DNA from: Oribacterium parvum ACB1
GTDB taxonomy: Bacteria; Bacillota; Clostridia; Lachnospirales; Lachnospiraceae
NCBI RefSeq assembly: GCF_000238055.2
Contig: NZ_KE148312.1
Coordinates: 1,236,501 to 1,300,500, forward strand
Reading direction: 5' to 3'
Length of the DNA stretch: 64,000 nt
Part shown: positions 1 to 64,000 of the stretch, piece after piece
How the letters are laid out: each line of letters starts with the position of its first letter
Position numbering within the stretch: position 1 is the stretch's first letter
Notes under the pieces: model-generated
What the model was told of the DNA's origin: nothing
Seen by the model: the letters and a program-made list of their open reading frames with translations, nothing else
The model's database searches: none
Position numbers and translations under genes: made by a program

Positions 1-2948
1 ACATGATTGTTACCACCGTTTATCCCGGTGCTTCTCCCGAGGATGTGGATGAGCTTATTTCCAAACCGGTTGAAGAAGAGGTTTCTCTCCTTTCCAATGT
101 GCAGGAGGTGCAATCCCGTTCCATGGAAAATCTTTCCATGGTCATCATTCGCTACCGTTACGGCACAAACATGGATAAAGCCTATGACAATTTAAAAAAG
201 AAGCTGGATGTTTTAAAGGCGAATCTCCCCGAGGATGCCGAGGATCCCTCTTATGTAGAGTTTGATATCAATGCACAGCCCGGCATGGTTCTTGCCGTTT
301 CGGATAAGACGAAGGGAAATCTCCATAATTATGTGGAGAACAGGATAGAGCCTGAGCTGGAGAAGCTTTCTTCGGTTGCGTCCATTTCTTTGTCCGGCGG
401 TCAGGCGGAGTATGTTCGCGTGGAGCTGTCGGAGGAGAAGCTTGCCCAGTATCATTTGACCATGGAAAATATTATCCAGATGATCAAAGCTTCCGACTTT
501 ACCTATCCTGCCGGAAAGACAAACTACGGGAAGCAAAATCTGTCCCTTAGCGTATCGCAGGATTATTCCACGATTGAGAAATTAAAGAACCTGCCTCTTA
601 CCACGGGCACCGGCAGTACTTTATACTTAAGGGATCTTGCGACTGTGGGTTCAGCGCTGGAAGAAGAGAACAGCATCGGGCGATATAATGGGGAAAATAC
701 CGTCAGCCTGAGTTTAACGAAGTCGCAGGCTGACTCGGATATAGGGATGAGTCAGGATGTAAAAGCGGTTATCAAGGACTTGGAAGCGCGGAATCCGAAT
801 CTTTCTATCCATATTATTCAGGACAATGCGGACAGCATTAAATCCTCCCTTTCCAGTGTTTTTCAGACCATGATTATGGCGGTGGTCATTTCCATGGCAA
901 TCATTTTCTTTTTCTTCGGAGACTGGAAAGCGTCTCTTATTGTGGGCTCTTCCATTCCGATGGCGATTCTCGGTGCCATTGTCTTTATGTATGCCATGGG
1001 CTACAGCATGAATATGCTGACTCTGTCCGCTTTGGTACTGGGTGTGGGCATGATGGTGGATAATTCCATCGTTGTTTTGGAGGCGTCTTTCCGTGCGATG
1101 GACGAGGTTCAGGAGGAAAGAAGGTCGAGGAGGGAAGCGGCGATTTCCGCAGTGCGGATTGTAGGAGCTTCCGTCTTCGGCTCCACCCTCACCACCTGTG
1201 TGGTTTTCCTCCCGCTCGGCTTTTTAAAGGGAATTTCGGGACAGTATTTTAAGCCGCTGGGCTTTACGATTGTCTTTTGTATGTTGGCATCTTTGCTTTC
1301 TGCAATTACGATTGTCCCGCTCTGCTTTACTCTCTATAAACCGAAGGAAAATGAGAAAGCAGTGGCTTATCGAGCCGTACGGAGTTTGCAGGATTCCTAC
1401 AGAGAAGTGATTGGGCGCTTTTTACGGCATAAGAAGCCGGTGGTTTTGGGCACCTTCCTTATCCTTCTTTTGTCTCTGTTTCTTGCGACGCAGATTCAGT
1501 CTGAACTGATGCCGGAGATTGACAGTGCAACCGTACAGATTTCCATTACCCAAAAGCCCGGTTTAAATACGGAAGAAAAGAAGAAGACGATTTTGGAAAT
1601 AGAGGAAATGGTGTCGAAGGATCCGGATGTGGAACGCTATACCACCATTTCCGGAGGGGGAGAAGGGTTTTCCGCCTTGTACGGATCAAACGGCACGAGT
1701 ACCGTGACGGCGTATCTTAAGAAGAAACGCTCCATGTCTACAAAAGAAAAGGCCAAGACTTGGGAGAAGCTCCTGGAAACAAGGCCGAATGAAGTGATTT
1801 CGGTAAAATCCGTAAGTGATGCCAATTTCGGGGCAAGTGATGAGGATGTCAAGACAACGGAGGGCTATGAGGTCACTTTAAAAGGATCAGACTTAGATAT
1901 TCTACGAGAAAAGAGCAATGCTATTGTTACGGAAATGCAAAAAATGGATAGCCTTACCGGAATTCATTCCAGTTTGGAAAATGCCGCTCCGCTCTTAAAG
2001 GTGGAGGTCGATCCTTTAAAGGCTGCGGCAGAGGGGCTAAGCCCCGTTGTGGTCGGACAAAGCCTGAATACGATTTTGGCCGGAAAAGCAGTTATGAAAA
2101 TGGACTTAAACGGAGAAAAGGCGGATGTTCGGGTGGAATATCCGAAGGATAGCTACGATACGCTGGAAAAGCTGAAGAATATTCGTTTTTCCACACCAAG
2201 TGGCGGTATCGTTTCCTTAGACAGTATCGCTACTGTCAAATTCACGGATTCCCCGGCAAGTATTCTTAGGGAAGATAAGAAATACCAGGTGAGCATCTCT
2301 GCACACTATACGGAAAAGGCGGATAAAAATACGAAGAAGGAAGTGGATAAGCTCGTGGACTCGTATCTTGGAGAGGATTTGCAGATATCCGAGAGCATAA
2401 GGACACAAAATATGAGAGAAGAGTTTACCGACCTCTTCCGTTCCATTGCCATTGCAGTCTTTTTGGTCTTTGTTGTGATGGCGGGACAGTTTGAGTCCTT
2501 ACGTTTCAGCTTCATGGTTATGACTACAGTGCCTTTCGCTATGATTGGTTCTTTCGGACTGCTCTGGCTCTTTGATGCGACCATTTCCATGACTTCCCTT
2601 CTCGGCTTTTTGATGCTGGTCGGAACGGTAGTAAACAACGGAATTCTCTATGTGGATACCGTAAATCAATATCGAGAGGAAATGCCGCTTGAAAAAGCCA
2701 TAGTGGAAGCCGGAGCAACAAGACTCCGTCCTATCCTCATGACGACTCTTACGACTGTCCTTTCCATGGTACCGATGGCGATGGCTATCGGGGAAAACGG
2801 AAAGCTTATGCAGGGACTGGCTCTTGTTGATGTGGGAGGACTGACTGCGTCCACTCTGCTTGCGCTTCTCCTCCTTCCGGTGTATTACAGGATAATGTAT
2901 GGGCGAAAGAAAACACCAAATCTTCACAGTATTGCTATAGAAATGTAA
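1..2948 (+). CDS. RND-family efflux transporter (HAE1/AcrB type), 5' truncated by window edge
   Basis: Inner-membrane proton-driven efflux pump of the resistance-nodulation-division superfamily. The reading frame is open from the first bases and begins at the family's conserved YPGASPEDV segment, so roughly 35 N-terminal residues including the first membrane helix lie outside the window. Visible are the porter domains, a first membrane block around residues 285-440 and a second around 815-970. The TM4 motif GMMVDNSIVVLE keeps the first proton-relay Asp but has Asn where AcrB has a second Asp, which is common in non-AcrB members. It is followed by two TolC-like genes, suggesting one export locus. 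The substrate cannot be told. Confidence 0.93.
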   Translation, partial: MIVTTVYPGASPEDVDELISKPVEEEVSLLSNVQEVQSRSMENLSMVIIRYRYGTNMDKAYDNLKKKLDVLKANLPEDAEDPSYVEFDINAQPGMVLAVSDKTKGNLHNYVENRIEPELEKLSSVASISLSGGQAEYVRVELSEEKLAQYHLTMENIIQMIKASDFTYPAGKTNYGKQNLSLSVSQDYSTIEKLKNLPLTTGTGSTLYLRDLATVGSALEEENSIGRYNGENTVSLSLTKSQADSDIGMSQDVKAVIKDLEARNPNLSIHIIQDNADSIKSSLSSVFQTMIMAVVISMAIIFFFFGDWKASLIVGSSIPMAILGAIVFMYAMGYSMNMLTLSALVLGVGMMVDNSIVVLEASFRAMDEVQEERRSRREAAISAVRIVGASVFGSTLTTCVVFLPLGFLKGISGQYFKPLGFTIVFCMLASLLSAITIVPLCFTLYKPKENEKAVAYRAVRSLQDSYREVIGRFLRHKKPVVLGTFLILLLSLFLATQIQSELMPEIDSATVQISITQKPGLNTEEKKKTILEIEEMVSKDPDVERYTTISGGGEGFSALYGSNGTSTVTAYLKKKRSMSTKEKAKTWEKLLETRPNEVISVKSVSDANFGASDEDVKTTEGYEVTLKGSDLDILREKSNAIVTEMQKMDSLTGIHSSLENAAPLLKVEVDPLKAAAEGLSPVVVGQSLNTILAGKAVMKMDLNGEKADVRVEYPKDSYDTLEKLKNIRFSTPSGGIVSLDSIATVKFTDSPASILREDKKYQVSISAHYTEKADKNTKKEVDKLVDSYLGEDLQISESIRTQNMREEFTDLFRSIAIAVFLVFVVMAGQFESLRFSFMVMTTVPFAMIGSFGLLWLFDATISMTSLLGFLMLVGTVVNNGILYVDTVNQYREEMPLEKAIVEAGATRLRPILMTTLTTVLSMVPMAMAIGENGKLMQGLALVDVGGLTASTLLALLLLPVYYRIMYGRKKTPNLHSIAIEM

Positions 2949-3096
2949 AAAGTAAGATGAAACTGTATGCTATAGTAGAGGGCGACAGAGTGGAGTTTCC
3001 TTTCAGGTAAAGAGTTTAGATACGAGAGACACTTTAGTTGAATTAAGAAGCAATTCTGTTTAGTGAATGAATGTATCTTGGTTTTTGGAGGATAAA

Positions 3097-4296
3097 ATGA
3101 AGAAAAAGGGTCTGATTTTACCGATTTCCTGCATTGTTGCGAGTATGGCGTTTACCCCTTCCTTTGCGGCAGGACGTTACGGTTTTTCGGAGAATGTGGA
3201 TACGGCACCGATGCAGACTTCCTATGAGAGGGAGAAAACTGCGGAGGAATGGGCAAGTCTTCGGGATAATACGATTTCCTGGGAGGAAATCGATGCTTTG
3301 GTGCATGAGTACAATCCTACGGTTTCTTCTCTTTGGATTAATTTTCGTGACAGTGACCGTAGAGGTTCTTACAATATTGATGTGGAGTCGGCGCGCTCTG
3401 CGGTAGAAGATGCCTATGAGAAAGCGCTTCTTGCTGCAAATGGAAATGCGGTTCAGGAAGCCTTGGCAGAGTTACAGTATCAGAGTGACAGCAATACCTT
3501 TTCTGCCGATGCAGTGGCACAAAACAGCGATAGGGAGCTTGCGAAGCTTTCCATAGAACAGACGGAAAAGAATACGATAGAAACGATTAAGAAGTCCTTT
3601 ATCAGTAGAGAGAACGGCATCTTACAAAGACAGATTGATGCCTTAAATCTGGAAGATGCACGGAGTGACAAGGAAACCGCCGAGAGAAAGAAGGCTGTCG
3701 GACAGGCTACGGAAATCGATGTTTTAACGGCAAAGGCTGCAGCGGATCAGGCAGAAATTCAGTTAATGAGTGATGACAGTACCGTGAAGAAGACTTCGGA
3801 GCTTTTGCAAGTGAGTCTTGGCTGGAAAGCAAATGCCGAGCCCGTTTTCCCGACGATTCCGGAGACGGCAAAAGAAAGTGTTGAACAGATTTCCCTTTCG
3901 GAAGACACGAAGAAGGCTGTAGACAATAATTTGAGTCTGCAAATCAACGAAAGAAAGTTGAATCTTTCCGAGGGGGAAGCCAATAGAGAGAACTTATCCA
4001 AAAGAATAGAGAATCAGAAGGAAAAGATTCAGTCGGATCTGCTTTCCCGCTATCAGAGCTTAAAGCAGGCACTGGACGCGCAGGCACAGGCTGTTTTACA
4101 GGAGGAAAATACGAGAAAAAGCTATGAAAAGGCGGAGCGAAGCTTGCAGCTTGGAACAATCAGCGTAAAAGCAAGAAATAAGGCGAAAAACGCCTATACC
4201 ATTGCCGGCTTACAGAAGAAGCAGGCAGATTTAAAGCTTACGGAAGAATATCTTGATTATCGTGCAGGAGTGAGCGGACTTGCCACTGCGGAGTAG
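3097..4296 (+). CDS. TolC-like secreted protein, first of two
   Basis: Putative TolC-family (outer-membrane-efflux-like) protein of about 399 residues. I chose the ATG at 3097 rather than 3067 because GGAGG at 3087-3091 is correctly spaced and the product then opens with a clean signal peptide (MKKKGLILPIS...SFAA). The rest is long, Gln/Ala/Lys/Glu-rich helix with the two heptad-rich arms expected of TolC-type coiled coils, for example the AVGQATEIDVLTAKAAADQA and QLGTISVKARNKAKNAY regions. It lies about 150 bases after the RND gene on the same strand. In a single-membrane organism it cannot be an outer-membrane channel, so its role is unclear. Family assignment is by coiled-coil pattern and context. 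Confidence 0.75.
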   Translation: MKKKGLILPISCIVASMAFTPSFAAGRYGFSENVDTAPMQTSYEREKTAEEWASLRDNTISWEEIDALVHEYNPTVSSLWINFRDSDRRGSYNIDVESARSAVEDAYEKALLAANGNAVQEALAELQYQSDSNTFSADAVAQNSDRELAKLSIEQTEKNTIETIKKSFISRENGILQRQIDALNLEDARSDKETAERKKAVGQATEIDVLTAKAAADQAEIQLMSDDSTVKKTSELLQVSLGWKANAEPVFPTIPETAKESVEQISLSEDTKKAVDNNLSLQINERKLNLSEGEANRENLSKRIENQKEKIQSDLLSRYQSLKQALDAQAQAVLQEENTRKSYEKAERSLQLGTISVKARNKAKNAYTIAGLQKKQADLKLTEEYLDYRAGVSGLATAE

Positions 4297-4369
4297 AGCA
4301 TTATAGGAAGAAGACCCTAGTAAAGAATTGTATAGATGAGACAAGTGTGTATAAAATAAGCTCGAATAC

Positions 4370-4516
4370 AATCAGCATAAATACACTGAGCATAAACACA
4401 ATTAGTAAAAAATGCGTATAAACACAATGCGTATAAACACAATGCGTATAAACACAATGCGTATAAACACAATGCGTATAAACACAATGCGTATAAATAC
4501 AATGCGTATAAATAAA
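4370..4516 (+). repeat. 15-bp tandem repeat giving an MRINT peptide array
   Basis: Seven successive copies of a 15-base unit (ATGCGTATAAACACA) start at 4412, 4427, 4442, 4457, 4472, 4487 and 4502. The last two carry single-base changes. Recognisable degraded copies extend upstream to about 4370. Each unit contains an ATG in the frame of the downstream TolC-like gene, so copy-number change would never shift the frame but would add or remove start codons and an MRINT pentapeptide. Confidence 0.9.
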
Positions 4517-5884
4517 ATGAGTGGAAAAAAGATGAATAAAAATACAATGAGCGGAAATGAAAAGTGTGCGTATAAGGCTGAATCAAAGTGGAAGAATGGA
4601 ATAGAGAAGAAGGCTTTGATAGCACTTTGTTCCTTCTCTCTGCTTTCTCTCTCCGCTTTTCCCTCTTTTGCGGAGAATGCCAATAATAATGTAGAGAGCG
4701 GTACAAACAATACTGTAAGCGGCGATGCAAATGCTTGGAATCTGGAAGACAACAGCATTTCTTTTTTTGAGGTTCCGGAGCTGGTGAATCACTACAGCAG
4801 TATAGCGGAGATGGAAAAGGATCTGATTTCCCAAAGCACGAAGGGAATGGAGGGGGTAAAATCTGCTGTAAAGGAGCAGAAGGCGGATATTGTAGATGCT
4901 CTTTCCGACAATATTTCCCTCCTGAAGGATCAAAGGGACAATACAGAAGATAAGACTGTAAAGGAAGCACTCGGAAAAGAGATTGCAAAGCTGGAGAAGG
5001 TCAAGAACAGTAAGAAGATTCTTCCCGGACTGGACAGCAGCTTGGTCGAGGCAAATTATGCTTTAACGGAGCTTGCAAAGACGGATAAGGAGATGACGAA
5101 AGCGGAAAAGAAGACGGAAAAGTCTATTCGTTCTCAGTTTCTGACCGGAAAGGCTCTGCTCTCCGATGCGATGCAGAATCTTCTTTTCAGCTATGCACAG
5201 ACGGAAAATACTCGTAAGATGCTGGAAAAACGGGTAAGTCTTATGCAAAGAAGTCTGGATAAAATAAGAAAAGAGCAGAGTCTTGGCAAGGCGACCGGAA
5301 ATGATGTTGCCGCGGCGGAGCTTTCCTTAAAATCGGCTGAGGCGGATCTTAATAAGCTAAGAGACGGAATGGACACGATGAAGAGAAACATCGGCTTAAG
5401 TCTGGGCTGGCACATGAATACCTATCAGAATATAACGATAGAAAGCATTCCGGATTTTCCGAGAGAGTACTTAAACGGAAGGAATCAGGAGACGGACTAT
5501 CAAGCTGTTTTGGCAAGAAACAGTGAATATGGTGAGATTCTTCGGGAAAAAGAGAAGAACATTACCGGCTGGACGGAGAAGAAACAAAAGGAAAGAGAAA
5601 AGTCGGAAGAGATTCGCAGTGCTGTGGAGGCTTTATGGGCAACGGTGGAGGAAAAGGCTCTTGCCTTAAAGATGGCGGAAACAAACGCGTCTCTTTCTCA
5701 ATTAAAGAAGGATCGAGCCGCTCGGATGGAGGCGCAGGGACTTATTAGCAGAGTTGATGCGGAAGGCATGGAGCTGGATGCCCTTTCTTCTGAGAATGCG
5801 TATGAAAATGCCCGTTTGGATTATAATCAGGCAGTTTTTCGCTATGAAGAAGCGGTGAAGAAGGGAATTCTGAGTTTAGAATAG
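4412..5884 (+). CDS. TolC-like secreted protein, second copy, start uncertain
   Basis: A second TolC-family-like protein, paralogous to the gene upstream. From the first in-frame ATG it is 490 residues, but the first 34 are the MRINT repeat, and a typical secretion signal (KKALIALCSFSLLSLSAFPSFAENA) starts only near residue 66. More likely initiation sites are therefore ATG 4517, 4532 or 4547; none has a strong ribosome-binding site. The remainder is helical with two matching coiled-coil arms (SLGKATGNDVAAAELSLKSA and GLISRVDAEGMELDALSSEN). It probably works with the preceding pump and paralogue. Family assignment is by pattern; function is inferred. Confidence 0.72.
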   Translation: MRINTMRINTMRINTMRINTMRINTMRINTMRINKMSGKKMNKNTMSGNEKCAYKAESKWKNGIEKKALIALCSFSLLSLSAFPSFAENANNNVESGTNNTVSGDANAWNLEDNSISFFEVPELVNHYSSIAEMEKDLISQSTKGMEGVKSAVKEQKADIVDALSDNISLLKDQRDNTEDKTVKEALGKEIAKLEKVKNSKKILPGLDSSLVEANYALTELAKTDKEMTKAEKKTEKSIRSQFLTGKALLSDAMQNLLFSYAQTENTRKMLEKRVSLMQRSLDKIRKEQSLGKATGNDVAAAELSLKSAEADLNKLRDGMDTMKRNIGLSLGWHMNTYQNITIESIPDFPREYLNGRNQETDYQAVLARNSEYGEILREKEKNITGWTEKKQKEREKSEEIRSAVEALWATVEEKALALKMAETNASLSQLKKDRAARMEAQGLISRVDAEGMELDALSSENAYENARLDYNQAVFRYEEAVKKGILSLE

Positions 5885-6019
5885 GGAACAAAGAATAAAA
5901 AAAGAAAGAACAAAAGAACAAAAGAACCAAAGAACCAAGAAATAGGGGCTTGTTCGTTTAAAATAGCAGAAAGCAGTTAGCAAGAAAATTCTTAATCTCA
6001 GATCAGAAAGCAGAGAACA
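5885..6019. repeat. A-rich intergenic spacer with short AAAGAACC-like direct repeats
   Basis: Between the second TolC-like gene and the glycosyltransferase, bases 5886-5945 are purine-rich with irregular iterations of an eight-to-nine base AAAGAAC(C/A) unit. No promoter or terminator is evident. It resembles the 16-bp and 18-bp arrays elsewhere in the window in base composition. Confidence 0.5.
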
Positions 6020-6928
6020 ATGGAAAAAGAGCTGTGGAAAAAGAGGAAATTGGAAAAGGGCGGGAAGCTTTGGAATAAAGTAAAACGAGGCTTTCTTTCC
6101 GTTTCATCGAAAGAGCGGAAAGAGAAGGATAGAAGGGATGAGCGGGTAGAGCATGTTTTTGTAGTGCCTTGCTACGGAAAGTCCCCTTATCTGGAAACGA
6201 TGCTCCGGTCTTTACTTGCGCAGAAAAAAAAGTCGCCCATCTACCTCTGCACTTCCACGGAAAGTTCCTTTTTACAGGAGCTTGCCAAGAAATACCATCT
6301 GCCCCTCTATATTCGAAGAAAAGAGCCTTCCTTGGCAAAGGACTGGAATTTTGCTTTGGAGATCGGCAGGAAGAGAGGGAAACTTGTGACGATTGCGCAT
6401 CAGGATGACTGCTACCATGAGGACTATAGCTTTGCAGTCTGCCATGCGTACCGGAGCTTCCCGGACGGAAGCCTGATTTTTACCCAGGCAGAGGATATCA
6501 ATGCCGAAGGAGAAAAAATCCCGAATGTTTCCGAAAAAATCAAAAGATTGCTTCGCCTGCCCTACTGCTTAACGAAAAAGACAAATGAGCTACCCTATAA
6601 ACTCTTACCGCTTTCCTTCGGAAATCCCATACCCTGCCCAAGCTGTACCTATGTGATGGACAAAACCCCGGAATTTCTTTTTGACAATAAGAGTAAATTT
6701 GTAACAGACTGGCGGGCCTTTCTCCGACTGGCAAAAGCGGAAGGCAGGTTTCTTTATGTCAAAAAACCGCTCTTATACTACCGAAGACATCCCTCTTCGG
6801 AGACACGTAAGCAGATGAAGGACAATCGGAGAAGAAAAGAAGAACGGGAGGTATTACAGAGCATACACGGGAAGCTCTTAGGCGGAATCCTTTCCTTCGT
6901 CTATTCCGCATCTTCCCTCTTTGCCTGA
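6020..6928 (+). CDS. Family 2-like glycosyltransferase
   Basis: Cytoplasmic GT-A fold glycosyltransferase of 302 residues. After a basic 48-residue leader comes the nucleotide-binding start VEHVFVVPCYGKSPYLETML, a region with SLAKDWNFALE, and the likely metal-binding acidic motif HQDD near residue 130, in place of the usual DxD. A C-terminal basic segment (KKPLLYYRRHPSSETRK) is typical of the GT2 family's end region. Donor and acceptor are unknown. It is a lone gene between the TolC-like pair and a convergent hydrogenase. The start at 6020 lacks a clear ribosome-binding site; a later start is possible. Confidence 0.75.
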   Translation: MEKELWKKRKLEKGGKLWNKVKRGFLSVSSKERKEKDRRDERVEHVFVVPCYGKSPYLETMLRSLLAQKKKSPIYLCTSTESSFLQELAKKYHLPLYIRRKEPSLAKDWNFALEIGRKRGKLVTIAHQDDCYHEDYSFAVCHAYRSFPDGSLIFTQAEDINAEGEKIPNVSEKIKRLLRLPYCLTKKTNELPYKLLPLSFGNPIPCPSCTYVMDKTPEFLFDNKSKFVTDWRAFLRLAKAEGRFLYVKKPLLYYRRHPSSETRKQMKDNRRRKEEREVLQSIHGKLLGGILSFVYSASSLFA

Positions 6929-6945
6929 TGGATAGCAATAAATTA

Positions 6946-7242
6946 GGACTGTAGAAAGAGTTTTGGTTTTTCGTGCAGTTGTAGGTCTGAATTCGGGGTA
7001 ATCTGAGCCCGTCAGCACTTGCTGAAAGCGAGCGTAAGCGACGCTTGAAGCTTAGTACTGCTAAGGGGGTACCTTTTCTTTAGAAAAGTACCCCCTGTAC
7101 GCAGACCAACTTCTTTCAGAAGTTGCTTTGCAAAGCAAAGTGAGCAGTGGTTAACAAAAAACCACTGCTCAGTCAAGGCGAAGTTAGCGAGAGCGTGCCC
7201 CGGATTTAGACCTACACTGCAGAAAAGAACTTTCTACAGTCC
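6946..7242 (+). repeat. Interspersed structured element, copy 1 (expanded form)
   Basis: Largest of four related elements. Outer arms 6946-6958 and 7230-7242 pair perfectly (GGACTGTAGAAAG), followed inward by a second paired block (6981-6998 with 7197-7214). Conserved core pieces are GCACTTG at 7015-7021, hairpin 7026-7046 (arms AAGC/GCTT, GUAA loop), GCTTAGTACTG at about 7050-7060, and AGCGAGAGCG at 7186-7195. Unlike the other copies, about 125 bases holding several extra hairpins are inserted before the 3' core. A T-run (7244-7249) after the outer arm means the whole could also end transcription between the convergent glycosyltransferase and hydrogenase genes. Identity is unknown. Confidence 0.8.
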
Positions 7243-7247
7243 GTTTT

Positions 7248-8753
7248 TTAATTCTTAACAAGTGGCGCAGGCGAAGCCTGAGACATCGTGTTCTCCCTCA
7301 TCATGCTGAACTGATCCATGGGATAGTTCTTCAGATTGTCCAATACCTTTCTGGTATCCGCTTCTTCCATCAGGCTTTCTCTAGCCTTCTTAATCTCACT
7401 CTCCGCCTTATGTCTGGAAGGTCCACCCACACAGCCGCCTTCGCAAGCCATGCCTTCGATAAAATCCTCCGGAAGCTTGCCGACCTTTAAAAGGGAAAGT
7501 GCAGTGACACAGGCTTTCCCGCCGGAGCAGGCACGAAGCTTAATATTGGTGGTATCTTCGCCTCTTTCCCGCATGCATTCCATAACGGCATTGGCAACAC
7601 CGCCGGAGCTTGCAAAGCCCTTACCCCAGAGGGAGGCTTCCTGATATGCCTTTACTTCCGGCTCCATGCTGATGTCTTTGGAACGTAACAAGGAAGTAAA
7701 TTCTCCGAAGGAGAGTACATAATCCGCATTTCCTTCGATTCCCATCTCTTGTGACTCCGACTTCTTTGCCATGCAGGGTCCGATAAAGACGGTGATACAA
7801 CCCGGATGAGTCGCTTTTAAGTAGCGGGAAACGGCTGCCATGGGAGAAATAGTTTGGGACATATTTTCATGATACTGATCCGGAAAATGTCTCTTTAAAA
7901 GGTGGATAAATGCCGGGCAGCAGGAGGTAGTCATCTTCTTTCCTTCTTTTCTTGCTTCCGACCACTCAAGAGCCTCGTAAGCTGCCGTCATGTCTCCGCC
8001 CAGTCCTACTTCCACCATATCGGTAAATCCCAGCTTCTTTAAAGCGGTTCGGATAGAGCCCATGGAAATGTCTTTTCCGAATTGCCCTTCCGTTGCCGGA
8101 GCACACATCGCAAAGACTTCTTTTCCGGTCTGAATTGCTTCAATAACATTCAGAATATAGGTTTTTGTGGAAATGGCACCGAAGGGGCAGGAGTGTACAC
8201 ACTGTCCGCAGCGGATACAGCGCTCATCATCGATAACACAAAGTCCGTTCTCATCATAGGTAATGGCATTGACCGGACAGGCCTTTTTACAGGGACGGGT
8301 GAGCTGCGCAATAGCACTGTAGGGACAGGCCGAGGCACAGAGCCCGCACTCTTTACATTTCATTGGATCAATGTGTGCACGCTGGTCGGTCATGGTGATT
8401 GCGCCGAAATGACAGCTGTTCTGGCAGGCTTTGCCGAGACACAGACGGCAGTTGTCCGTTACGGAGTAGGAAGAAATGGGACACTCTTCACAAGCCGGGT
8501 CGATAACCTGAATAACATTGTTTGACTGCCTGTGCGGATTCGCATTTTCATTGCAGGCCAGACGCACTCTTCTACGCAGTATTTCTCTTTCCTTATATAC
8601 ACAGCAGCGGAAGATTGCCTTCGGTCCCGGAGAAATCTCCCGAATCAGCTTTTCTGTACTCTCTTGATTAACGTTGTTTTCCCATGCAAGTCTTGCAAGA
8701 CCTTCAATTACCCTGTGTTTCAGGGGGATAAAACCCTTATCATTGGTTACCAT
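7248..8753 (-). CDS. [FeFe] hydrogenase, group B-like monomeric form
   Basis: Cytoplasmic iron hydrogenase, 501 residues, interconverting protons and H2 with electrons from ferredoxin-like clusters. Cys-rich N-terminal motifs provide iron-sulphur sites (CRLCLGKAC, CKECGLCASACPYSA, CIRCGQCVHSCPFGA). The three H-cluster signatures follow: L1 TTSCCPAFI near residue 275, L2 IGPCMAKKSE near 328 and L3 EGMACEGGCVGG near 435. Ala-Phe after TSCCP instead of the Val-Trp of classic group A enzymes points to group B. The AAGGAG ribosome-binding site supports the start. No maturation genes (hydE, hydF, hydG) are nearby. Exact physiological partner is unknown. Confidence 0.88.
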   Translation of the reverse strand: MVTNDKGFIPLKHRVIEGLARLAWENNVNQESTEKLIREISPGPKAIFRCCVYKEREILRRRVRLACNENANPHRQSNNVIQVIDPACEECPISSYSVTDNCRLCLGKACQNSCHFGAITMTDQRAHIDPMKCKECGLCASACPYSAIAQLTRPCKKACPVNAITYDENGLCVIDDERCIRCGQCVHSCPFGAISTKTYILNVIEAIQTGKEVFAMCAPATEGQFGKDISMGSIRTALKKLGFTDMVEVGLGGDMTAAYEALEWSEARKEGKKMTTSCCPAFIHLLKRHFPDQYHENMSQTISPMAAVSRYLKATHPGCITVFIGPCMAKKSESQEMGIEGNADYVLSFGEFTSLLRSKDISMEPEVKAYQEASLWGKGFASSGGVANAVMECMRERGEDTTNIKLRACSGGKACVTALSLLKVGKLPEDFIEGMACEGGCVGGPSRHKAESEIKKARESLMEEADTRKVLDNLKNYPMDQFSMMRENTMSQASPAPLVKN

Positions 8754-9008
8754 AGCGTTTCTCCTTATAAACCATAGACTCTGCTCTTTCAGGGGCGCAC
8801 CCTGTCAACTCGGAGGTAGTATAACATATTTTTAACAAAGTGTTGTTCTTTTTCCGAAAATGCCTTTCCGCGCTTATCCAAGACCTGCAGACAGCCGATA
8901 AACAATTGCAGGGATGTTTTTTGTTCGCGTGCAATGATTTAGAAAAGAGAGATATGGCTGAGTGAAGCGAAGTCTCTTGTGAATTAGTGTATGAGAGAGG
9001 GAGAGCTT
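8754..9008. other. Divergent intergenic region between hydrogenase and unknown gene
   Basis: Must carry promoters for both directions. On the minus strand a TATACT box (complement of AGTATA near 8817-8822) lies upstream of the hydrogenase, but I find no good -35. Near the plus-strand gene a small hairpin (8956-8974) resembles the core hairpin of the interspersed element family. Confidence 0.4.
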
Positions 9009-10472
9009 ATGTCGCTAATGGATATTATTTTCGGAGAATCCGAAGAGGGCAGTCCTCTGAGTGAAGAGGAGATGATTTTAAAGCCGGTACGTGTTCTTGG
9101 CGTAACAGGGGAAAAAATTACAACCGTGAGCATCGGAGAAAGCTTGGATATCGTACAGGAAAAGGAAGAAGGACTGATTCGTTTGGTTCAGCGAAATGAG
9201 AGGAATGAGGAGATACGAAGCCTTATGAGCTGTCCTTATCCTCAAAATGCGGATGCCAGAAAAGAGCTTGTGGATATGATGACATCCGTAAAGCTCGATA
9301 TTGCCAATGCTTATCTAACGGGAAGAGAGTGTATTCGAATTCCAAGAAGTAAATACGAACTTTTTATTTACATGAGAAGACGTCCTACGATTCCGATTGA
9401 TATGAATAAATTAAGCAGAGAATTGTCTTCCGGTGAGGCACGGGAAAATGTGGGGATGTTTCGCTCCTTTATGGAAAAAAACCCGCGTTTAAATATTTAT
9501 GCGTCAGTGGATTCTCTTGCCATGGATACGGCGTATCGTATTTTGAAACAGGAGTTTAAGGCCTTGAGCAATGTGCGCTTTATTCCGCTGGATAATCCGA
9601 AGAAAAAGGAAATCAGCTGGGATGATCCGCGGATTCAGGAGAGTTTACGTTATACCCCGAACGTCGCCTCTATCGGACTGGGAATAAGCGGTGGAGAAAA
9701 GCCGCAATATGGTCTGGAACTTCTGAATGAGGACATTACTTCCGTAGTGATGAAGGCCTCCTTATTGGGGCACCACAGTTGCAATATTCGTGAATGTATG
9801 ATTGATGCCCAGGCGGTGGGCCATGCTAAAGCGATGTGGGAACTGGGAACAAAACGGGGAAAGAGTCCTGAATTCATTCAGAAAACAATAGAGGACCTGG
9901 CTTTTGAAGATGCCTGCTATCGTATTTCGGAGAGCAGTGCGAGAGCCATTATTGAGCATGCACGGCAAAGAGGTTTTTGTGAAGGAGAGGACATCGGGCT
10001 GATTCGGGTTCCTGTTTTAGACAGATTTTTACTTTTGAATCTGTTCAGGCAGGCGGATGACGGTTTCTTGGTCTATGAGGAGTCGAAAGGCTTTCAATAT
10101 TATAAGGATGTGACCGGAAAGCTGGTCATTCAGTTTGGATGGACAAAGGACGGATTTTGGTATATTGCTCCTCCGGATAAGGGGGAGCGTGAAATTCGTG
10201 CCGATGCGGCTCAGGTCATGCTGGAAGGAAAATATCTGAAAGCCTTACAAAAAATTTTGAAATCCAATCGAAATCGTTCTGTAAGCGGTGCTTTTGCAAA
10301 GCTCAGAGAATTTATTGAATCCTATCAGAAACTGGGTATGGGATTAAATGAGCAGCAGGAATGTATCCGTACTGCAAGAGATTATTTCGAAGGAGAGGAT
10401 ATGGAAGAAATCATGATGGTAATCGAGGAGATATTGTCTACACACTCCTTGTATGAAAACTTCGGTTTCTAG
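9009..10472 (+). CDS. Uncharacterised soluble protein, 487 residues
   Basis: I do not recognise a family. The ATG at 9009 was preferred over 8991 because the AGGGAGAG run sits just before it. The product has no signal peptide or membrane helix and no obvious enzyme motif. It is acidic at the N-terminus (DIIFGESEEGSPLSEEE), has a basic patch IYMRRRPTIPIDMNK, and a C-terminal acidic helix. It is followed by an intrinsic terminator, so it is a single-gene unit divergent from the hydrogenase. It could be a lineage-specific housekeeping protein; no function is claimed. Confidence 0.7.
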   Translation: MSLMDIIFGESEEGSPLSEEEMILKPVRVLGVTGEKITTVSIGESLDIVQEKEEGLIRLVQRNERNEEIRSLMSCPYPQNADARKELVDMMTSVKLDIANAYLTGRECIRIPRSKYELFIYMRRRPTIPIDMNKLSRELSSGEARENVGMFRSFMEKNPRLNIYASVDSLAMDTAYRILKQEFKALSNVRFIPLDNPKKKEISWDDPRIQESLRYTPNVASIGLGISGGEKPQYGLELLNEDITSVVMKASLLGHHSCNIRECMIDAQAVGHAKAMWELGTKRGKSPEFIQKTIEDLAFEDACYRISESSARAIIEHARQRGFCEGEDIGLIRVPVLDRFLLLNLFRQADDGFLVYEESKGFQYYKDVTGKLVIQFGWTKDGFWYIAPPDKGEREIRADAAQVMLEGKYLKALQKILKSNRNRSVSGAFAKLREFIESYQKLGMGLNEQQECIRTARDYFEGEDMEEIMMVIEEILSTHSLYENFGF

Positions 10473-10479
10473 ATTTTTT

Positions 10480-10514
10480 AAGGTGATGCAGGAAAGAACG
10501 GCATCACCTTTTTA
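10480..10514 (+). terminator. Intrinsic terminator after the unknown gene
   Basis: Perfect 10-bp stem AAGGTGATGC/GCATCACCTT with an 11-base loop followed by TTT; it lies directly after the 9009-10472 gene. Confidence 0.85.
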
Positions 10515-10555
10515 AAGAGAGTGAAAATTCGCTTTACTCAGGTGGAAAGGGCATT

Positions 10556-12199
10556 ATGAAGGAAGAACGAAAGAAAATCATTTCTTTAATTTCCGTGGGA
10601 GCGGTGCTTCTTTTCCTTGTGGTGGCCTATTTTACAACGACAGAGGATACGGTGCAGGAAAGTTTTTGGTCTTTGCTTCCTCCGCTGATAGCGATTGTGC
10701 TTGCGCTCGGTACGAAGGAAGTGTACAGCTCCCTTTTTATAGGCATTCTCTCAGGAGGACTGCTCTTTAGCGGATTCAGTTTTGAGGGAAGTATCCGGCA
10801 TATTTTTATGGACAGCATTATTCCTGTGCTCAGTACCTCCGCCAATGTGGGAATCATTTGTTTTCTTGTGATTCTGGGAATGATGGTACAGTTAATCAAT
10901 AAGACGGGAGGCTCTCGAGCCTTTGGAGAATGGACCAAGGGCGTGATTGAGACAAGAAGCGGAGCCATGCTTGCTACAGTGGCGCTAGGCTGTCTCATCT
11001 TTATTGACGACTATTTTAACTGTCTTACCCTAGGCTCGGTCATGCGGCCTGTAACGGACAAACACAGAATCAGCAGAGCGAAGCTTGCTTATATTATTGA
11101 TACCACGGCAGCGCCTATATGTATCATTGCTCCCATTTCCTCCTGGGCCGCAGCTGTTTCGGGTTTTGTGGAAGGGGAGGATGGGATGAAGATTTTTTTA
11201 GAGACCATTCCCTATAATTTTTACGCTTTGCTTTCTATTTGTATGATGCTCTTCCTTATTATATTGAAGGTGGATTTTGCTTCGATGTGGGTTCACGAAA
11301 GGAATGCGGAGGAAAAAGGAGATTTATTTACAACTGCGGAAAGACCTTACGGAGAAGGGGAAGAGGATAAAGGGAATAAAGGGAAAACAGGAAGCATTCC
11401 GGATATGCTTGTTCCCATTTTTTTACTTATTCTATCCTGTATTATCGGCTTGATTTACTCCGGCGGCTTCTTTGCGGGGGCTGATTTTATCACTGCTTTT
11501 TCCCATTCCGATGCACCTACCGGTTTGGTGCTCGGTTCTTTTATGGCACTTGTAATCAGCCTCATCTATTATTTATCAAAAAAAGCCATTTCTTTTCAAG
11601 AAGCGATGAACTGCCTGCCCGAGGGCTTTAGGCAAATGGTACCTGCAATCCTGATTCTTACCTTTGCTTGGAGCTTAAAAGCTATGACAGACAGCCTTGG
11701 CGCAAAGGAGTTTGTTTCTGAACTGGTGGAAGGAAGAGCGGACACTATGCTTTCTTTCCTTCCGAGCTTTGTATTTCTTATCGCCGTAGGGCTCTCTTTT
11801 GCAACAGGAACTTCATGGGGAACATTCGGTATCTTGATTCCTATCGTGGTGGGGGTTTTTGATAAATCGGATTACAACATGATGATTATTTCTATTGCTT
11901 CCTGTATGGCGGGAGCGGTTTGCGGAGATCACTGTTCTCCTATTTCCGATACGACGATTATGTCTTCAGCGGGAGCGCAGTGCGTGCATTTGAACCATGT
12001 TAGTACGCAGCTTCCTTATGCCATTTTGGTAGCCTTGGTATCCTTTTTTGCCTATATTATGGCAGGGTTTATAAAAAATCCGTGGGTCTCCTTTTCGGCG
12101 GCTGCCATTCTGCTTTTTTTCATTCTATTGCAAATAAAACATATTCAGATAGCGAGAGAAGAGGAAAGACAGAGAAAAAAAAGAAGGGTATTACGTTAG
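10556..12199 (+). CDS. nhaC: Na+/H+ antiporter, NhaC family
   Basis: Polytopic membrane protein of 547 residues with about 11-13 hydrophobic segments, exchanging Na+ (or coupling amino-acid and malate exchange in some relatives) for protons. Family hallmarks are the paired acidic residues in FIDDYFNCLTLGSVMRPVTD around residues 150-170 and the C-terminal motif GDHCSPISDTTIMSSAGA. A hydrophilic acidic loop near residues 245-280 separates the halves. It is transcribed alone, between two terminators. Substrate is family-level inference; a lactate/malate antiporter is an alternative. Confidence 0.88.
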   Translation: MKEERKKIISLISVGAVLLFLVVAYFTTTEDTVQESFWSLLPPLIAIVLALGTKEVYSSLFIGILSGGLLFSGFSFEGSIRHIFMDSIIPVLSTSANVGIICFLVILGMMVQLINKTGGSRAFGEWTKGVIETRSGAMLATVALGCLIFIDDYFNCLTLGSVMRPVTDKHRISRAKLAYIIDTTAAPICIIAPISSWAAAVSGFVEGEDGMKIFLETIPYNFYALLSICMMLFLIILKVDFASMWVHERNAEEKGDLFTTAERPYGEGEEDKGNKGKTGSIPDMLVPIFLLILSCIIGLIYSGGFFAGADFITAFSHSDAPTGLVLGSFMALVISLIYYLSKKAISFQEAMNCLPEGFRQMVPAILILTFAWSLKAMTDSLGAKEFVSELVEGRADTMLSFLPSFVFLIAVGLSFATGTSWGTFGILIPIVVGVFDKSDYNMMIISIASCMAGAVCGDHCSPISDTTIMSSAGAQCVHLNHVSTQLPYAILVALVSFFAYIMAGFIKNPWVSFSAAAILLFFILLQIKHIQIAREEERQRKKRRVLR

Positions 12200-12266
12200 A
12201 ACTTTGCGACAAGCCCGATGAAATGTCGGGTTACTTTACTCTATTTCCGGAACTTATTATTCAATC

Positions 12267-12338
12267 CACTAAAAGAATTACATAAACTAAAAGAATTAAA
12301 TAAATTAAAAGAACTAGATCAACTTGAAGAATTGAATA
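12267..12338 (+). repeat. Degenerate 18-bp tandem repeat, four units
   Basis: Units begin at 12267, 12285, 12303 and 12321, each close to AACTAAAAGAATTAAATA. In one frame they read as LKELNK-like hexapeptides. Confidence 0.75.
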
Positions 12339-12406
12339 AACCGGAAACATGAAATGGGATAAAATATTAAATAAAATAAAAATATCAAATATTTTATTTA
12401 TTCATT

Positions 12407-12449
12407 AAAACGCCTTAAGTAGTTTTTGAAACTGCTTAGGGCGTTTTTG
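12407..12449. terminator. Long intrinsic terminator before the fatty-acid operon
   Basis: A stem of about 15-16 pairs with G-U wobbles (AAAACGCCTTAAGTAGTT against AACTGCTTAGGGCGTTTT) is followed by a T-rich end. It isolates nhaC from the downstream operon. Confidence 0.8.
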
Positions 12450-12477
12450 AAACTACATATCTTAAAAAAATATTTCA

Positions 12478-12506
12478 TTGATTTTAATTATATAGACCAT
12501 TATAGT
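12478..12506 (+). promoter_or_regulatory. Predicted housekeeping promoter of the fatty-acid operon
   Basis: TTGATT at 12478-12483, a 17-base spacer and TATAGT at 12501-12506 match the sigma-70/SigA consensus at 4/6 and 5/6. It lies 130 bases upstream of acpP in AT-rich DNA. I could not identify a convincing FabT- or FapR-type operator. Confidence 0.55.
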
Positions 12507-12636
12507 ATATCTGCTAAATAGTTAAATATATTTTATCTTTTCCGGAAGAGAGAACACTGCTGACCGAAGTATAGGAAAGAATAATCGGTTATTCGTTACT
12601 CCCTAAATCATCCGGAATATTGTGAAAGGAGAACAA

Positions 12637-12867
12637 ATGGAATTCGAGAGATTAAAAGAGATTATTGTAGACACTTTGGCTTGTGATGAGGAGAAGGTTA
12701 CTTTAGATGCGGACATGGAGAAGGACTTGGAAATTGATTCCCTTTCCTTGGTGGAACTCCACATGGCTTTAGAGGATGAGCTGTCTGAGACCATTCCGGA
12801 CGGAGAAATCGGAAAGCTGCATACCGTAAAGGACATTCTCGATTATGTAAACAGTATAAAGGGCTAA
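12637..12867 (+). CDS. acpP: Acyl carrier protein
   Basis: 76-residue acidic carrier of growing acyl chains in type II fatty-acid synthesis. Ser35 in the DSL motif (residues 34-36) is the phosphopantetheine attachment site. ATG 12637 was chosen because AAAGGAG at 12624-12630 is ideally placed. First gene of the operon, directly ahead of accD. Confidence 0.95.
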   Translation: MEFERLKEIIVDTLACDEEKVTLDADMEKDLEIDSLSLVELHMALEDELSETIPDGEIGKLHTVKDILDYVNSIKG

Positions 12868-12932
12868 GCGGCCAGGCAAGAAACTTTTATGAATAGCCGG
12901 ATTTCATGTTGAAGAACAGTTCAGGAGGGAGT

Positions 12933-13805
12933 ATGCAGTCACCGATTAAAACCTTGGTAGATATGGTGAAGGACAGGGATTTAAAGCAAAAAGCACTTTC
13001 CGATAGAGTGGGCAGTACAGCGCCGATAAAAATCCCTTCTGCCTTTATTGCCTGTAAAAAGTGTGGAAGAAGGGCGCTTCGCGCTCGCTGGGAGGAGCAT
13101 CTTTTCGTATGTCCTAACTGCGGAAGCTATGCGGCGGTTGGCGCTTATTACCGTTTGGAAAAGCTTTATGATTCGGGAACTTTTCAGGAATTGGATAAGG
13201 ATATTGCAGTAAGGGATCCCTTGGATTTTCCGGACTATAAAGAGAAGGTAAAGGAACTGGAAAAAAAGACCGGTTTAAAAGAAGCAGTAGTTTCTTCCAA
13301 AGGAAAAATCGGAGGCATTCCTGTGGTAGCTTTGGTCATGGACAACCGTTTTTTAATGGGGTCCATGTCTCAAGCGGTCGGCGAGAAAATTACAAGGGGA
13401 ATTGAAGAAGCGGATAGACTTCGTTGTCCTCTTATTATTTTTTCGGCATCCGGTGGAGCAAGGATGCAGGAGGGAATCTTCAGCCTTATGCAGATGGCGA
13501 AAACCTCTGCGGCAGTGGAATTGTTTTCCGAGCACGGCGGACTCTTTATCAGCGTTTTAACCCATCCTACGACAGGAGGGGTTACGGCGAGCTTTGCCAC
13601 TTTAGGAGATATTACCTTGGCGGAGCCGGGAGCACTCATCGGCTTTGCGGGACCGCGCGTCATTGAGCAAACCATCAATCGTAAGCTTCCGAAGGGGTTC
13701 CAAAAGGCGGAGTACTTGGAAAAACATGGTTTTATTGATGCTATTGTGGAACGAAAAAATATGAGAGAGAGTTTAATGCAGATTCTTTCTCTTCATCAGG
13801 AGTAG
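12933..13805 (+). CDS. accD: Acetyl-CoA carboxylase carboxyltransferase subunit beta
   Basis: Beta subunit of the carboxyltransferase that moves CO2 from biotin to acetyl-CoA to make malonyl-CoA. The zinc ribbon is visible as Cys41, Cys44, Cys60 and Cys63. It is followed by the crotonase-like fold with SASGGARMQEGIFSLMQM and the GGVTASFA region. The start at 12933 follows CAGGAGGGA; length is 290 residues, normal for the family. It works with AccA next door. The biotin carrier (accB) and biotin carboxylase (accC), which the complex also needs, are not encoded in this window. Confidence 0.95.
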   Translation: MQSPIKTLVDMVKDRDLKQKALSDRVGSTAPIKIPSAFIACKKCGRRALRARWEEHLFVCPNCGSYAAVGAYYRLEKLYDSGTFQELDKDIAVRDPLDFPDYKEKVKELEKKTGLKEAVVSSKGKIGGIPVVALVMDNRFLMGSMSQAVGEKITRGIEEADRLRCPLIIFSASGGARMQEGIFSLMQMAKTSAAVELFSEHGGLFISVLTHPTTGGVTASFATLGDITLAEPGALIGFAGPRVIEQTINRKLPKGFQKAEYLEKHGFIDAIVERKNMRESLMQILSLHQE

Positions 13806-13885
13806 AAACAGACGGTATTGTTTAGTCTTTTAAAGGATTTTGTTCGCAAAGCGTGAGGTTTTTGCCGGAAGCGGAAAGGAAGAAT

Positions 13886-14695
13886 ATGAGTCAGGAATTA
13901 GCGGAAAAGAAAGCGTTGGAGCCGGGGGAGAAGGTTTTCCTTGCCCGTCATCCCAAAAGACCGCATATTGAGGATTTTATTTCCCATATCTTTACGGATT
14001 TTTTTGAGCAAAAGGGAGACCACCTCTATGATGAAGACCGCTCTATTTACGGAGGGATTGCCCGTTTTCACGGAAAGCCGGTGACAGTGCTCGGTCATAA
14101 AAAAGGGAAGGGCATGGAGGAAAATATCGCCTGCAACTTCGGCATGCCCTGCCCGGAAGGTTATCGTAAAGCAAAGAGACTGATGGAACAGGCGGAAAAG
14201 TTTCATCGTCCGATTATCACCTTCATTGATACGCCGGGAGCTTATCCCGGACTGGAAGCGGAGGAGCACGGACAGGGTGAAGCGATTGCAAGGAATCTTG
14301 CTTTTATGAGTTCTCTTCATGTTCCAATTATCAGTATTATCAGCGGAGAAGGAAACTCCGGAGGGGCACTGGCCATCGGCGTCGCAAATAAGATTCTTAT
14401 GCTGGAAAATGCCATTTACTCCGTATTAAGCCCGGAGGGCTTTGCGACCATTCTTTGGAAAGACAGCTCGAAAGCGGGAGAGGCGGCAAAGGTGATGAAA
14501 CTTACCGCGGAGGACTTAAAGGAAGCCGGTATTTGCGATGCTATCGTGCCGGAAGTCCCGGGCGGTGCTCAAGAAGATCCGGAGGCTTTGTTTTTGGAAT
14601 TGGAAAAAGCACTGGAGAAAGTCCTTTCTTCCTATGAGGGAATGAGCCCGGAGGAGATTCGTAAGGATAGACTTAGGAAATACAGAAACATCTAA
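13886..14695 (+). CDS. accA: Acetyl-CoA carboxylase carboxyltransferase subunit alpha
   Basis: Alpha subunit partner of AccD in malonyl-CoA formation. Typical signatures are the N-terminal HPKRPHIEDFI segment, TFIDTPGAYPGLEAEE and the oxyanion region SGEGNSGGALAIG. The ATG at 13886 follows a GGAAAGGAAGA ribosome-binding site and gives 269 residues. This is shorter than the E. coli protein (about 319) because the N-terminal helix is reduced, as in many Firmicutes. Co-directional with accD and fabH. Confidence 0.94.
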   Translation: MSQELAEKKALEPGEKVFLARHPKRPHIEDFISHIFTDFFEQKGDHLYDEDRSIYGGIARFHGKPVTVLGHKKGKGMEENIACNFGMPCPEGYRKAKRLMEQAEKFHRPIITFIDTPGAYPGLEAEEHGQGEAIARNLAFMSSLHVPIISIISGEGNSGGALAIGVANKILMLENAIYSVLSPEGFATILWKDSSKAGEAAKVMKLTAEDLKEAGICDAIVPEVPGGAQEDPEALFLELEKALEKVLSSYEGMSPEEIRKDRLRKYRNI

Positions 14696-14815
14696 CAGCA
14701 TAATTCAGGAATGAACTGCCAAAGCGAAATAGAGGAGTGGTAAGCCGATGTGCTTCCATTCTCTTCCTGTAAAAGCTTAGGCGAAGACAAGATAAAACAA
14801 AAGAAATGAGGAAAG

Positions 14816-15847
14816 ATGCAGGGATTAAAAATAATCGGACTGGGCTCGGCACTTCCCGGAAAGCGTGTCCATAATGATGATTTGGCCAAAATCATGGAGA
14901 CCAGCGATGAGTGGATTTTCAGCAGGACAGGAATTCATGAGCGGCGCTTCTGCGAGAAAGAAGAAAGTGCGGCAACGCTTGCCATAAAGGCCGGAAAAGA
15001 TGCACTGGAATCTTCCGGTATCTCCGCTTCGGATTTAGGGGTAATCCTTGTGGCGTCCATGTCACCGGATTTCACTGCCCCGAGTATGGCGGCCATTTTA
15101 GCAAAAGAGCTTTCTGCGGAAGAAGACTGCATTGCACTGGATATTAATGCGGCATGCAGCGGCTTTGTCTACGGCTTGGAAGTAGCAAGAGGACTTCTTG
15201 CGTCCTTGGAAAAGAAAAGAGCTTTGGTAGTCGGAACGGAGCAACTTTCCCGTCTTTTGAAAATGGAAGACAGAACCACCTCCGTACTCTTCGGAGATGG
15301 AGCCGGAGCGGCTGTGGTAGAGGAAAGCAATACGGACTATGCTTCCTTTTTAGGTTCCCGCGGGGATTTTTCCATCGTGTCTCCGTCTTTATATACCGGA
15401 GCCTTTGACGGCTTTTATGAGGACGGGACGGAGAATCCGGAGATACTCGGGCAGGGAGCAACGGAAGGAAAGCATGAGAAGATAGACCACCTTATGATGG
15501 ACGGGAAATCGGTTTTCCTCTTTGCGATAGACATTATCCCAAGGTGTATAGAGGGGATTTTGAAAAAAACGGGAGAACGCTTGGAAGGGATAGACCATGT
15601 AGTGTGTCACCAGGCCAATTCCCGCATTATTCGAAACGTCGTTCGTCACCTGAAAGCGAAGCCCGAACAGTTTTTTGAAGATATGGAGCTCTACGGCAAT
15701 ACATCGGGGGCTTCCATTCCATTTGCCTTAAAAGATATGGAAGAGCAGGGACTCTTGAAAGAAGGGGAGAAGCTCCTCCTCATCGGCTTCGGCGCGGGGC
15801 TGACCTTCGGTGCCGTGGAGATTGTTTACGGGGAAGGCAAGAGATAA
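14816..15847 (+). CDS. fabH: Beta-ketoacyl-ACP synthase III
   Basis: Initiating condensing enzyme joining acetyl-CoA (or branched acyl-CoA) to malonyl-ACP. The catalytic triad is visible: Cys114 in AACSGF, His in VCHQANSRI near residue 264, and Asn in YGNTSGAS near residue 294. The length of 343 residues is slightly above the usual 310-330 because of an insertion near residues 200-225 (ENPEILGQGATEGKHEK). Start follows GAGGAAAG. Primer preference cannot be read from sequence. Confidence 0.95.
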   Translation: MQGLKIIGLGSALPGKRVHNDDLAKIMETSDEWIFSRTGIHERRFCEKEESAATLAIKAGKDALESSGISASDLGVILVASMSPDFTAPSMAAILAKELSAEEDCIALDINAACSGFVYGLEVARGLLASLEKKRALVVGTEQLSRLLKMEDRTTSVLFGDGAGAAVVEESNTDYASFLGSRGDFSIVSPSLYTGAFDGFYEDGTENPEILGQGATEGKHEKIDHLMMDGKSVFLFAIDIIPRCIEGILKKTGERLEGIDHVVCHQANSRIIRNVVRHLKAKPEQFFEDMELYGNTSGASIPFALKDMEEQGLLKEGEKLLLIGFGAGLTFGAVEIVYGEGKR

Positions 15848-15977
15848 TCGATTTCATGAAAGAAATAGAGAATGGGTTCTTCTGCATACTTTGTTGAAAG
15901 AGAAAAACGAAGGAGAAGAAGTGACAAAGAGGAGAAGAAGTGACAAAGAGCAGAAGAACCAAAGAGCAGAAGTATCA

Positions 15978-16060
15978 AAGAATAGAATAAGTAAAGAATA
16001 GAATAAGTAAAGAATAGAATAAGTAAAGAATAGAATAAGTAAAGAACGGAAGAAGTAAAG
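15978..16060 (+). repeat. 16-bp tandem repeat upstream of fabK
   Basis: Four exact copies of AATAGAATAAGTAAAG at 15981-15996, 15997-16012, 16013-16028 and 16029-16044, with a diverged fifth copy at 16045-16060 and looser A/G-rich repeats upstream from 15910. It lies in the 259-base spacer between fabH and fabK inside the operon. Confidence 0.9.
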
Positions 16061-16106
16061 AAATAGCAGATATCGAAGTACGAAGAATGTTGAGGAAGGG
16101 CTAAAA

Positions 16107-17015
16107 ATGCGATTAGACGAGATGCTGGGGATTCGTTATCCGATTATCCAGGGAGGAATGGCAAATATTGCAACGGGAAGCTTTGCTGCAGCTTGCTCCG
16201 AAGCGGGAGCACTGGGACTCATTGGTACCGGAGGAATTCGCGAGGCGGAGGGACTGAGAAAGGAAATCCGAATTTTACGGGAAAGAACGGAGAAGCCCTT
16301 TGGCGTGAACCTGATGCTCATGAATCCGGAAACGGAGAAGATGGTGCAAATCTGTATAGAGGAGAAAGTACCTGTAGTCACTACAGGTGCGGGAAATCCC
16401 GGTATCTACATGGAAGCGCTGAAGACAGCGGGCTGTAAAGTCATTCCGGTTGTAGCTGCGCCGATCCTTGCGGAAAGACTGGAGAAGCAGGGAGCGGATG
16501 CCGTGATTGCGGAGGGATGTGAGTCCGGAGGTCATGTCGGGGAAATGACAACGATGTGCCTGGTGCCGCAGACGGTAGACAGTGTGAATATCCCTGTCAT
16601 CGCAGCGGGAGGCGTTGCGGATAAGAGGCAGCTAAAGGCGGTTTTTGCACTGGGGGCTGCCGGTGCGCAAATCGGAACCGCGCTTCTTGCGGCGGAGGAG
16701 TGTCCTATTCATGAGAATTATAAGGATGCGATTTTAAAGGCAAGAGGTTCAGACACCGTGGTTACCGGAAGAATCGCCGGAGTACCGGTTCGAATCTTAA
16801 AGAATCAGATGAGTAGAGAATACCTCCGACAGGAGAAGGCCGGAGCGGAGAAGATGGAACTCGAAAAGTTCACCTTGGGTTCCTTAAGAAGAGCGGTCTT
16901 TGAAGGAGATACAAAAACCGGCTCCCTTATGGCAGGACAGACCTGCGGACAGGTGGGGGAAATCCGACCGGTTGCCGAGATTTTAGCCGATATATGCTCC
17001 GGAATCATAGATTGA
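16107..17015 (+). CDS. fabK: Enoyl-ACP reductase II (FMN-dependent)
   Basis: Flavoprotein that reduces the enoyl-ACP double bond in the last step of each elongation cycle; it replaces FabI and is insensitive to triclosan. A nitronate-monooxygenase-like TIM barrel is seen: the N-terminal YPIIQGGMANIATG, the catalytic-type His in CESGGHVGE near residue 140, and phosphate-binding loops PVIAAGGVADKRQ and GAQIGTALLAAEE. 302 residues, standard for FabK. The ribosome-binding site GAGGAAGG precedes ATG 16107. Its position between fabH and fabD matches the streptococcal/clostridial fab order. Confidence 0.93.
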   Translation: MRLDEMLGIRYPIIQGGMANIATGSFAAACSEAGALGLIGTGGIREAEGLRKEIRILRERTEKPFGVNLMLMNPETEKMVQICIEEKVPVVTTGAGNPGIYMEALKTAGCKVIPVVAAPILAERLEKQGADAVIAEGCESGGHVGEMTTMCLVPQTVDSVNIPVIAAGGVADKRQLKAVFALGAAGAQIGTALLAAEECPIHENYKDAILKARGSDTVVTGRIAGVPVRILKNQMSREYLRQEKAGAEKMELEKFTLGSLRRAVFEGDTKTGSLMAGQTCGQVGEIRPVAEILADICSGIID

Positions 17016-17196
17016 TTTTTGCACCTTCGTTGCGGTTCCCTACGCCTCTCTTCAAAAGGCGCTCTCGCTCGACCTCGATAGAGCGGATACTAAGCATCAA
17101 ACTTCGCGTGCGCTCGTTTTCTGCAAGTACCGGCGTCTTCACACGCTTTTTCAGAGAGGTGTAGGGCACCGCAACTAAAGAAATAATCAAAAATCA
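17013..17196 (-). repeat. Interspersed structured element, copy 2, inside the fatty-acid operon
   Basis: Core lies on the minus strand. Long arms pair across the element: 17029-17051 with 17153-17175, and outer bases 17013-17021 with 17188-17196. Core pieces read on the minus strand are GTACTTG (17124-17130), hairpin 17099-17119 (arms AAAC/GTTT around GA-GC-GCAC-GC-GA), CTTAGTATCCG (about 17084-17094) and CGAGCGAGAGCG (17060-17071). The core is almost collinear with copy 4 although the arms differ. The outer arm overlaps the fabK stop codon. Confidence 0.85.
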
Positions 17197-17357
17197 AAGT
17201 AACATGATAAGAGAGAAGTATAGGGAAGATTGTGAGGAAAAGGCAAGAATTATGGCAGAGGATATAGAAGCCTAAACTAAGTAAGAGGATGTGAGAAGCA
17301 TAGGGTAGGTCTGATTGGCATAATCCGGGCATACTCAAATATCGGAAAGGGGAAGTG

Positions 17358-18296
17358 ATGAGCAAACGGGCATTCTTATACGCCGGACAGGGCGCGCAGA
17401 TAAAGGGGATGGGAAAGGATTTATATGAGGCCTTCCCTGCATTTCGAAAGGCCTATGATGAGGCGGCACTGGATTTTGATGTGAAGGAGCTTTCTTTCTT
17501 TGACCCGGAGGAGAAGCTGAATGAAACGCGCTTCACCCAGCCGGCACTTGTTGCCTTTGCGACGGGAATGACGGCCTTACTTAGGGAAAAAGGAATTCAT
17601 CCGGACTACTGCCTGGGCCTGTCTCTCGGAGAGTATTCCGCGTTGGAAGCAGCAGGCGTATTTTCCGCAAAAACCGCTGTAGAGCTTGTGGCTTTTCGCG
17701 GAAATAAGATGGAAGAAGCCTCAAAAGGAGTAGAGTCCTCTATGGCGGCTATTCTTGGGCTTTCCGAAGAAGAATTGGAGAAAATCGTGCTTTCTGCCGG
17801 CGGAGAGGTTTATCTTTGTAACCTGAACTGCCCCGGACAGATTGTTATCGGGGGAGAAAAGACTGCTGTAGAGCGTGCGTCAAAGCTCGCATTGGAATCC
17901 GGTGCGAAAAAAGCGATTCCCTTAAAGGTTTCCGGCCCCTTCCATACGCCTTATATGGATAGTGCGGGAGAGGCTCTTGCAGAATATTTTCAAAAAATCA
18001 AGTGGCAGGAGCCGAAATGCAAGGTGCTTCACAATGTGCTGGGAAGAGAAAGAAAAGAAGGGGACCCTTCGATTCCGGAACTTTTAAAGGAACAGGTGGC
18101 AAAGCCCGTAAGAATGGAAGAAAGCCTTAAGCGTGTATTGGAACTTGGTGCTCGTGACTTCATCGAGATTGGACCGGGAAAGACGGTATCGGGCTTTCTT
18201 AAAAAAGTTGCGAAGGAACTGGGAATCGAAGACTATAGAGTCGTTTCCTTGGAAACAAAAGAGGATGTGGAGGCGTTCCTATCTACAGTGGAGTAA
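17358..18296 (+). CDS. fabD: Malonyl-CoA:ACP transacylase
   Basis: Loads malonate onto ACP for chain elongation. Catalytic Ser89 sits in GLSLGEYSAL and the partner His in VSGPFHTPYM near residue 198; the N-terminal AGQGAQIKGMG is also diagnostic. 312 residues, normal. ATG 17358 was preferred over an overlapping GTG at 17355 because of spacing from AAAGGGGA. fabG follows with a 58-base gap. Confidence 0.94.
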   Translation: MSKRAFLYAGQGAQIKGMGKDLYEAFPAFRKAYDEAALDFDVKELSFFDPEEKLNETRFTQPALVAFATGMTALLREKGIHPDYCLGLSLGEYSALEAAGVFSAKTAVELVAFRGNKMEEASKGVESSMAAILGLSEEELEKIVLSAGGEVYLCNLNCPGQIVIGGEKTAVERASKLALESGAKKAIPLKVSGPFHTPYMDSAGEALAEYFQKIKWQEPKCKVLHNVLGRERKEGDPSIPELLKEQVAKPVRMEESLKRVLELGARDFIEIGPGKTVSGFLKKVAKELGIEDYRVVSLETKEDVEAFLSTVE

Positions 18297-18354
18297 AAAG
18301 GCGGATTGGAATTTTGAGGCTTTGTCTTTGGAAAAACAGAGAAAGGGAAGGATT

Positions 18355-19098
18355 GTGGAAAGAGAGACTTGTTTAATTACCGGGGCAAGTGGCGGAATCG
18401 GTTCCGCTATTGCTTTAAAAATGGCGGAGGAAGGCTATAATCTCGTCTTGCATTACGGAAAGAATAAAGAGGCGGCGGAGGAGCTTGCAAAGGAGATTAA
18501 AGTAAAGAATCCGGAAACGGAATTGCTTCTCCTCTCTGCGGATATTCGAAAGGAAGAGGAAGTCAATGCCCTTGTGGAAGAAGGCTTAAGCCGTTTTTCT
18601 TCCATAGAAGTCTTGGTGAACAATGCCGGTGTGACCAGGGATCAGCTTCTTTTGAAAATGACATCGGAAGACTTTGACTGCGTAATCGATAGCAATCTGC
18701 GAAGTGCCTTTCTTTTCTCCAAAGCAGTGTCCAAATATATGATTAAAAAGCGATACGGAAGAATTGTACAGATTTCCAGTGTGGTAGGGATACACGGAAA
18801 CAGCGGACAAAGTAATTATGCGGCATCGAAAGCAGGACTTATCGGATTTTCGAAATCTCTCGCCAAAGAGCTTGCCGGACGAAATATTACGGTCAATGTC
18901 ATTTGCCCCGGCTTTATTGATACCAAAATGACGGAGGTTCTGTCTGATGCGGTGAAGGAGGCGCTTCTTTCTTCCATTCCGATGAAAAAATTCGGTACAG
19001 GAGAAGATGTTGCCAATGCAGTAGCCTTTTTTGCAAAGAGAGAGTCTTCCTATATTACGGGGGAAAGTCTTCTTGTAGACGGCGGTATGGGAATGTAG
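18355..19098 (+). CDS. fabG: 3-oxoacyl-ACP reductase
   Basis: NADPH-dependent short-chain dehydrogenase reducing beta-ketoacyl-ACP. The frame stays open far upstream through fabD, but GTG 18355 follows GGGAAGG and gives a normal 247-residue enzyme beginning VERETCLITG. GASGGIG (residues 10-16) binds NADP, NNAG is present, and Tyr155 and Lys159 in NYAASK are catalytic at the canonical positions. It ends in the usual VDGGMGM. Confidence 0.94.
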   Translation: MERETCLITGASGGIGSAIALKMAEEGYNLVLHYGKNKEAAEELAKEIKVKNPETELLLLSADIRKEEEVNALVEEGLSRFSSIEVLVNNAGVTRDQLLLKMTSEDFDCVIDSNLRSAFLFSKAVSKYMIKKRYGRIVQISSVVGIHGNSGQSNYAASKAGLIGFSKSLAKELAGRNITVNVICPGFIDTKMTEVLSDAVKEALLSSIPMKKFGTGEDVANAVAFFAKRESSYITGESLLVDGGMGM

Positions 19099-19210
19099 CC
19101 TGTCGGTATGTAAATAGAAACGAAAATCTATTTTCCTGAAAGAGGGAGAGACGGAAAACAATCTCTACGGGAATCAAGCAAAATAGAGCAAAGAATCATA
19201 GGGAGTGAAA

Positions 19211-20440
19211 ATGGAAAAGAGACGAGTGGTAGTGACAGGACTGGGGACGGTGAACCCCGTCGGAAATACGGTAGAAGAGAGCTGGAAGGGGATTCGCGAA
19301 GGAAAGATCGGTATCGGGGAAATCACTGCCTTTGACAGTAGTGCCTTTTCCGTGCACCTTGCCGGAGAAGTAAAGGATTTTCATCCGGAAACGGTCTTCG
19401 ATAAAAGAGAATTAAAGCATATGGCGCGCTTCACGCAGTTTGCCATGATTGCTGCGGAAGAGGCTATGCTGGACAGCGGAATTTCCGGAACCCTCCCGCC
19501 TGAAGAAATGGGTGTCATCGTTTCCAGTGGAATCGGCGGTTTAAAGACCATAGAGGAAGAGCATACCAAGGGCGAGAAACGAGGCTTTGAAAGAGTGAGT
19601 CCCTTCTTTATTCCGATGTCTATTTCCAATATGGCGGCAGGAGAGATTGCCATTCGGCACAAGTTGAAGGGAATCTGCATTTGCCCGGTCACGGCTTGTG
19701 CCGGCGGATCCAATGCGGTAGGCGATGCCTTTCATCGTATTCGGGACGGCTATGAAACCGCCATGCTTTGCGGCGGAACAGAGGCGGCCATCTCGGAGCT
19801 TGGAATCGGTGGATTTGCAACGATGAAGGCTCTTTCTCCGGCGACAGAAGTAAGTCGTGCTTCCATTCCTTTTGATAAGGAACGCTCCGGTTTTGTCATG
19901 GGAGAGGGATCGGGAATCCTCATTTTAGAGGAAAGAGAGCATGCCTTAAAAAGAGGAGCAAAGATTTATGCCGAAATCGTAGGATACGGGGCGAACTGTG
20001 ATGCCTATCACATTACTTCACCCTCCCCCGGAGGAGAGGGCGCAGCTGCCTGCATGGAACTTGCCTTAAAGGATGCAGGAATTACATCTTCTGATATTGA
20101 TTACATCAATGCACACGGCACTTCCACTCATTTAAATGACCTTGGAGAAACAGCGGCGGTAAAGGCTGTTTTCAAGGAAAGAGCTTATTCCGTTCCTATT
20201 TCCTCCACAAAGTCCATGACAGGACACTTGCTTGGTGCAGCCGGAGCAGTAGAAGCCATTTTCTCCGTCCTTGCCCTTCGCGACGGCTTTGTGCCGGGAA
20301 CGATGAACTATCAGGTAAAGGATGAAGAGCTGGATCTGGACTATGTGCCGAATAAAGGGCGGGAGAAAGAGCTTCGTTATACTATGTCGAACTCTCTCGG
20401 CTTCGGCGGACATAACGCTTGCCTTGTCTTTAAGAAATAG
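19211..20440 (+). CDS. fabF: Beta-ketoacyl-ACP synthase II
   Basis: Elongating condensing enzyme. Cys163 in VTACAGGSNA is the nucleophile at the canonical number; the His residues are in NAHGTSTHLND and KSMTGHLLGAAG. 409 residues. ATG 19211 was chosen over GTG 19205 as it is better spaced from the AGGGAG sequence. Last gene before copy 3 of the interspersed element. Confidence 0.95.
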   Translation: MEKRRVVVTGLGTVNPVGNTVEESWKGIREGKIGIGEITAFDSSAFSVHLAGEVKDFHPETVFDKRELKHMARFTQFAMIAAEEAMLDSGISGTLPPEEMGVIVSSGIGGLKTIEEEHTKGEKRGFERVSPFFIPMSISNMAAGEIAIRHKLKGICICPVTACAGGSNAVGDAFHRIRDGYETAMLCGGTEAAISELGIGGFATMKALSPATEVSRASIPFDKERSGFVMGEGSGILILEEREHALKRGAKIYAEIVGYGANCDAYHITSPSPGGEGAAACMELALKDAGITSSDIDYINAHGTSTHLNDLGETAAVKAVFKERAYSVPISSTKSMTGHLLGAAGAVEAIFSVLALRDGFVPGTMNYQVKDEELDLDYVPNKGREKELRYTMSNSLGFGGHNACLVFKK

Positions 20441-20471
20441 CAAAGGAAGTTATAAAAAAGGAGTAAATAGG

Positions 20472-20620
20472 AGGAAACGACCCTCTATACCCTTACGGGC
20501 AAAAGCGTTTGGAGGCCTCGGCACTTGATGAACACAAGCGTAGCGAAGTGTGAATCTAGTACCGCTAGGCCGGAACCGAGCGAGAGCGTCTTTTGCCGGA
20601 AGGGCTAGGGGGCGTTTCCT
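20472..20620 (+). repeat. Interspersed structured element, copy 3, between fabF and fabZ
   Basis: Arms 20472-20505 and 20590-20620 pair with a few mismatches (AGGAAACG against CGTTTCCT at the ends, CAAAAG against CTTTTG at the core). Core pieces are GCACTTG at 20521-20527, hairpin 20532-20551 (arms ACAC/GTGT, GUA loop), CTAGTACCG at about 20556-20564 and CGAGCGAGAGCG at 20577-20588. This is the most compact copy. It would be transcribed as part of the fatty-acid operon mRNA. Confidence 0.85.
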
Positions 20621-20648
20621 TTAGAAGTACTTATGAAAGGAACGCACT

Positions 20649-21077
20649 ATGCCAAAGTTAAATATAGAAGAAATCGAAGCAATCCTCCCGCACCGTTATC
20701 CGTTTTTACTGCTTGACAGTGTGGAGGACTACACCCCCGGGGAGTTTGCTGTTGCAAAAAAATGTGTTTCGGCGAATGAGCCGTTTTTTCAGGGGCATTT
20801 TCCAAAGTTCAAGGTAATGCCGGGAGTTTTAGTGGTGGAAGCTCTTGCGCAGACAGGTGCAGTAGCTCTTCTTTCTCTTCCGGAGCATAAAGGAAAGATT
20901 GCCCTCTTTGGAGGAATCAAGAACTGTAAGTTTAAGACTCCGGTTCGACCGGGAGATACGCTGGAGCTTAGTTGTCGTTTAACGAACAGAAAAGGCCCGA
21001 TTGGGATAGGTGAAGCGGAAGCGAAGGTGAATGGAAAGACGGCTGTAAAGGCGGAGCTCAGCTTTGCTATCATGTAA
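20649..21077 (+). CDS. fabZ: 3-hydroxyacyl-ACP dehydratase
   Basis: Hot-dog-fold dehydratase making the enoyl-ACP that FabK reduces. Family signatures are LPHRYPFLLLD, the active-site FFQGHFPKFKVMPGVL with the catalytic His, and EALAQTGA with the catalytic Glu. 142 residues, typical. The ribosome-binding site GAAAGGAA lies just downstream of element copy 3, so structure in that element could influence fabZ translation. Confidence 0.95.
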   Translation: MPKLNIEEIEAILPHRYPFLLLDSVEDYTPGEFAVAKKCVSANEPFFQGHFPKFKVMPGVLVVEALAQTGAVALLSLPEHKGKIALFGGIKNCKFKTPVRPGDTLELSCRLTNRKGPIGIGEAEAKVNGKTAVKAELSFAIM

Positions 21078-21389
21078 ATTGCGGTTTTGTCATACTAAGA
21101 AGTTCGGACCGATTCGAAAAGGAAATTATTTTAATAATAGGAGCTGTTCATAGTCAATAAGCAGTGCAATATTATTAAAAAAATATTAAAAAAAGAAAAT
21201 ATTGCTTTTGAAAAATGAATATAAACATATGGATTAAATCATTTAATTAAAAAAACTCTTAAATATAGGCTTCTGCTATTGGAAAAATCGTAATTTTCTG
21301 TTAAAGTTGGATTGAAATAGAAAATTGCTTTTATTTTAACAAAGTAAAAGTGCGTGATGACAATTTAATTTTTGAGAAAAGAGAAACGT
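21078..21389. other. AT-rich gap between fabZ and the MarR regulator
   Basis: About 310 bases, very AT-rich from 21120 on, with several poly-A/T tracts. It probably contains the regulator's promoter, but no -35/-10 pair with correct spacing is convincing, and no terminator hairpin was found after fabZ. I see no gene in it. Confidence 0.5.
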
Positions 21390-21881
21390 ATGTTTAGTGA
21401 TGCCATATTTGGTCTTTACGACAAATTTCGGATTTATTTTTATATGCAGGTATTTGCGAAGTTTGAAAAAAGAGAGGCGAGTCTCACTACTGTAGAAAGC
21501 TACAGCATAGAATGCATTAAGGCTCTGGGAGAGCCAACTGTGCAGGAGTTTGCCATCATGATGGGCATTTCCGCGCCGAATGCGGCCTACAAGGTTAATG
21601 CTCTTATTCAGAAGGGTTATATTGAGAAGATTCAGGATGAAAATGATCATCGTGAATTTCATCTTCGTCCCACAAAGAAATTCTGGGACTATTACGAGGT
21701 TTCTTTCCGCTATGTGAAGAAAGTAGAGGAGCGTTGCAAGAAACGCTTTACGAAGGAAGAAATGGAAAAGCTGGAAGAGATGATTCATATTATTACCACA
21801 GAACTGATGCCTGAATTGGATACGGCAAAATTTACCAAGGAAGGTGTAGAACGTCATATTAGTATTGGGGCTGAGGACTAA
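21390..21881 (+). CDS. MarR-family transcriptional regulator, possible fatty-acid regulator
   Basis: 163-residue winged-helix DNA-binding protein. The helix-turn-helix region is PTVQEFAIMMGISAPNAAYKVNALIQKGYI and the wing DENDHREFHLRPT, followed by a dimerising C-terminal helix pair. The ATG at 21390 was chosen over a TTG at 21372. Position directly after the fab genes recalls FabT, the MarR-type fab repressor of streptococci, but FabT usually lies near the start of the cluster and no matching operator was found, so the link is inference. Confidence 0.85.
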   Translation: MFSDAIFGLYDKFRIYFYMQVFAKFEKREASLTTVESYSIECIKALGEPTVQEFAIMMGISAPNAAYKVNALIQKGYIEKIQDENDHREFHLRPTKKFWDYYEVSFRYVKKVEERCKKRFTKEEMEKLEEMIHIITTELMPELDTAKFTKEGVERHISIGAED

Positions 21882-21950
21882 GTGCAAATCTCTGTCCGAA
21901 GCAGTGCGTTTTCAAAGGGCTTCAGGCTTGGATATTCCTGATTTGTATTG

Positions 21951-21981
21951 AAAGAGCATCCGATTGCGGATGCTCTTTTTA
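21951..21981 (+). terminator. Intrinsic terminator after the MarR gene
   Basis: Perfect 12-bp stem AAAGAGCATCCG/CGGATGCTCTTT with an ATTG loop and trailing T-run; it separates the regulator from secDF. Confidence 0.9.
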
Positions 21982-22070
21982 TTTCTTGCACTAAGACTTT
22001 TACCTGTGCTAATATAAGGCAGTATATGCCTAAGGAAAAAAGGCAAAATCTTTTGCAAAGGAAGTACGAA

Positions 22071-24224
22071 ATGAACAAGAAATTTAAGGCTACATTACAG
22101 TTGTTGGGAGTCCTGATCCTGACTGCGGCGTTCTGCGTTCTCGGCTATATGAACGCAAACAATATTAAGCTCGGTTTGGACTTAAACGGAGGTGTTTCCA
22201 TCACTTACCAAACTGTGGACGAGAATCCCACTGCGGAGCAGATGAGTGACACGGTGTATAAGCTGCAGATGAAGGCACAGAGCTATTCGGATGAAGCGCA
22301 GGTGTATAAAGAGGGAGATAATCGAATCAATATCGATATTCCCGGTGCCACGGATGCCAATGCAATTCTCGAAGAGCTGGGAGAACCCGGAACACTGGAG
22401 TTTGCGGATGAGAACGGAAATGTGCTTCTTACCGGAGATGATGTAAAAACAGCTTCGGCGGGAATGACCAACCAGAACAATAATAAGGAATATGTGATTG
22501 AGCTTGTCTTTAATGAGGCGGGAGCGAAGAAATTTGAGGAAGCGACCAAGAACAATGTAGGGAAGCGCATTTACATTATCTATAATAATGAAGTGATTTC
22601 TTCTCCGAATGTAAAGGAAGCGATTAGCGGCGGTCAGGCATCCATCAGCCCGATTGAGTCCTATGATGAGGCGAACAAAATTGCTTCCACCATTCGTATC
22701 GGTGCTCTTCCGGTAAAGCTGACCGAGCTTCGTTCCAATGTAATCGGTGCGACCCTCGGTGTGGAGGCAATTGCGAGCTCCTTAAAGGCGGCTGCTATCG
22801 GTATTGCGCTGGTGATTCTTTTCATGTTGCTTGTTTATCGTCTGCCGGGGCTTGCCTCTTCCATTGCTTTAGTGCTGTATGTAGGGCTTGAAATGGTACT
22901 TCTACAGGCATTTGAAGTAACCTTGACGCTTCCCGGTATCGCCGGCGTTATTCTTTCCATCGGTATGGCCGTGGATGCGAATGTCATCATTTTTACCAGA
23001 ATCAAGGAAGAGCTGGGACAGGGGAATTCTGTAGAAAAGTCTATTAAGGCCGGCTTTGAGAAGGCGCTTTCCGCTATTTTGGACGGAAATATCACGACCC
23101 TTATTGCGGCGGCGGTGCTTTATCTCCGCGGTTCCGGAACGGTAAAGAGCTTTGCGACCACCTTGGCAATCGGTATCGTGGTTTCTTTAATCACGGCGCT
23201 TTTTGTGACAAGAGCACTTTTATATGCTTTCCTTTCCATGGGAGCGGAGAATCCGGCTCTTTACGGAATCAAGAAAGATACCAAAATCATCAACTTTATC
23301 AAGTTCCGTAAGATTGCCTACCTTGCTTCTGCGGTAGTGATTGTTGCCGGCTTTGCCATGCTCGGGATGAATAAGAAAAACACGGGTTATATCTTTAACT
23401 ATGACCTTGACTTTAAGGGCGGTTCTTCCACAACGATTACCTTTGATAAAGATTTAAGTATGGAGGAAGTGGATCAGCAGGTTATTCCGCTCTTTAGGGA
23501 AGCAACCGGCGGGGATGCTTCCGCACAGGCGGCGAAAGTGGCTGGAACCAACGAAGTAATCATTAAAACAAGAACCATGTCAACGGAAGAGAGAGCAAAG
23601 CTCTACAACAGCATTCAAGAGAAGTTCTCCATCTCCGAGGATAAGATTGTTACGGAAAATATCTCCGGTGCCGTTTCCAAGGAAATGAAGACGGATGCCG
23701 TTTGGGCACTCACGATTGCCATCTTCTGTATGTTGATTTATATCTGGGTTCGTTTCCGGGATATCAAGTTTGCATCCTCTTCTGTACTTGCTCTTGCGCA
23801 CGATGTGCTTGTGACAGTAACCTTCTACGCGGCATTCCGCTGGGCGGTAGGCTCCAATTTTATCGCTTGCATCCTGACTATTGTCGGATATTCCATCAAC
23901 GCGACCATCGTGGTATTTGACCGTATTCGTGAAAACATTCAGAAGGGCGAGGTGAAGAAGAAAGGCTTGGAGTTTGCGGTAAATGAGGCGATTTCCAATA
24001 CCCTTACCCGTTCTATAAATACATCGATTACGACTTTTATCACGGTATTCTGCCTCTTCCTCTTCGGCGTAAGCTCTATTCGAGACTTCTCTATGCCGCT
24101 TATGGTAGGTATTGTTTCCGGTGCTTGGTCTTCGGTATGCATTGCCGGACCGCTTTGGTATGATTTTGTAAATATGTCCAAGAAGCGGAAGGAAAAGCTT
24201 TCTGCAGAGAAGGGCAAGAAGTAA
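22071..24224 (+). CDS. secDF: Protein translocase SecDF fusion
   Basis: Membrane accessory of the Sec translocon that uses the proton gradient to aid protein release. Separate SecD and SecF halves are fused in 717 residues, as in many Firmicutes. The SecD half has GLDLNGGVSITYQ (residues about 35-47) and the TM4 motif GMAVDANVIIFTRIKEEL; the SecF half has LDFKGGSSTTITF and GYSINATIVVFDRIREN. ATG 22071 follows AAAGGAAG; the frame is open further upstream but reads through a terminator. tgt and yajC follow, other members of this conserved neighbourhood. Confidence 0.95.
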   Translation: MNKKFKATLQLLGVLILTAAFCVLGYMNANNIKLGLDLNGGVSITYQTVDENPTAEQMSDTVYKLQMKAQSYSDEAQVYKEGDNRINIDIPGATDANAILEELGEPGTLEFADENGNVLLTGDDVKTASAGMTNQNNNKEYVIELVFNEAGAKKFEEATKNNVGKRIYIIYNNEVISSPNVKEAISGGQASISPIESYDEANKIASTIRIGALPVKLTELRSNVIGATLGVEAIASSLKAAAIGIALVILFMLLVYRLPGLASSIALVLYVGLEMVLLQAFEVTLTLPGIAGVILSIGMAVDANVIIFTRIKEELGQGNSVEKSIKAGFEKALSAILDGNITTLIAAAVLYLRGSGTVKSFATTLAIGIVVSLITALFVTRALLYAFLSMGAENPALYGIKKDTKIINFIKFRKIAYLASAVVIVAGFAMLGMNKKNTGYIFNYDLDFKGGSSTTITFDKDLSMEEVDQQVIPLFREATGGDASAQAAKVAGTNEVIIKTRTMSTEERAKLYNSIQEKFSISEDKIVTENISGAVSKEMKTDAVWALTIAIFCMLIYIWVRFRDIKFASSSVLALAHDVLVTVTFYAAFRWAVGSNFIACILTIVGYSINATIVVFDRIRENIQKGEVKKKGLEFAVNEAISNTLTRSINTSITTFITVFCLFLFGVSSIRDFSMPLMVGIVSGAWSSVCIAGPLWYDFVNMSKKRKEKLSAEKGKK

Positions 24225-24331
24225 GCTTGTCTTGAGCAGGATTGCCCGGGGTTATTAACCGGATAGAATACGATGAGAAATCATAGAGAAATGGATGTAG
24301 AGTCAAGTTCACTGTAAAGTAAGGAGCGGAT

Positions 24332-25519
24332 ATGGCGACTGTCAAAATGAAATATGAAATAGTCGGACAGTGCGGAAGGGCCAAGTCCGCTCATATGGAA
24401 ACCGTACACGGCGTGATTGAAACTCCGGTTTTTATGAATGTGGGTACGGTAGCCGCTATTAAGGGCGGAGTATCCACGGATGACCTTCGGCTAATCGGAA
24501 CACAGGTGGAGCTTTCCAACACCTATCATCTTCATGTAAGAACCGGAGACAAGGTGATCAAGGAGCTTGGCGGACTGCATCGGATGATGAAATGGGATAA
24601 GCCGATTCTCACGGATTCCGGCGGCTTTCAGGTCTATAGTTTAGCAAAGACCGGACGGAAGATTCGGGAAGAGGGAGTGGAGTTTCGCTCCCATATTGAC
24701 GGGCGAAGGATTTATATGGGGCCAGAAGAGTCCATGGAGATTCAATCCAACCTGGCTTCCACCATTGCCATGGCTTTCGATGAGTGTCCTCCGGCACTGG
24801 CGGACAGGCAGTATATTGAGCCCTCTGTGGAGAGGACGACACGCTGGCTTCTTCGTTGTAAAAAGAGGATGGAAGAACTGAGTCAAGAGGAAAGCACGAT
24901 TAACAAAAACCAGCTTCTTTTCGGTATCAATCAGGGCGGCGTCCTTTCGGATGTGCGAATTAACCATGCTAAGCAGATCTCCGAGCTGGAGCTTCCGGGC
25001 TATGCCGTAGGAGGTCTTGCAGTGGGAGAGAGTCATGAAGACATGTATCGGATTCTGGATGATGTAGTGCCCTTCCTTCCAAAGGATAAGCCGACCTACC
25101 TTATGGGCGTCGGTACACCGGAAAACATGGTGCAGGCGGTAGACCGCGGAATAGACTTTTTTGACTGCGTATTCCCGAGTCGTAACGGAAGACATGGGCA
25201 TGTTTATCATGCCTCCGGCAAGCTGAATCTTTGGAATCTCGCTTATGAAAAGGATTTTCGCCCGATAGAGGAGGGCTGTGACTGCCCGGCATGTAAGGGG
25301 ATTCGCTTGGAGGACGGAAGCTACACGGGTGGTTATTCCAGAGCTTATATTCGCCACCTCTTAAAGGCGAAGGAAATGCTCGGTATGCGCCTTTGTGTAC
25401 TGCACAACCTTTCTTACTATAATCGTTTGATGCGGGAGATGCGTTTTGCGATTCGGGAAGGAAGGTGGGAAGCATGGAAGACGGAAGCGCTGTATAAGCT
25501 GAAGATTCAGAATTCCTAA
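24332..25519 (+). CDS. tgt: tRNA-guanine transglycosylase
   Basis: Exchanges guanine-34 for preQ1 in GUN-anticodon tRNAs, a step in queuosine synthesis. Substrate-site Asp95 lies in TDSGGFQ; the catalytic Asp lies in DCVFPSRNGRHG near residue 275. Zinc ligands are in CDCPACKG with a downstream His. 395 residues, slightly longer than usual. AAGGAG precedes ATG 24332. Lies between secDF and yajC, a reordered version of the common tgt-yajC-secD arrangement. Confidence 0.96.
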   Translation: MATVKMKYEIVGQCGRAKSAHMETVHGVIETPVFMNVGTVAAIKGGVSTDDLRLIGTQVELSNTYHLHVRTGDKVIKELGGLHRMMKWDKPILTDSGGFQVYSLAKTGRKIREEGVEFRSHIDGRRIYMGPEESMEIQSNLASTIAMAFDECPPALADRQYIEPSVERTTRWLLRCKKRMEELSQEESTINKNQLLFGINQGGVLSDVRINHAKQISELELPGYAVGGLAVGESHEDMYRILDDVVPFLPKDKPTYLMGVGTPENMVQAVDRGIDFFDCVFPSRNGRHGHVYHASGKLNLWNLAYEKDFRPIEEGCDCPACKGIRLEDGSYTGGYSRAYIRHLLKAKEMLGMRLCVLHNLSYYNRLMREMRFAIREGRWEAWKTEALYKLKIQNS

Positions 25520-25624
25520 AGCAGAGATTTGAAATCTAAGATTTTGCATGGATAAAAGCCTTGCTTTTTTCGATAAAAGGTGCAAAATGAAGGACAGAAT
25601 TGTAAAGGACAAAAGGAGAAAAAT

Positions 25625-25903
25625 ATGGGAAACATTGGGGTATTCGGAACGGTAGCGTACATTTTGGTCATCGTCGGTATTTTCTATTTTATGGGAGTTC
25701 GTCCTCAGCAGAAGGAGAAGAAAAAGCAGCAGGATATGTTGTCCAGCTTGGCTGTCGGAGATACGGTATTGACTACTTCCGGTTTCTATGGAGTGATTAT
25801 CGATATGACGGATGATACCGTGATTGTAGAGTTCGGCGGAAATAAGAACTGTCGCATTCCTATGCAGAAGGCTGCTATTGTGCAGATTGAAAAAGCAAAT
25901 TAA
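25625..25903 (+). CDS. yajC: Preprotein translocase subunit YajC
   Basis: 92-residue single-span membrane protein of the SecDF-YajC complex. One N-terminal helix (residues 5-24, VFGTVAYILVIVGIFYFMGV) is followed by RPQQKEKKKQQDML and the conserved domain SLAVGDTVLTTSGFYGVI. Start at 25625 follows AGGAG. Confidence 0.94.
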   Translation: MGNIGVFGTVAYILVIVGIFYFMGVRPQQKEKKKQQDMLSSLAVGDTVLTTSGFYGVIIDMTDDTVIVEFGGNKNCRIPMQKAAIVQIEKAN

Positions 25904-25912
25904 GTTTTATTT

Positions 25913-25939
25913 ATTGCCACTCGGTTCTCGGGTGGCAAT
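25913..25939. terminator. Hairpin after yajC, terminator-like without T-run
   Basis: An 11-bp stem (ATTGCCACTCG pairing with CGGGTGGCAAT) lies 10 bases after yajC. No T-tract follows, so it may be an mRNA 3'-end stabiliser rather than an intrinsic terminator. Confidence 0.5.
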
Positions 25940-26095
25940 GCTTATGCATAACGAATATTGGATGAAGAGTGTATGATATCTTTTGGGAAAAAATAAGCGA
26001 TGCATTTGTTCTATGTATAATACGCAGGAAAAATTGTTTTACCTAAGATATTTGGGAAATGGAAAACGGAAACAAAGAAAATCAAGAGGGTCGAA

Positions 26096-27172
26096 ATGAA
26101 AAATTTACTTTTACTTTTTGGCGGACAGTCCACAGAACATGAGGTTTCCTGTCGTTCCGTCCTTACTGTGGCAAAAGCGGTAAACAGAGAAAAATACCGT
26201 CCGCTTTTTGTGGGAATCACGAAGACCGGAGAGTGGATTCCGGTTGAGAATACAGGAAAAATTGAAGATAATAGCTGGAGAGAAGGAAAAAGAAGAGCGG
26301 CGCTTCTCCCGGATGCGGCTCTTAAGTCTCTTGTTTTTATGGAAGAAGATGGAAGCTTCCATTTGGAAAAAGTCGACATCGTGTTCCCGGTTCTTCATGG
26401 AAAGGGCGGTGAAGACGGGACGGTTCAGGGGCTTCTGGAGCTTGCGGAGATTCCCTATGTAGGCTGTGGGGTATTATCCTCTGCCATTTCCATGGATAAG
26501 GTATCCACAAAGCTTGCCGTGGAAAAAACACTGACAAAACAGGGTGTTCGTCAGGCGAACTACATTGCATTGCGGCATTCCGAGTGGAAGAAGGAAAAAA
26601 GAAGAGAAGAAATATGCGTAGATGTAGAGCGGGATTTGCATTTCCCTGTATTTGTAAAACCCTCCAATGCGGGTTCTTCCTGCGGAGTCAGTAAGGCGGA
26701 AAACAAGGAAGAGCTTTTAAAAGCGGTAGATTTTGCTCTTACAGTAGATAGGCGTGTTTTGATTGAGGAGTGTATCAAGGGAAGAGAGCTGGAGTGCGCA
26801 GTATTTTCCGGTATACCCGGAGAAGTAAAGGCTTCCTCCGTTGGAGAAATTAAAGCGGCGGCGGAGTTTTATGATTATGATGCCAAGTACAATAATCCGA
26901 ACTCGCAGACAGATATTAATCCGGACTTACCGGAAGGGATAGAGGAAAGAATTCAGAAGGCGGCAAAATCCGTTTTTCTGGCAGTGGACGGCTTCTCTTT
27001 GTCCAGGGTGGACTTTTTCTTTACGGGAGAGGAAATTGTATTTAACGAGATCAATACGATGCCGGGCTTTACTTCTATTTCCATGTATCCTATGCTGTTT
27101 CAAAAAGCGGGATGGAATATTGAAGAGCTGGTAGAGAACCTGATTTCCAGTGCAGAAAACAGACCGACATAG
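26096..27172 (+). CDS. ddl: D-alanine--D-alanine ligase
   Basis: ATP-grasp enzyme making the D-Ala-D-Ala dipeptide for peptidoglycan. N-terminal LLFGGQSTEHEVSCRS, the PVLHGKGGEDG(T)VQG motif near residue 100, ATP-binding FVKPSNAGSSCGVSK and the catalytic C-terminal FNEINTMPGFT are all present. 358 residues. The Tyr/Phe residue that decides D-Ala versus D-lactate ligase was not resolved with certainty, but nothing suggests a vancomycin-resistance variant. Transcribed alone. Confidence 0.95.
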   Translation: MKNLLLLFGGQSTEHEVSCRSVLTVAKAVNREKYRPLFVGITKTGEWIPVENTGKIEDNSWREGKRRAALLPDAALKSLVFMEEDGSFHLEKVDIVFPVLHGKGGEDGTVQGLLELAEIPYVGCGVLSSAISMDKVSTKLAVEKTLTKQGVRQANYIALRHSEWKKEKRREEICVDVERDLHFPVFVKPSNAGSSCGVSKAENKEELLKAVDFALTVDRRVLIEECIKGRELECAVFSGIPGEVKASSVGEIKAAAEFYDYDAKYNNPNSQTDINPDLPEGIEERIQKAAKSVFLAVDGFSLSRVDFFFTGEEIVFNEINTMPGFTSISMYPMLFQKAGWNIEELVENLISSAENRPT

Positions 27173-27295
27173 TTCCTTCCTAGACCTTAAGAATTTCATA
27201 AATAATTATTTCTTTAGACTTTAAACTTTTTTGGAAATAACTGCTATACTTAAAACATAATCGATTTGATAAAAAAGTTTGCTTTCTATCGCCTG

Positions 27296-27326
27296 AGGGT
27301 TCTGTTATGCACGCAGAACCCTTTTA
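27296..27326 (+). terminator. Intrinsic terminator downstream of ddl
   Basis: A 9-bp stem AGGGTTCTG/CAGAACCCT with TTTT following. It is about 120 bases past ddl, so it could also be a leader hairpin of the next gene. Confidence 0.7.
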
Positions 27327-27467
27327 ATGTATAGAAAAACGAATTGACTTTTGTGCGGTTTGATGATGAGGATAGAGCGAACCTGATGAATACAGGCGGA
27401 TTCTTGTTTCGCAGTATGGATTGCCTATTGGCGCTTTTGGTTATAAGGCTCGAAAGGGCGGAGAGAA

Positions 27468-27884
27468 ATGAAGGTTAAAATCAGATTAAAAAGCAAGCAA
27501 AAAATCGGAGAAGAACTTGATGAGTTTACCATAGAGGAAAAGGGAGTACTTCTAAATCGCGGAAAGAGTTATCTTCTGAGTTATTTTCAGGATAACATCC
27601 ACCATTCCCTGGAGTTTTTTCCTTCGGAAAACAAACTGGTTATGATGCGAAACTGGAAGGAGACGCAGCGAGTGGAATACCTTTCCGGCATCAAATGGTC
27701 TGTGGACTATGAAACGGAGCTGGGGGCCATGCCACTTTCTTTTGATACAAAGGAAGTGAAATATCTCTATGAGGAATTTTCGGCAGGACGTGCAGAACTG
27801 CGTCTTTCCTATCTTCTTTATCAGTTTGAGGAAATGATTGCGGAGACGGAACTCTCCATTGCAATTTTCCCCTTGAAAGGGTAG
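27468..27884 (+). CDS. DUF1934 family protein (YwiB-like)
   Basis: 138-residue soluble protein with alternating beta strands, matching the small calycin-like DUF1934 family found in Firmicutes. Typical are the N-terminal MKVKIRLKSKQ, the central NKLVMMRNWKETQRVEY and the C-terminal YLLYQFEEMIAETELSIAIFPL. Function is unknown for the family. It sits between ddl and an unknown membrane protein. Confidence 0.75.
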   Translation: MKVKIRLKSKQKIGEELDEFTIEEKGVLLNRGKSYLLSYFQDNIHHSLEFFPSENKLVMMRNWKETQRVEYLSGIKWSVDYETELGAMPLSFDTKEVKYLYEEFSAGRAELRLSYLLYQFEEMIAETELSIAIFPLKG

Positions 27885-27908
27885 AATACTTTCGTTGTTC
27901 CAATTCGT

Positions 27909-27951
27909 AACGGGCTATATGCGTAAGCTGTGCAATATCTCGTTTCGCTAT
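27909..27951. repeat. Small palindromic repeat, copy a
   Basis: Arms 27909-27922 (AACGGGCTATATGC) and 27932-27944 (GCAATATCTCGTT), imperfectly paired. The 3' half plus flank (27932-27951) matches 39206-39225 at 18 of 20 bases. Confidence 0.55.
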
Positions 27952-27984
27952 GCATAATCATTTTGAAAGAAGAGGTTGTTTTTT

Positions 27985-28506
27985 ATGTTGCTTGCGATTT
28001 CTGCTCAAACGGTGTTCTCTGTGCTTATTACAGTTCTTATTATTCTTTCTGCTGTCTTGGTTATTCTGTATATTTTGGGACGTCGCCTGCAGGCAAAGCA
28101 AGCTATGCAACAACCTATGCTTGAAGCCAATACCATGGAGGTCTCCATGTTGATTATTGATAAGAAGAAGCTTCGGGTGAAAGAAGCGGTGGCTGCCGGA
28201 CTTCCTGAACAGGTGGAAAAGGAGATGCCGATTTATGCTCGTATGTCCAAGCTTCCGGTTGTGAAGGCGAAGGTTGGCCCGAGAGTCCTGACTCTTATGG
28301 CGGATCCTACAGTCTATGAGATAATCCCGGTTAAGAAGGAAGTGAAGGTTGCCGTTTCCGGAATCTATATTCGTTCCATTAAGTCTGTTCGAGGCGGAGT
28401 TGTGCCTGAAATGCCCAAGCAAAAGGGCTTTTTTGCCAAGTTAAGAGGAAAGGCTGAGAAGGTCGTAAAAGAAAACGGGACAGAACAGAGTAAGAAGAAA
28501 AAGTAA
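27985..28506 (+). CDS. Uncharacterised single-span membrane protein
   Basis: 173 residues, not assigned to a family. One N-terminal helix (about residues 8-30, SVLITVLIILSAVLVILYI) is followed by RRLQAKQAM and a cytoplasmic domain of mixed strands (KKKLRVKEAVAAGLPEQVEKEM, GPRVLTLMADPTVYEIIPVKKEVKV). The C-terminal tail is very basic (KLRGKAEKV...SKKKK), suggesting contact with nucleic acid, ribosomes or lipid head groups. ATG 27985 was preferred over a TTG at 27976. It precedes the rpoB leader. Confidence 0.65.
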   Translation: MLLAISAQTVFSVLITVLIILSAVLVILYILGRRLQAKQAMQQPMLEANTMEVSMLIIDKKKLRVKEAVAAGLPEQVEKEMPIYARMSKLPVVKAKVGPRVLTLMADPTVYEIIPVKKEVKVAVSGIYIRSIKSVRGGVVPEMPKQKGFFAKLRGKAEKVVKENGTEQSKKKK

Positions 28507-28606
28507 GAAATTCTGCAGAAATGATCAGAACCAATCCGAATTTGTTGGATAAAAATATTCACAGAAATTCATAAAATATAGAGTAAATTTTTTACTATGC
28601 TTTGCC

Positions 28607-28636
28607 TTGACAAGAGGAAGAGGGAAATGATAGTAT
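28607..28636 (+). promoter_or_regulatory. Predicted rpoBC promoter
   Basis: Consensus-perfect TTGACA at 28607-28612, an 18-base spacer and TAGTAT at 28631-28636. It would start transcription near 28643, leaving a leader of about 220 bases. Confidence 0.6.
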
Positions 28637-28660
28637 GAAGTTTGCTTATTCGGCAGACAC

Positions 28661-28682
28661 AGGGCAAACTATGCCCTTTTTC
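28661..28682 (+). terminator. Possible attenuator in the rpoB leader
   Basis: 6-bp stem AGGGCA/TGCCCT with a 5-base loop and TTTT(T) immediately after, located just downstream of the predicted start site and 180 bases before rpoB. Confidence 0.45.
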
Positions 28683-28861
28683 CGCACTTTGGGGATAGGA
28701 TGCCGGATTGAAGTGAACGAATCGTCAATTTTTTACAAGAAAAGGATACCCAACAAGAGCTATAAAGATATCTGCATATCTTATTCCCCTGTAGGGTGCT
28801 TTTTATTGTGAATTCTCAGCAAGGAGACGGGTCCGTCTCGTATATTAGGGGTGAACGGTCG

Positions 28862-31800
28862 ATGAAAAAAAGCAAAATGCATCCGGTAAGAACCGGGAAG
28901 AATCTCAGGATGACTTTCTCTCGCAGTAAGGAAGTTCTTGAAATGCCAAACCTCATTGAAATCCAAAAGGATTCCTATGAATGGTTTTTGCATGAGGGCT
29001 TGAGGGAGGCCTTTGATGATATTTCTCCCATCCAGGACTTTGCCGGTCATTTGAGTTTGGAGTTTGTGGACTTCAAGCTTGTTAAGGATGAAGCAAAGTA
29101 TAGTATAGAAGAGTGTAAGGAAAGGGATGCTACTTATGCAGCCCCGCTTAAGGTAAAAGTTCGCCTGTTTAATAAAGATAAGGAAGAAATCAACGAGCAT
29201 GAGATTTTCATGGGAGATCTTCCTCTTATGACCGAGAACGGCTCCTTTGTAATCAATGGTGCAGAGCGAGTTATCGTATCCCAGTTAGTACGTTCCCCCG
29301 GAATTTACTACGGCGTAGATCATGATAAAGTAGGTAAGGAGCTTTACAGTTGTACAATTATTCCGAACAGAGGTGCTTGGATTGAGTATGAAACCGACTC
29401 CAACGACATCTTCTTTGTTCGTGTAGATAGAACCAGAAAAGTGCCGGTAACGGTATTCATTCGTGCGCTTGGAGTCAGCTCTTCGAAAGAAATCCTGGAT
29501 CTCTTCGGAGATGATCCGAAGTTACAGGCATCCATTGAGAAGGATCCTTCCGAGAACTATCAGGAAGGCCTCTTAGAGTTATATAAGAAGATTAGACCGG
29601 GGGAGCCTCTTTCCGTTGACTCTGCGCAGTCACTTTTGAATTCCATGTTCTTTGATCCGAGACGTTATGATCTCGCAAAGGTGGGAAGATATAAGTTTAA
29701 TAAGAAGCTTCACTTAAAGAACAGAATCAAGGGACATACCCTTGCGGAAGCAGTTTATTCTACTGAAACCGGCGAGCTTTTGGCAGAAGCCGGAACCATG
29801 GTGAGCAAAGAGCTTGCAACGACCATTCAGGACGCTGCGGTTCCTTTCGTAATGATTGACGGCCCGACCCGTACGGAGAAGGTGCTTTCTTCCATGCAGG
29901 TAGACATCAGGGCATGGATTCCGGAAGAAATTGATCCGGAAGAGCTTGGTATCAATGAGCTGGTGTATTATCCCGCTTTAAAGGCACTTTTGGAAGAAGT
30001 GGGAGAGCAGGGCGTTGAGAGCCTTAAGGAGGCGATTCGTAAGAATATCCATTCCTTGATTCCAAAGCACATAACAAAGGAAGATATTTTTGCATCCATC
30101 AGCTATGCTTTAAATATTGATGAAGAAATCGGAACGCCGGATGATATCGATCACCTTGGAAACCGTCGTATTCGTGCCGTTGGAGAACTTTTACAAAACC
30201 AGTATCGTATCGGTCTTTCCCGTATGGAGAGAGTGGTTCGTGAAAGAATGTCCACACAGGATATGGATGAAATTACTCCGCAGTCCTTGATTAACATTAA
30301 GCCGGTTACTGCGGCTGTAAAGGAGTTCTTCGGATCTTCTCAGCTGTCCCAGTTCATGGACCAGAACAATCCGCTTTCGGAGTTGACTCATAAGAGAAGA
30401 CTTTCCGCACTCGGACCGGGCGGACTTTCCAGAGACCGTGCAGGGTTTGAGGTGCGAGACGTACATTATACACACTATGGAAGAATGTGTCCTATCGAGA
30501 CCCCTGAAGGACCGAACATCGGACTCATTAACTCTCTTGCGTCTTATGCAAGAATCAATGAGTATGGTTTTATCGAAGCCCCCTATCGCGTGGTGGATAA
30601 GACGGATAAGGCGAATCCGATTGTAACCGATAGGGTGATTTACCTTGCGGCGGACGAAGAGGACAATTTCGTAGTAGCACAGGCAAATGAGCCTCTCGAT
30701 GAAGAAGGACATTTTAAGCATGACAACGTTTCCGGAAGATACAGAGACCAGACTTCTGCCTTCCCGAAAGCAAGTATCGATTTAATGGACGTATCCCCGA
30801 AGATGGTTTTCTCCGTGGCGACTTCCATGATCCCTTTCTTACAGAACGACGACGCAAACCGTGCCCTCATGGGATCCAACATGCAGCGTCAGGCGGTTCC
30901 GCTTCTGACGACAGAGTCCGCAGTAGTAGATACCGGTATGTCCAATAAGGCTGCTGTTGACTCCGGAGCCTGTATAGTAGCGAAGAACAGCGGCGAGGTT
31001 ACCCTTTCTTCCTCGTCTAAGATTGTGATTAAGAGGGACAAGGACGGGGGCTATGACGAGTATAAGCTGATGAAGTTTATGCGCAGTAACCCCAGTAACT
31101 GTTACAACCAAAAGCCGATTGTGGATACCCATGACCATGTGGAGGCCGGCGATGTTATTGCCGACGGTCCGTCCACAAAGAATGGAGAAATTGCCTTAGG
31201 AAAGAATCCGCTTATCGGATTCATGACATGGGAAGGCTATAACTATGAGGATGCTGTTCTCCTTTCCGAGAGACTGGTACAGAACGACGTATATACTTCC
31301 GTACATATTGAAGAATATGAGCTGGAAGCAAGAGATACCAAGCTCGGACCGGAAGAGATTACTTCCGATGTACCGGGTGTCGGCGATGATGCCTTAAAGA
31401 ACTTGGATGAAAGAGGAATCATCCGTATCGGTGCTGAAGTAAGAGCCGGAGATATCCTAGTAGGAAGGGTTACCCCGAAGGGAGAGACCGAGCTTACTGC
31501 AGAAGAGCGTTTACTTCGTGCCATCTTCGGCGAGAAGGCAAGAGAAGTAAGGGATACCTCTTTGAAGGTACCTCACGGTGCTTATGGTACGGTTATCAAT
31601 ACCATGGTATTTACCAGAGAGAACTCCGACGAGCTTGCACCGGGAGTTTCTCAGTCTGTCCGTGTTTACATTGCACAGAAGCGTAAGATTGGTGTAGGAG
31701 ATAAGATGGCAGGTCGTCACGGAAACAAGGGTGTCGTTTCCCGAGTGCTTCCGGTTGAGGATATGCCTTATCTTCCGAACGGCCGTCCTTTGGATATCGT

Positions 31801-32758
31801 ATTGAACCCGCTCGGCGTGCCTTCTCGTATGAACATTGGACAGGTGCTGGAATTACACCTTTCCCTGGCTGCAAAGGCGCTGGGCATCGATGTATCTACC
31901 CCGATTTTTGACGGTGCAACCGAGGTGGATATTCAGCAGACCCTTCTTCTGGCAAATGATTACGTCAATCTTAGCTGGGAAGAATTTTCCGAAAAGCATA
32001 AGGAAGAGCTTAATCCGGAGGTATATGAGTACTTAGGGGCTCATCTTGAGCATAGAAAAGAGTGGCAGGGCGTACCCATCGGCATTGACGGAAAGGTACA
32101 GCTTCGTGACGGTAGAACCGGAGAGAAATTTGACGGTCCGACCTCTATCGGATTCATGCACTACTTAAAGCTTCATCACCTGGTTGATGATAAGATTCAC
32201 GCAAGATCAACAGGTCCGTACTCCTTAGTAACCCAGCAGCCGCTTGGTGGAAAGGCGCAGTTCGGCGGACAGCGTTTCGGAGAGATGGAGGTTTGGGCAC
32301 TGGAGGCTTACGGTGCCGCTTACACCTTACAGGAGATTCTGACGATGAAGTCGGATGATGTTGCGGGACGTGTAAAGACCTATGAAGCGATTATAAAGGG
32401 ACAGAATATTCCGGCACCCGGAGTACCTGAATCCTTCAAGGTACTTCTTAAGGAAATGCAGGCACTTTGTCTTGATATGCAGGTTCTGGATGAAGAGCAA
32501 AACGTTGTGGAGATTACGGAAGATCTCTATGATGCAAACCAGGATATGCATAGACTCTTATCCGGCGGAGATTATCGCACGGAAAAGCAGGAGAACTTCG
32601 GAGCTTACGGCTATACAAAGCAGGAATTTAAGGACGGAGAACTGGTAGACAGCGAAGAGGGAAATGATGATGCAGGGGAATTTTCCGATCAGGATGCGGA
32701 GGAATTCTTTGAAAGCATCACTTCCGGCTTAGTAGATGATGATGGTGAGGACGAGTAG
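28862..32758 (+). CDS. rpoB: DNA-directed RNA polymerase subunit beta
   Basis: 1298-residue catalytic-core subunit. ATG 28862 matches the family's start ([20 protein letters not shown]) and follows AGGGGTGA; the frame is open upstream only by chance. The rifampicin region reads [20 protein letters not shown] with downstream [14 protein letters not shown], a wild-type-like sequence. The conserved [12 protein letters not shown] and [18 protein letters not shown] blocks are intact. Acidic C-terminal tail. rpoC follows after 10 bases. Confidence 0.98.
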
Positions 32759-32768
32759 AGGAGGAAAA

Positions 32769-35700
32769 ATGGCAAACTTTCAAAGTGGAAATGAGCCGGT
32801 ACAATTTGATTCCATAAAAATCGGTTTGGCTTCTCCGGAGAAGATTCTGAATTGGTCTTACGGAGAGGTAAAAAAGCCGGAAACCATTAACTATAGAACC
32901 TTAAAGCCGGAGAAGGACGGATTATTCTGTGAAAGAATATTCGGACCGGTAAAGGACTGGGAATGTCATTGCGGAAAGTACAAAAAGATTCGATATAAGG
33001 GAGTAATCTGTGATCGCTGCGGTGTAGAGGTGACCAAGTCTTCCGTGCGTAGAGAGAGAATGGGGCATATTAAGCTTGCCGCTCCGGTTTCTCATATCTG
33101 GTATTTCAAGGGCATCCCTTCCAGAATGGGCTTGATTTTGGATATCAGCCCGAGAATTTTGGAGAGAGTTCTCTATTTTGCTTCTTACGTGGTTTTGGAT
33201 CCGATGGAGACAAGTCTAAGTTATAAGGAAGTGCTTTCCGAGAAGGAATATAGAGATGCAATAGAGCAGTACGGCTATGGTAATTTCCGTGTAGGTATGG
33301 GTGCAGAGGCGATTTTTGAGCTTCTTTCTCATATTGATTTGGAGAAGGAATATAGCAGTCTTCGTTCCGAGCTGGACAACTCTTCCGGACAGAAGAGAGC
33401 CCGTATTGTGAAGAGGCTGGAAGTGGTAGAGGCCTTCCGTTCTTCCGGAAATAAGCCGGAGTGGATGATTCTTACAAATCTTCCGGTTATTCCTCCTGAT
33501 TTAAGACCGATGGTACAGCTTGACGGCGGACGTTTTGCGACTTCCGATATCAATGATCTGTATCGTAGAATTATCAATAGAAATAATCGTCTTGCGCGTC
33601 TTTTGGAGCTTGGTGCACCGGAAATCATTGTTCGTAACGAGAAGAGAATGTTGCAGGAGGCGGTAGACGCTTTAATTGATAACGGTAGACGAGGACGCCC
33701 TGTGACCGGTCCCGGAAATCGTGCACTGAAGTCCCTTTCCGATATGTTAAAGGGTAAGCAGGGACGTTTTCGTCAGAATCTCTTGGGAAAGCGTGTAGAC
33801 TATTCCGGTCGTTCTGTTATCGTAGTAGGCCCGGAACTTAAGATTTACCAGTGCGGTGTGCCTAAGGAAATGGCGATTGAGCTCTTTAAGCCCTTCGTTA
33901 TGAAGGAACTTGTGAATACCGGTAAGGCACACAACATTAAGAATGCAAAGAAAATGGTAGAGCGTCTGGATGAGGGCGTTTGGGACATTCTCGAGTATGT
34001 GATTAAGGAGCATCCTGTTATGTTGAACCGTGCTCCGACCTTGCACCGTTTGGGTATTCAGGCTTTTGAACCGATTCTCGTAGAGGGTAAGGCAATTAAG
34101 CTTCATCCGCTCGTTTGTGCGGCCTTCAACGCCGACTTTGACGGAGACCAGATGGCTATCCATCTTCCCTTAACGCAGGAAGCACAGGCAGAGTGCCGTT
34201 TTATGCTTCTTTCTCCGAACAACCTCTTAAAGCCGTCAGATGGTGGCGTGGTTGCGGTTCCTTCTCAGGATATGGTACTGGGTGTGTATTATCTTACGCA
34301 GGAGAGAGAAGGAGATACAGGAGAGGGCATGCTCTTTAAGTCCATAGATGAAGCGATTCTTGCTTACGAGAATCACTTCGTGACCTTGCATGCAAAGATT
34401 CGATGTAAGATAAGAAAAGAATGGGTTTCCGAAGACGGACAGAAAGAGAAGCTGGAAGGAATTATCGAAACCACGGTAGGTAGATTGCTCTTCAATGAGA
34501 TTATTCCGCAGGATTTAGGTTTCACCGATCGTTCTATTCCGGAAAACAGACTGCTTCCCGAGATTAACTTCCTTGTAAAGAAGAAGAACCTGAAGCAAAT
34601 TCTGGAAAAGGTTATGGATGTGCATGGAGCAATGCAGACAGCACTGACTCTCGATGATATAAAGGCTATCGGTTATAAGTATTCGACGAAGGCTGCGATG
34701 ACCGTATCCATTCACGATATGACTGTTCCGGCAAGTAAGGAAGAGCTTCTTGAGCAGGCGCAAAGCACCGTTGACAGAATTGCAAAGAACTTCCGCCGCG
34801 GACTGATTACGGAGGAAGAGCGTTATAAGGAAGTGATTGAAACTTGGAAGAATACCGACGATCAGTTAACCCATGATCTTTTAACAGGTTTGGATAAATA
34901 CAACAACATCTTCATGATGGCCGATTCCGGAGCCCGTGGATCCGATAAGCAGATTAAGCAGCTTGCCGGTATGCGTGGACTCATGGCGGATACAACCGGT
35001 AGAACCATCGAGTTACCGATTAAATCCAACTTCCGTGAAGGACTGGACGTTTTGGAGTACTTTATCTCTGCACATGGTGCTCGTAAAGGACTTTCCGATA
35101 CCGCTCTTCGTACAGCTGACTCCGGTTACCTTACCAGAAGACTGGTAGACGTTTCTCAGGATTTGATTATCCGTGACTTGGATTGCGCTGAAGGAAGGGA
35201 GACGATTCCTTCCATGGAGATTACTGAACTTTCCGATGGACAGGAGAAGATTGAGTCTCTACAGGAAAGAATCACAGGAAGATTCCTTGCGGAAGATATC
35301 ATCGATCCGGAGACCGGTGCAATTGTCATCAAGGCAAATCACATGGTTACTCCGAAGAGAGCACCTCTTGTTATGAACGCGCTCACCAAGATGGGAAGAC
35401 AGTCCGTAAAGATTCGTACGGTATTGACCTGCCGTTCCAAGTCCGGAATCTGCGCAAAGTGCTACGGAGCAAACCTTGCAACAGGGAAGCCGGTTGAAGT
35501 GGGTGAAGCGGTTGGAACCATTGCCGCACAGTCCATCGGTGAACCGGGAACACAGCTTACCATGAGAACCTTCCATACAGGAGGTGTGGCAGGTGGAGAT
35601 ATTACCCAAGGTCTTCCCCGTGTAGAGGAGCTTTTCGAGGCGAGAAAGCCAAAGGGACTTGCTATTCTTACGGAGATTCCGGGTGTGGTTGAAATACGGG

Positions 35701-36470
35701 ATACCAAGAAGAAGCGAGAAGTGATTGTTACGGACAACGAATCCGCACAGTCTAAAACCTACCTGATTCCTTATGGTTCAAGACTGAAGGTTGTGGACGG
35801 ACAGGTACTGGAAGCCGGAGATATTTTGACGGAAGGTTCTATCAATCCGCATGACCTCTTGAAGATTAAGGGAGTTAAGGCAGTACAGAACTACATGATT
35901 TCCGAGGTGCAGAGAGTTTATCGTCTGCAGGGTGTAGAAATTAATGATAAGCACATTGAGATGATTGTTCGTCAGATGATGAAGAAAGAGCGTATCAATG
36001 AGGCAGGAGACTCCCGCTTTATTCCGGGAACGACTGTGGATCGCTTGGATTTCGAAGATGAGAACGAGAGACTCATTAAAGAAGGAAAGACTCCGGCAGA
36101 AGGAAAGAGAACGATGCTCGGCATTACCAAGGCTTCCCTTGCAACCGATTCCTTTATGTCTGCGGCTTCCTTCCAAGAGACAACCAAGGTGCTTACAGAA
36201 GCGGCAATTAACGGTAAGATTGATCATCTTATCGGACTCAAGGAAAATGTCATTATCGGTAAGCTGATTCCTGCCGGAACCGGTATGAGAAGATATCGTA
36301 ATGTAAAGCTTTCTACCGATAAGGAAGAGCATGTAGACTATACCCCGAATGTTTCGGAGGAAACTTCGGAGCCTCTTAGCACAGAGGAAATCTTTGATGC
36401 TGATCCGCAGGGACTTTCCGGACTGGCGGAAGCCTTAAGAGCCATTAAGGATGGAGAGAACGAGCTGTAA
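32769..36470 (+). CDS. rpoC: DNA-directed RNA polymerase subunit beta'
   Basis: 1233-residue subunit carrying the catalytic Mg in NADFDGDQM (residues 454-462). The N-terminal zinc site ([20 protein letters not shown]) and the second zinc site ([13 protein letters not shown]) are seen, as is the bridge/trigger region [20 protein letters not shown]. Start at 32769 follows GAGGAGG overlapping the rpoB stop region. The gene is complete and ends the two-gene operon; a terminator lies 60 bases downstream. Confidence 0.98.
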
Positions 36471-36530
36471 TTGGAAAACAAAAACATAGGGAGAAATGGG
36501 TAAGCCCTGCCTAGACAGGATATCCGTTTG

Positions 36531-36562
36531 AAAAGGGACGCTCATTCGAGTGTCTCTTTTCT
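36531..36562 (+). terminator. rpoBC operon terminator
   Basis: A 13-bp stem with G-U pairs (AAAAGGGACGCTC/GAGTGTCTCTTTT), ATTC loop and a T-rich end, about 60 bases after rpoC. Confidence 0.85.
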
Positions 36563-36584
36563 TTCGAAAAATGGGAGGGAAACA

Positions 36585-37145
36585 ATGTCAAATCTTACGA
36601 AAAGGGCCTTGGAAGCCTCTTTAAAGAAATTGCTTCTAAAAAAACCTTTGGATAAAATTACAATTTCGGATATTGCGGACGACTGCGGAATGAATCGCAT
36701 GACCTTTTATTATCATTTTCAGGATATATATGACTTGATAGATTGGTCATTTGCGGAAGAAGCGGAGAAGATTCTGGCGGGAAAGAAGAGCTATGAAACT
36801 TGGCAGGAAGGCTATCTTCAGCTTTTTCTTTCCATTCTGGAAAATAAGCCGCTGATTATGAACGTTTATCGCACGGTCAGTAGAGAGCAACTTGAGCAAT
36901 ATTTGTTTAAGGTGTCGTACAGACTTCTTCGTGATGTTGTAGAGGAAGAGGACAAGGAAGGAGTAGTCAGCGAAGAAGATAAGGACTTTATTGCCAACTT
37001 CTACAAGTATGCTTATGTCGGGCTTATATTGGATTGGATTCAGCGTGATATGAAAGAGAATCCTGAAAAAATCATTTCGCGTATGAGTCTCCTTATGCAG
37101 GGAAACTTTGCAAGGGCTTTGGAGGCGTATTCAAAATATCGGTAA
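36585..37145 (+). CDS. TetR-family regulator
   Basis: 186 residues. The N-terminal helix-turn-helix is clear (KITISDIADDCGMNRMTFYYHFQDIYDLI, residues about 23-51); the C-terminal ligand domain resembles the DhaS-like TetR subgroup (ILENKPLIMNVYRTV, YKYAYVGLILDWIQRDMKENPE). ATG 36585 follows GGGAGGG. It directly precedes oleate hydratase on the same strand, separated by a terminator, so it is a candidate regulator of that enzyme. Confidence 0.88.
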   Translation: MSNLTKRALEASLKKLLLKKPLDKITISDIADDCGMNRMTFYYHFQDIYDLIDWSFAEEAEKILAGKKSYETWQEGYLQLFLSILENKPLIMNVYRTVSREQLEQYLFKVSYRLLRDVVEEEDKEGVVSEEDKDFIANFYKYAYVGLILDWIQRDMKENPEKIISRMSLLMQGNFARALEAYSKYR

Positions 37146-37194
37146 GCATCGGAATATCGGATCATTTAGGAAGTTTTTTTTGAGATCATTTAAG

Positions 37195-37243
37195 CAAAAC
37201 AGTCGGTTTGATAAGTTTTTTATCATGCCGGCTGTTTTGTTTA
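37195..37243 (+). terminator. Intrinsic terminator between the TetR gene and oleate hydratase
   Basis: Long stem CAAAACAGTCGG/CCGGCTGTTTTG continued inward by TGATAA/TTATCA, with a T-rich end. Confidence 0.85.
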
Positions 37244-37327
37244 TAGTTTTCCTCTTTTTAATGTACTAGAATAAGGCTGTAAACAAAAAACAAAGAGAAA
37301 GAACAAAGAGAAAGGGAGGGTTAGAGA

Positions 37328-39100
37328 ATGTATTATTCCAGTGGAAATTATGAGGCATTTGCCCGTCCGGAGAAGCCGGAAGGGATAGAGAACAAGTCGG
37401 CATACCTGATTGGCAGCGGTTTGGCATCTCTCGCAGCAGCCTGTTTTTTGGTAAGAGATGCTCAAATGGAAGGAAAAAGAATTCATATTCTGGAAAAGGA
37501 ATCTCATCCGGGCGGAGCCTTAGACGGAGATAAAATGATTGCGGGTTATGTCATGCGGGGCGGCAGAGAGATGGACAATCATTTCGAATGTATGTGGGAC
37601 CTCTTTCGTTCTATTCCCTCTATCGAAACCGAGGGAGTGAGCGTACTGGACGAGTACTATTGGCTGAATAAAAAAGATCCGAATTATTCTTTATGCCGTG
37701 CGACCAAGAATCGCGGAGAAGATGCGAAGACGGAGAACAAGTTCGGTCTCTCCGACAAAGGCAGTATGGAAATCATGAAGCTTTTCATGACGCCGGATGA
37801 AGATTTGGCTAATGTGAAAATGACGGAAATTTTCGATGAAGAAGTTTTTAAGACTAATTTCTGGATGTATTGGCGAACCATGTTTGCCTTTAAGGACGAT
37901 CAAAGTGCCTTGGAAATGAAGCGCTACATGCAAAGATTTATCCACCATATTGGCGGACTCCCGGATTTTAAGGCATTGCGTTTTACCAGATACAATCAGT
38001 ATGAATCCATGGTGCTTCCCATGGTAAAATATCTGGAGGAGCATGGAGTACAGTTCCATTACGGTGTCAGCGTGACAAATGTGCTTTTTGACATTTCTGC
38101 CGGAAAAAAGCAGGCAAGGCGGATTGAACTTCTGCGAGACGGTAAAGAGGAAAGCATTGATTTAACGGAAAATGACTTGGTTTTCTATACGAATGGCAGT
38201 AATGTGGAAAACTCCACTTACGGCAGTCAGACCGAGGCCACCGGTATGGACGGGGAGATTCACCCGGGCGGCACTTTCGACTTATGGAGAAGGATTGCTA
38301 CGCAGGATTCATCTTTCGGAAAGCCGGATAAATTCTGCATGGACCCGGAGGACAGCAATTGGGTGAGTGCTACGGTAAATACCTTGGATGAAAAGATTCT
38401 TCCCTATATCAAAAATATTTGCAAAAGAGATCCTCTCTCCGGAAAAGTGGTAACCGGCGGAATTGTGACCGTCACTGATTCCTCTTGGCTCTTAAGCTGG
38501 ACCATTAACCGTCAGCCCCAGTACAGAAATCAGCCAAAAGGACAGGTTCTGGTTTGGCTCTACGGTATGTTTTCCGATAAGCCGGGGGACTTTGTTAAAA
38601 AATCCATGCGGGAATGCACCGGACAGGAAATCTGTGAAGAATGGCTTTATCACTTAGGCGTTCCGGTGGAAGAGATTCCGGAGCTCGCAGCCCATAGTGC
38701 AAATACCGTGCCTGTGATGATGCCCTTCGCCAGTGCATATTTCCAGCCTCGTGAAGAAGGAGACCGTCCCCTGGTTGTGCCGGAGGGTTCTGTAAATTTT
38801 GCATTTATCGGAAATTTTGCGGAAACACCCAGAGACACGGTGTTTACTACAGAGTATTCCATTCGAACAGCAATGGAGGCAGTGTACACCTTGTTAAATG
38901 TGGATAGAGGAGTTCCGGAGGTCTGGGGCAGTGTATATGATATTCGAGATTTGTTAAATGCCACGGTGGCCCTTCGGGACGGAAAGAAGATTACAGACTT
39001 ACAGCTCGGTTTTATTCAGGATATCGTGCTTAAGGCAGCCTTAAAACGAATCAAGGGAACAGAAGTGGAAAAACTTATGAAGAAGTGCAAAATGATTTAG
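37328..39100 (+). CDS. ohyA: Oleate hydratase (myosin-cross-reactive antigen family)
   Basis: FAD-dependent enzyme of 590 residues that adds water to the cis-9 double bond of unsaturated fatty acids, usually host-derived, producing 10-hydroxy fatty acids and lowering their toxicity. N-terminal NSAYLIGSGLASLAAACFL-type Rossmann motif (residues about 25-42), the MRGGREMDNHFECMWDLF signature, YNQYESMVLPMVKYLEEHG and the C-terminal FAETPRDTVFTTEYS are diagnostic. It carries its own ribosome-binding site GGGAGGG and ends in strong terminators. The TetR gene upstream may control it. Confidence 0.96.
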   Translation: MYYSSGNYEAFARPEKPEGIENKSAYLIGSGLASLAAACFLVRDAQMEGKRIHILEKESHPGGALDGDKMIAGYVMRGGREMDNHFECMWDLFRSIPSIETEGVSVLDEYYWLNKKDPNYSLCRATKNRGEDAKTENKFGLSDKGSMEIMKLFMTPDEDLANVKMTEIFDEEVFKTNFWMYWRTMFAFKDDQSALEMKRYMQRFIHHIGGLPDFKALRFTRYNQYESMVLPMVKYLEEHGVQFHYGVSVTNVLFDISAGKKQARRIELLRDGKEESIDLTENDLVFYTNGSNVENSTYGSQTEATGMDGEIHPGGTFDLWRRIATQDSSFGKPDKFCMDPEDSNWVSATVNTLDEKILPYIKNICKRDPLSGKVVTGGIVTVTDSSWLLSWTINRQPQYRNQPKGQVLVWLYGMFSDKPGDFVKKSMRECTGQEICEEWLYHLGVPVEEIPELAAHSANTVPVMMPFASAYFQPREEGDRPLVVPEGSVNFAFIGNFAETPRDTVFTTEYSIRTAMEAVYTLLNVDRGVPEVWGSVYDIRDLLNATVALRDGKKITDLQLGFIQDIVLKAALKRIKGTEVEKLMKKCKMI

Positions 39101-39141
39101 ATTTTGAAGATGCAGTCACGGAATGCAGGAATCTTCTTACA

Positions 39142-39176
39142 AAAAGCCCTCAACGGTGAAAAGTTGAGGGCTTTTA
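39142..39176 (+). terminator. Oleate hydratase terminator
   Basis: Perfect 13-bp stem AAAAGCCCTCAAC/GTTGAGGGCTTTT with a T-rich tail. Confidence 0.9.
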
Positions 39177-39179
39177 TTC

Positions 39180-39225
39180 AAAACGAGATATCGCCCGCAA
39201 AGCGTGCGATATCTCGTTTTGCTAT
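39180..39225. repeat. Small palindromic repeat, copy b (second terminator-like hairpin)
   Basis: Perfect 15-bp arms 39180-39194 (AAAACGAGATATCGC) and 39206-39220. Four bases after the previous terminator. Related to 27909-27951 and more loosely to 42753-42783. Confidence 0.75.
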
Positions 39226-39329
39226 AGTACTTATCGCATATTTCTACTAGTGAAATTAAAAAAAATGGAATATAATACAGATATTATTAATTATAAGTTA
39301 AACAGGTATAGTAGGAGCAAATACTTGAT

Positions 39330-41237
39330 ATGAATGAATCCATGATTCAATTTTCCTATGATGGGCTTTGCCTGCGATTTGATAAGGAAAATTTGAGATA
39401 TTCTATTTTGGCAGGAAAGACAGCTTGGGAAACGGAGGAGAACTTTTCTCCTTTCTTTCGCGTAAAAGCCTGTGAGAAGCCTATTTACTTTAAAGAGGCC
39501 AAAGAACAGAAACATGAGCTTGTGAAAAGCGGTGTAGGAGAAGGGATTCGTAGCAGCTATAGCGGCTTTGCTCTTTCCGAGTTTTCTTTTGAGACCTTCG
39601 TTTGGGTAGAATACAGCACAAAGCAAGTCTATTTTGAGTGGATTCCTTTAACAGAGGCTCCTCTGAACTGTGTAGAGCAAGTCTTTTTCCCGGGACCCTT
39701 TTCCTTCAAAAAGGAAAGTAAAGATTGGTACACGATTATTCCGAAGGAGCAGGGAATCTTGATCCCCAATACTTGGGATGTGCGCTTTAAGCAGGACGGC
39801 TTCAACGGTCGTTTCGGAACAGCGAGTGCCTATCTTCCCATCTTTGCACAGGTAAAGAACGGGGAAGGGTATCTCGCGGAGAGTCTTACTCCTTGGAATA
39901 TGGGCTATGAAGCGGTGCATGAGGCGGGGGCAAATGAATCCACTGTGCAATTTCGTATAGAGCCGAGTCTCGGACAGATGGAATACCGTCGGATTATGCG
40001 CTATATCTTCTTCTCGGATTGTGATTACAATTCTATTTTAAAATGCTATAGAGAACTGGCAAGAGAAGAGGGAAAACTGAAGACCTTGAAAGAAAAGGAG
40101 GTGTCCACTCCTTCTGTAAAAAAACTGATCGGTGCATCTTTTGTGCATAAGGGAATCAAGACTTGTGTACAGTCGGATTCTGAATTTTTCGATAAGGATG
40201 CTCCGGATAAGAATAATCGTCTAGTTCCGTTTAAGAAAAGAACGGAAGAGATGAAGGCATTCAAGGCGGACGGAGTTGAGAAACTCTATCTTCATCTTGA
40301 CGGATGGGGCGATGCAGGCTATGACAATAAGCATCCGGATGTAGGACCTGCCTGTGCAGAGGCCGGTGGATGGGAAGGGATGCGAGAGCTTTCTAAGACG
40401 ATGGAAGAGCTGGGCTATCTCTTTGGCATCCATGATCAGTACAGGGATTTTTACAAGAAGGCGGAAAGCTATGATGATGACTTTGCCTGCAAAAGTGCAG
40501 ACGGCAGTATTTATAGCCATGCACGCTGGGCGGGAGGACCGCAGGCCTATCTTTGTACCATCCAGGCACCATACTATGTGCGGAGAAATTTCGAAAGACT
40601 TCTAAAAGAAGGAGTACATTTAGACGGAGCGTATCTCGATGTTTTTACCTGTAACGAGGGAGATGAGTGTGCAAATCCCCGCCATACAATGAGGCGTAGA
40701 GATTCCTATGAGTACAGAAATGCCTGCTTCCGTTACCTCTTAAGTAAGAACATTTTGCCAAGTTCCGAAGAGGTCAATGACTGGGCTGTTCCCTGGCTTG
40801 TATTCTGCCACTATGCGCCATATGACTTTATGCTGAGAGAGCCGGGAAGCCCGAAGTACGGGATTCCGATTCCGATGTTTAATCTGGTTTATCATGACTG
40901 TCTCATTATCCCTTGGATGATGGAAAAGCTTCCGGAAGAGGACTACATGCTCTATGCTCTCTTAAACGGCGGTGCACCGTATCTTGTGCGAGATCCTGCT
41001 TATATGGGAATTGACGGAGCCTTCACTTTGGAAGAGGAAATGCCATGGAAGACCCACTTGGAAAGAGTCCGGACGGTCAGTGATTTTCATGAGAAGGTTG
41101 GGGAAGCGGAGCTTGTCCGTCATGAAATCCTAGATGAGAAGGGCTACAGGCAAAGGTCCGACTTTGCAAACGGCTATTCTGTAGAAGTGGATCTGAAAGA
41201 GGGAACTTACCGGATTTTTCTCCGGAATAAGGCATAA
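39330..41237 (+). CDS. Putative glycoside hydrolase, DUF5696-like TIM barrel
   Basis: 635 residues, cytoplasmic (no signal peptide). An N-terminal beta-sandwich-like region (1-260) precedes a barrel with HLDGWGDAGYDNKHPD near residue 320, GIHDQYRDFY, LDGAYLDVFTCNEGDECANP near 431 (Asp in YLDVF is a plausible nucleophile) and SSEEVNDWAVPW near 478. The pattern recalls DUF5696 and GH101/GH129-type alpha-N-acetylgalactosaminidase-like enzymes, but I cannot fix a family. A sugar ABC importer follows, so it probably cleaves an imported oligosaccharide or glycoside. A TATAAT box at 39271-39276 may be its promoter. Confidence 0.65.
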   Translation: MNESMIQFSYDGLCLRFDKENLRYSILAGKTAWETEENFSPFFRVKACEKPIYFKEAKEQKHELVKSGVGEGIRSSYSGFALSEFSFETFVWVEYSTKQVYFEWIPLTEAPLNCVEQVFFPGPFSFKKESKDWYTIIPKEQGILIPNTWDVRFKQDGFNGRFGTASAYLPIFAQVKNGEGYLAESLTPWNMGYEAVHEAGANESTVQFRIEPSLGQMEYRRIMRYIFFSDCDYNSILKCYRELAREEGKLKTLKEKEVSTPSVKKLIGASFVHKGIKTCVQSDSEFFDKDAPDKNNRLVPFKKRTEEMKAFKADGVEKLYLHLDGWGDAGYDNKHPDVGPACAEAGGWEGMRELSKTMEELGYLFGIHDQYRDFYKKAESYDDDFACKSADGSIYSHARWAGGPQAYLCTIQAPYYVRRNFERLLKEGVHLDGAYLDVFTCNEGDECANPRHTMRRRDSYEYRNACFRYLLSKNILPSSEEVNDWAVPWLVFCHYAPYDFMLREPGSPKYGIPIPMFNLVYHDCLIIPWMMEKLPEEDYMLYALLNGGAPYLVRDPAYMGIDGAFTLEEEMPWKTHLERVRTVSDFHEKVGEAELVRHEILDEKGYRQRSDFANGYSVEVDLKEGTYRIFLRNKA

Positions 41238-41432
41238 AGATATTCCGCGAATAAGCTATGAAGATATTCCCATTAAGAAAAAGCTATACGGATATGCCTT
41301 TTAGGAGATAAAGATACTTTAGGGGATAAAGATACTTTTAGCAGATCAAGATAATAAAAAAGTTAAATCAAAGTTCACTATGCCAAGGGGGATTTACTCC
41401 TCAAAGGCTTAGAAATAGCAAAGGAGAAAATT
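41238..41432. other. A-rich spacer with GATAAAGATACTTT-type direct repeats
   Basis: Loose repeats between 41258 and 41350 (two copies of GGAGATAAAGATACTTT-like sequence plus diverged ones). Similar in style to other A-rich tandem arrays in the window. No clear promoter. Confidence 0.4.
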
Positions 41433-42743
41433 ATGAAAAAAAGAACAAAAGCATTGCTCGCTTGGGCGGCAGTACTCACCATGGGAGTGAGTGTATTGGC
41501 TTCTTGCGGAAACAAGACAGCGTCCGGAGATTCTGCGCCTGCAGGGGAGAATAAGGCTGAAGGAAAGACCGCCTTATCTCTTGCCATCTGGGATGAGAAG
41601 CAGAGACCGATGATGGAGTCGTTAGTAGAAGCTTACGAAAAGGAACATCCGGATGTAACGGTAGAAGTACAGTTAACTCCCTATAAGGGCGGAGAGTATT
41701 GGACCAAGTTGGAAGCGGCTGCGACAGGCGGAAAGGCACCGGATGTATTCTGGCTAAATGTTCTCCATACAGACAGCTATGTAGACGGCGGTATCCTTGC
41801 GGATCTTACGGATGCTATTGCCAAGTCCGATATTAAGGACAATTTCCCGGAATCGCTTGTAAACAACTATGTAAGAGACGGAAAGAACTATGCAGTTCCA
41901 AAGGATTTTGATACCAATGCACTTTGGTACAATAAGGAAATCTTCGATAAGGCAGGCGTAAGCTATCCGACAAATGATATGACGTATGAAGATTTGGTGG
42001 CAAAGGCGGAGGAACTCAAGAAAGCGGGACTTCCTGACGGTGTATATCCTTTCGCGTGTCCTGTAGACTTCCAGACTTGGTACTATCAGACGGTTTTTGC
42101 AAATGGCGGTTGGATTCTCAGTGAAGACAAGAAGACTTCCGGATACGATGATCCGAAGACACAGGGCGGTATTCAGTGTTGGATTGATATGATTGACAAG
42201 GGACTTTCTCCCTCTTCCGCAGCTCTTTCCGAGACTTCTTCAGACGCTATGTTTGAGGGCGGACAGCTGGCTATGAACTTTGCAGGGTCCTATATGGTTC
42301 CGGAATATGCAGGAAACGATACCATTAAGGATAAGATTGACTGCGTTGAACTTCCAAGCTTTAACGGCATTGAGACAAACTGCATCAACGGTTTAGGCTA
42401 TGCGGTGTATGAAGGAAGCAAAAACAAGGAAGCCGCTACTGACCTCGCTATTTGGCTTAGCAGCAAGGAAGCTATGGATATTCAGGGCAATGCTGGAGTA
42501 GTTATTTCTGCAAGAAATGAATCTCAGGAGCTATTTGCCAAGTCCAGTGACAAGTATGATCTTTCCGTTTATACTGCTCATACCGATAAGGCTTATCCGC
42601 TTCCGGTATGTAAGAATGCAGCTGAGCTTTATGACATGGAGTCCAAGGCTTTACAGAAGGCATATAGCGGAGAAGAGAGTCTTGCTGATGCTTGTAAGGC
42701 ATTGAAGGTGGAAGCGGACGCTTTCCTTGCAAAGAATCAATAA
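41433..42743 (+). CDS. Sugar ABC transporter substrate-binding lipoprotein
   Basis: 436-residue extracellular binding protein of the family 1 carbohydrate type. A lipoprotein signal ends at LASC with Cys25 as the lipid anchor. The binding domain shows LAIWDEKQRPMMESLVEAYEKEHPDV and KAPDVFWLNVLHTDSYVDGG, typical of maltose/N-acetyl-sugar binders. Two permease genes follow. A hairpin after the gene would favour higher expression of this component. Confidence 0.93.
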   Translation: MKKRTKALLAWAAVLTMGVSVLASCGNKTASGDSAPAGENKAEGKTALSLAIWDEKQRPMMESLVEAYEKEHPDVTVEVQLTPYKGGEYWTKLEAAATGGKAPDVFWLNVLHTDSYVDGGILADLTDAIAKSDIKDNFPESLVNNYVRDGKNYAVPKDFDTNALWYNKEIFDKAGVSYPTNDMTYEDLVAKAEELKKAGLPDGVYPFACPVDFQTWYYQTVFANGGWILSEDKKTSGYDDPKTQGGIQCWIDMIDKGLSPSSAALSETSSDAMFEGGQLAMNFAGSYMVPEYAGNDTIKDKIDCVELPSFNGIETNCINGLGYAVYEGSKNKEAATDLAIWLSSKEAMDIQGNAGVVISARNESQELFAKSSDKYDLSVYTAHTDKAYPLPVCKNAAELYDMESKALQKAYSGEESLADACKALKVEADAFLAKNQ

Positions 42744-42752
42744 GATAAACGG

Positions 42753-42783
42753 GATATCGCAACTTTAGGGACGATACTTGTTA
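42753..42783. repeat. Possible third small palindromic repeat, diverged
   Basis: AACGGGATATCGC start with an imperfect matching arm CGATACTTGTT; arms resemble the perfect palindrome at 39180-39220. Confidence 0.35.
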
Positions 42784-42791
42784 AGAATCAG

Positions 42792-42830
42792 ACTATCCCG
42801 GGAGAATTACGCTTCCGGGATAGTTTCTTC
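42792..42830 (+). terminator. Intra-operon hairpin between binding protein and permeases
   Basis: About 12-bp stem ACTATCCCGG/CCGGGATAGT (with G-U extension) and TTTCTTCTT tail. Such hairpins in importer operons reduce read-through from the binding protein to the permeases. Confidence 0.75.
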
Positions 42831-42891
42831 TTATACTGAAGCTCTTGCAGAATACGGCAAGGCTTTCAGCCTTAAGATAGAAGGAGTAAGT

Positions 42892-43797
42892 ATGAAGACA
42901 GAAGAGAAAAAGACAGGGATGTCCTGGAAGGTAAAGGACTGGATTGCAGGCTATGTTTTTATTGCGCCGGTCACACTCGGTCTTTTGGTTTTTTACATCT
43001 GGCCCTTTGTCCAGAACTTTTGGTTCAGCTTTAATGATGTAAATAAGTTCAATGTGACGCATTTTATCGGATTCGAGAATTACAGACAGCTTTTTTCCGA
43101 TAAGGAAGTATTTCAAACCTTTGGAAATACGCTGAAATATGTCGTAGTAACCGTACCGGTGGGCTTGTTTCTTTCTCTTGTGACTGCAGCTTTACTAAAC
43201 TCGAAAATAAAGGGAAAGTCTCTTTATCGTACCTTCTATTTCCTTCCGTCCGTAACGATGGCTGCAGCGGTTGCCATGGTATGGAAATGGGTCTTCAATG
43301 AGAAAATGGGGATTTTAAATGCGCTGATTACTTCTTTTGGCGGCCCGCGTATCGGCTGGCTTACAAATCCCAAAACGGCTATTTTTGTTGTCATGTTGGT
43401 CGGTCTTTGGATGAGCGTAGGCTACAATATGATTATTCTCCTTGCCGGAATGCAAGGCATTAACAAAAGCTATTATGAAGCGGCCGAGATTGACGGAGCG
43501 GGACCGCTGACTCGGTTTTTTAAGATTACCGTGCCGCTCCTCACCCCGACCATTTTCTTTGTCATGATTACCTCCATTATCAGCGGCTTTCAGGTCTTTG
43601 ATGTGGTCTATATGATGGTTTTGAAATCGAATCCCGCCTATGAATCGACGCAGACGGTAGTCATGCTTTTCTATAGACAGGCCTTTGATTACGGTTATAA
43701 GGGATATGCCGCGGCCATTTCCATTTTGATTTTCGCGGTCATTATGCTGGTGACACTTGTGCAGTTCTCCGTGCAGAAGAAATGGGTAAATTATTAG
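42892..43797 (+). CDS. Sugar ABC transporter permease (MalF-type)
   Basis: 301-residue membrane subunit with six helices. The EAA loop that docks the ATPase reads YYEAAEIDGAGPLTRFFKITVPLLTPT near residues 194-220. ATG 42892 follows AGAAGGAG; the longer open frame upstream runs through the terminator hairpin. Pairs with the next gene. Confidence 0.93.
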   Translation: MKTEEKKTGMSWKVKDWIAGYVFIAPVTLGLLVFYIWPFVQNFWFSFNDVNKFNVTHFIGFENYRQLFSDKEVFQTFGNTLKYVVVTVPVGLFLSLVTAALLNSKIKGKSLYRTFYFLPSVTMAAAVAMVWKWVFNEKMGILNALITSFGGPRIGWLTNPKTAIFVVMLVGLWMSVGYNMIILLAGMQGINKSYYEAAEIDGAGPLTRFFKITVPLLTPTIFFVMITSIISGFQVFDVVYMMVLKSNPAYESTQTVVMLFYRQAFDYGYKGYAAAISILIFAVIMLVTLVQFSVQKKWVNY

Positions 43798-43812
43798 AAA
43801 GGAGGAAGAAGT

Positions 43813-44640
43813 ATGAAGCAGAAATTATCTTGGAAAAAACTCTTTGTGCATCTAATCCTTATTGCCGGACTTGGTGTTACCATCTTCCCCTTTCTTTGGA
43901 TGGTTTTGACTTCTTTCAAGACAAGTGGAGAAGCAATGGCAATTCCACCAACCATTTTCCCGAAGAAATTCATTACGGAAGCCTATACGCAGATAGTGCG
44001 TTCGCTTCCCTTTGTACGGATTTATCTGAATACGATTTTTTCTACCGTGGTGACAGTCCTTGCCCAGCTTCTCTTTTGTTCTATGGCGGGATATGCCTTT
44101 GCCAGAATAAAATTTCCCTTCAGAAATGTCATTTTTATCCTGCTTCTTTCCGTACTCATGGTTCCGGGGCAGATTTTCCTGATTCCGCAGTATCTGATTA
44201 TCCAGAAAATGGGGCTTTTGGATACGATTCCGGCACTTTTTATCCCGAATCTTTTCAGCGCCTTCGGTACCTTTTTGATGCGGCAGTTTTTTCTCTCGCT
44301 TCCGGAAGAATTGGAGGAGGCGGCCATTATTGATGGCTGTAGTCGCTATCAGATTTTTGGAAGAATCATGTTGCCGCTTGTGAAGCCCGGCCTTGTGACT
44401 TTAAGTATTTTTACCTTTAAGTTTGCCTGGAATGACTTTATGTGGCCTCTTATTGTGAACACCTCTCCGAAAAATATGATTTTAGGACCGGCTCTTTCCA
44501 CTTTGCAGGGACAGTATACGACACAGTACCCTATGCAGATGGCAGGGGCGGTTATGGCAGTTATTCCCGTGATTCTCGTCTTCTTCATTTTCCAGAAGCA
44601 GTTTATTGAAGGGGTAGCACAGTCCGGAATTAAAGGATAA
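43813..44640 (+). CDS. Sugar ABC transporter permease (MalG-type)
   Basis: 275-residue partner permease. The EAA motif is LEEAAIIDGCSRYQIFGRIMLPLVKPG near residues 160-190; the C-terminus IEGVAQSGIKG is typical. The ribosome-binding site AAAGGAGG lies immediately upstream. No ATP-binding subunit gene follows, so the importer must share a genome-encoded ATPase (MsmK-like), as in many Firmicutes. Confidence 0.93.
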   Translation: MKQKLSWKKLFVHLILIAGLGVTIFPFLWMVLTSFKTSGEAMAIPPTIFPKKFITEAYTQIVRSLPFVRIYLNTIFSTVVTVLAQLLFCSMAGYAFARIKFPFRNVIFILLLSVLMVPGQIFLIPQYLIIQKMGLLDTIPALFIPNLFSAFGTFLMRQFFLSLPEELEEAAIIDGCSRYQIFGRIMLPLVKPGLVTLSIFTFKFAWNDFMWPLIVNTSPKNMILGPALSTLQGQYTTQYPMQMAGAVMAVIPVILVFFIFQKQFIEGVAQSGIKG

Positions 44641-44739
44641 GAATTTTTTGAAAATGTTGAAAAGCGTAACCGGCTAACTTATTTTCTTGTCTTATAGAGT
44701 AGAATCATCGTTCGTGTAATTTTTTTTGGGAGGAAAATT

Positions 44740-45822
44740 ATGAAAAGAAAGATTCGATACGGGAAAGTGCAAGTGGGAGCGGCAGTGTTGCTTTCTTCCT
44801 TACTCTTAAGTTCCTGTTCCGGCGCAAAGCAGACTGCTTACAATGATTCTGCAGCAAATTCCGTATATAAAGAAGAAGCGGAACTTAGCGGAGTGGGAGG
44901 AGAGCAGTCGGGACTGGCTAAATCATCCGGAGCAGAGGCGGAAAACGGTGAAAGGGGAACTTCTTCCGATTATGCAGAGGGAAACTTACAAAATGAGATT
45001 CCTACGAATGCTGTCGAGGAGACAGAGACCAATACCGATATGGCGGCTCTTTCCGAAAAGAAGATTCGGACCGTAAATATAAGTCTTGCCGTTAAAAGTG
45101 TGGAAAATGCCGCCAAAGAATTGAAGGACAAAGTTAAGACGCAGGGTGGCTATATTGAGTCGGAAGACTTTTCGACCCTCAATGAGTGGGATGATACAAA
45201 AAGAATGAGCTTTACCATTCGGATTCCGAAGAACAATGTGGACGGCTTTTTGGAATTTTTAGATGGCGAGGGGAGAATCCTTTCCAAGTCGGAAAACTTG
45301 CAGGATATTCGTCTGCAATACAGAGATGCAAAGAACCACATCAAGGCCTTGGAGACGGAGCAGGAACGAATCCTGGCTCTTATGGAGAAGGCGGAGACGG
45401 TAGAACAGTTAATTGCTCTGGAAAGCAGACTAACGGATATTCGTTACCAGTTGGACTCCTACAATTCGGAAATTCTCGAGTATGACAATAAGGTGGATTT
45501 CAGTACGATTTATCTGGAATTACAAGGCACGGTGGATGATCAGCTAAACAGCAAGCCAAGCTACAGCTTTTCGGATAAAGTAAGAGATGGTTTTTATAGA
45601 AATATTTTAGCTATCCAACTTTTCTTCTTGAACATTGCCGTATTTGCCGTGGTGTATATTCCGCAGATTATTCTTGTTCTTCTGGTCATTATGGCACTGC
45701 TTCTTTTAAATAAGAAGTTAAATGCGAAGGCAAAGAAGCAGAAAGAGAAGGATGCCAAAGCTTTGAAGACGGAGGATTCTGTAAAGACGGAAGCGTCGGA
45801 AGAGTCGAAAGATCCAATCTAG
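44740..45822 (+). CDS. DUF4349 lipoprotein
   Basis: 360 residues: lipoprotein signal with Cys26 in LLLSSC, a low-complexity linker (27-110), the DUF4349 domain (RTVNISLAVKSVENAAKELK to EYDNKVDFSTIYLELQG) including a coiled coil with the LEERLTDIRYQL-like segment, then a C-terminal membrane hairpin (about 288-325) and a charged tail. Anchored outside the membrane; function of the family is unknown. GGGAGG precedes the start. Confidence 0.85.
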   Translation: MKRKIRYGKVQVGAAVLLSSLLLSSCSGAKQTAYNDSAANSVYKEEAELSGVGGEQSGLAKSSGAEAENGERGTSSDYAEGNLQNEIPTNAVEETETNTDMAALSEKKIRTVNISLAVKSVENAAKELKDKVKTQGGYIESEDFSTLNEWDDTKRMSFTIRIPKNNVDGFLEFLDGEGRILSKSENLQDIRLQYRDAKNHIKALETEQERILALMEKAETVEQLIALESRLTDIRYQLDSYNSEILEYDNKVDFSTIYLELQGTVDDQLNSKPSYSFSDKVRDGFYRNILAIQLFFLNIAVFAVVYIPQIILVLLVIMALLLLNKKLNAKAKKQKEKDAKALKTEDSVKTEASEESKDPI

Positions 45823-45878
45823 ACAAAAGAGGATATGAAAAAGAACTAAAAAGAGCTGAAAAATAAGTCACCACGAAA

Positions 45879-45915
45879 AGACCGATAAATCCGGCAAGCA
45901 CCGGTTTATCGGTCT
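45879..45915. terminator. Bidirectional terminator between DUF4349 and csrA
   Basis: AGACCGATAAA pairs with TTTATCGGTCT, extended by CCGG/CCGG after a bulged T. T-rich sequence follows on both sides, fitting the convergent genes. Confidence 0.85.
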
Positions 45916-45956
45916 ATTCTAAATTTTCTTTTGGGACTTTTTTTACAGCCCCTTTA

Positions 45957-46205
45957 TTATTCTGCTTTTCCAACGGCAAGGCTCTGTAGAAGTCCGTTTT
46001 GCAATTCAAAAATCGCACTCTGATCCTTTGCTACAGCAGAGCGATTCGTTTCCTCTGCATGAGAGAGCTCCTCCCGCAGGATAGAAATATGCTTTGGGGC
46101 ATCAATAGCGATGCGAACCCCGTCTGCAGCAGTTTCAATCACTGTAAGGCGGATGTTATCTCCTATTAAGATGCTTTCGTTCTTTTTTCTTCTAAGGATC
46201 AACAT
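45957..46205 (-). CDS. csrA: Carbon storage regulator CsrA
   Basis: 82-residue RNA-binding translational repressor. The start MLILRRKKNESILIGDNIRLTV and IAIDAPKHISILREEL are canonical. In Firmicutes it represses flagellin (hag) translation and is held inactive by FliW. The C-terminal tail (about residues 55-82) is longer than in B. subtilis CsrA (74). It ends the flgL-fliW-csrA transcript. Confidence 0.96.
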   Translation of the reverse strand: MLILRRKKNESILIGDNIRLTVIETAADGVRIAIDAPKHISILREELSHAEETNRSAVAKDQSAIFELQNGLLQSLAVGKAE

Positions 46206-46252
46206 GGTTTTCCTTCACCTCTTTCTTCCACATCCCTGTGGAATCTTATCCT

Positions 46253-46714
46253 CTATACTGCAGCTTTTTCTGCTTGTAAGTGAGTAAAGCTGCCAAGTTT
46301 GTGCTTGTAGTCATAGCCACTGGATTCCAGTATGACCTGCATCCCCTTATGATTCTCCGGATTGATTACCAAAGGACACTTCAGATTTACGGTATTGCTT
46401 AAGTAATCGTCTTGTAAAATGCAAGTTACATAGTAGCTTAACTCCTCTGCGGTCTTTACACCAAGGTAGCTTAATTCTTCCTCGGTGAGGGAAGGAGTGT
46501 AATCAGGATCTAAAGCAAAAGGATTGATGACTACGAAGGCAACATTCGGATCCTCCACACCATGCAGGAGAAGAACGGTAGAGTCTTCTTCTTCGTTTAA
46601 ACAGAGCGGAAGATAGTGCTGCACCTGACTGAAGCCGAAAAGCCCGTCAGAAAAGTGGAACAAATCCTTCTCCTCATAATCGATAACGCCATAGTCCTTG
46701 GTTTGTAATTGCAT
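46253..46714 (-). CDS. fliW: Flagellar assembly factor FliW
   Basis: 153-residue antagonist of CsrA and flagellin chaperone-sensor. GLFGFSQVQHYLPL and DPNVAFVVINPFALDPDY fit the family. The in-frame ATG four codons upstream (46726) overlaps the GGAGG ribosome-binding site, so MQLQTK is the likely start. csrA follows 47 bases later. Confidence 0.94.
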   Translation of the reverse strand: MQLQTKDYGVIDYEEKDLFHFSDGLFGFSQVQHYLPLCLNEEEDSTVLLLHGVEDPNVAFVVINPFALDPDYTPSLTEEELSYLGVKTAEELSYYVTCILQDDYLSNTVNLKCPLVINPENHKGMQVILESSGYDYKHKLGSFTHLQAEKAAV

Positions 46715-46749
46715 ATTTTCCTCCATTGAATAATAATGATAAGTCTACA

Positions 46750-47316
46750 CTAGCTTACAATATCCATATTTTCCCCTTCTAAAGGTCTTTTGGGAAAGTA
46801 AACAAAATCTCCAGTGTACTCGAACTTTATTTCCGGCATCTGGGTCACGATGACCATTTCCATCGCAGGGAGATAAACAATCTCTCCCTGATGAACCCTC
46901 ATCTCAAAGGCTCCCCGGTCCTGTAGATAGCCGGCACTTTTTTCATTTCGTAAAGCCTGAACCGTAGCTAAGGCTTCCATGCTCGTTGCAGCAGCGCTTT
47001 GCGTAGTATCTGTGGTGTGGAGATTCGGGGTAGAAGCCGTCTGCCTTGTAAGGGATAAAGCATTCGGATTTATCTCCATTCTGCGCATCCTGTGTACCAA
47101 AGCTCCGTAATTGACTTGACCGGAACTTCGATAGCAAAGGTTTACTGCACGCCGGTACCCGATATCGTGTGTTCCGGCAATTTGAGCTTCCATTGCACCC
47201 ATTCGAAGCGCTCTCCCTCGTGCTTCGTCGAGTAAATCAGAGGGGACCAGCCTTCCGCCTATCGAGAGGTGGATGGCCCTAAAGTCGGTGGTACTTATTT
47301 TAATGACTTGTCCCAT
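46750..47316 (-). CDS. Small flagellar-operon protein, DUF6470-like by position
   Basis: 188 residues, start supported by AGAGGGAGG. It sits between flgL and fliW, exactly where B. subtilis has yviE (DUF6470). The N-terminal strand-turn region VIKISTTDFRAIHLSIGGRL and C-terminal strands (FEMRVHQGEIVYLPA, PEIKFEYTGDFVYFPKRP) have the repeated-strand feel of that family, but sequence similarity is weak, so the assignment is mainly contextual. Function unknown. Confidence 0.6.
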   Translation of the reverse strand: MGQVIKISTTDFRAIHLSIGGRLVPSDLLDEARGRALRMGAMEAQIAGTHDIGYRRAVNLCYRSSGQVNYGALVHRMRRMEINPNALSLTRQTASTPNLHTTDTTQSAAATSMEALATVQALRNEKSAGYLQDRGAFEMRVHQGEIVYLPAMEMVIVTQMPEIKFEYTGDFVYFPKRPLEGENMDIVS

Positions 47317-47513
47317 ACACGCCTCCCTCTTAAAAGTCCGGCTTAGTAACAGATGAACAGTAGAAAAATAAAGTCATTTGTTTATTACGGACTTCGGAGA
47401 ATAAAAACAGCTTTTGGCTATTTCCATCCATAAAGAGAAGAACTCTTAACTTACAAGAGCGTCTTACTCCGTGTCGTGATGGTCAGGTAATTTTGAGAGA
47501 TGACCAAATCATT

Positions 47514-48743
47514 TTATCTACCTACAAAGTCAAACAAGGATGCTTGCATGATATGCGCTCCTACCTTCATGGCTGCATTGTAACTGTATTGATAGGAATA
47601 CATCTTTACTGCAGCATCATACTGGTCGATGGCCAGTTTAGCACTGTATTCATTCTGTAAGCTGTCCATGGTAAGATCGAGTCCCTTTTGCGTGGATTCC
47701 AAAGTGGCATACTTGATGCCCAGTACGCGGTAGGTATCGCTTACTCTGGATTCCGCATCATCATCTTGAAGGATGAAGTCGGATAGATCTTTATGGAAAC
47801 GCTCTTTCGCGGTAGATACACCGGTATTGGTTTTTAGTGCATCAACATATTGGTGTGAAGTAAGGATGGCTTTGGAAAGTAAGGCGATAGGAGAATTCAT
47901 CAGAGAATCCTCTTCCTGGATAACCGCTCCTCCATTGCTTGCTCCCTTGATACGATTGATGGCATCCGTATCACTGAGAGATTTCAAGGCATCGGAACTA
48001 AGGCCGGTAATCATATTCAGCCCACCGGTATAAGTATCGATCAGCGTACTGCGGTCCCGGAGAGAACCGTAACCGGTGCTCATCTTGCCCTGCTCTCGCA
48101 TAGCGGATAGAATAAACTTTAAAGTATCCGCTTCGCCCATGGGAGTTCCGTTTCCGTCTTTTCCGGAGAAATCATTTTTGTAGTGTGCTCCATCAAAGCT
48201 GTACCGGATATTCATCTCGGTAGTCTGCGGGTCTCCCGGAAACTTATGCTTATAGGTTAAAGTAATGCTTGGGGGAGTACCGTCTAAATCCTCTTTTAAG
48301 GAGAAGGGTACGGTAGTCATATCGTTTCCGCCATATACATAGAAGTTATCATACTGGGAGTTTAAGGTATTCACCATGGAATGTAATCTTTGAATAAACT
48401 CCGACTCAAAGACACCTACGGTTCCGGGTATATTGTTATTTGGCTCATTTTTTAAGCGAATAACATTGGTATTCACTTCTCGCATACCGTCTTGAATGCT
48501 TAAAGCTCCTTTTTCCTGTTGAATCAAACGGTTTTTCACATCATCGATTACAGATTTCTTGGCCTCCGCATCATTATGCTGATTTTCAATTCTCTTTCCG
48601 GCGTAATAGGCAATCGGGTCTTCCTCGGCTTTCTCAAAGCGACGCCCGCTTCCTACTTGCTCCATGGCTCTGTTCAGCTTACTATGGAGGTCATTCACAT
48701 GTTGTGCATAATCCTGATAATAGGTTCTTGCTGTTACTCTCAT
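47514..48743 (-). CDS. flgL: Flagellar hook-associated protein 3
   Basis: 409-residue hook-filament junction protein. Conserved N-terminal MRVTARTYYQDYAQHVNDL with RRFEKAEEDP and the C-terminal coiled coil (SLQNEYSAKLAIDQYDAAVKMYSYQ) match FlgL. It is longer than the roughly 300 residues of B. subtilis FlgL because of an enlarged central domain. GAGGAG precedes the start and a sigma-28-like promoter lies 130 bases upstream. Separated from flgK by two unrelated genes. Confidence 0.93.
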   Translation of the reverse strand: MRVTARTYYQDYAQHVNDLHSKLNRAMEQVGSGRRFEKAEEDPIAYYAGKRIENQHNDAEAKKSVIDDVKNRLIQQEKGALSIQDGMREVNTNVIRLKNEPNNNIPGTVGVFESEFIQRLHSMVNTLNSQYDNFYVYGGNDMTTVPFSLKEDLDGTPPSITLTYKHKFPGDPQTTEMNIRYSFDGAHYKNDFSGKDGNGTPMGEADTLKFILSAMREQGKMSTGYGSLRDRSTLIDTYTGGLNMITGLSSDALKSLSDTDAINRIKGASNGGAVIQEEDSLMNSPIALLSKAILTSHQYVDALKTNTGVSTAKERFHKDLSDFILQDDDAESRVSDTYRVLGIKYATLESTQKGLDLTMDSLQNEYSAKLAIDQYDAAVKMYSYQYSYNAAMKVGAHIMQASLFDFVGR

Positions 48744-49048
48744 TTTATTTACTCCTCTATATCTACGAAGTCCATCCTTTCTCTACACTTGACTCCGTAT
48801 AGCCGCTGTTCCTTTCTATCTGGCATCGCTTAGCAATAAAAGAGACAATGCCTCTTTTTCTGTCAAAATATATATCGTTCGAGTTTTTCAAAACTATAAG
48901 TAATTTCGGAAAGAACTCTGATGAAAATAGAGTGAAATAGAAAAAAGGAGAGAAATTTAGATATTTTTTCTTTTGAAAAAACATGCTACTATACTGCGTG
49001 TGGTAAAGAGACAGCTTTAATTCTTGGAAAGGGAATGAAGATAAAGAG
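48744..49048. other. Divergent gap between flgL and asparaginase
   Basis: Carries the sigma-28-type promoter for flgL on the minus strand. On the plus strand a TATACT box (48990-48995) may serve the asparaginase gene, but no good -35 was seen. Confidence 0.5.
48872..48898 (-). promoter_or_regulatory. Sigma-28 (SigD/FliA)-type promoter of flgL
   Basis: On the minus strand TATAGTTT, an 11-base spacer and AACGATAT match the flagellar consensus TAAAGTTT-N11-GCCGATAA (7/8 and 5/8). Late flagellar genes such as flgL are expected to use this factor, and its anti-sigma FlgM is encoded at 54037-54348. Confidence 0.65.
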
Positions 49049-50053
49049 ATGAAGAAAATATTGTTAATCGGAACAGGAGGAACCATTGCCTCCAAAGAAA
49101 CGGGAGACGGATTAAGCCCCGGACTTGCCGCCGAGGAAATTGTGAATTATGTACCGGAGGTAAAAGACCTCTGTGAGATAGAAGTTTTCCAGCTTTGTAA
49201 TATTGACTCGACAAATATGAATCCAAGGATTTGGACGGCTTTGGCACAGGCGATAAAAGAAAACTATGACCGCTATGACGGCTTTGTAGTGCTTCACGGC
49301 ACGGATACTATGGCCTACAGCTCCGCGGCGCTTAGCTATATGATTCAACATTCCAGAAAGCCGATTGTCGTAACCGGATCACAGCAGCCCATAGAAAAAG
49401 AGGGTACGGATGCAAGAGTGAATTTACGGGACAGTATTCTCTATGCGATGGATGAGTATTCGGAAAATGTAGTGCTTGTTTTTGACGGAAATGTCATTGC
49501 AGGCACGAGAGCGAAGAAGATGCAGGCTCGTTCCTTCAATGCCTTTCAAAGCGTAAATTTTCCCGTTCTTGCGAGAGTGCAGGACGGGAGAATCATTCGC
49601 TATCTTCCCTATATTCCGGAGAGGGAGCCGGTTCGCTTTTTCCCGGAAATCAGTGATTCGGTCTGTGTGTTTAAGCTGATTCCCGGAACAAGACCGGAGC
49701 TTTTGTCTTATTTGTTTGAAAACTATGATTGCATCGTGATAGAAAGCTTCGGAGTAGGAGGAATTCCCGATGCTCTAATGGACACCGTATACCGAGAAAT
49801 GAAGAAGTGGAAAGAGGCCGGAAAGGTTCTTGTCATGGCGACCCAGGTTATGAACGAAGGCTCCAATATGGAGATTTACCGCGTCGGACAAAAGGTAAAA
49901 AAGGACTTCCAGCTGATTGAAGCCTACGATATGACACTGGAAGCGGTTGTGACGAAGCTTATGGTGCTGCTTAAGCAGTACAAAAACTCTTACGAAGACT
50001 TGCAAAGGGCATTTTATAAAGAGGTGAATCACGACATCCTTTGCGCTGTATAG
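49049..50053 (+). CDS. ansA: L-asparaginase, type I
   Basis: Hydrolyses asparagine to aspartate and ammonia; 334 residues, cytoplasmic. The two catalytic threonine motifs are visible: GTGGTIAS (residues 8-15) and VVLHGTDTMAY near residue 83-93, with TGSQQPIEKEGTDARVNL following. It lies on the opposite strand inside the flagellar hook-associated gene cluster and has no apparent link with it. Confidence 0.94.
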   Translation: MKKILLIGTGGTIASKETGDGLSPGLAAEEIVNYVPEVKDLCEIEVFQLCNIDSTNMNPRIWTALAQAIKENYDRYDGFVVLHGTDTMAYSSAALSYMIQHSRKPIVVTGSQQPIEKEGTDARVNLRDSILYAMDEYSENVVLVFDGNVIAGTRAKKMQARSFNAFQSVNFPVLARVQDGRIIRYLPYIPEREPVRFFPEISDSVCVFKLIPGTRPELLSYLFENYDCIVIESFGVGGIPDALMDTVYREMKKWKEAGKVLVMATQVMNEGSNMEIYRVGQKVKKDFQLIEAYDMTLEAVVTKLMVLLKQYKNSYEDLQRAFYKEVNHDILCAV

Positions 50054-50087
50054 GAATCTCGAAAAGAGGGGTGTAAAAGCTGTAGTT

Positions 50088-51461
50088 TTACTTGCTTTCA
50101 TTTGTTCCTGTTCCGCCTTCCTTTTTATACAGTGCGGAAGGTTTCATACGGCTACGCACGGACTGGATAATCGGAACAAGGAAGATGGCCACGATTCCAC
50201 CGGCAAAGCCGTTGTTGTAGAGGTTTGTTCCATTGTAGACCGCGCCGACATTTAGAGCAACGGAAGAGTGAAGAAAGCCTGCCACCATTCCCCAGAGTAT
50301 CCCGAACTCTCCCGTAATCGGTGCGAGAGTGGTGGATAGAATCAGGGTCAGCGTAGAACTCGGATCGTTCAAGTCCCAGATTTTTAAGTAACTTGCAATA
50401 ATGACTCCGATCAGCACCGGAAGAATATTTCGGATGTGTTTTCCGAGGGCACTGAAGCCGACCACACAGAAGATGGAGCCGATGGTCGGACCGTTAAAGT
50501 CTCCTCCAGTATAGTAGAGGAGGAGCGTCATCAGAAGACCGTTTACACCCATATTGAATATGGTAGGATAGTCTCCGTATTTTTTTAAGAAGTCCGGACC
50601 GCCCACTCCGCTTTCTTTCAGCATTTCGAAGTAGGAAGAAAGGGTTTCCCCCCTCCCGATGACAAGAGAAAGAAGAATAAGCGTTAAGAAAAGTGCAAGA
50701 AGACTGTGAAATCCGAAGAGTCTGTGTCCGGTATCCCAGAGCAGTCGGGACTCAATTTTGGCGCCGAAGGATTTCATAAGGGAGGTCACGATGGTGGCGA
50801 TGATTCCGCAGGAAAAACCGACATTATAGAGAGAATATCCCATATGAGCGTGTTTGGTATGAAGAGAAATCGGAACCAAAACATAGCCGATGATAAGCCC
50901 CACTGAAACCGCAAGGAGCAGCTGCCAATGAAAAGGCAGAGTCTTGGTCAGCATGATTTGCGTGATAATGGGAGAGAGAGTGGTGCCGTAAAAACCGATA
51001 TAGAGATACTTTTTTATCGGTACTTGGTGTACTTTTGCGTATAATACATAACCCATTAAGATAGACCAGATATTCAGAAGGTTTTTTCCGAAGAGAGAAA
51101 AACCGAACATAAGACAAGCTGCTACGATACAGCTCCCGTCAAAGTCGGACTTGGTAAAGCAGAGAATCCCGAGTGAAATGATGGCAAGGCAGCCGGCGTT
51201 GAAAAAAGCGGCACCGACGCCTCCGACAACAAAGTAGTCGGAAATCAGAATGTCGGGCTCTCTGATAATATTTTCAACACCCTTAAGAACCTCTCCCGGT
51301 GCCTGCTGAGTAAGACTGATCAGCATAAAATAGAGAGGGACACAGCACATCAAAAGATAGCGTTCCCAGTTCGGGAGTGTATGATGCAGTTTTTCAATAT
51401 TTTTTTTCACCTTTTCGTGAACCTTTTCCTGCACGGATTTATGAAAAAGCTGGAGTTTCAT
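50088..51461 (-). CDS. DUF1576 family membrane protein
   Basis: 457-residue polytopic membrane protein, about 12 helices. The two-fold repeated pattern (FVVGGVGAAFFNAGCLAI...FTKSDFDGSCIVAACLMFGFSLFGKNLLNI and, later, NMGVNGLLMTLLLYYTGGDFNGPTIG...FSALGKHIRNI) is the DUF1576 hallmark and implies an internal duplication. Transport function is suspected, substrate unknown. AAGAGG precedes the start. Convergent with asparaginase, 34 bases apart. Confidence 0.85.
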   Translation of the reverse strand: MKLQLFHKSVQEKVHEKVKKNIEKLHHTLPNWERYLLMCCVPLYFMLISLTQQAPGEVLKGVENIIREPDILISDYFVVGGVGAAFFNAGCLAIISLGILCFTKSDFDGSCIVAACLMFGFSLFGKNLLNIWSILMGYVLYAKVHQVPIKKYLYIGFYGTTLSPIITQIMLTKTLPFHWQLLLAVSVGLIIGYVLVPISLHTKHAHMGYSLYNVGFSCGIIATIVTSLMKSFGAKIESRLLWDTGHRLFGFHSLLALFLTLILLSLVIGRGETLSSYFEMLKESGVGGPDFLKKYGDYPTIFNMGVNGLLMTLLLYYTGGDFNGPTIGSIFCVVGFSALGKHIRNILPVLIGVIIASYLKIWDLNDPSSTLTLILSTTLAPITGEFGILWGMVAGFLHSSVALNVGAVYNGTNLYNNGFAGGIVAIFLVPIIQSVRSRMKPSALYKKEGGTGTNESK

Positions 51462-51630
51462 GCGTTACCTCTTCTTATCCTTAATGAGTATCACTCATAT
51501 AGTATGTGAATTTTAAAAAGCTAAGCTTAAAAAGCTTACGTATCTCTTTCGGATTAATTATAAGAACAAAAAAATACTACAGTAGAGGATAAGAAAAAGC
51601 AAGACATAAAAAGTAAGAGAGTAAGAGAGT

Positions 51631-51666
51631 AAAAGAGGAGTCTCCGGTGAAGAAGACTCCTCTTTT
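51631..51666. terminator. Terminator after flgK
   Basis: Perfect 13-bp stem AAAAGAGGAGTCT/AGACTCCTCTTTT located 40 bases past the flgK stop on the minus strand; short AGTAAGAG repeats flank it on the other side. Confidence 0.85.
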
Positions 51667-51706
51667 AGGGGGATTGGATATATATCAAAATTTGAAAGAA
51701 CGCTTG

Positions 51707-53536
51707 TTATCTTCCGATTGCCAGCAAGGTTTCCAAGGTATCATTTAAGGTAGTCATAAGTCTTGCGGCTGCATTGTAAGAGGACTGGAAGGTCATCATA
51801 TTTGCCGCTTCTTCATCAAGACTGACTCCGGAAAGCTGGTCTCTGGAGGTATTCAGACCGTCTAAGACGGTCTTATTGATGGTATGCGCATTGTTGTTGG
51901 CATAGGAATCGGTAGCCAAAGTAGTGGATACATTGTTCATATAGTCCCCATAACTGGTTTTGGTATTGTTCATTTTCATCATGGGGCTAATCAACTGCTC
52001 AAGCATCTCCAAAACCGTATCGGTTGTATCCCCCTGATTGGTTAAGGTGGGACCGTTTCGGAAACCGTGGGTTCCTACATGCGTGGTTCCGTTTACCCAG
52101 CCTTTGGAGATTCCGATATTTGCTGCAGTCACATCATCCGGAATATTTCCTCCGGTCGGACCGGCTGTTTTATCTCTATTAATCAGTAAAACATGGTTCG
52201 GGTTTGTCGGATTCGGTGTTACAGTACCGTTATAGTCTGTATTTCCCTTCTTATTAACTGCATTCATATTTTTGGTAAAGGTTTCTGCAAGGAGATCCAA
52301 CTTACCCATATAGAAGTCATAGCTGTAGGAAGTCATCTCGTTGCTTGCCTTTAAATCAGCTAAGTTGATTACGCCTCCTGCATGAGAGAGCTGACGAATA
52401 TCACAGGAAGAAAGCATATCCAAGTTAGCCTGTACACTGCCTGAAGCAAAGCGAACCTTCGAGGTATCCGTAGTAAAGCTGTCCGGTGTACCGACCCTCT
52501 TTTTGAAACCGGTAAACTTCAGCTGTGTATTTAAAGGATTGTCCTCCGAGTACGGTTGTGCGGGTAAGGCGGGGGTCGCAAGCTCCACTTTTCCTACATT
52601 GTAATGTCTTCCCGTAGCATCCTTTAAATCCGCATCAATAGAACCGTTTACCAAGGTGATTTTCTTTATTTCCGTGTTGCCGCCCGTGCTGTCCCGGTAA
52701 ACAAGATTGACACGGATATCCTCCGGCCAATCGGAGCGTCCTGTGACATTTCCCGCGGAATCATAGTTGTAAATACGATAGCGGGTCGTCGGCGGGGTGG
52801 CCGAGGTATACTCCTCGGAAAAAGTTTCCACCTCAATGGGAATATACTTGGAAAGCTCATCCAAACGCTTATTTCTCTCATCCATTAATTCCAGTGAAGG
52901 ATGTTTCATAAGCTGGTTCTTTTTGATTCTTCGGTTTAAGTCTCCGATTTCTTGTACTAAAGTATTTATTTTTTGAATGGCACCGTTTTCGGAGGTTCCG
53001 GTTCCATCTATTTTACGAAATTCATTCTTTTCCGCCTGAATAATGCCCTCTGCGGCAGAATTTAAAAGCTGTGTCATAGCCTGGACTCTGCCCATGAATT
53101 CTCCTTCATAGACCGGGTCCTGTATCTTAGAGGGATCTTGCATGTTGAGAAGAGATTTTTGGATATCATCAAAGGAGGCGCGGAGACCGTTTATCTTTGT
53201 TTCATCTAAAAATCTGGACAACGCTTTTAAAGACTCTCCGAGTTCCTGAGAATAGGATGCCCTTCCATTTTGGGCACGATATTGCTTATCCAGGAATTGA
53301 TCACGAAGTTGTCGCATTCCGTCCATTGCAACACCGTATCCCACATTCGTTTCGTTCGAGTTGGTATAAAACGAAGTCGGATTTTTATAGTTGATGGACG
53401 ATGTTTTCATATCCTGCCGTGTATAGCCTTCGGTGTTCATATTCGCAAGGTTATGTCCGACTACATCCAGTTTTTTCTGATTCATCCGCATTGCGGACAA
53501 TGCCGTATCGAAGCCGGCAAAAGTCGCTCTTATCAT
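51707..53536 (-). CDS. flgK: Flagellar hook-associated protein 1
   Basis: 609-residue junction protein between hook and filament. The N-terminal flagellar rod signature reads FAGFDTALSAMRMNQKKLDVVGHNLANMNTEGYTRQ; the C-terminal SGVSLDEEAANMMTFQSSYNAAARLMTTL matches the paired coiled coil. AAGGAGGAG precedes the ATG. Last gene of the flgM-flgN-flgK transcript. Confidence 0.95.
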   Translation of the reverse strand: MIRATFAGFDTALSAMRMNQKKLDVVGHNLANMNTEGYTRQDMKTSSINYKNPTSFYTNSNETNVGYGVAMDGMRQLRDQFLDKQYRAQNGRASYSQELGESLKALSRFLDETKINGLRASFDDIQKSLLNMQDPSKIQDPVYEGEFMGRVQAMTQLLNSAAEGIIQAEKNEFRKIDGTGTSENGAIQKINTLVQEIGDLNRRIKKNQLMKHPSLELMDERNKRLDELSKYIPIEVETFSEEYTSATPPTTRYRIYNYDSAGNVTGRSDWPEDIRVNLVYRDSTGGNTEIKKITLVNGSIDADLKDATGRHYNVGKVELATPALPAQPYSEDNPLNTQLKFTGFKKRVGTPDSFTTDTSKVRFASGSVQANLDMLSSCDIRQLSHAGGVINLADLKASNEMTSYSYDFYMGKLDLLAETFTKNMNAVNKKGNTDYNGTVTPNPTNPNHVLLINRDKTAGPTGGNIPDDVTAANIGISKGWVNGTTHVGTHGFRNGPTLTNQGDTTDTVLEMLEQLISPMMKMNNTKTSYGDYMNNVSTTLATDSYANNNAHTINKTVLDGLNTSRDQLSGVSLDEEAANMMTFQSSYNAAARLMTTLNDTLETLLAIGR

Positions 53537-53576
53537 AACTCCTCCTTGAAAAAGAGAAGCATCCTAAAAAGAATGC

Positions 53577-54014
53577 TTATACCCTTCTATCCCTAAATTT
53601 TTTCGCTTCGGTCTTTCCCTCGAGCTTTTGGGAAAGATCGATTAAACGTACCTGCATGATTCTATCGGCAGTTTCTTTCGACTGTATAAAGCGATGCAGA
53701 TTCTTTTCCAGATTTTCGATGCTTTCCGCCCATTCTTCCTTCTCCTCATCCGGAGCTTTTTCCAAAATGGAAGGAAGAGAGGCGGGAACCAATCCCAGTT
53801 CTTTTTGTAATTTTTCCCGTTTCTTCTCTAAGCCCTTGAAACGGAGTAAAGTGGGCTGTGCCTCTGTCACCAATGCGTCAATTTTATCCTTTGCATTGTT
53901 TGAAGCGGATATACTTAGGGAATCTTCGAGGTCACAAAGAGAAGAGAGCAGAGCGGACAACTCCGTATAAACGGGGCGCAGCTCATCCCACTTTTTTTTA
54001 CATTCAACAGTCAT
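53577..54014 (-). CDS. flgN: FlgN-like flagellar export chaperone
   Basis: 145-residue helical protein. Its position between flgM and flgK and its coiled-coil, FlgN-type layout (YTELSALLSSLCDLEDSLS, then KLQKELGLVPASLPSIL) indicate the export chaperone for FlgK and FlgL. Sequence conservation in this family is low, so context matters. GGAG ribosome-binding site present. Confidence 0.78.
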   Translation of the reverse strand: MTVECKKKWDELRPVYTELSALLSSLCDLEDSLSISASNNAKDKIDALVTEAQPTLLRFKGLEKKREKLQKELGLVPASLPSILEKAPDEEKEEWAESIENLEKNLHRFIQSKETADRIMQVRLIDLSQKLEGKTEAKKFRDRRV

Positions 54015-54036
54015 GATATTTTCTCCAATAAAAACT

Positions 54037-54348
54037 TTAGTCCTTATAGCCTAAGAGTTTTTCTGCAATGCGTCTTGCATTGGGGCGATAGGCACCGGAT
54101 TGTACCTGTTGATGAAGCTCAGCCACTTTCTTGTCCGAGGCACCGACTCTGATGGAATCGGCAGTTGCCTTACTAAGGGCTGCTACAAAGCTTCTGTCAT
54201 CGATTTTGTTTCCGCCGGAAAGAGATAAGGTATCCGTATCCGGTTTTTTGGCCTTTTCAACCTGCACAGCGGGTTTCTTGGCTAAGGACGCCTGACGAGT
54301 CTGATAATCTACGCGGGTGTTAAAATCAGGTCTGATTGAAAAATTCAT
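54037..54348 (-). CDS. flgM: Anti-sigma-28 factor FlgM
   Basis: 103 residues. Disordered N-terminus, then the sigma-binding C-terminal pattern DKKVAELHQQVQSGAYRPNARRIAEKLL that defines FlgM. Exported when the hook is complete, releasing sigma-28. AGGAGG precedes the ATG. First gene of the flgM-flgN-flgK unit. Confidence 0.88.
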   Translation of the reverse strand: MNFSIRPDFNTRVDYQTRQASLAKKPAVQVEKAKKPDTDTLSLSGGNKIDDRSFVAALSKATADSIRVGASDKKVAELHQQVQSGAYRPNARRIAEKLLGYKD

Positions 54349-54621
54349 TTTTCCTCCTATAAACGGCGTTTTTCTCCTCTATTCTCACCGTTTTCTTTTG
54401 CAATTATTCTAGGCAAAGCATCCGCCCACTCCCTCGGGAAAGATTCTTGCACAGGGGAAATAGATGGGGTATACTTCCTTTAAAAGAAAAATTTTCATAG
54501 GAAATACCCTTCTACCCCTACTATATCGGCGAGAAATTTGTCGATATAAGTAATGTACAGTTGAAATACGAGATTAAATTTCGTTTTTTTATTAGAACAA
54601 TTTTACACTTTGGGAGGGAAA
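54349..54621. promoter_or_regulatory. Divergent control region between flgM and the FliK-like gene
   Basis: An inverted pair at 54523-54547 (ATATCGG ... TCGATAT) presents a GCCGATAT box on the minus strand and GTCGATAT on the plus strand, each resembling a sigma-28 -10 element. No matching -35 is convincing at the 11-base spacing on either strand. Confidence 0.4.
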
Positions 54622-56028
54622 ATGGCAAACATTTTACAAGTAACATCTGCCCCCGTGACTCCGGATCCGTCAGTGCAACATGGTCGTGTGGCTCCGGATA
54701 TGTCTGTTAAAAATCCGGTAAATCCATCTGCGGTTAACCGGGCAGATGGGCAGGAGACAGGACAGACAGGAAGTTCCACGGGAGAAGGACGGTTTTCTGC
54801 GGTCGATTTCGAAGGAAATTACGCGGCCTTTTTGAGAGAGCTCACGGACAATGTGAACCTTCCGAAAGAGATGGAAACCGTACTTTTTGGGGAAGGCGCT
54901 GTGGCGCTAAGCCGAAATAAGGAAGAAATCAGTGAAGTTTTAAAAGAACTTTTTTCTTCGATGGAAATGGACAGTCCGGAAGAGTTAAAGGATTTTTTAC
55001 AGAATCAACAGCAGGCACAGATTAAGTTTTCCGGGAATCTGTTTAACAATTTAAGGGGAATGTTACAAGGTAACATTTCTTCCTCTTTGCGTACCGCAAT
55101 TTTGAACTTTGCAAAAAGCTATAACGACTACAGTTCGTCCGGGCATTTTTTAGCGCAACTGGAAACCATTGCGGGCGACATTGATAAACTCCTCTTACCT
55201 TCCTTTCAAGGGGAATTCGAGGATTTGATATCGCAGATGAATTTTAAAGGGGGCATGGGAGAGGATAAAGCGAATTCTTCCTTAATAAATGGTCAGATTA
55301 TTCCTTTCTTATCCAACTATATTTCCCGTACCCATGATTACGGGGCTGTGCGTAATGCAGCAATTCTCTTTGTGCTTTATGCTGTAAAATACGAAAACGG
55401 ATCGGAAGAACTTCTTGCAAAACAAAAAGAGGCACTATTGAATAATTCCGATTTTCGATTGCTTTTTAAGGGAGATCCGGAGGAAGCTTTCCAAGAGAGC
55501 TTAAAGAATCTGGAGATGAAAACAGGAAATAATTTTACAAAGCTCTTCAACCAATTTCTCCTTGCGGGAGCGGAGGGAAAGACGGGAACGGAAAATATTT
55601 CTCAGTTTCAAGATGTCTTAAGAGGGCTTTTACTGAATGAAAGTGTATATATGCCTTTGCAACATCTTGTTTTACCCTTCCGATACGGAGAGAAAGATGT
55701 GATGAGTGAGATGTGGGTGGATCAGGATGCGAAGGATATGAATGGAGGAAAGCTGACCAAGATGCTTTTAAAATTCAATATCCAGAACTTGGGAAGTTTT
55801 GAAATTATTTCCGGTATTACCGACATGAGAGTGGATATGAGCCTGTTTATGCCGGAAGATCTGATGGAGAAGCAGAAGGATGTGGAAGGAGTTGTAAACA
55901 CGATTTTACGGCAAAACGGTCTTTCTGTTGCGAATCTGGGAATATATCAAAAAACAAGAGATTTTAAATTGCAGGAAGTCTTCCCGGGACTTAAAGATGC
56001 GGAGAAGGGACTAAACGTAAGAATTTAG
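54622..56028 (+). CDS. FliK/YlqG-like flagellar protein
   Basis: 468 residues. A low-complexity N-terminus (TSAPVTPDPSVQHGR...GQETGQTGSS) typical of exported hook-length proteins precedes helical regions; the C-terminal LLKFNIQNLGSFEIISGITDMRVDMSLF with LMEKQKDVEGVVNTILRQNGLSVA resembles the FliK C-terminal domain. The next gene encodes an FlhB-like domain, the same pairing as B. subtilis ylqG-ylqH. ATG 54622 follows GGGAGGG. Confidence 0.7.
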   Translation: MANILQVTSAPVTPDPSVQHGRVAPDMSVKNPVNPSAVNRADGQETGQTGSSTGEGRFSAVDFEGNYAAFLRELTDNVNLPKEMETVLFGEGAVALSRNKEEISEVLKELFSSMEMDSPEELKDFLQNQQQAQIKFSGNLFNNLRGMLQGNISSSLRTAILNFAKSYNDYSSSGHFLAQLETIAGDIDKLLLPSFQGEFEDLISQMNFKGGMGEDKANSSLINGQIIPFLSNYISRTHDYGAVRNAAILFVLYAVKYENGSEELLAKQKEALLNNSDFRLLFKGDPEEAFQESLKNLEMKTGNNFTKLFNQFLLAGAEGKTGTENISQFQDVLRGLLLNESVYMPLQHLVLPFRYGEKDVMSEMWVDQDAKDMNGGKLTKMLLKFNIQNLGSFEIISGITDMRVDMSLFMPEDLMEKQKDVEGVVNTILRQNGLSVANLGIYQKTRDFKLQEVFPGLKDAEKGLNVRI

Positions 56029-56098
56029 ACAGCTTTTTTCCCTTTTAAATAGAGAAAAGACTGCCGATAGAATAAGCAGTGCGTAGGAGAAGGAGACA

Positions 56099-56506
56099 AT
56101 GGCGGATTTCAGTAAACTCATGGAGAGAAAAGCAGCGGCGCTGAAATATGACAGTGAGAAAAATGGTGCACCCATGATTGTTGCGGCAGGAATGGGGCAT
56201 ATGGCGGAAAAAATCACGGAAACTGCCATGAAAGCAGGTGTGCCGGTGTATGAGGATGACAGTTTGGCGTCCTTGCTTACCCAGATGAAGCTGGGGGCAG
56301 AAATTCCGGAAGAGCTTTTTCAGGCAATTGTAGAGATCTATATTTATTTTTTAGGCTTTACGGGAGATGCAGAAAAAGATAAGGAAGAACAAGAAAAAAG
56401 AAGAGAGGAAAGACGGATTAGAGAGCTCCAAAAGAACGAAGCAGGGCAGGAGGAACAGTCCGGACAAGAGAAAGAAACGAAGGTACGGGAAAGACTCTCT
56501 TCTTAA
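56099..56506 (+). CDS. FlhB C-terminal-domain-like protein (YlqH/FhlB)
   Basis: 135 residues. KYDSEKNGAPMIVAAGMGHMAEKITETAMKAGVPVYEDDSLASLL matches the cytoplasmic C-terminal domain of the flagellar export switch FlhB, without the NPTH autocleavage site and membrane part. It probably substitutes for the released FlhB fragment in substrate switching. An added Glu/Arg-rich tail (residues 97-135) is unusual. AAGGAG ribosome-binding site. Confidence 0.88.
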   Translation: MADFSKLMERKAAALKYDSEKNGAPMIVAAGMGHMAEKITETAMKAGVPVYEDDSLASLLTQMKLGAEIPEELFQAIVEIYIYFLGFTGDAEKDKEEQEKRREERRIRELQKNEAGQEEQSGQEKETKVRERLSS

Positions 56507-56545
56507 GGTTTGCCTAAGGACAGGCATAGAAGAGCGAGGTTTAAA

Positions 56546-57940
56546 ATGAAGGAGCAGAGTATACGGAAGAGTTTTGTTCTCATAGTATGTCTTTTTTTTG
56601 TACTGTTTTTCCGGGAAAATGGTTTTGCGGCATCCTCTCCGATACGAAATATTCGGGTGAAAGTGCAATCCCGCCTGGAGCCCGGAGATAGTCCGGGAGA
56701 TATCCGAATCGAGGGAGCGGAGGCAGAAGCGCATGAAGTTGTTGCCATGGCAAAAGGGAGTAACTTTACCATTACAAAGGCGGAATGGGGTAGCGGGAAA
56801 AAGTCCTATGTAACCGTAGGTGATGAGCTTAAGGTAGTGCTGGTGCTTACTCCCGTGGATGTTACAACGAACTTCTTTCAGGCCGCCTATCACTCCGGAA
56901 CGTTCCATATAGAAGGCGGTTCTTACGTTTCCGCGAAACGAGAAGGAGATGATCTTCATCTTACTGTAAAACTGAAAGCGGTACAGGGAAGATACGATGC
57001 GCCTGTTTCCGTAGACTGGAATGCAAGAACACTCGGGCAGGTTTCCTGGACTCCCGGACAATCGGATTCACACAGCTACCAGGTTCAGCTTTTCCGAAAC
57101 GGAAATCGTATTTTTGAGCTGGCAAGACTGAATGCAACACAATACAATTTTTACCCCTATATGACGAAGGCGGGAAATTATACGGTACGGGTAAAAACGA
57201 TTCTGAAAAATGACAAAGAAAAAAATTATGCAGGAAGCAGTACATACAGCGAGTCTTCGGAGCTGGTAATTGACGATAGAGATGTATCGGATGGAAAAGG
57301 AAGAGTCGGAGACAAGGTTGTCAGCGGAACAGAAAAGAAGGTCGGTTGGGATAAGGATGGAAATGAGTATGTCTATCGCTTACCAAGCGGAGCACTTCTT
57401 ACCGGCTGGGGACATATCGGCGGCTACTGGTATTATTTTCGACCGGACGGGAAAATGGCAAAAAGATGGGAGAATGTAAACGGAAAGTGGTATTTCTTCC
57501 ATGAAAACGGAGACATGGCTGTCGGATGGATTAAAGACAATAACAACTGGTATTACCTTGTTCCGGATAACGAAGCCGTAAACGGACTGGTTTCCGGAGA
57601 GATGCTTGGGCAGGGTTGGCACATCATAAGCGGCAGATACTATTACATGGAAGAAAGCGGCAGAATGCATAAAGGCTGGCTACTTGATCAGGGGAGATGG
57701 TATTACTTAAATGAGCTGGAGAATTCGCTGGAAGGCGTCATGTTCAGCGGTTTTATGGTACGGAATGAGAAGACCTATTATTTGAACAGTAACGGAGCTA
57801 TGGAAACGGGCTGGGTCTCCATAGACGGAAACTGGTATTATTTTCAGAAAGAAAGCGGGGAAATGCTTAGGAATACCTGGGTAGACGGTTTCCCCTTAAA
57901 TGCGGACGGTATATTAGATGAAAACAGCTTTAGGCGATAG
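56546..57940 (+). CDS. Secreted protein with choline-binding-type repeats, first of two
   Basis: 464 residues. Signal peptide 1-28 ends near GFAAS. Residues about 30-235 form beta domains, the second like fibronectin type III (SVDWNARTLGQVSW to AGNYTVRVKTI). From about 285 on, six to seven aromatic repeats (GYWYYF, GKWYFF, NWYYL, RYYYM, RWYYL, NWYYF spaced about 20 residues) match the choline-binding/glucan-binding repeat family that holds proteins to phosphocholine-decorated teichoic acid. LicD genes 4-6 kb away could supply that decoration. ATG 56546; ribosome-binding site weak. Confidence 0.82.
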   Translation: MKEQSIRKSFVLIVCLFFVLFFRENGFAASSPIRNIRVKVQSRLEPGDSPGDIRIEGAEAEAHEVVAMAKGSNFTITKAEWGSGKKSYVTVGDELKVVLVLTPVDVTTNFFQAAYHSGTFHIEGGSYVSAKREGDDLHLTVKLKAVQGRYDAPVSVDWNARTLGQVSWTPGQSDSHSYQVQLFRNGNRIFELARLNATQYNFYPYMTKAGNYTVRVKTILKNDKEKNYAGSSTYSESSELVIDDRDVSDGKGRVGDKVVSGTEKKVGWDKDGNEYVYRLPSGALLTGWGHIGGYWYYFRPDGKMAKRWENVNGKWYFFHENGDMAVGWIKDNNNWYYLVPDNEAVNGLVSGEMLGQGWHIISGRYYYMEESGRMHKGWLLDQGRWYYLNELENSLEGVMFSGFMVRNEKTYYLNSNGAMETGWVSIDGNWYYFQKESGEMLRNTWVDGFPLNADGILDENSFRR

Positions 57941-58099
57941 ATGAAGAAGGAACCCTTCTTATCCGCTGAACTTGCTTATAGTTTTTTCCCTTTCGTCGAT
58001 GTAAAGAAGAAGGAAACGAAAGAGATACGGCTCTTTTAGACAAGCTGAATGAGCCGTGCTAAAAGGCAAGGGACCTGCCGGATAATGAAGGAGAAGGAT

Positions 58100-59404
58100 A
58101 TGAAAAAGGGGAAGAAGAAGGCTTTAGGAACGTGGGAACTTCGGGTTTTGGAGTTTACGGAAAAGCTGATTCTGCTTCTCCTTTTAATTTGGCTGATTTT
58201 AATTCCTTTCAGTAACAATGCAAGGGCGGCAGAATCGACGGTCATTGAGACGATTAAAGTCAATTTTGCAAGTCGGTTTGGAGATCAGGAGGAAATCGTT
58301 CCCCCTGATGTTACTGTCTCTGACAACGATGTCGAGATTACGGATGTGCATTACCGAAAGGACTATGATTACTGGGTTCCGGGGCAGAAGGTAAGAGTGG
58401 AAATCCTTTTGCATGCAAAAGAGGGAAAGGTATTTTCCGCTGTGATTAACCGCTCCAAAGTAGGAGTCAGCGGTGCAAATTTCGTAGAAGCAAAGCTCAT
58501 AAAAGGGAATAATCTGTTGGTCAAGGCGGATTATATCCCGATGATGGTTCTTGGTAATGTAAGCTATGCAGCTTGGAATGGTGCACACTCGATGGGAATC
58601 TGGGATAAAGTTCGTTTTGCTCCATCCTATACGGTAGCACTCTATGGAGATAATAAGCTGGTACAGGAATTTAAAGGGGTCAAAACCAGTTTTTTTGACT
58701 TCGGAAAATATATGAAGGACAAGAGGAAAACCTATTACTACGAAGTCAAGGCAGCACCTCTTACGGAAGAGCAGAAGAAATATTTAAAAGAAGGACAATA
58801 TGTCATAGCCACAACAGATGAGGTGCCGGAGCCTGCAGGAAGCGGACCTGAGCTTGAACCGGAGCAAAGCATTGAAGACTATTTAAGCGAAGGAAATGGA
58901 GTAGAGCCCAATTCTTGGCGCTATGTGGGGAGACGCTGGTACTTTTTGGATGCATCCTGTCGAGTCAAGAAAGGCTGGCTGGAAAGAAGCGGAGAATGGT
59001 TTTTCTTAAATCCGAAGAGCGGTGCAATGGAGACCGGTCTCGTAGAGACAGGAAAAGATAAATTTGCTTACTTCCGGGATGACGGAGTGATGCTAAGCAA
59101 TACTTGGGTGCATTACGGACCGGATGTGTGGTATCTCTTCGGGCAGGACGGATACATGATAAACGGTTGGTGGAAGAACAGCCGGGGAGATTGGTTTTAC
59201 TTGAATCCCGAATTCAAAGGAAGGATGCATATCGGTTGGTTAAAATATAAAGAAGACTGGTACTACCTTGATAAAAACGGAGCCATGCTAAGAGGCTTCC
59301 AGAATATCAACGGAAAAACCTATTTCTTTGTCGAAGACGGGAAAATGCTTAGCAATACCGATGTGGAAGGAAGACATTTAGGCGCCGACGGAGCCGCAAC
59401 ATAG
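58100..59404 (+). CDS. Secreted protein with choline-binding-type repeats, second copy
   Basis: 434 residues, paralogue of the preceding gene: a cytoplasmic basic start, signal helix (KLILLLLLIWLILIPF), matching N-terminal domain (VIETIKVNFASRFGDQEEI against the paralogue's PIRNIRVKVQSRLEPGD), a second beta domain, a linker, and five to six aromatic repeats (RWYFL, EWFFL, WYLFG, DWFYL, DWYYL, KTYFF). ATG 58100 follows AAGGAGAAGG. A perfect 7-bp hairpin (58028-58058, ACGGCTC/GAGCCGT) lies in the gap between paralogues. Likely a tandem duplication serving the cell surface near the flagella. Confidence 0.82.
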   Translation: MKKGKKKALGTWELRVLEFTEKLILLLLLIWLILIPFSNNARAAESTVIETIKVNFASRFGDQEEIVPPDVTVSDNDVEITDVHYRKDYDYWVPGQKVRVEILLHAKEGKVFSAVINRSKVGVSGANFVEAKLIKGNNLLVKADYIPMMVLGNVSYAAWNGAHSMGIWDKVRFAPSYTVALYGDNKLVQEFKGVKTSFFDFGKYMKDKRKTYYYEVKAAPLTEEQKKYLKEGQYVIATTDEVPEPAGSGPELEPEQSIEDYLSEGNGVEPNSWRYVGRRWYFLDASCRVKKGWLERSGEWFFLNPKSGAMETGLVETGKDKFAYFRDDGVMLSNTWVHYGPDVWYLFGQDGYMINGWWKNSRGDWFYLNPEFKGRMHIGWLKYKEDWYYLDKNGAMLRGFQNINGKTYFFVEDGKMLSNTDVEGRHLGADGAAT

Positions 59405-59417
59405 GACAGCGGCGTCG

Positions 59418-59623
59418 ATTTCATGATTTTTTTGTTTGATTTTATTGATGAAAGCCTCTTGTCTCACCTAATGAAAAAGCGTTTGGAGACGCCGGCACTT
59501 GCAGAGAACGAGTGTGAGCGAAGTTCGATGCTTAGTGTCCGTTTCGTCGGAATCGAGCGAGAGCGTCTTTTGAATAGGTGGGACAAGAGGATGATCTGCA
59601 AACATTGAAAAAAATCATGAAAT
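59418..59623 (+). repeat. Interspersed structured element, copy 4
   Basis: Arms of about 55 bases pair across the element: outer ATTTCATGATTTTTT (from 59418) with AAAAAAATCATGAAAT (59608-59623), then CCTCTTGTCTCACCTA (59455-59470) with TAGGTGGGACAAGAGG (59575-59590). Core pieces: GCACTTG 59495-59501, hairpin 59506-59526 (arms GAAC/GTTC, GUGA loop), CTTAGTGTCCG at 59531-59541 and CGAGCGAGAGCG 59554-59565. Core nearly matches copy 2. It fills the gap between the second choline-binding-type gene and the lytic transglycosylase. Confidence 0.88.
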
Positions 59624-59635
59624 AGAAATATCCGC

Positions 59636-59663
59636 TTATCTTTGCGGCAAATTCTGTCGATAC
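59636..59663 (+). promoter_or_regulatory. Weak sigma-28-like promoter before the lytic transglycosylase
   Basis: TTATCTTT, 12-base spacer, GTCGATAC; partial match to the sigma-28 consensus. Plausible because the downstream gene lies in the flagellar cluster. Confidence 0.35.
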
Positions 59664-59705
59664 AATTGTAATTCGTTTGGAATACTAGGAGAAGGAGTTA
59701 TTAAG

Positions 59706-60614
59706 ATGGATTTATTTCCTTTACAAAGTGGACTACAGGGAGTGGTAAGGGGAGTGCAGAACAATCCGATACAGGGTCTGTCCCAAGCCGGGGACGCGCT
59801 GTCTTTTCGGAATGTCCTTTCCACTACGGTGAGAGAGGGAAGCCTGCAGGGAACGAATGCGTTTACCAAAGCGAGTGCTCTTCCGGGAAGGGCTGCACAA
59901 TATGAGTCTATTTTCGACGAAGCGAGTCGAACCTATGGGGTATCGAAGTCGCTTCTTCTTGCCGTAGCAAAACAGGAATCCAATTTCAACCCCAATTCCG
60001 TTTCCCATGCGGGAGCACAGGGAATCATGCAGCTTATGCCCGGCACGGCAAAAACACTGGGGGTGAAGAATGCCTTTGATCCTTATGAAAATATCATGGG
60101 AGGAGCAAAGCTTCTTCGGGACAATATCAAGAGCTTCGGTTCTGTTCCGCTTGCCCTTGCCGCATACAATGCCGGTCCCGGGGCAGTGAAGAAGTATGGC
60201 GGAGTACCGCCTTATAAAGAGACACAGGACTATGTCAGAAAAATCATGGCTGACCTCGGAGACAATGCGTATCAGGCAAAAAGCCACTTTAATTATAAGG
60301 GAGATCAGGGAGGAAGCAGTTCAGCTTATTCCGAAAGCAACTTGGGACTCGGAGGAGGGAATGGAATTTTCGGAAACAATTCGCTCTTGTCGTTCTTGGG
60401 TTCCTCCGGAGGAAACTCTCTTCTTCTTTCCGGTGTGATGCAGTCTCTTCTTACGCAGAGTCTGCTACAGGGAAGACAAAGAGAAGCGGCAGCAGGGGAT
60501 GGAGACAATTCTACCGTGACCTTGGACAGGCAGAGTTTTCAGAGCTTGGTATCGTTATTGCAGATTCAGATGATGATGCCGGCTCGAATAGGTGAAACGG
60601 GAGAACGGATATAA
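59706..60614 (+). CDS. Lytic transglycosylase (SLT family), flagellum-associated
   Basis: 302 residues. The SLT domain spans about 65-190 with catalytic Glu91 in AVAKQESNFNP, then GAQGIMQLMPGTAKTLG and ALAAYNAGPGAVKKYGG. No signal peptide: such flagellar lysozymes (FlgJ-like) leave through the flagellar export channel, and the N-terminal 55 residues and Gly/Ser-rich C-terminus are consistent with this. It would open peptidoglycan for rod passage. AGGAGAAGGAG precedes the ATG. PilZ gene follows. Confidence 0.9.
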   Translation: MDLFPLQSGLQGVVRGVQNNPIQGLSQAGDALSFRNVLSTTVREGSLQGTNAFTKASALPGRAAQYESIFDEASRTYGVSKSLLLAVAKQESNFNPNSVSHAGAQGIMQLMPGTAKTLGVKNAFDPYENIMGGAKLLRDNIKSFGSVPLALAAYNAGPGAVKKYGGVPPYKETQDYVRKIMADLGDNAYQAKSHFNYKGDQGGSSSAYSESNLGLGGGNGIFGNNSLLSFLGSSGGNSLLLSGVMQSLLTQSLLQGRQREAAAGDGDNSTVTLDRQSFQSLVSLLQIQMMMPARIGETGERI

Positions 60615-60618
60615 AGCA

Positions 60619-60645
60619 GAGGAAAAAGGAGAACTCCTCTTTTTG
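60619..60645 (+). terminator. Weak terminator-like hairpin after the transglycosylase
   Basis: 6-bp stem AGAGGA/TCCTCT with a TTTTT tail just past the gene. Confidence 0.45.
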
Positions 60646-60670
60646 AAATTAAGAAAGGAAGGAGCAGATT

Positions 60671-61312
60671 ATGGTTTTACGGGACTGTAAAAAGGGAATG
60701 GTGCACTGGCCGGAGGGAGATAGAAATATTCCCGTACTGGTCGAAAAAAATGATGAGGAAATCATTCTTTATTTTAAGGGATATAAGTTCGAAGACAGAC
60801 GCTTTATTTCGGAGATTGACTTTTATGACCTGCAAAAGGGCATGATAGTGACACTCTCCGAAGTTCTTATGCGTAAAAATCCGGCCTTTCCGGAAAGCCC
60901 CTATCCATGGATCGGAGTTTGCGAGGTACAGGAGGTTCTCCGTATCGTGCAAAGACAGAACGACGTCCGTGTATCTGTTGCGATGGAGCTTCCCTTTGTA
61001 AAAGAGACAGAGCCGGATGCAGAAGATGGAGAAAGCGAGGAACTCCACTTCTTCGGCGTTATCCGAAACCTAAGTGCCGGCGGTATTTTTATGGAAAGTT
61101 CGGAACCTTTGAAAGAAGATGATATTGTACGCTTCCGCTATCGCTTCGATAAAGAAGACCGGGAATTAAAGCTTGTGGTAGTTTGGATGAAAGCTGCCGA
61201 AAACGGAAACTTCGGCTACGGGCTTCGTTTTCTCCGGATGAGCCTTGGGATGGAATCGGAAGTGCGGAATCATGTGTTCAAACTGATTTCCGAAAATGCG
61301 AAGAAGAAGTAG
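60671..61312 (+). CDS. PilZ-domain protein (YcgR-like), predicted c-di-GMP receptor
   Basis: 213 residues: an N-terminal YcgR-N-like barrel (1-90) and a C-terminal PilZ domain. The ligand signature reads QRQNDVRV (residues 94-101) followed by NLSAGGIF (133-140). Compared with the usual QRRxxxRV one Arg is Gln, which may weaken binding; the second half N/DxSxxGG is intact. Relatives brake flagellar rotation when c-di-GMP rises. GGAAGGAG ribosome-binding site. Last gene of the flagellar run. Confidence 0.88.
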   Translation: MVLRDCKKGMVHWPEGDRNIPVLVEKNDEEIILYFKGYKFEDRRFISEIDFYDLQKGMIVTLSEVLMRKNPAFPESPYPWIGVCEVQEVLRIVQRQNDVRVSVAMELPFVKETEPDAEDGESEELHFFGVIRNLSAGGIFMESSEPLKEDDIVRFRYRFDKEDRELKLVVVWMKAAENGNFGYGLRFLRMSLGMESEVRNHVFKLISENAKKK

Positions 61313-61369
61313 GGGAAGGATACCGCTATATCTGTAGTTCAAGTTTTAACTTTTGTGAGGGAGAACAAA

Positions 61370-61585
61370 GTGAAACTTTCTTTAACAATGATTATCAAAA
61401 ATGAAAGCCGTTGCATAGAGCGTTGCCTAAAGGCAATTATACCTTATGTAGACATGGTAGTGCTCTGTGACACAGGTTCTACGGATGGAACCCTGGAAAT
61501 TTGCAAGGCGTGGGAGGATAGGAAGTTCTTCCATGTTTTTTCTATTCCCTGGGAGAAGGATTTTTCAAAGGTGAGAAAACAATAA
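61370..61585 (+). pseudogene. Truncated glycosyltransferase family 2 fragment
   Basis: 71 codons from GTG 61370 (preceded by GAGGGAG). LSLTMIIKNESRCIERCLKAI, VLCDTGSTDGT and the end FSIPWEKDFSKVRK correspond to the first fifth of a GT2 enzyme of the tetratricopeptide-linked kind, which continues past DFSxARN. The frame stops precisely there. It is probably a remnant left by recombination that brought in the LicD genes. Unlikely to be active. Confidence 0.7.
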
Positions 61586-61620
61586 ATTGTCCAACGAGAT
61601 AAGGAAAATAAAGGAGTAAG

Positions 61621-63594
61621 ATGGAATTTACAAGAGAGTTTTTCTATGATGAAGTACGAGATGGGTTTTATATTCCGGGGATAGTTAAAAGATTGTGGGG
61701 GGCCGGACTTACAATTTTATCTGAGATTGATAGGATTTGTAAAAAATATAATATTCCTTATTATGCAGATGGCGGAACACTTCTTGGAGCAGTGCGGGAC
61801 GGTCAATTTATCCCTTGGGATGATGATATAGATATCATTATGAGAAGGGAAGATTTTAAGAGATTCAGCCTGTTTGCCAAGAAAGAACTGCCTGCAGAAT
61901 TGGACTTGGAATCCTTGGAGTTAAACACAGAGTATTCCAACTTTACTGCACATCTAGGGAAAAAAAATACGGATTTTCGACCGGAATTACTTAGAAAATA
62001 TCAAGAATATCCCTATCCGGAAACGATAGATATTTTTATCTTGGATGAACTTGCTCAGAACCCTGAAGATGAAGAGTTTAGAGAAAAAGTCTTAAAAATG
62101 TTAGGGGGAATTCTTAAATACGATGAAAAATATGGAAAAACGGAACAATTGCTGGAAGAGTTAGAAGAGATAGAAAACGTATTGAAAATCCGTTTTGATA
62201 GGGAGAAATCACTGAAAGAACAATTGTTCCGTGTTATGGATAGGGTATGTCAGGAGTTTAATGGTACTGGAAGTGACATGCTTGCGATAGTCCCTTGGAT
62301 CGCCTATTTTGGCATATATAGTTATCCTCGATCTGCCTTTGAAAAAAGCAATAGGATTCCCTTTTGTAATACTGAAGTTCCGGCTCCGATAGGGTATGAT
62401 ACGGTACTTCGTGCTGAATATGGAGATTACCATAAAAAGGTAAAAGCCGGAGGCTTACATGCCTATTCTTATTTTAAGATTTGTGAAGATGAACTCAGAG
62501 AGAAACTCAAGGAAGGGTGGATTTTTACTTATCACTTTTCAGAAAAAGATTTGGAGCACCCCGTTGTAGAGAATTTCCGAAATCTCATCATAAGGACAGT
62601 AGAAGAGTTTACCGGTCTTCATAAGGAACTCTTTTATACTTATACAAAGAGAGATATTCCCGGCTGTCTTTCGGATATTTCTAATCTGCAGGAACAGGCC
62701 ATTGTGTTGGGAAAGGCGATAGAACGGAAAAAAGGAGAACAAGTAGTTTCCATTTCCGTAATAGAGCAATACTGTGAAGCACTGTATGAGGCTTATATGG
62801 CATTGAGTGAACTATTGCCTATGGAAGATTTATCTATTTTATCCGCTACAGTACATAAGGAATTAAAGCAAAAATTGAAAAAACCGGGATATTACTTAAA
62901 GAAATTGCGCTCCGCTTTAGAAAAGGACTTCAAGAGACAGGTGGTGTTTCTTCCGCATAGTGCCAAGCATTTTGAAAGCCTTCGCCCTTTAGTGGATGCG
63001 CTTCTACAGGCGGGGGATACGGAATGTAAGATTATTCCGATTCCCTACTATGATCGGTATGGAGACGGAAGCTTGAAAGAGATGCACTATGAAGGGGATA
63101 ACTTCCCCAAGGAATATGAAATCACAGATTATAGGCACTACAACTTTGCAACAGAGCTTCCGGATTGTATCGTAATCAATTCGCCATACGATCAGTTTAA
63201 CCAGGTGTGGGCGGTGCATTCCGCTTTTTATAGTCGGGAAATGAAAAAATATACGAATAAGCTGGTGTATATTCCCTGGTTTGTAACCGACGAAATCAAT
63301 CCGAAGGACGAAGAAGACGGAAAAGCCTTTCACAATATGAAATACTATGTGGAAGTGCCCGGTATTTTTCATTCCGATCTAAGTATAGTGCAATCAGAAG
63401 GGATGAAAAAAGCTTATCTTGCTAAAATAGCGGAGTTTGCGGGAAAAGATATCCGAAAAAAGATGAGTAAAAAGATATCCGGAGCAGGCTCTTGTCTTCT
63501 GGGTGAGAAAGAAGGGCAGGGAGTCAAGGAAGTAGTGGAGTGTTTTAGAAGATTTCTATTCGCATCGAATAAAAATATTGTGTCCAAAGCTTGA
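61621..63594 (+). CDS. LicD-family phosphotransferase fused to a CDP-glycerol-transferase-like domain
   Basis: 657 residues. LicD domain at about 25-300, with GGTLLGAVR (51-59) and the catalytic metal motif DDDID (67-71): enzymes of this family transfer phosphocholine or phosphoribitol to surface sugars. A helical linker follows, then from about residue 440 a second domain (VVFLPHSAKHFESLRPLVDAL, IPIPYYDRYGDGSLKEMHYEG, IVINSPYDQFNQVWAVHSAFYS, LVYIPWFVTDEI) resembling the N-terminal half of CDP-glycerol glycerophosphotransferase-type proteins. AAAGGAG ribosome-binding site. A paralogue follows. Ties in with the choline-binding-type proteins upstream. Confidence 0.82.
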   Translation: MEFTREFFYDEVRDGFYIPGIVKRLWGAGLTILSEIDRICKKYNIPYYADGGTLLGAVRDGQFIPWDDDIDIIMRREDFKRFSLFAKKELPAELDLESLELNTEYSNFTAHLGKKNTDFRPELLRKYQEYPYPETIDIFILDELAQNPEDEEFREKVLKMLGGILKYDEKYGKTEQLLEELEEIENVLKIRFDREKSLKEQLFRVMDRVCQEFNGTGSDMLAIVPWIAYFGIYSYPRSAFEKSNRIPFCNTEVPAPIGYDTVLRAEYGDYHKKVKAGGLHAYSYFKICEDELREKLKEGWIFTYHFSEKDLEHPVVENFRNLIIRTVEEFTGLHKELFYTYTKRDIPGCLSDISNLQEQAIVLGKAIERKKGEQVVSISVIEQYCEALYEAYMALSELLPMEDLSILSATVHKELKQKLKKPGYYLKKLRSALEKDFKRQVVFLPHSAKHFESLRPLVDALLQAGDTECKIIPIPYYDRYGDGSLKEMHYEGDNFPKEYEITDYRHYNFATELPDCIVINSPYDQFNQVWAVHSAFYSREMKKYTNKLVYIPWFVTDEINPKDEEDGKAFHNMKYYVEVPGIFHSDLSIVQSEGMKKAYLAKIAEFAGKDIRKKMSKKISGAGSCLLGEKEGQGVKEVVECFRRFLFASNKNIVSKA

Positions 63595-63666
63595 GATTTC
63601 TCTTTTTAAGATTTTCGTAGAATGAAGAAAGCAATCCAATATAGAGAAATGCAAAGAAGGAGTATT

Positions 63667-64000
63667 ATGCAATTTGAAAGAGAGTTTTTCTATGATGAAG
63701 TTCGGGATGGATTTTATATTCCCGGAATAATGAAAAGAGCGTGGGGGGCAGAACTCACGATTCTCTCTGAGGTGGATAGAATTTGCAAGAAGTATGATAT
63801 TTCCTACTATGCGGATGGCGGAACACTTCTTGGGGCCGTGCGAGATGGACAATTTATTCCTTGGGATGATGATCTTGATATAATGATGCTTCGAGAGGAC
63901 TATAATCGCTTCGTTCAGGTGGTTCAACAAGAACTGCCTGAAGAAATGTCTTTTTATAGTTTTGAGGTATGTAAAGAGTATGAGACATTTGCATCGTCAG
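63667..64000 (+). CDS. Second LicD-family protein, 3' truncated by window edge
   Basis: ATG 63667 follows AGAAGGAG. The first 111 codons (MQFEREFFYDEVRDGFYIPG, GGTLLGAVR, WDDDLDIMM) are close to the preceding LicD gene, especially in residues 1-75, then diverge (YNRFVQVVQQEL). It is a tandem paralogue; whether it also carries the C-terminal domain cannot be seen. Confidence 0.88.
   Translation, partial: MQFEREFFYDEVRDGFYIPGIMKRAWGAELTILSEVDRICKKYDISYYADGGTLLGAVRDGQFIPWDDDLDIMMLREDYNRFVQVVQQELPEEMSFYSFEVCKEYETFASS

Follow-up and report, generated by a model that had tools for sequence, protein, structure and literature searches.

The window, a stretch of 64,000 nucleotides of the Oribacterium parvum ACB1 genome, carries four copies of a repeated element: copy 1 (6946..7242, plus strand) between two convergent ORFs, copy 2 (17012..17197, minus strand), and copies 3 (20473..20619, plus strand) and 4 (59418..59623, plus strand), each of the latter between two co-directional ORFs; all four are given by their outermost paired ends. 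A sequence-only reading had described them as an interspersed family with a conserved core, and all four were confirmed at the positions it gave, with the core blocks that it had named. A covariance model (R1; 103 positions, 30 pairs) was built from 11 copies of the window genome, i.e. the four of the window and seven others, four of the rows being entered without the module described below. When the window was scanned with R1 at E ≤ 0.01, these four copies and no others were recovered. The R1 matches place the core at 17051..17153 (minus strand) in copy 2, at 20498..20597 (plus strand) in copy 3 and at 59472..59574 (plus strand) in copy 4. In copy 1 the core with its module spans 6992..7204 (plus strand) and is split into two R1 rows, 6992-7097 and 7119-7204, because a three-hairpin module of about 112 nt (7063..7174, plus strand, boundaries by eye) interrupts it; the second half (E 0.00039) is the fifth row of the scan. 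Window copies lacking the module are 147-206 bp long, and the one that carries it 297 bp.

Each copy consists of a branched core of about 100 nt enclosed by long arms, which pair within the copy and drift between copies. From the outside in, the arms lead to a junction that bears a mini-hairpin; beyond it lie, in order, a stem that is short and variable, one that is conserved and a variable apical stem. The mini-hairpin has a covarying 2-bp stem and a GNRA loop, found in 146 of the 149 counted rows (62/62 and 84/87). The conserved stem, GGYACT/AGTRYCC, is followed by an unpaired T, and the apical stem holds either tandem G-A or, in the same place, normal pairs. The module, of about 110 nt and three hairpins, lies inside the core of several copies of the window genome, copy 1 included. 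The ends of the main subfamily resemble AAGGGGCTGTAAAAA and many of its copies show, by eye, an A-run before and a T-run after these ends. Core-less hairpins, with both main-subfamily ends only 46-121 bp apart, occur at four places in the window genome. It had been stated that the arms share no sequence between copies; this holds among the four of the window and does not extend to the whole genome, because the arms of copy 1, read by eye, are recognisably related to the main subfamily. The element carries no gene; it is short, multi-copy and bounded by inverted-repeat ends, as expected for the MITE-like option that the sequence-only reading had considered.

That reading had not recognised the family, and the comparison with Rfam which it proposed returned no family either, HEARO included: nothing in the window matched at the gathering threshold, and six loci at E ≤ 5 gave rRNA, tRNA and sub-threshold matches, all away from the core. 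No description of the family was found in the open-licence literature, a coverage that mostly excludes subscription papers.

Distribution and position relative to genes

The genome-wide search with R1, also proposed beforehand, revealed a widespread family that occupies intergenic sites in many related bacteria of the gut type. The window genome (2.47 Mb) contains 58 distinct copies at E ≤ 6.4e-13, and 80 rows at E ≤ 1, the remaining rows being second halves or weak matches; the count of 58 may be an underestimate because scoring covered only 150 of the 642 first-look candidates. Copy number varies strongly within the genus, with 135, 60, 26, 4 and 3 matches (some of them split rows) in 5 of 17 genomes and none in the other 12. 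Across the bacterial family of the window genome, R1 matched in 111 of the 299 sampled genomes, the window genome included, with at most 13 candidates scored per genome. Five of 398 genomes had matches in a sample of the phylum; four belong to the same family as the window genome, and the fifth (G671), with six matches, to a different family of the phylum. A pattern scan of named genomes gave at least 119 stretches and 80 loci among the matches listed, all 80 of which match R1, an agreement that is expected because the scan pattern itself makes such a match likely. Taken at face value, the titles of 57 of these 80 listed loci name Lachnospiraceae, Butyrivibrio or Pseudobutyrivibrio, and those of the others broader groups, except for four that name Selenomonadaceae, Veillonellaceae or Muribaculaceae. 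Carriage by phages found no support in a single 15-base core pattern, for which 53 stretches of viral contigs were retrieved and none matched R1 at E ≤ 0.1. Phage records gave nothing beyond matches of 20-31 bases, and plasmid records gave six weak matches to a typed query; here the Lachnospira eligens locus (L204) matches R1, but the second record shares its surrounding genes and yielded no empty site.

Relative to mechanically called ORFs of at least 90 codons, 194 of 214 copies could be placed: 68 between convergent genes, 56 in tandem gaps whose genes run in the direction of the core strand, 56 in tandem gaps of the opposite direction, and 14 between divergent genes, while 15 copies overlap a called ORF. 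Therefore 180 of the 194 copies face at least one neighbouring gene 3' end, and there is no strand preference in the tandem gaps. Elements are enriched between convergent genes: gaps with an element were convergent, tandem and divergent in 58, 96 and 11 cases, against 48, 319 and 84 for gaps of at least 20 bp without one, and 18, 103 and 52 when these were restricted to at least 150 bp. Among 1038 ORFs of 163 loci no recurrent neighbour family was observed beyond large superfamilies, the commonest being ABC ATPases and response regulators.

Base pairing in the core and in the arms

In an alignment of 65 distinct rows, which are related and were fitted to R1, 28 of the 30 core pairs had changed on both sides, a strong covariation signal. 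Two-sided changes occupied 394 cells against a mean of 105 after shuffling (0 of 500 shuffles reached 394), and sliding the partners lowered the paired cells from 85.5% to 37-43%. The claim of copy-specific, self-complementary arms was borne out too, own-arm pairing being well above that of swapped pairs: the median score was 26 for 127 copies against 7 for 379 swapped pairs, sister copies included, and 69 of the 127 exceeded the 99th percentile of these controls. Over 150 nt the own-arm score was 32.5 against 11.5 in 323 swapped pairs, with 100 of 127 copies above the 95th percentile of the controls and 35 above every control. In one genome (G016), copies L097 and L098 have identical cores of 107 nt and arms only 75% alike, and the 24-nt arms of seven copies fit their own partner at 0.75-0.83, against a mean of 0.63 with the arms of other copies.

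If pairing is selected on one RNA strand, G-U intermediates are expected far above A-C, which is the same mismatch on the opposite strand. In core columns with at least 85% Watson-Crick, GU or AC, we counted 3297 Watson-Crick pairs, 73 GU, 51 AC and 76 others, i.e. a GU:AC ratio of about 1.4:1, with 38 of the 73 GU concentrated at one position; a stricter filter gave 26 GU and 29 AC. When columns were left unfiltered, the counts were 41 GU and 47 AC for A3 (of whose 80 rows 64 were kept), and for A4 (90 rows from loci chosen by a pattern fixing part of the stem) 74 and 33, a surplus due in part to poorly aligned apical columns. As controls, 19 unique tRNAs gave 204 Watson-Crick pairs, 16 GU, 2 AC and 1 other, and 97 script-found terminator-like hairpins 48 GU and 20 AC. 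The arms of 199 of the 214 copies (in the others the flanks were too short, masked or badly paired) contained 173 isolated GU, 120 AC and 326 other mismatches, again about 1.4:1 (p = 0.002, GU versus AC), or 71 GU versus 47 AC when counted per copy (p = 0.034); these p-values are a guide only, because the rows are related. Among related copies of one genome, 991 paired cells were examined at 33 loci that belong to the main subfamily or are close to it; the three arm segments used were located by their best match, with at most 3 mismatches, and may be misplaced in some cases. In these cells 20 double changes kept Watson-Crick pairing and 3 lost it, and single changes were 16 GU, 18 AC and 33 others. 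As distinct events, there were 14 double changes that kept and 3 that did not keep the pair, with 10 GU, 10 AC and 25 other single changes; about one Watson-Crick-keeping double change would be expected by chance, on a rough estimate.

These counts weaken the earlier argument that arms changing together are the signature of selected base-pairing, since a ratio of about 1.4:1 compares with 16:2 in tRNAs and the single changes are strand-symmetric. With a GU excess so far from that of tRNAs, upkeep of the arms at the DNA level is favoured, and their matching seems to be kept largely at that level and not by selection on RNA alone. Given the same counts, the GNRA loop was no longer taken to settle the RNA question and was retained as counter-evidence. 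DNA mini-hairpins similar to the GNRA type are very stable. The GNRA rule is RNA-like, and we leave open whether the core is read as DNA or as RNA. Compensated stem changes can be produced by DNA template switching (PMC8794818), and selection on folded DNA or folded RNA is possible behind the compensated double changes.

Comparison between genomes and candidate mobilising genes

In genome G299, the junction corresponding to copy 2 has no element, that of copy 3 has a copy of another subfamily, one copy in the same orientation lies near the position of copy 1, and the gap of copy 4 contains two copies; elements nested in each other are also found in G299. The neighbouring copies at the corresponding gaps of several window sites could reflect a conserved local role. 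In genome G101, a second, inverted core match was present in 9 of 11 fetched loci (8 at E ≤ 2.6e-5 and one at 8.7e-4). In the five loci whose ends were located, the repeats span 530-755 bp, and their inverted ends are of the AAACTCTAATTTG type. No exact empty site at base resolution was found at the G299 junctions, the gap alignments of G000 and G299 giving no exact ends because the sequences are too diverged, and no target duplication was recognised by eye in the flanks. A repeated rRNA-side flank, tried as an empty site, occurs at two places, both occupied. On this circumstantial evidence the family would be mobile.

Among the fetched ones of the 54 main-subfamily end matches of the window genome, no transposon was recognised. 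The search for a mobilising gene covered Y1_Tnp, RVT_1 (reverse transcriptase) and IS110. Y1_Tnp matched in 31 of 52 genomes and was absent e.g. from G300, G017, G087 and G270; RVT_1 in 28 of 48, absent e.g. from G017, G060, G087, G138 and G270; and the IS110 transposase in 27 of 48, absent from the window genome itself. Five genomes with 10-13 scored matches each (G011, G017, G074, G087 and G270) had none of the three at the thresholds used, a result to be read knowing that drafts can miss repeats and that genes may be lost later. On the strength of such multi-copy genomes, we reject a requirement for Y1, reverse transcriptase or IS110 in the mobilisation of the family.

Interpretation of the family

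We consider it probable that the element is a non-autonomous, MITE-like fold-back family with arms maintained largely at the DNA level. In its favour we count the lack of genes, the swings of copy number in the genus, the element-free junction, the nesting, the core-less hairpins and the copies of G671, as well as the 20 versus 3 double changes, the L097/L098 pair, the enrichment in convergent gaps and the absence of strand preference. On the other side are the lack of an exact empty site, a target duplication and a mobilising gene, the GNRA rule with its covarying stem, the GU excess of the arms (173:120) and A4 (GU 74, AC 33). In the proposed mechanism, transposition would depend on a putative trans-acting enzyme, for which the branched core, read as DNA rather than RNA, is the part most likely recognised. 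Template switching that mends imperfect palindromes, selection acting on the folded DNA, or the two together would keep the arms complementary, and this DNA-level upkeep would explain why arm sequence drifts while pairing persists. Copies may then accumulate or survive beside gene 3' ends, chiefly between convergent genes. A more specific version, which we regard as rather unlikely, is that these mobile elements form a new class, recognised via the folded single DNA strand; the core, with its tandem G-A, its conserved T left unpaired and its mini-hairpin of GNRA type, would be the signature of the enzyme, any pairing arms would serve, and arm regrowth or exchange and insertion at the apex would occur.

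The sequence-only reading had proposed a structured RNA or a mobile element; the latter is plausible, and the former is less likely and no longer the favourite. A dispersed non-coding RNA or mRNA 3'-end element, with pairing selected in the transcript and an unspecified route of spread, would account for the GNRA loop with its covarying stem, the two-sided changes in 28 of 30 pairs, the alternation of tandem G-A with normal pairs and some copies at corresponding G299 sites; the count of GNRA loops (146 of the 149 rows) raises its standing, and yet it is the less probable explanation, the core GU:AC of 73:51 (38 of the GU at one position) contrasting with 16:2 in tRNAs and 48:20 in terminator-like hairpins, GU equalling AC among distinct single changes, the core strand in tandem gaps lying equally often with and against the adjacent genes and Rfam giving no match. 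Long bidirectional terminators or REP-like gene-end hairpins, multiplied without a dedicated mobiliser, would fit the convergent-gene enrichment and the A- and T-runs seen by eye around many main-subfamily ends, but termination does not need a conserved branched core and 96 of 165 element gaps are co-directional (e.g. that of 20473-20619), which makes this explanation unlikely. The HEARO-/omega-RNA-like and retroelement-like options of the sequence-only reading were left without support: a remnant of HEARO/IscB omega RNA, IS200/IS605, IS110 bridge RNA, a group II intron or a retron would be in line with a structured core in many copies, but it appears highly improbable in view of the negative Rfam results (in the window at the gathering threshold and for the core in six loci at E ≤ 5) and of the five multi-copy genomes without Y1_Tnp, RVT_1 and IS110.

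The family resembles several known systems in some respects. ERIC, YPAL, NEMIS and Bcr1 are likewise short intergenic repeats in tens to hundreds of copies with a long stem-loop, ERIC being described as a single one (PMC2267715), whereas the present family has a branched core, a GNRA mini-hairpin, drifting self-complementary arms, nested copies and a presence in many genera within a single family. Another gene-less, high-copy kind of extragenic palindromic repeat is REP/REPIN, which REP-associated Y1 transposases mobilise (PMC3116915, PMC2817692); in contrast, copy number here does not track the presence of Y1_Tnp, since G178 has 30 Y1 matches and no copies and G300 no Y1 and 26 copies. By analogy, integron attC sites may be compared, as recombination sites recognised via a folded single strand with little sequence conservation (PMC2727003, PMC11641012), but in the present family conservation is confined to the inner part and the outer arms are variable. 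Template-switch hairpins show compensatory stem changes arising from DNA replication without a GU intermediate (PMC8794818), in RNA genes and not in a dispersed bacterial repeat as here.

The family is best seen as new, apparently undescribed and unusually widespread, comparable in kind with the ERIC or Bcr1 repeats: a structured repeat outside Rfam, present in over one third of the sampled genera of one bacterial family, with dozens of copies at gene ends. It is also a testable warning case, as strong covariation is commonly held to prove that an RNA is functional, and here the near strand-symmetric intermediates point to DNA and the GNRA loop to RNA. If an enzyme recognising folded DNA moves the family, this enzyme would be new.

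Nested and composite elements

In the compared genome G299, the elements of three loci (L118, L105 and L119) are nested: the outer element carries the inner copy at its apex, with up to three layers as judged by eye. Composite repeats of 530-755 bp, bounded by inverted ends of the AAACTCTAATTTG type, were observed at loci L080-L090 of genome G101, and these repeats contain two cores in inverted orientation.

Isolated end and gene-end repeat

In the window, an end of this genome's main subfamily occurs alone at approximately 45940-45954 (G000:C1:1282440), with neither a recognisable partner nor a recognisable core. Another short repeat is found at gene ends in L327, L329, L330 and L334 and at approximately 7250-7290 of the window. 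It has TTCTTAAC(G/A)AG adjoining a GC-rich hairpin, and appears to represent a second repeat family of terminator-like character.

Copies outside the family and shared flanks

Six element copies are present in G671, a genome of the phylum sample belonging to another family of the same phylum, which may reflect either a horizontal transfer or a mis-assigned contig. Near an rRNA operon, the left flank of locus L012 is common to L026 and its right flank to L032, as if these flanks had been shuffled through recombination between copies.
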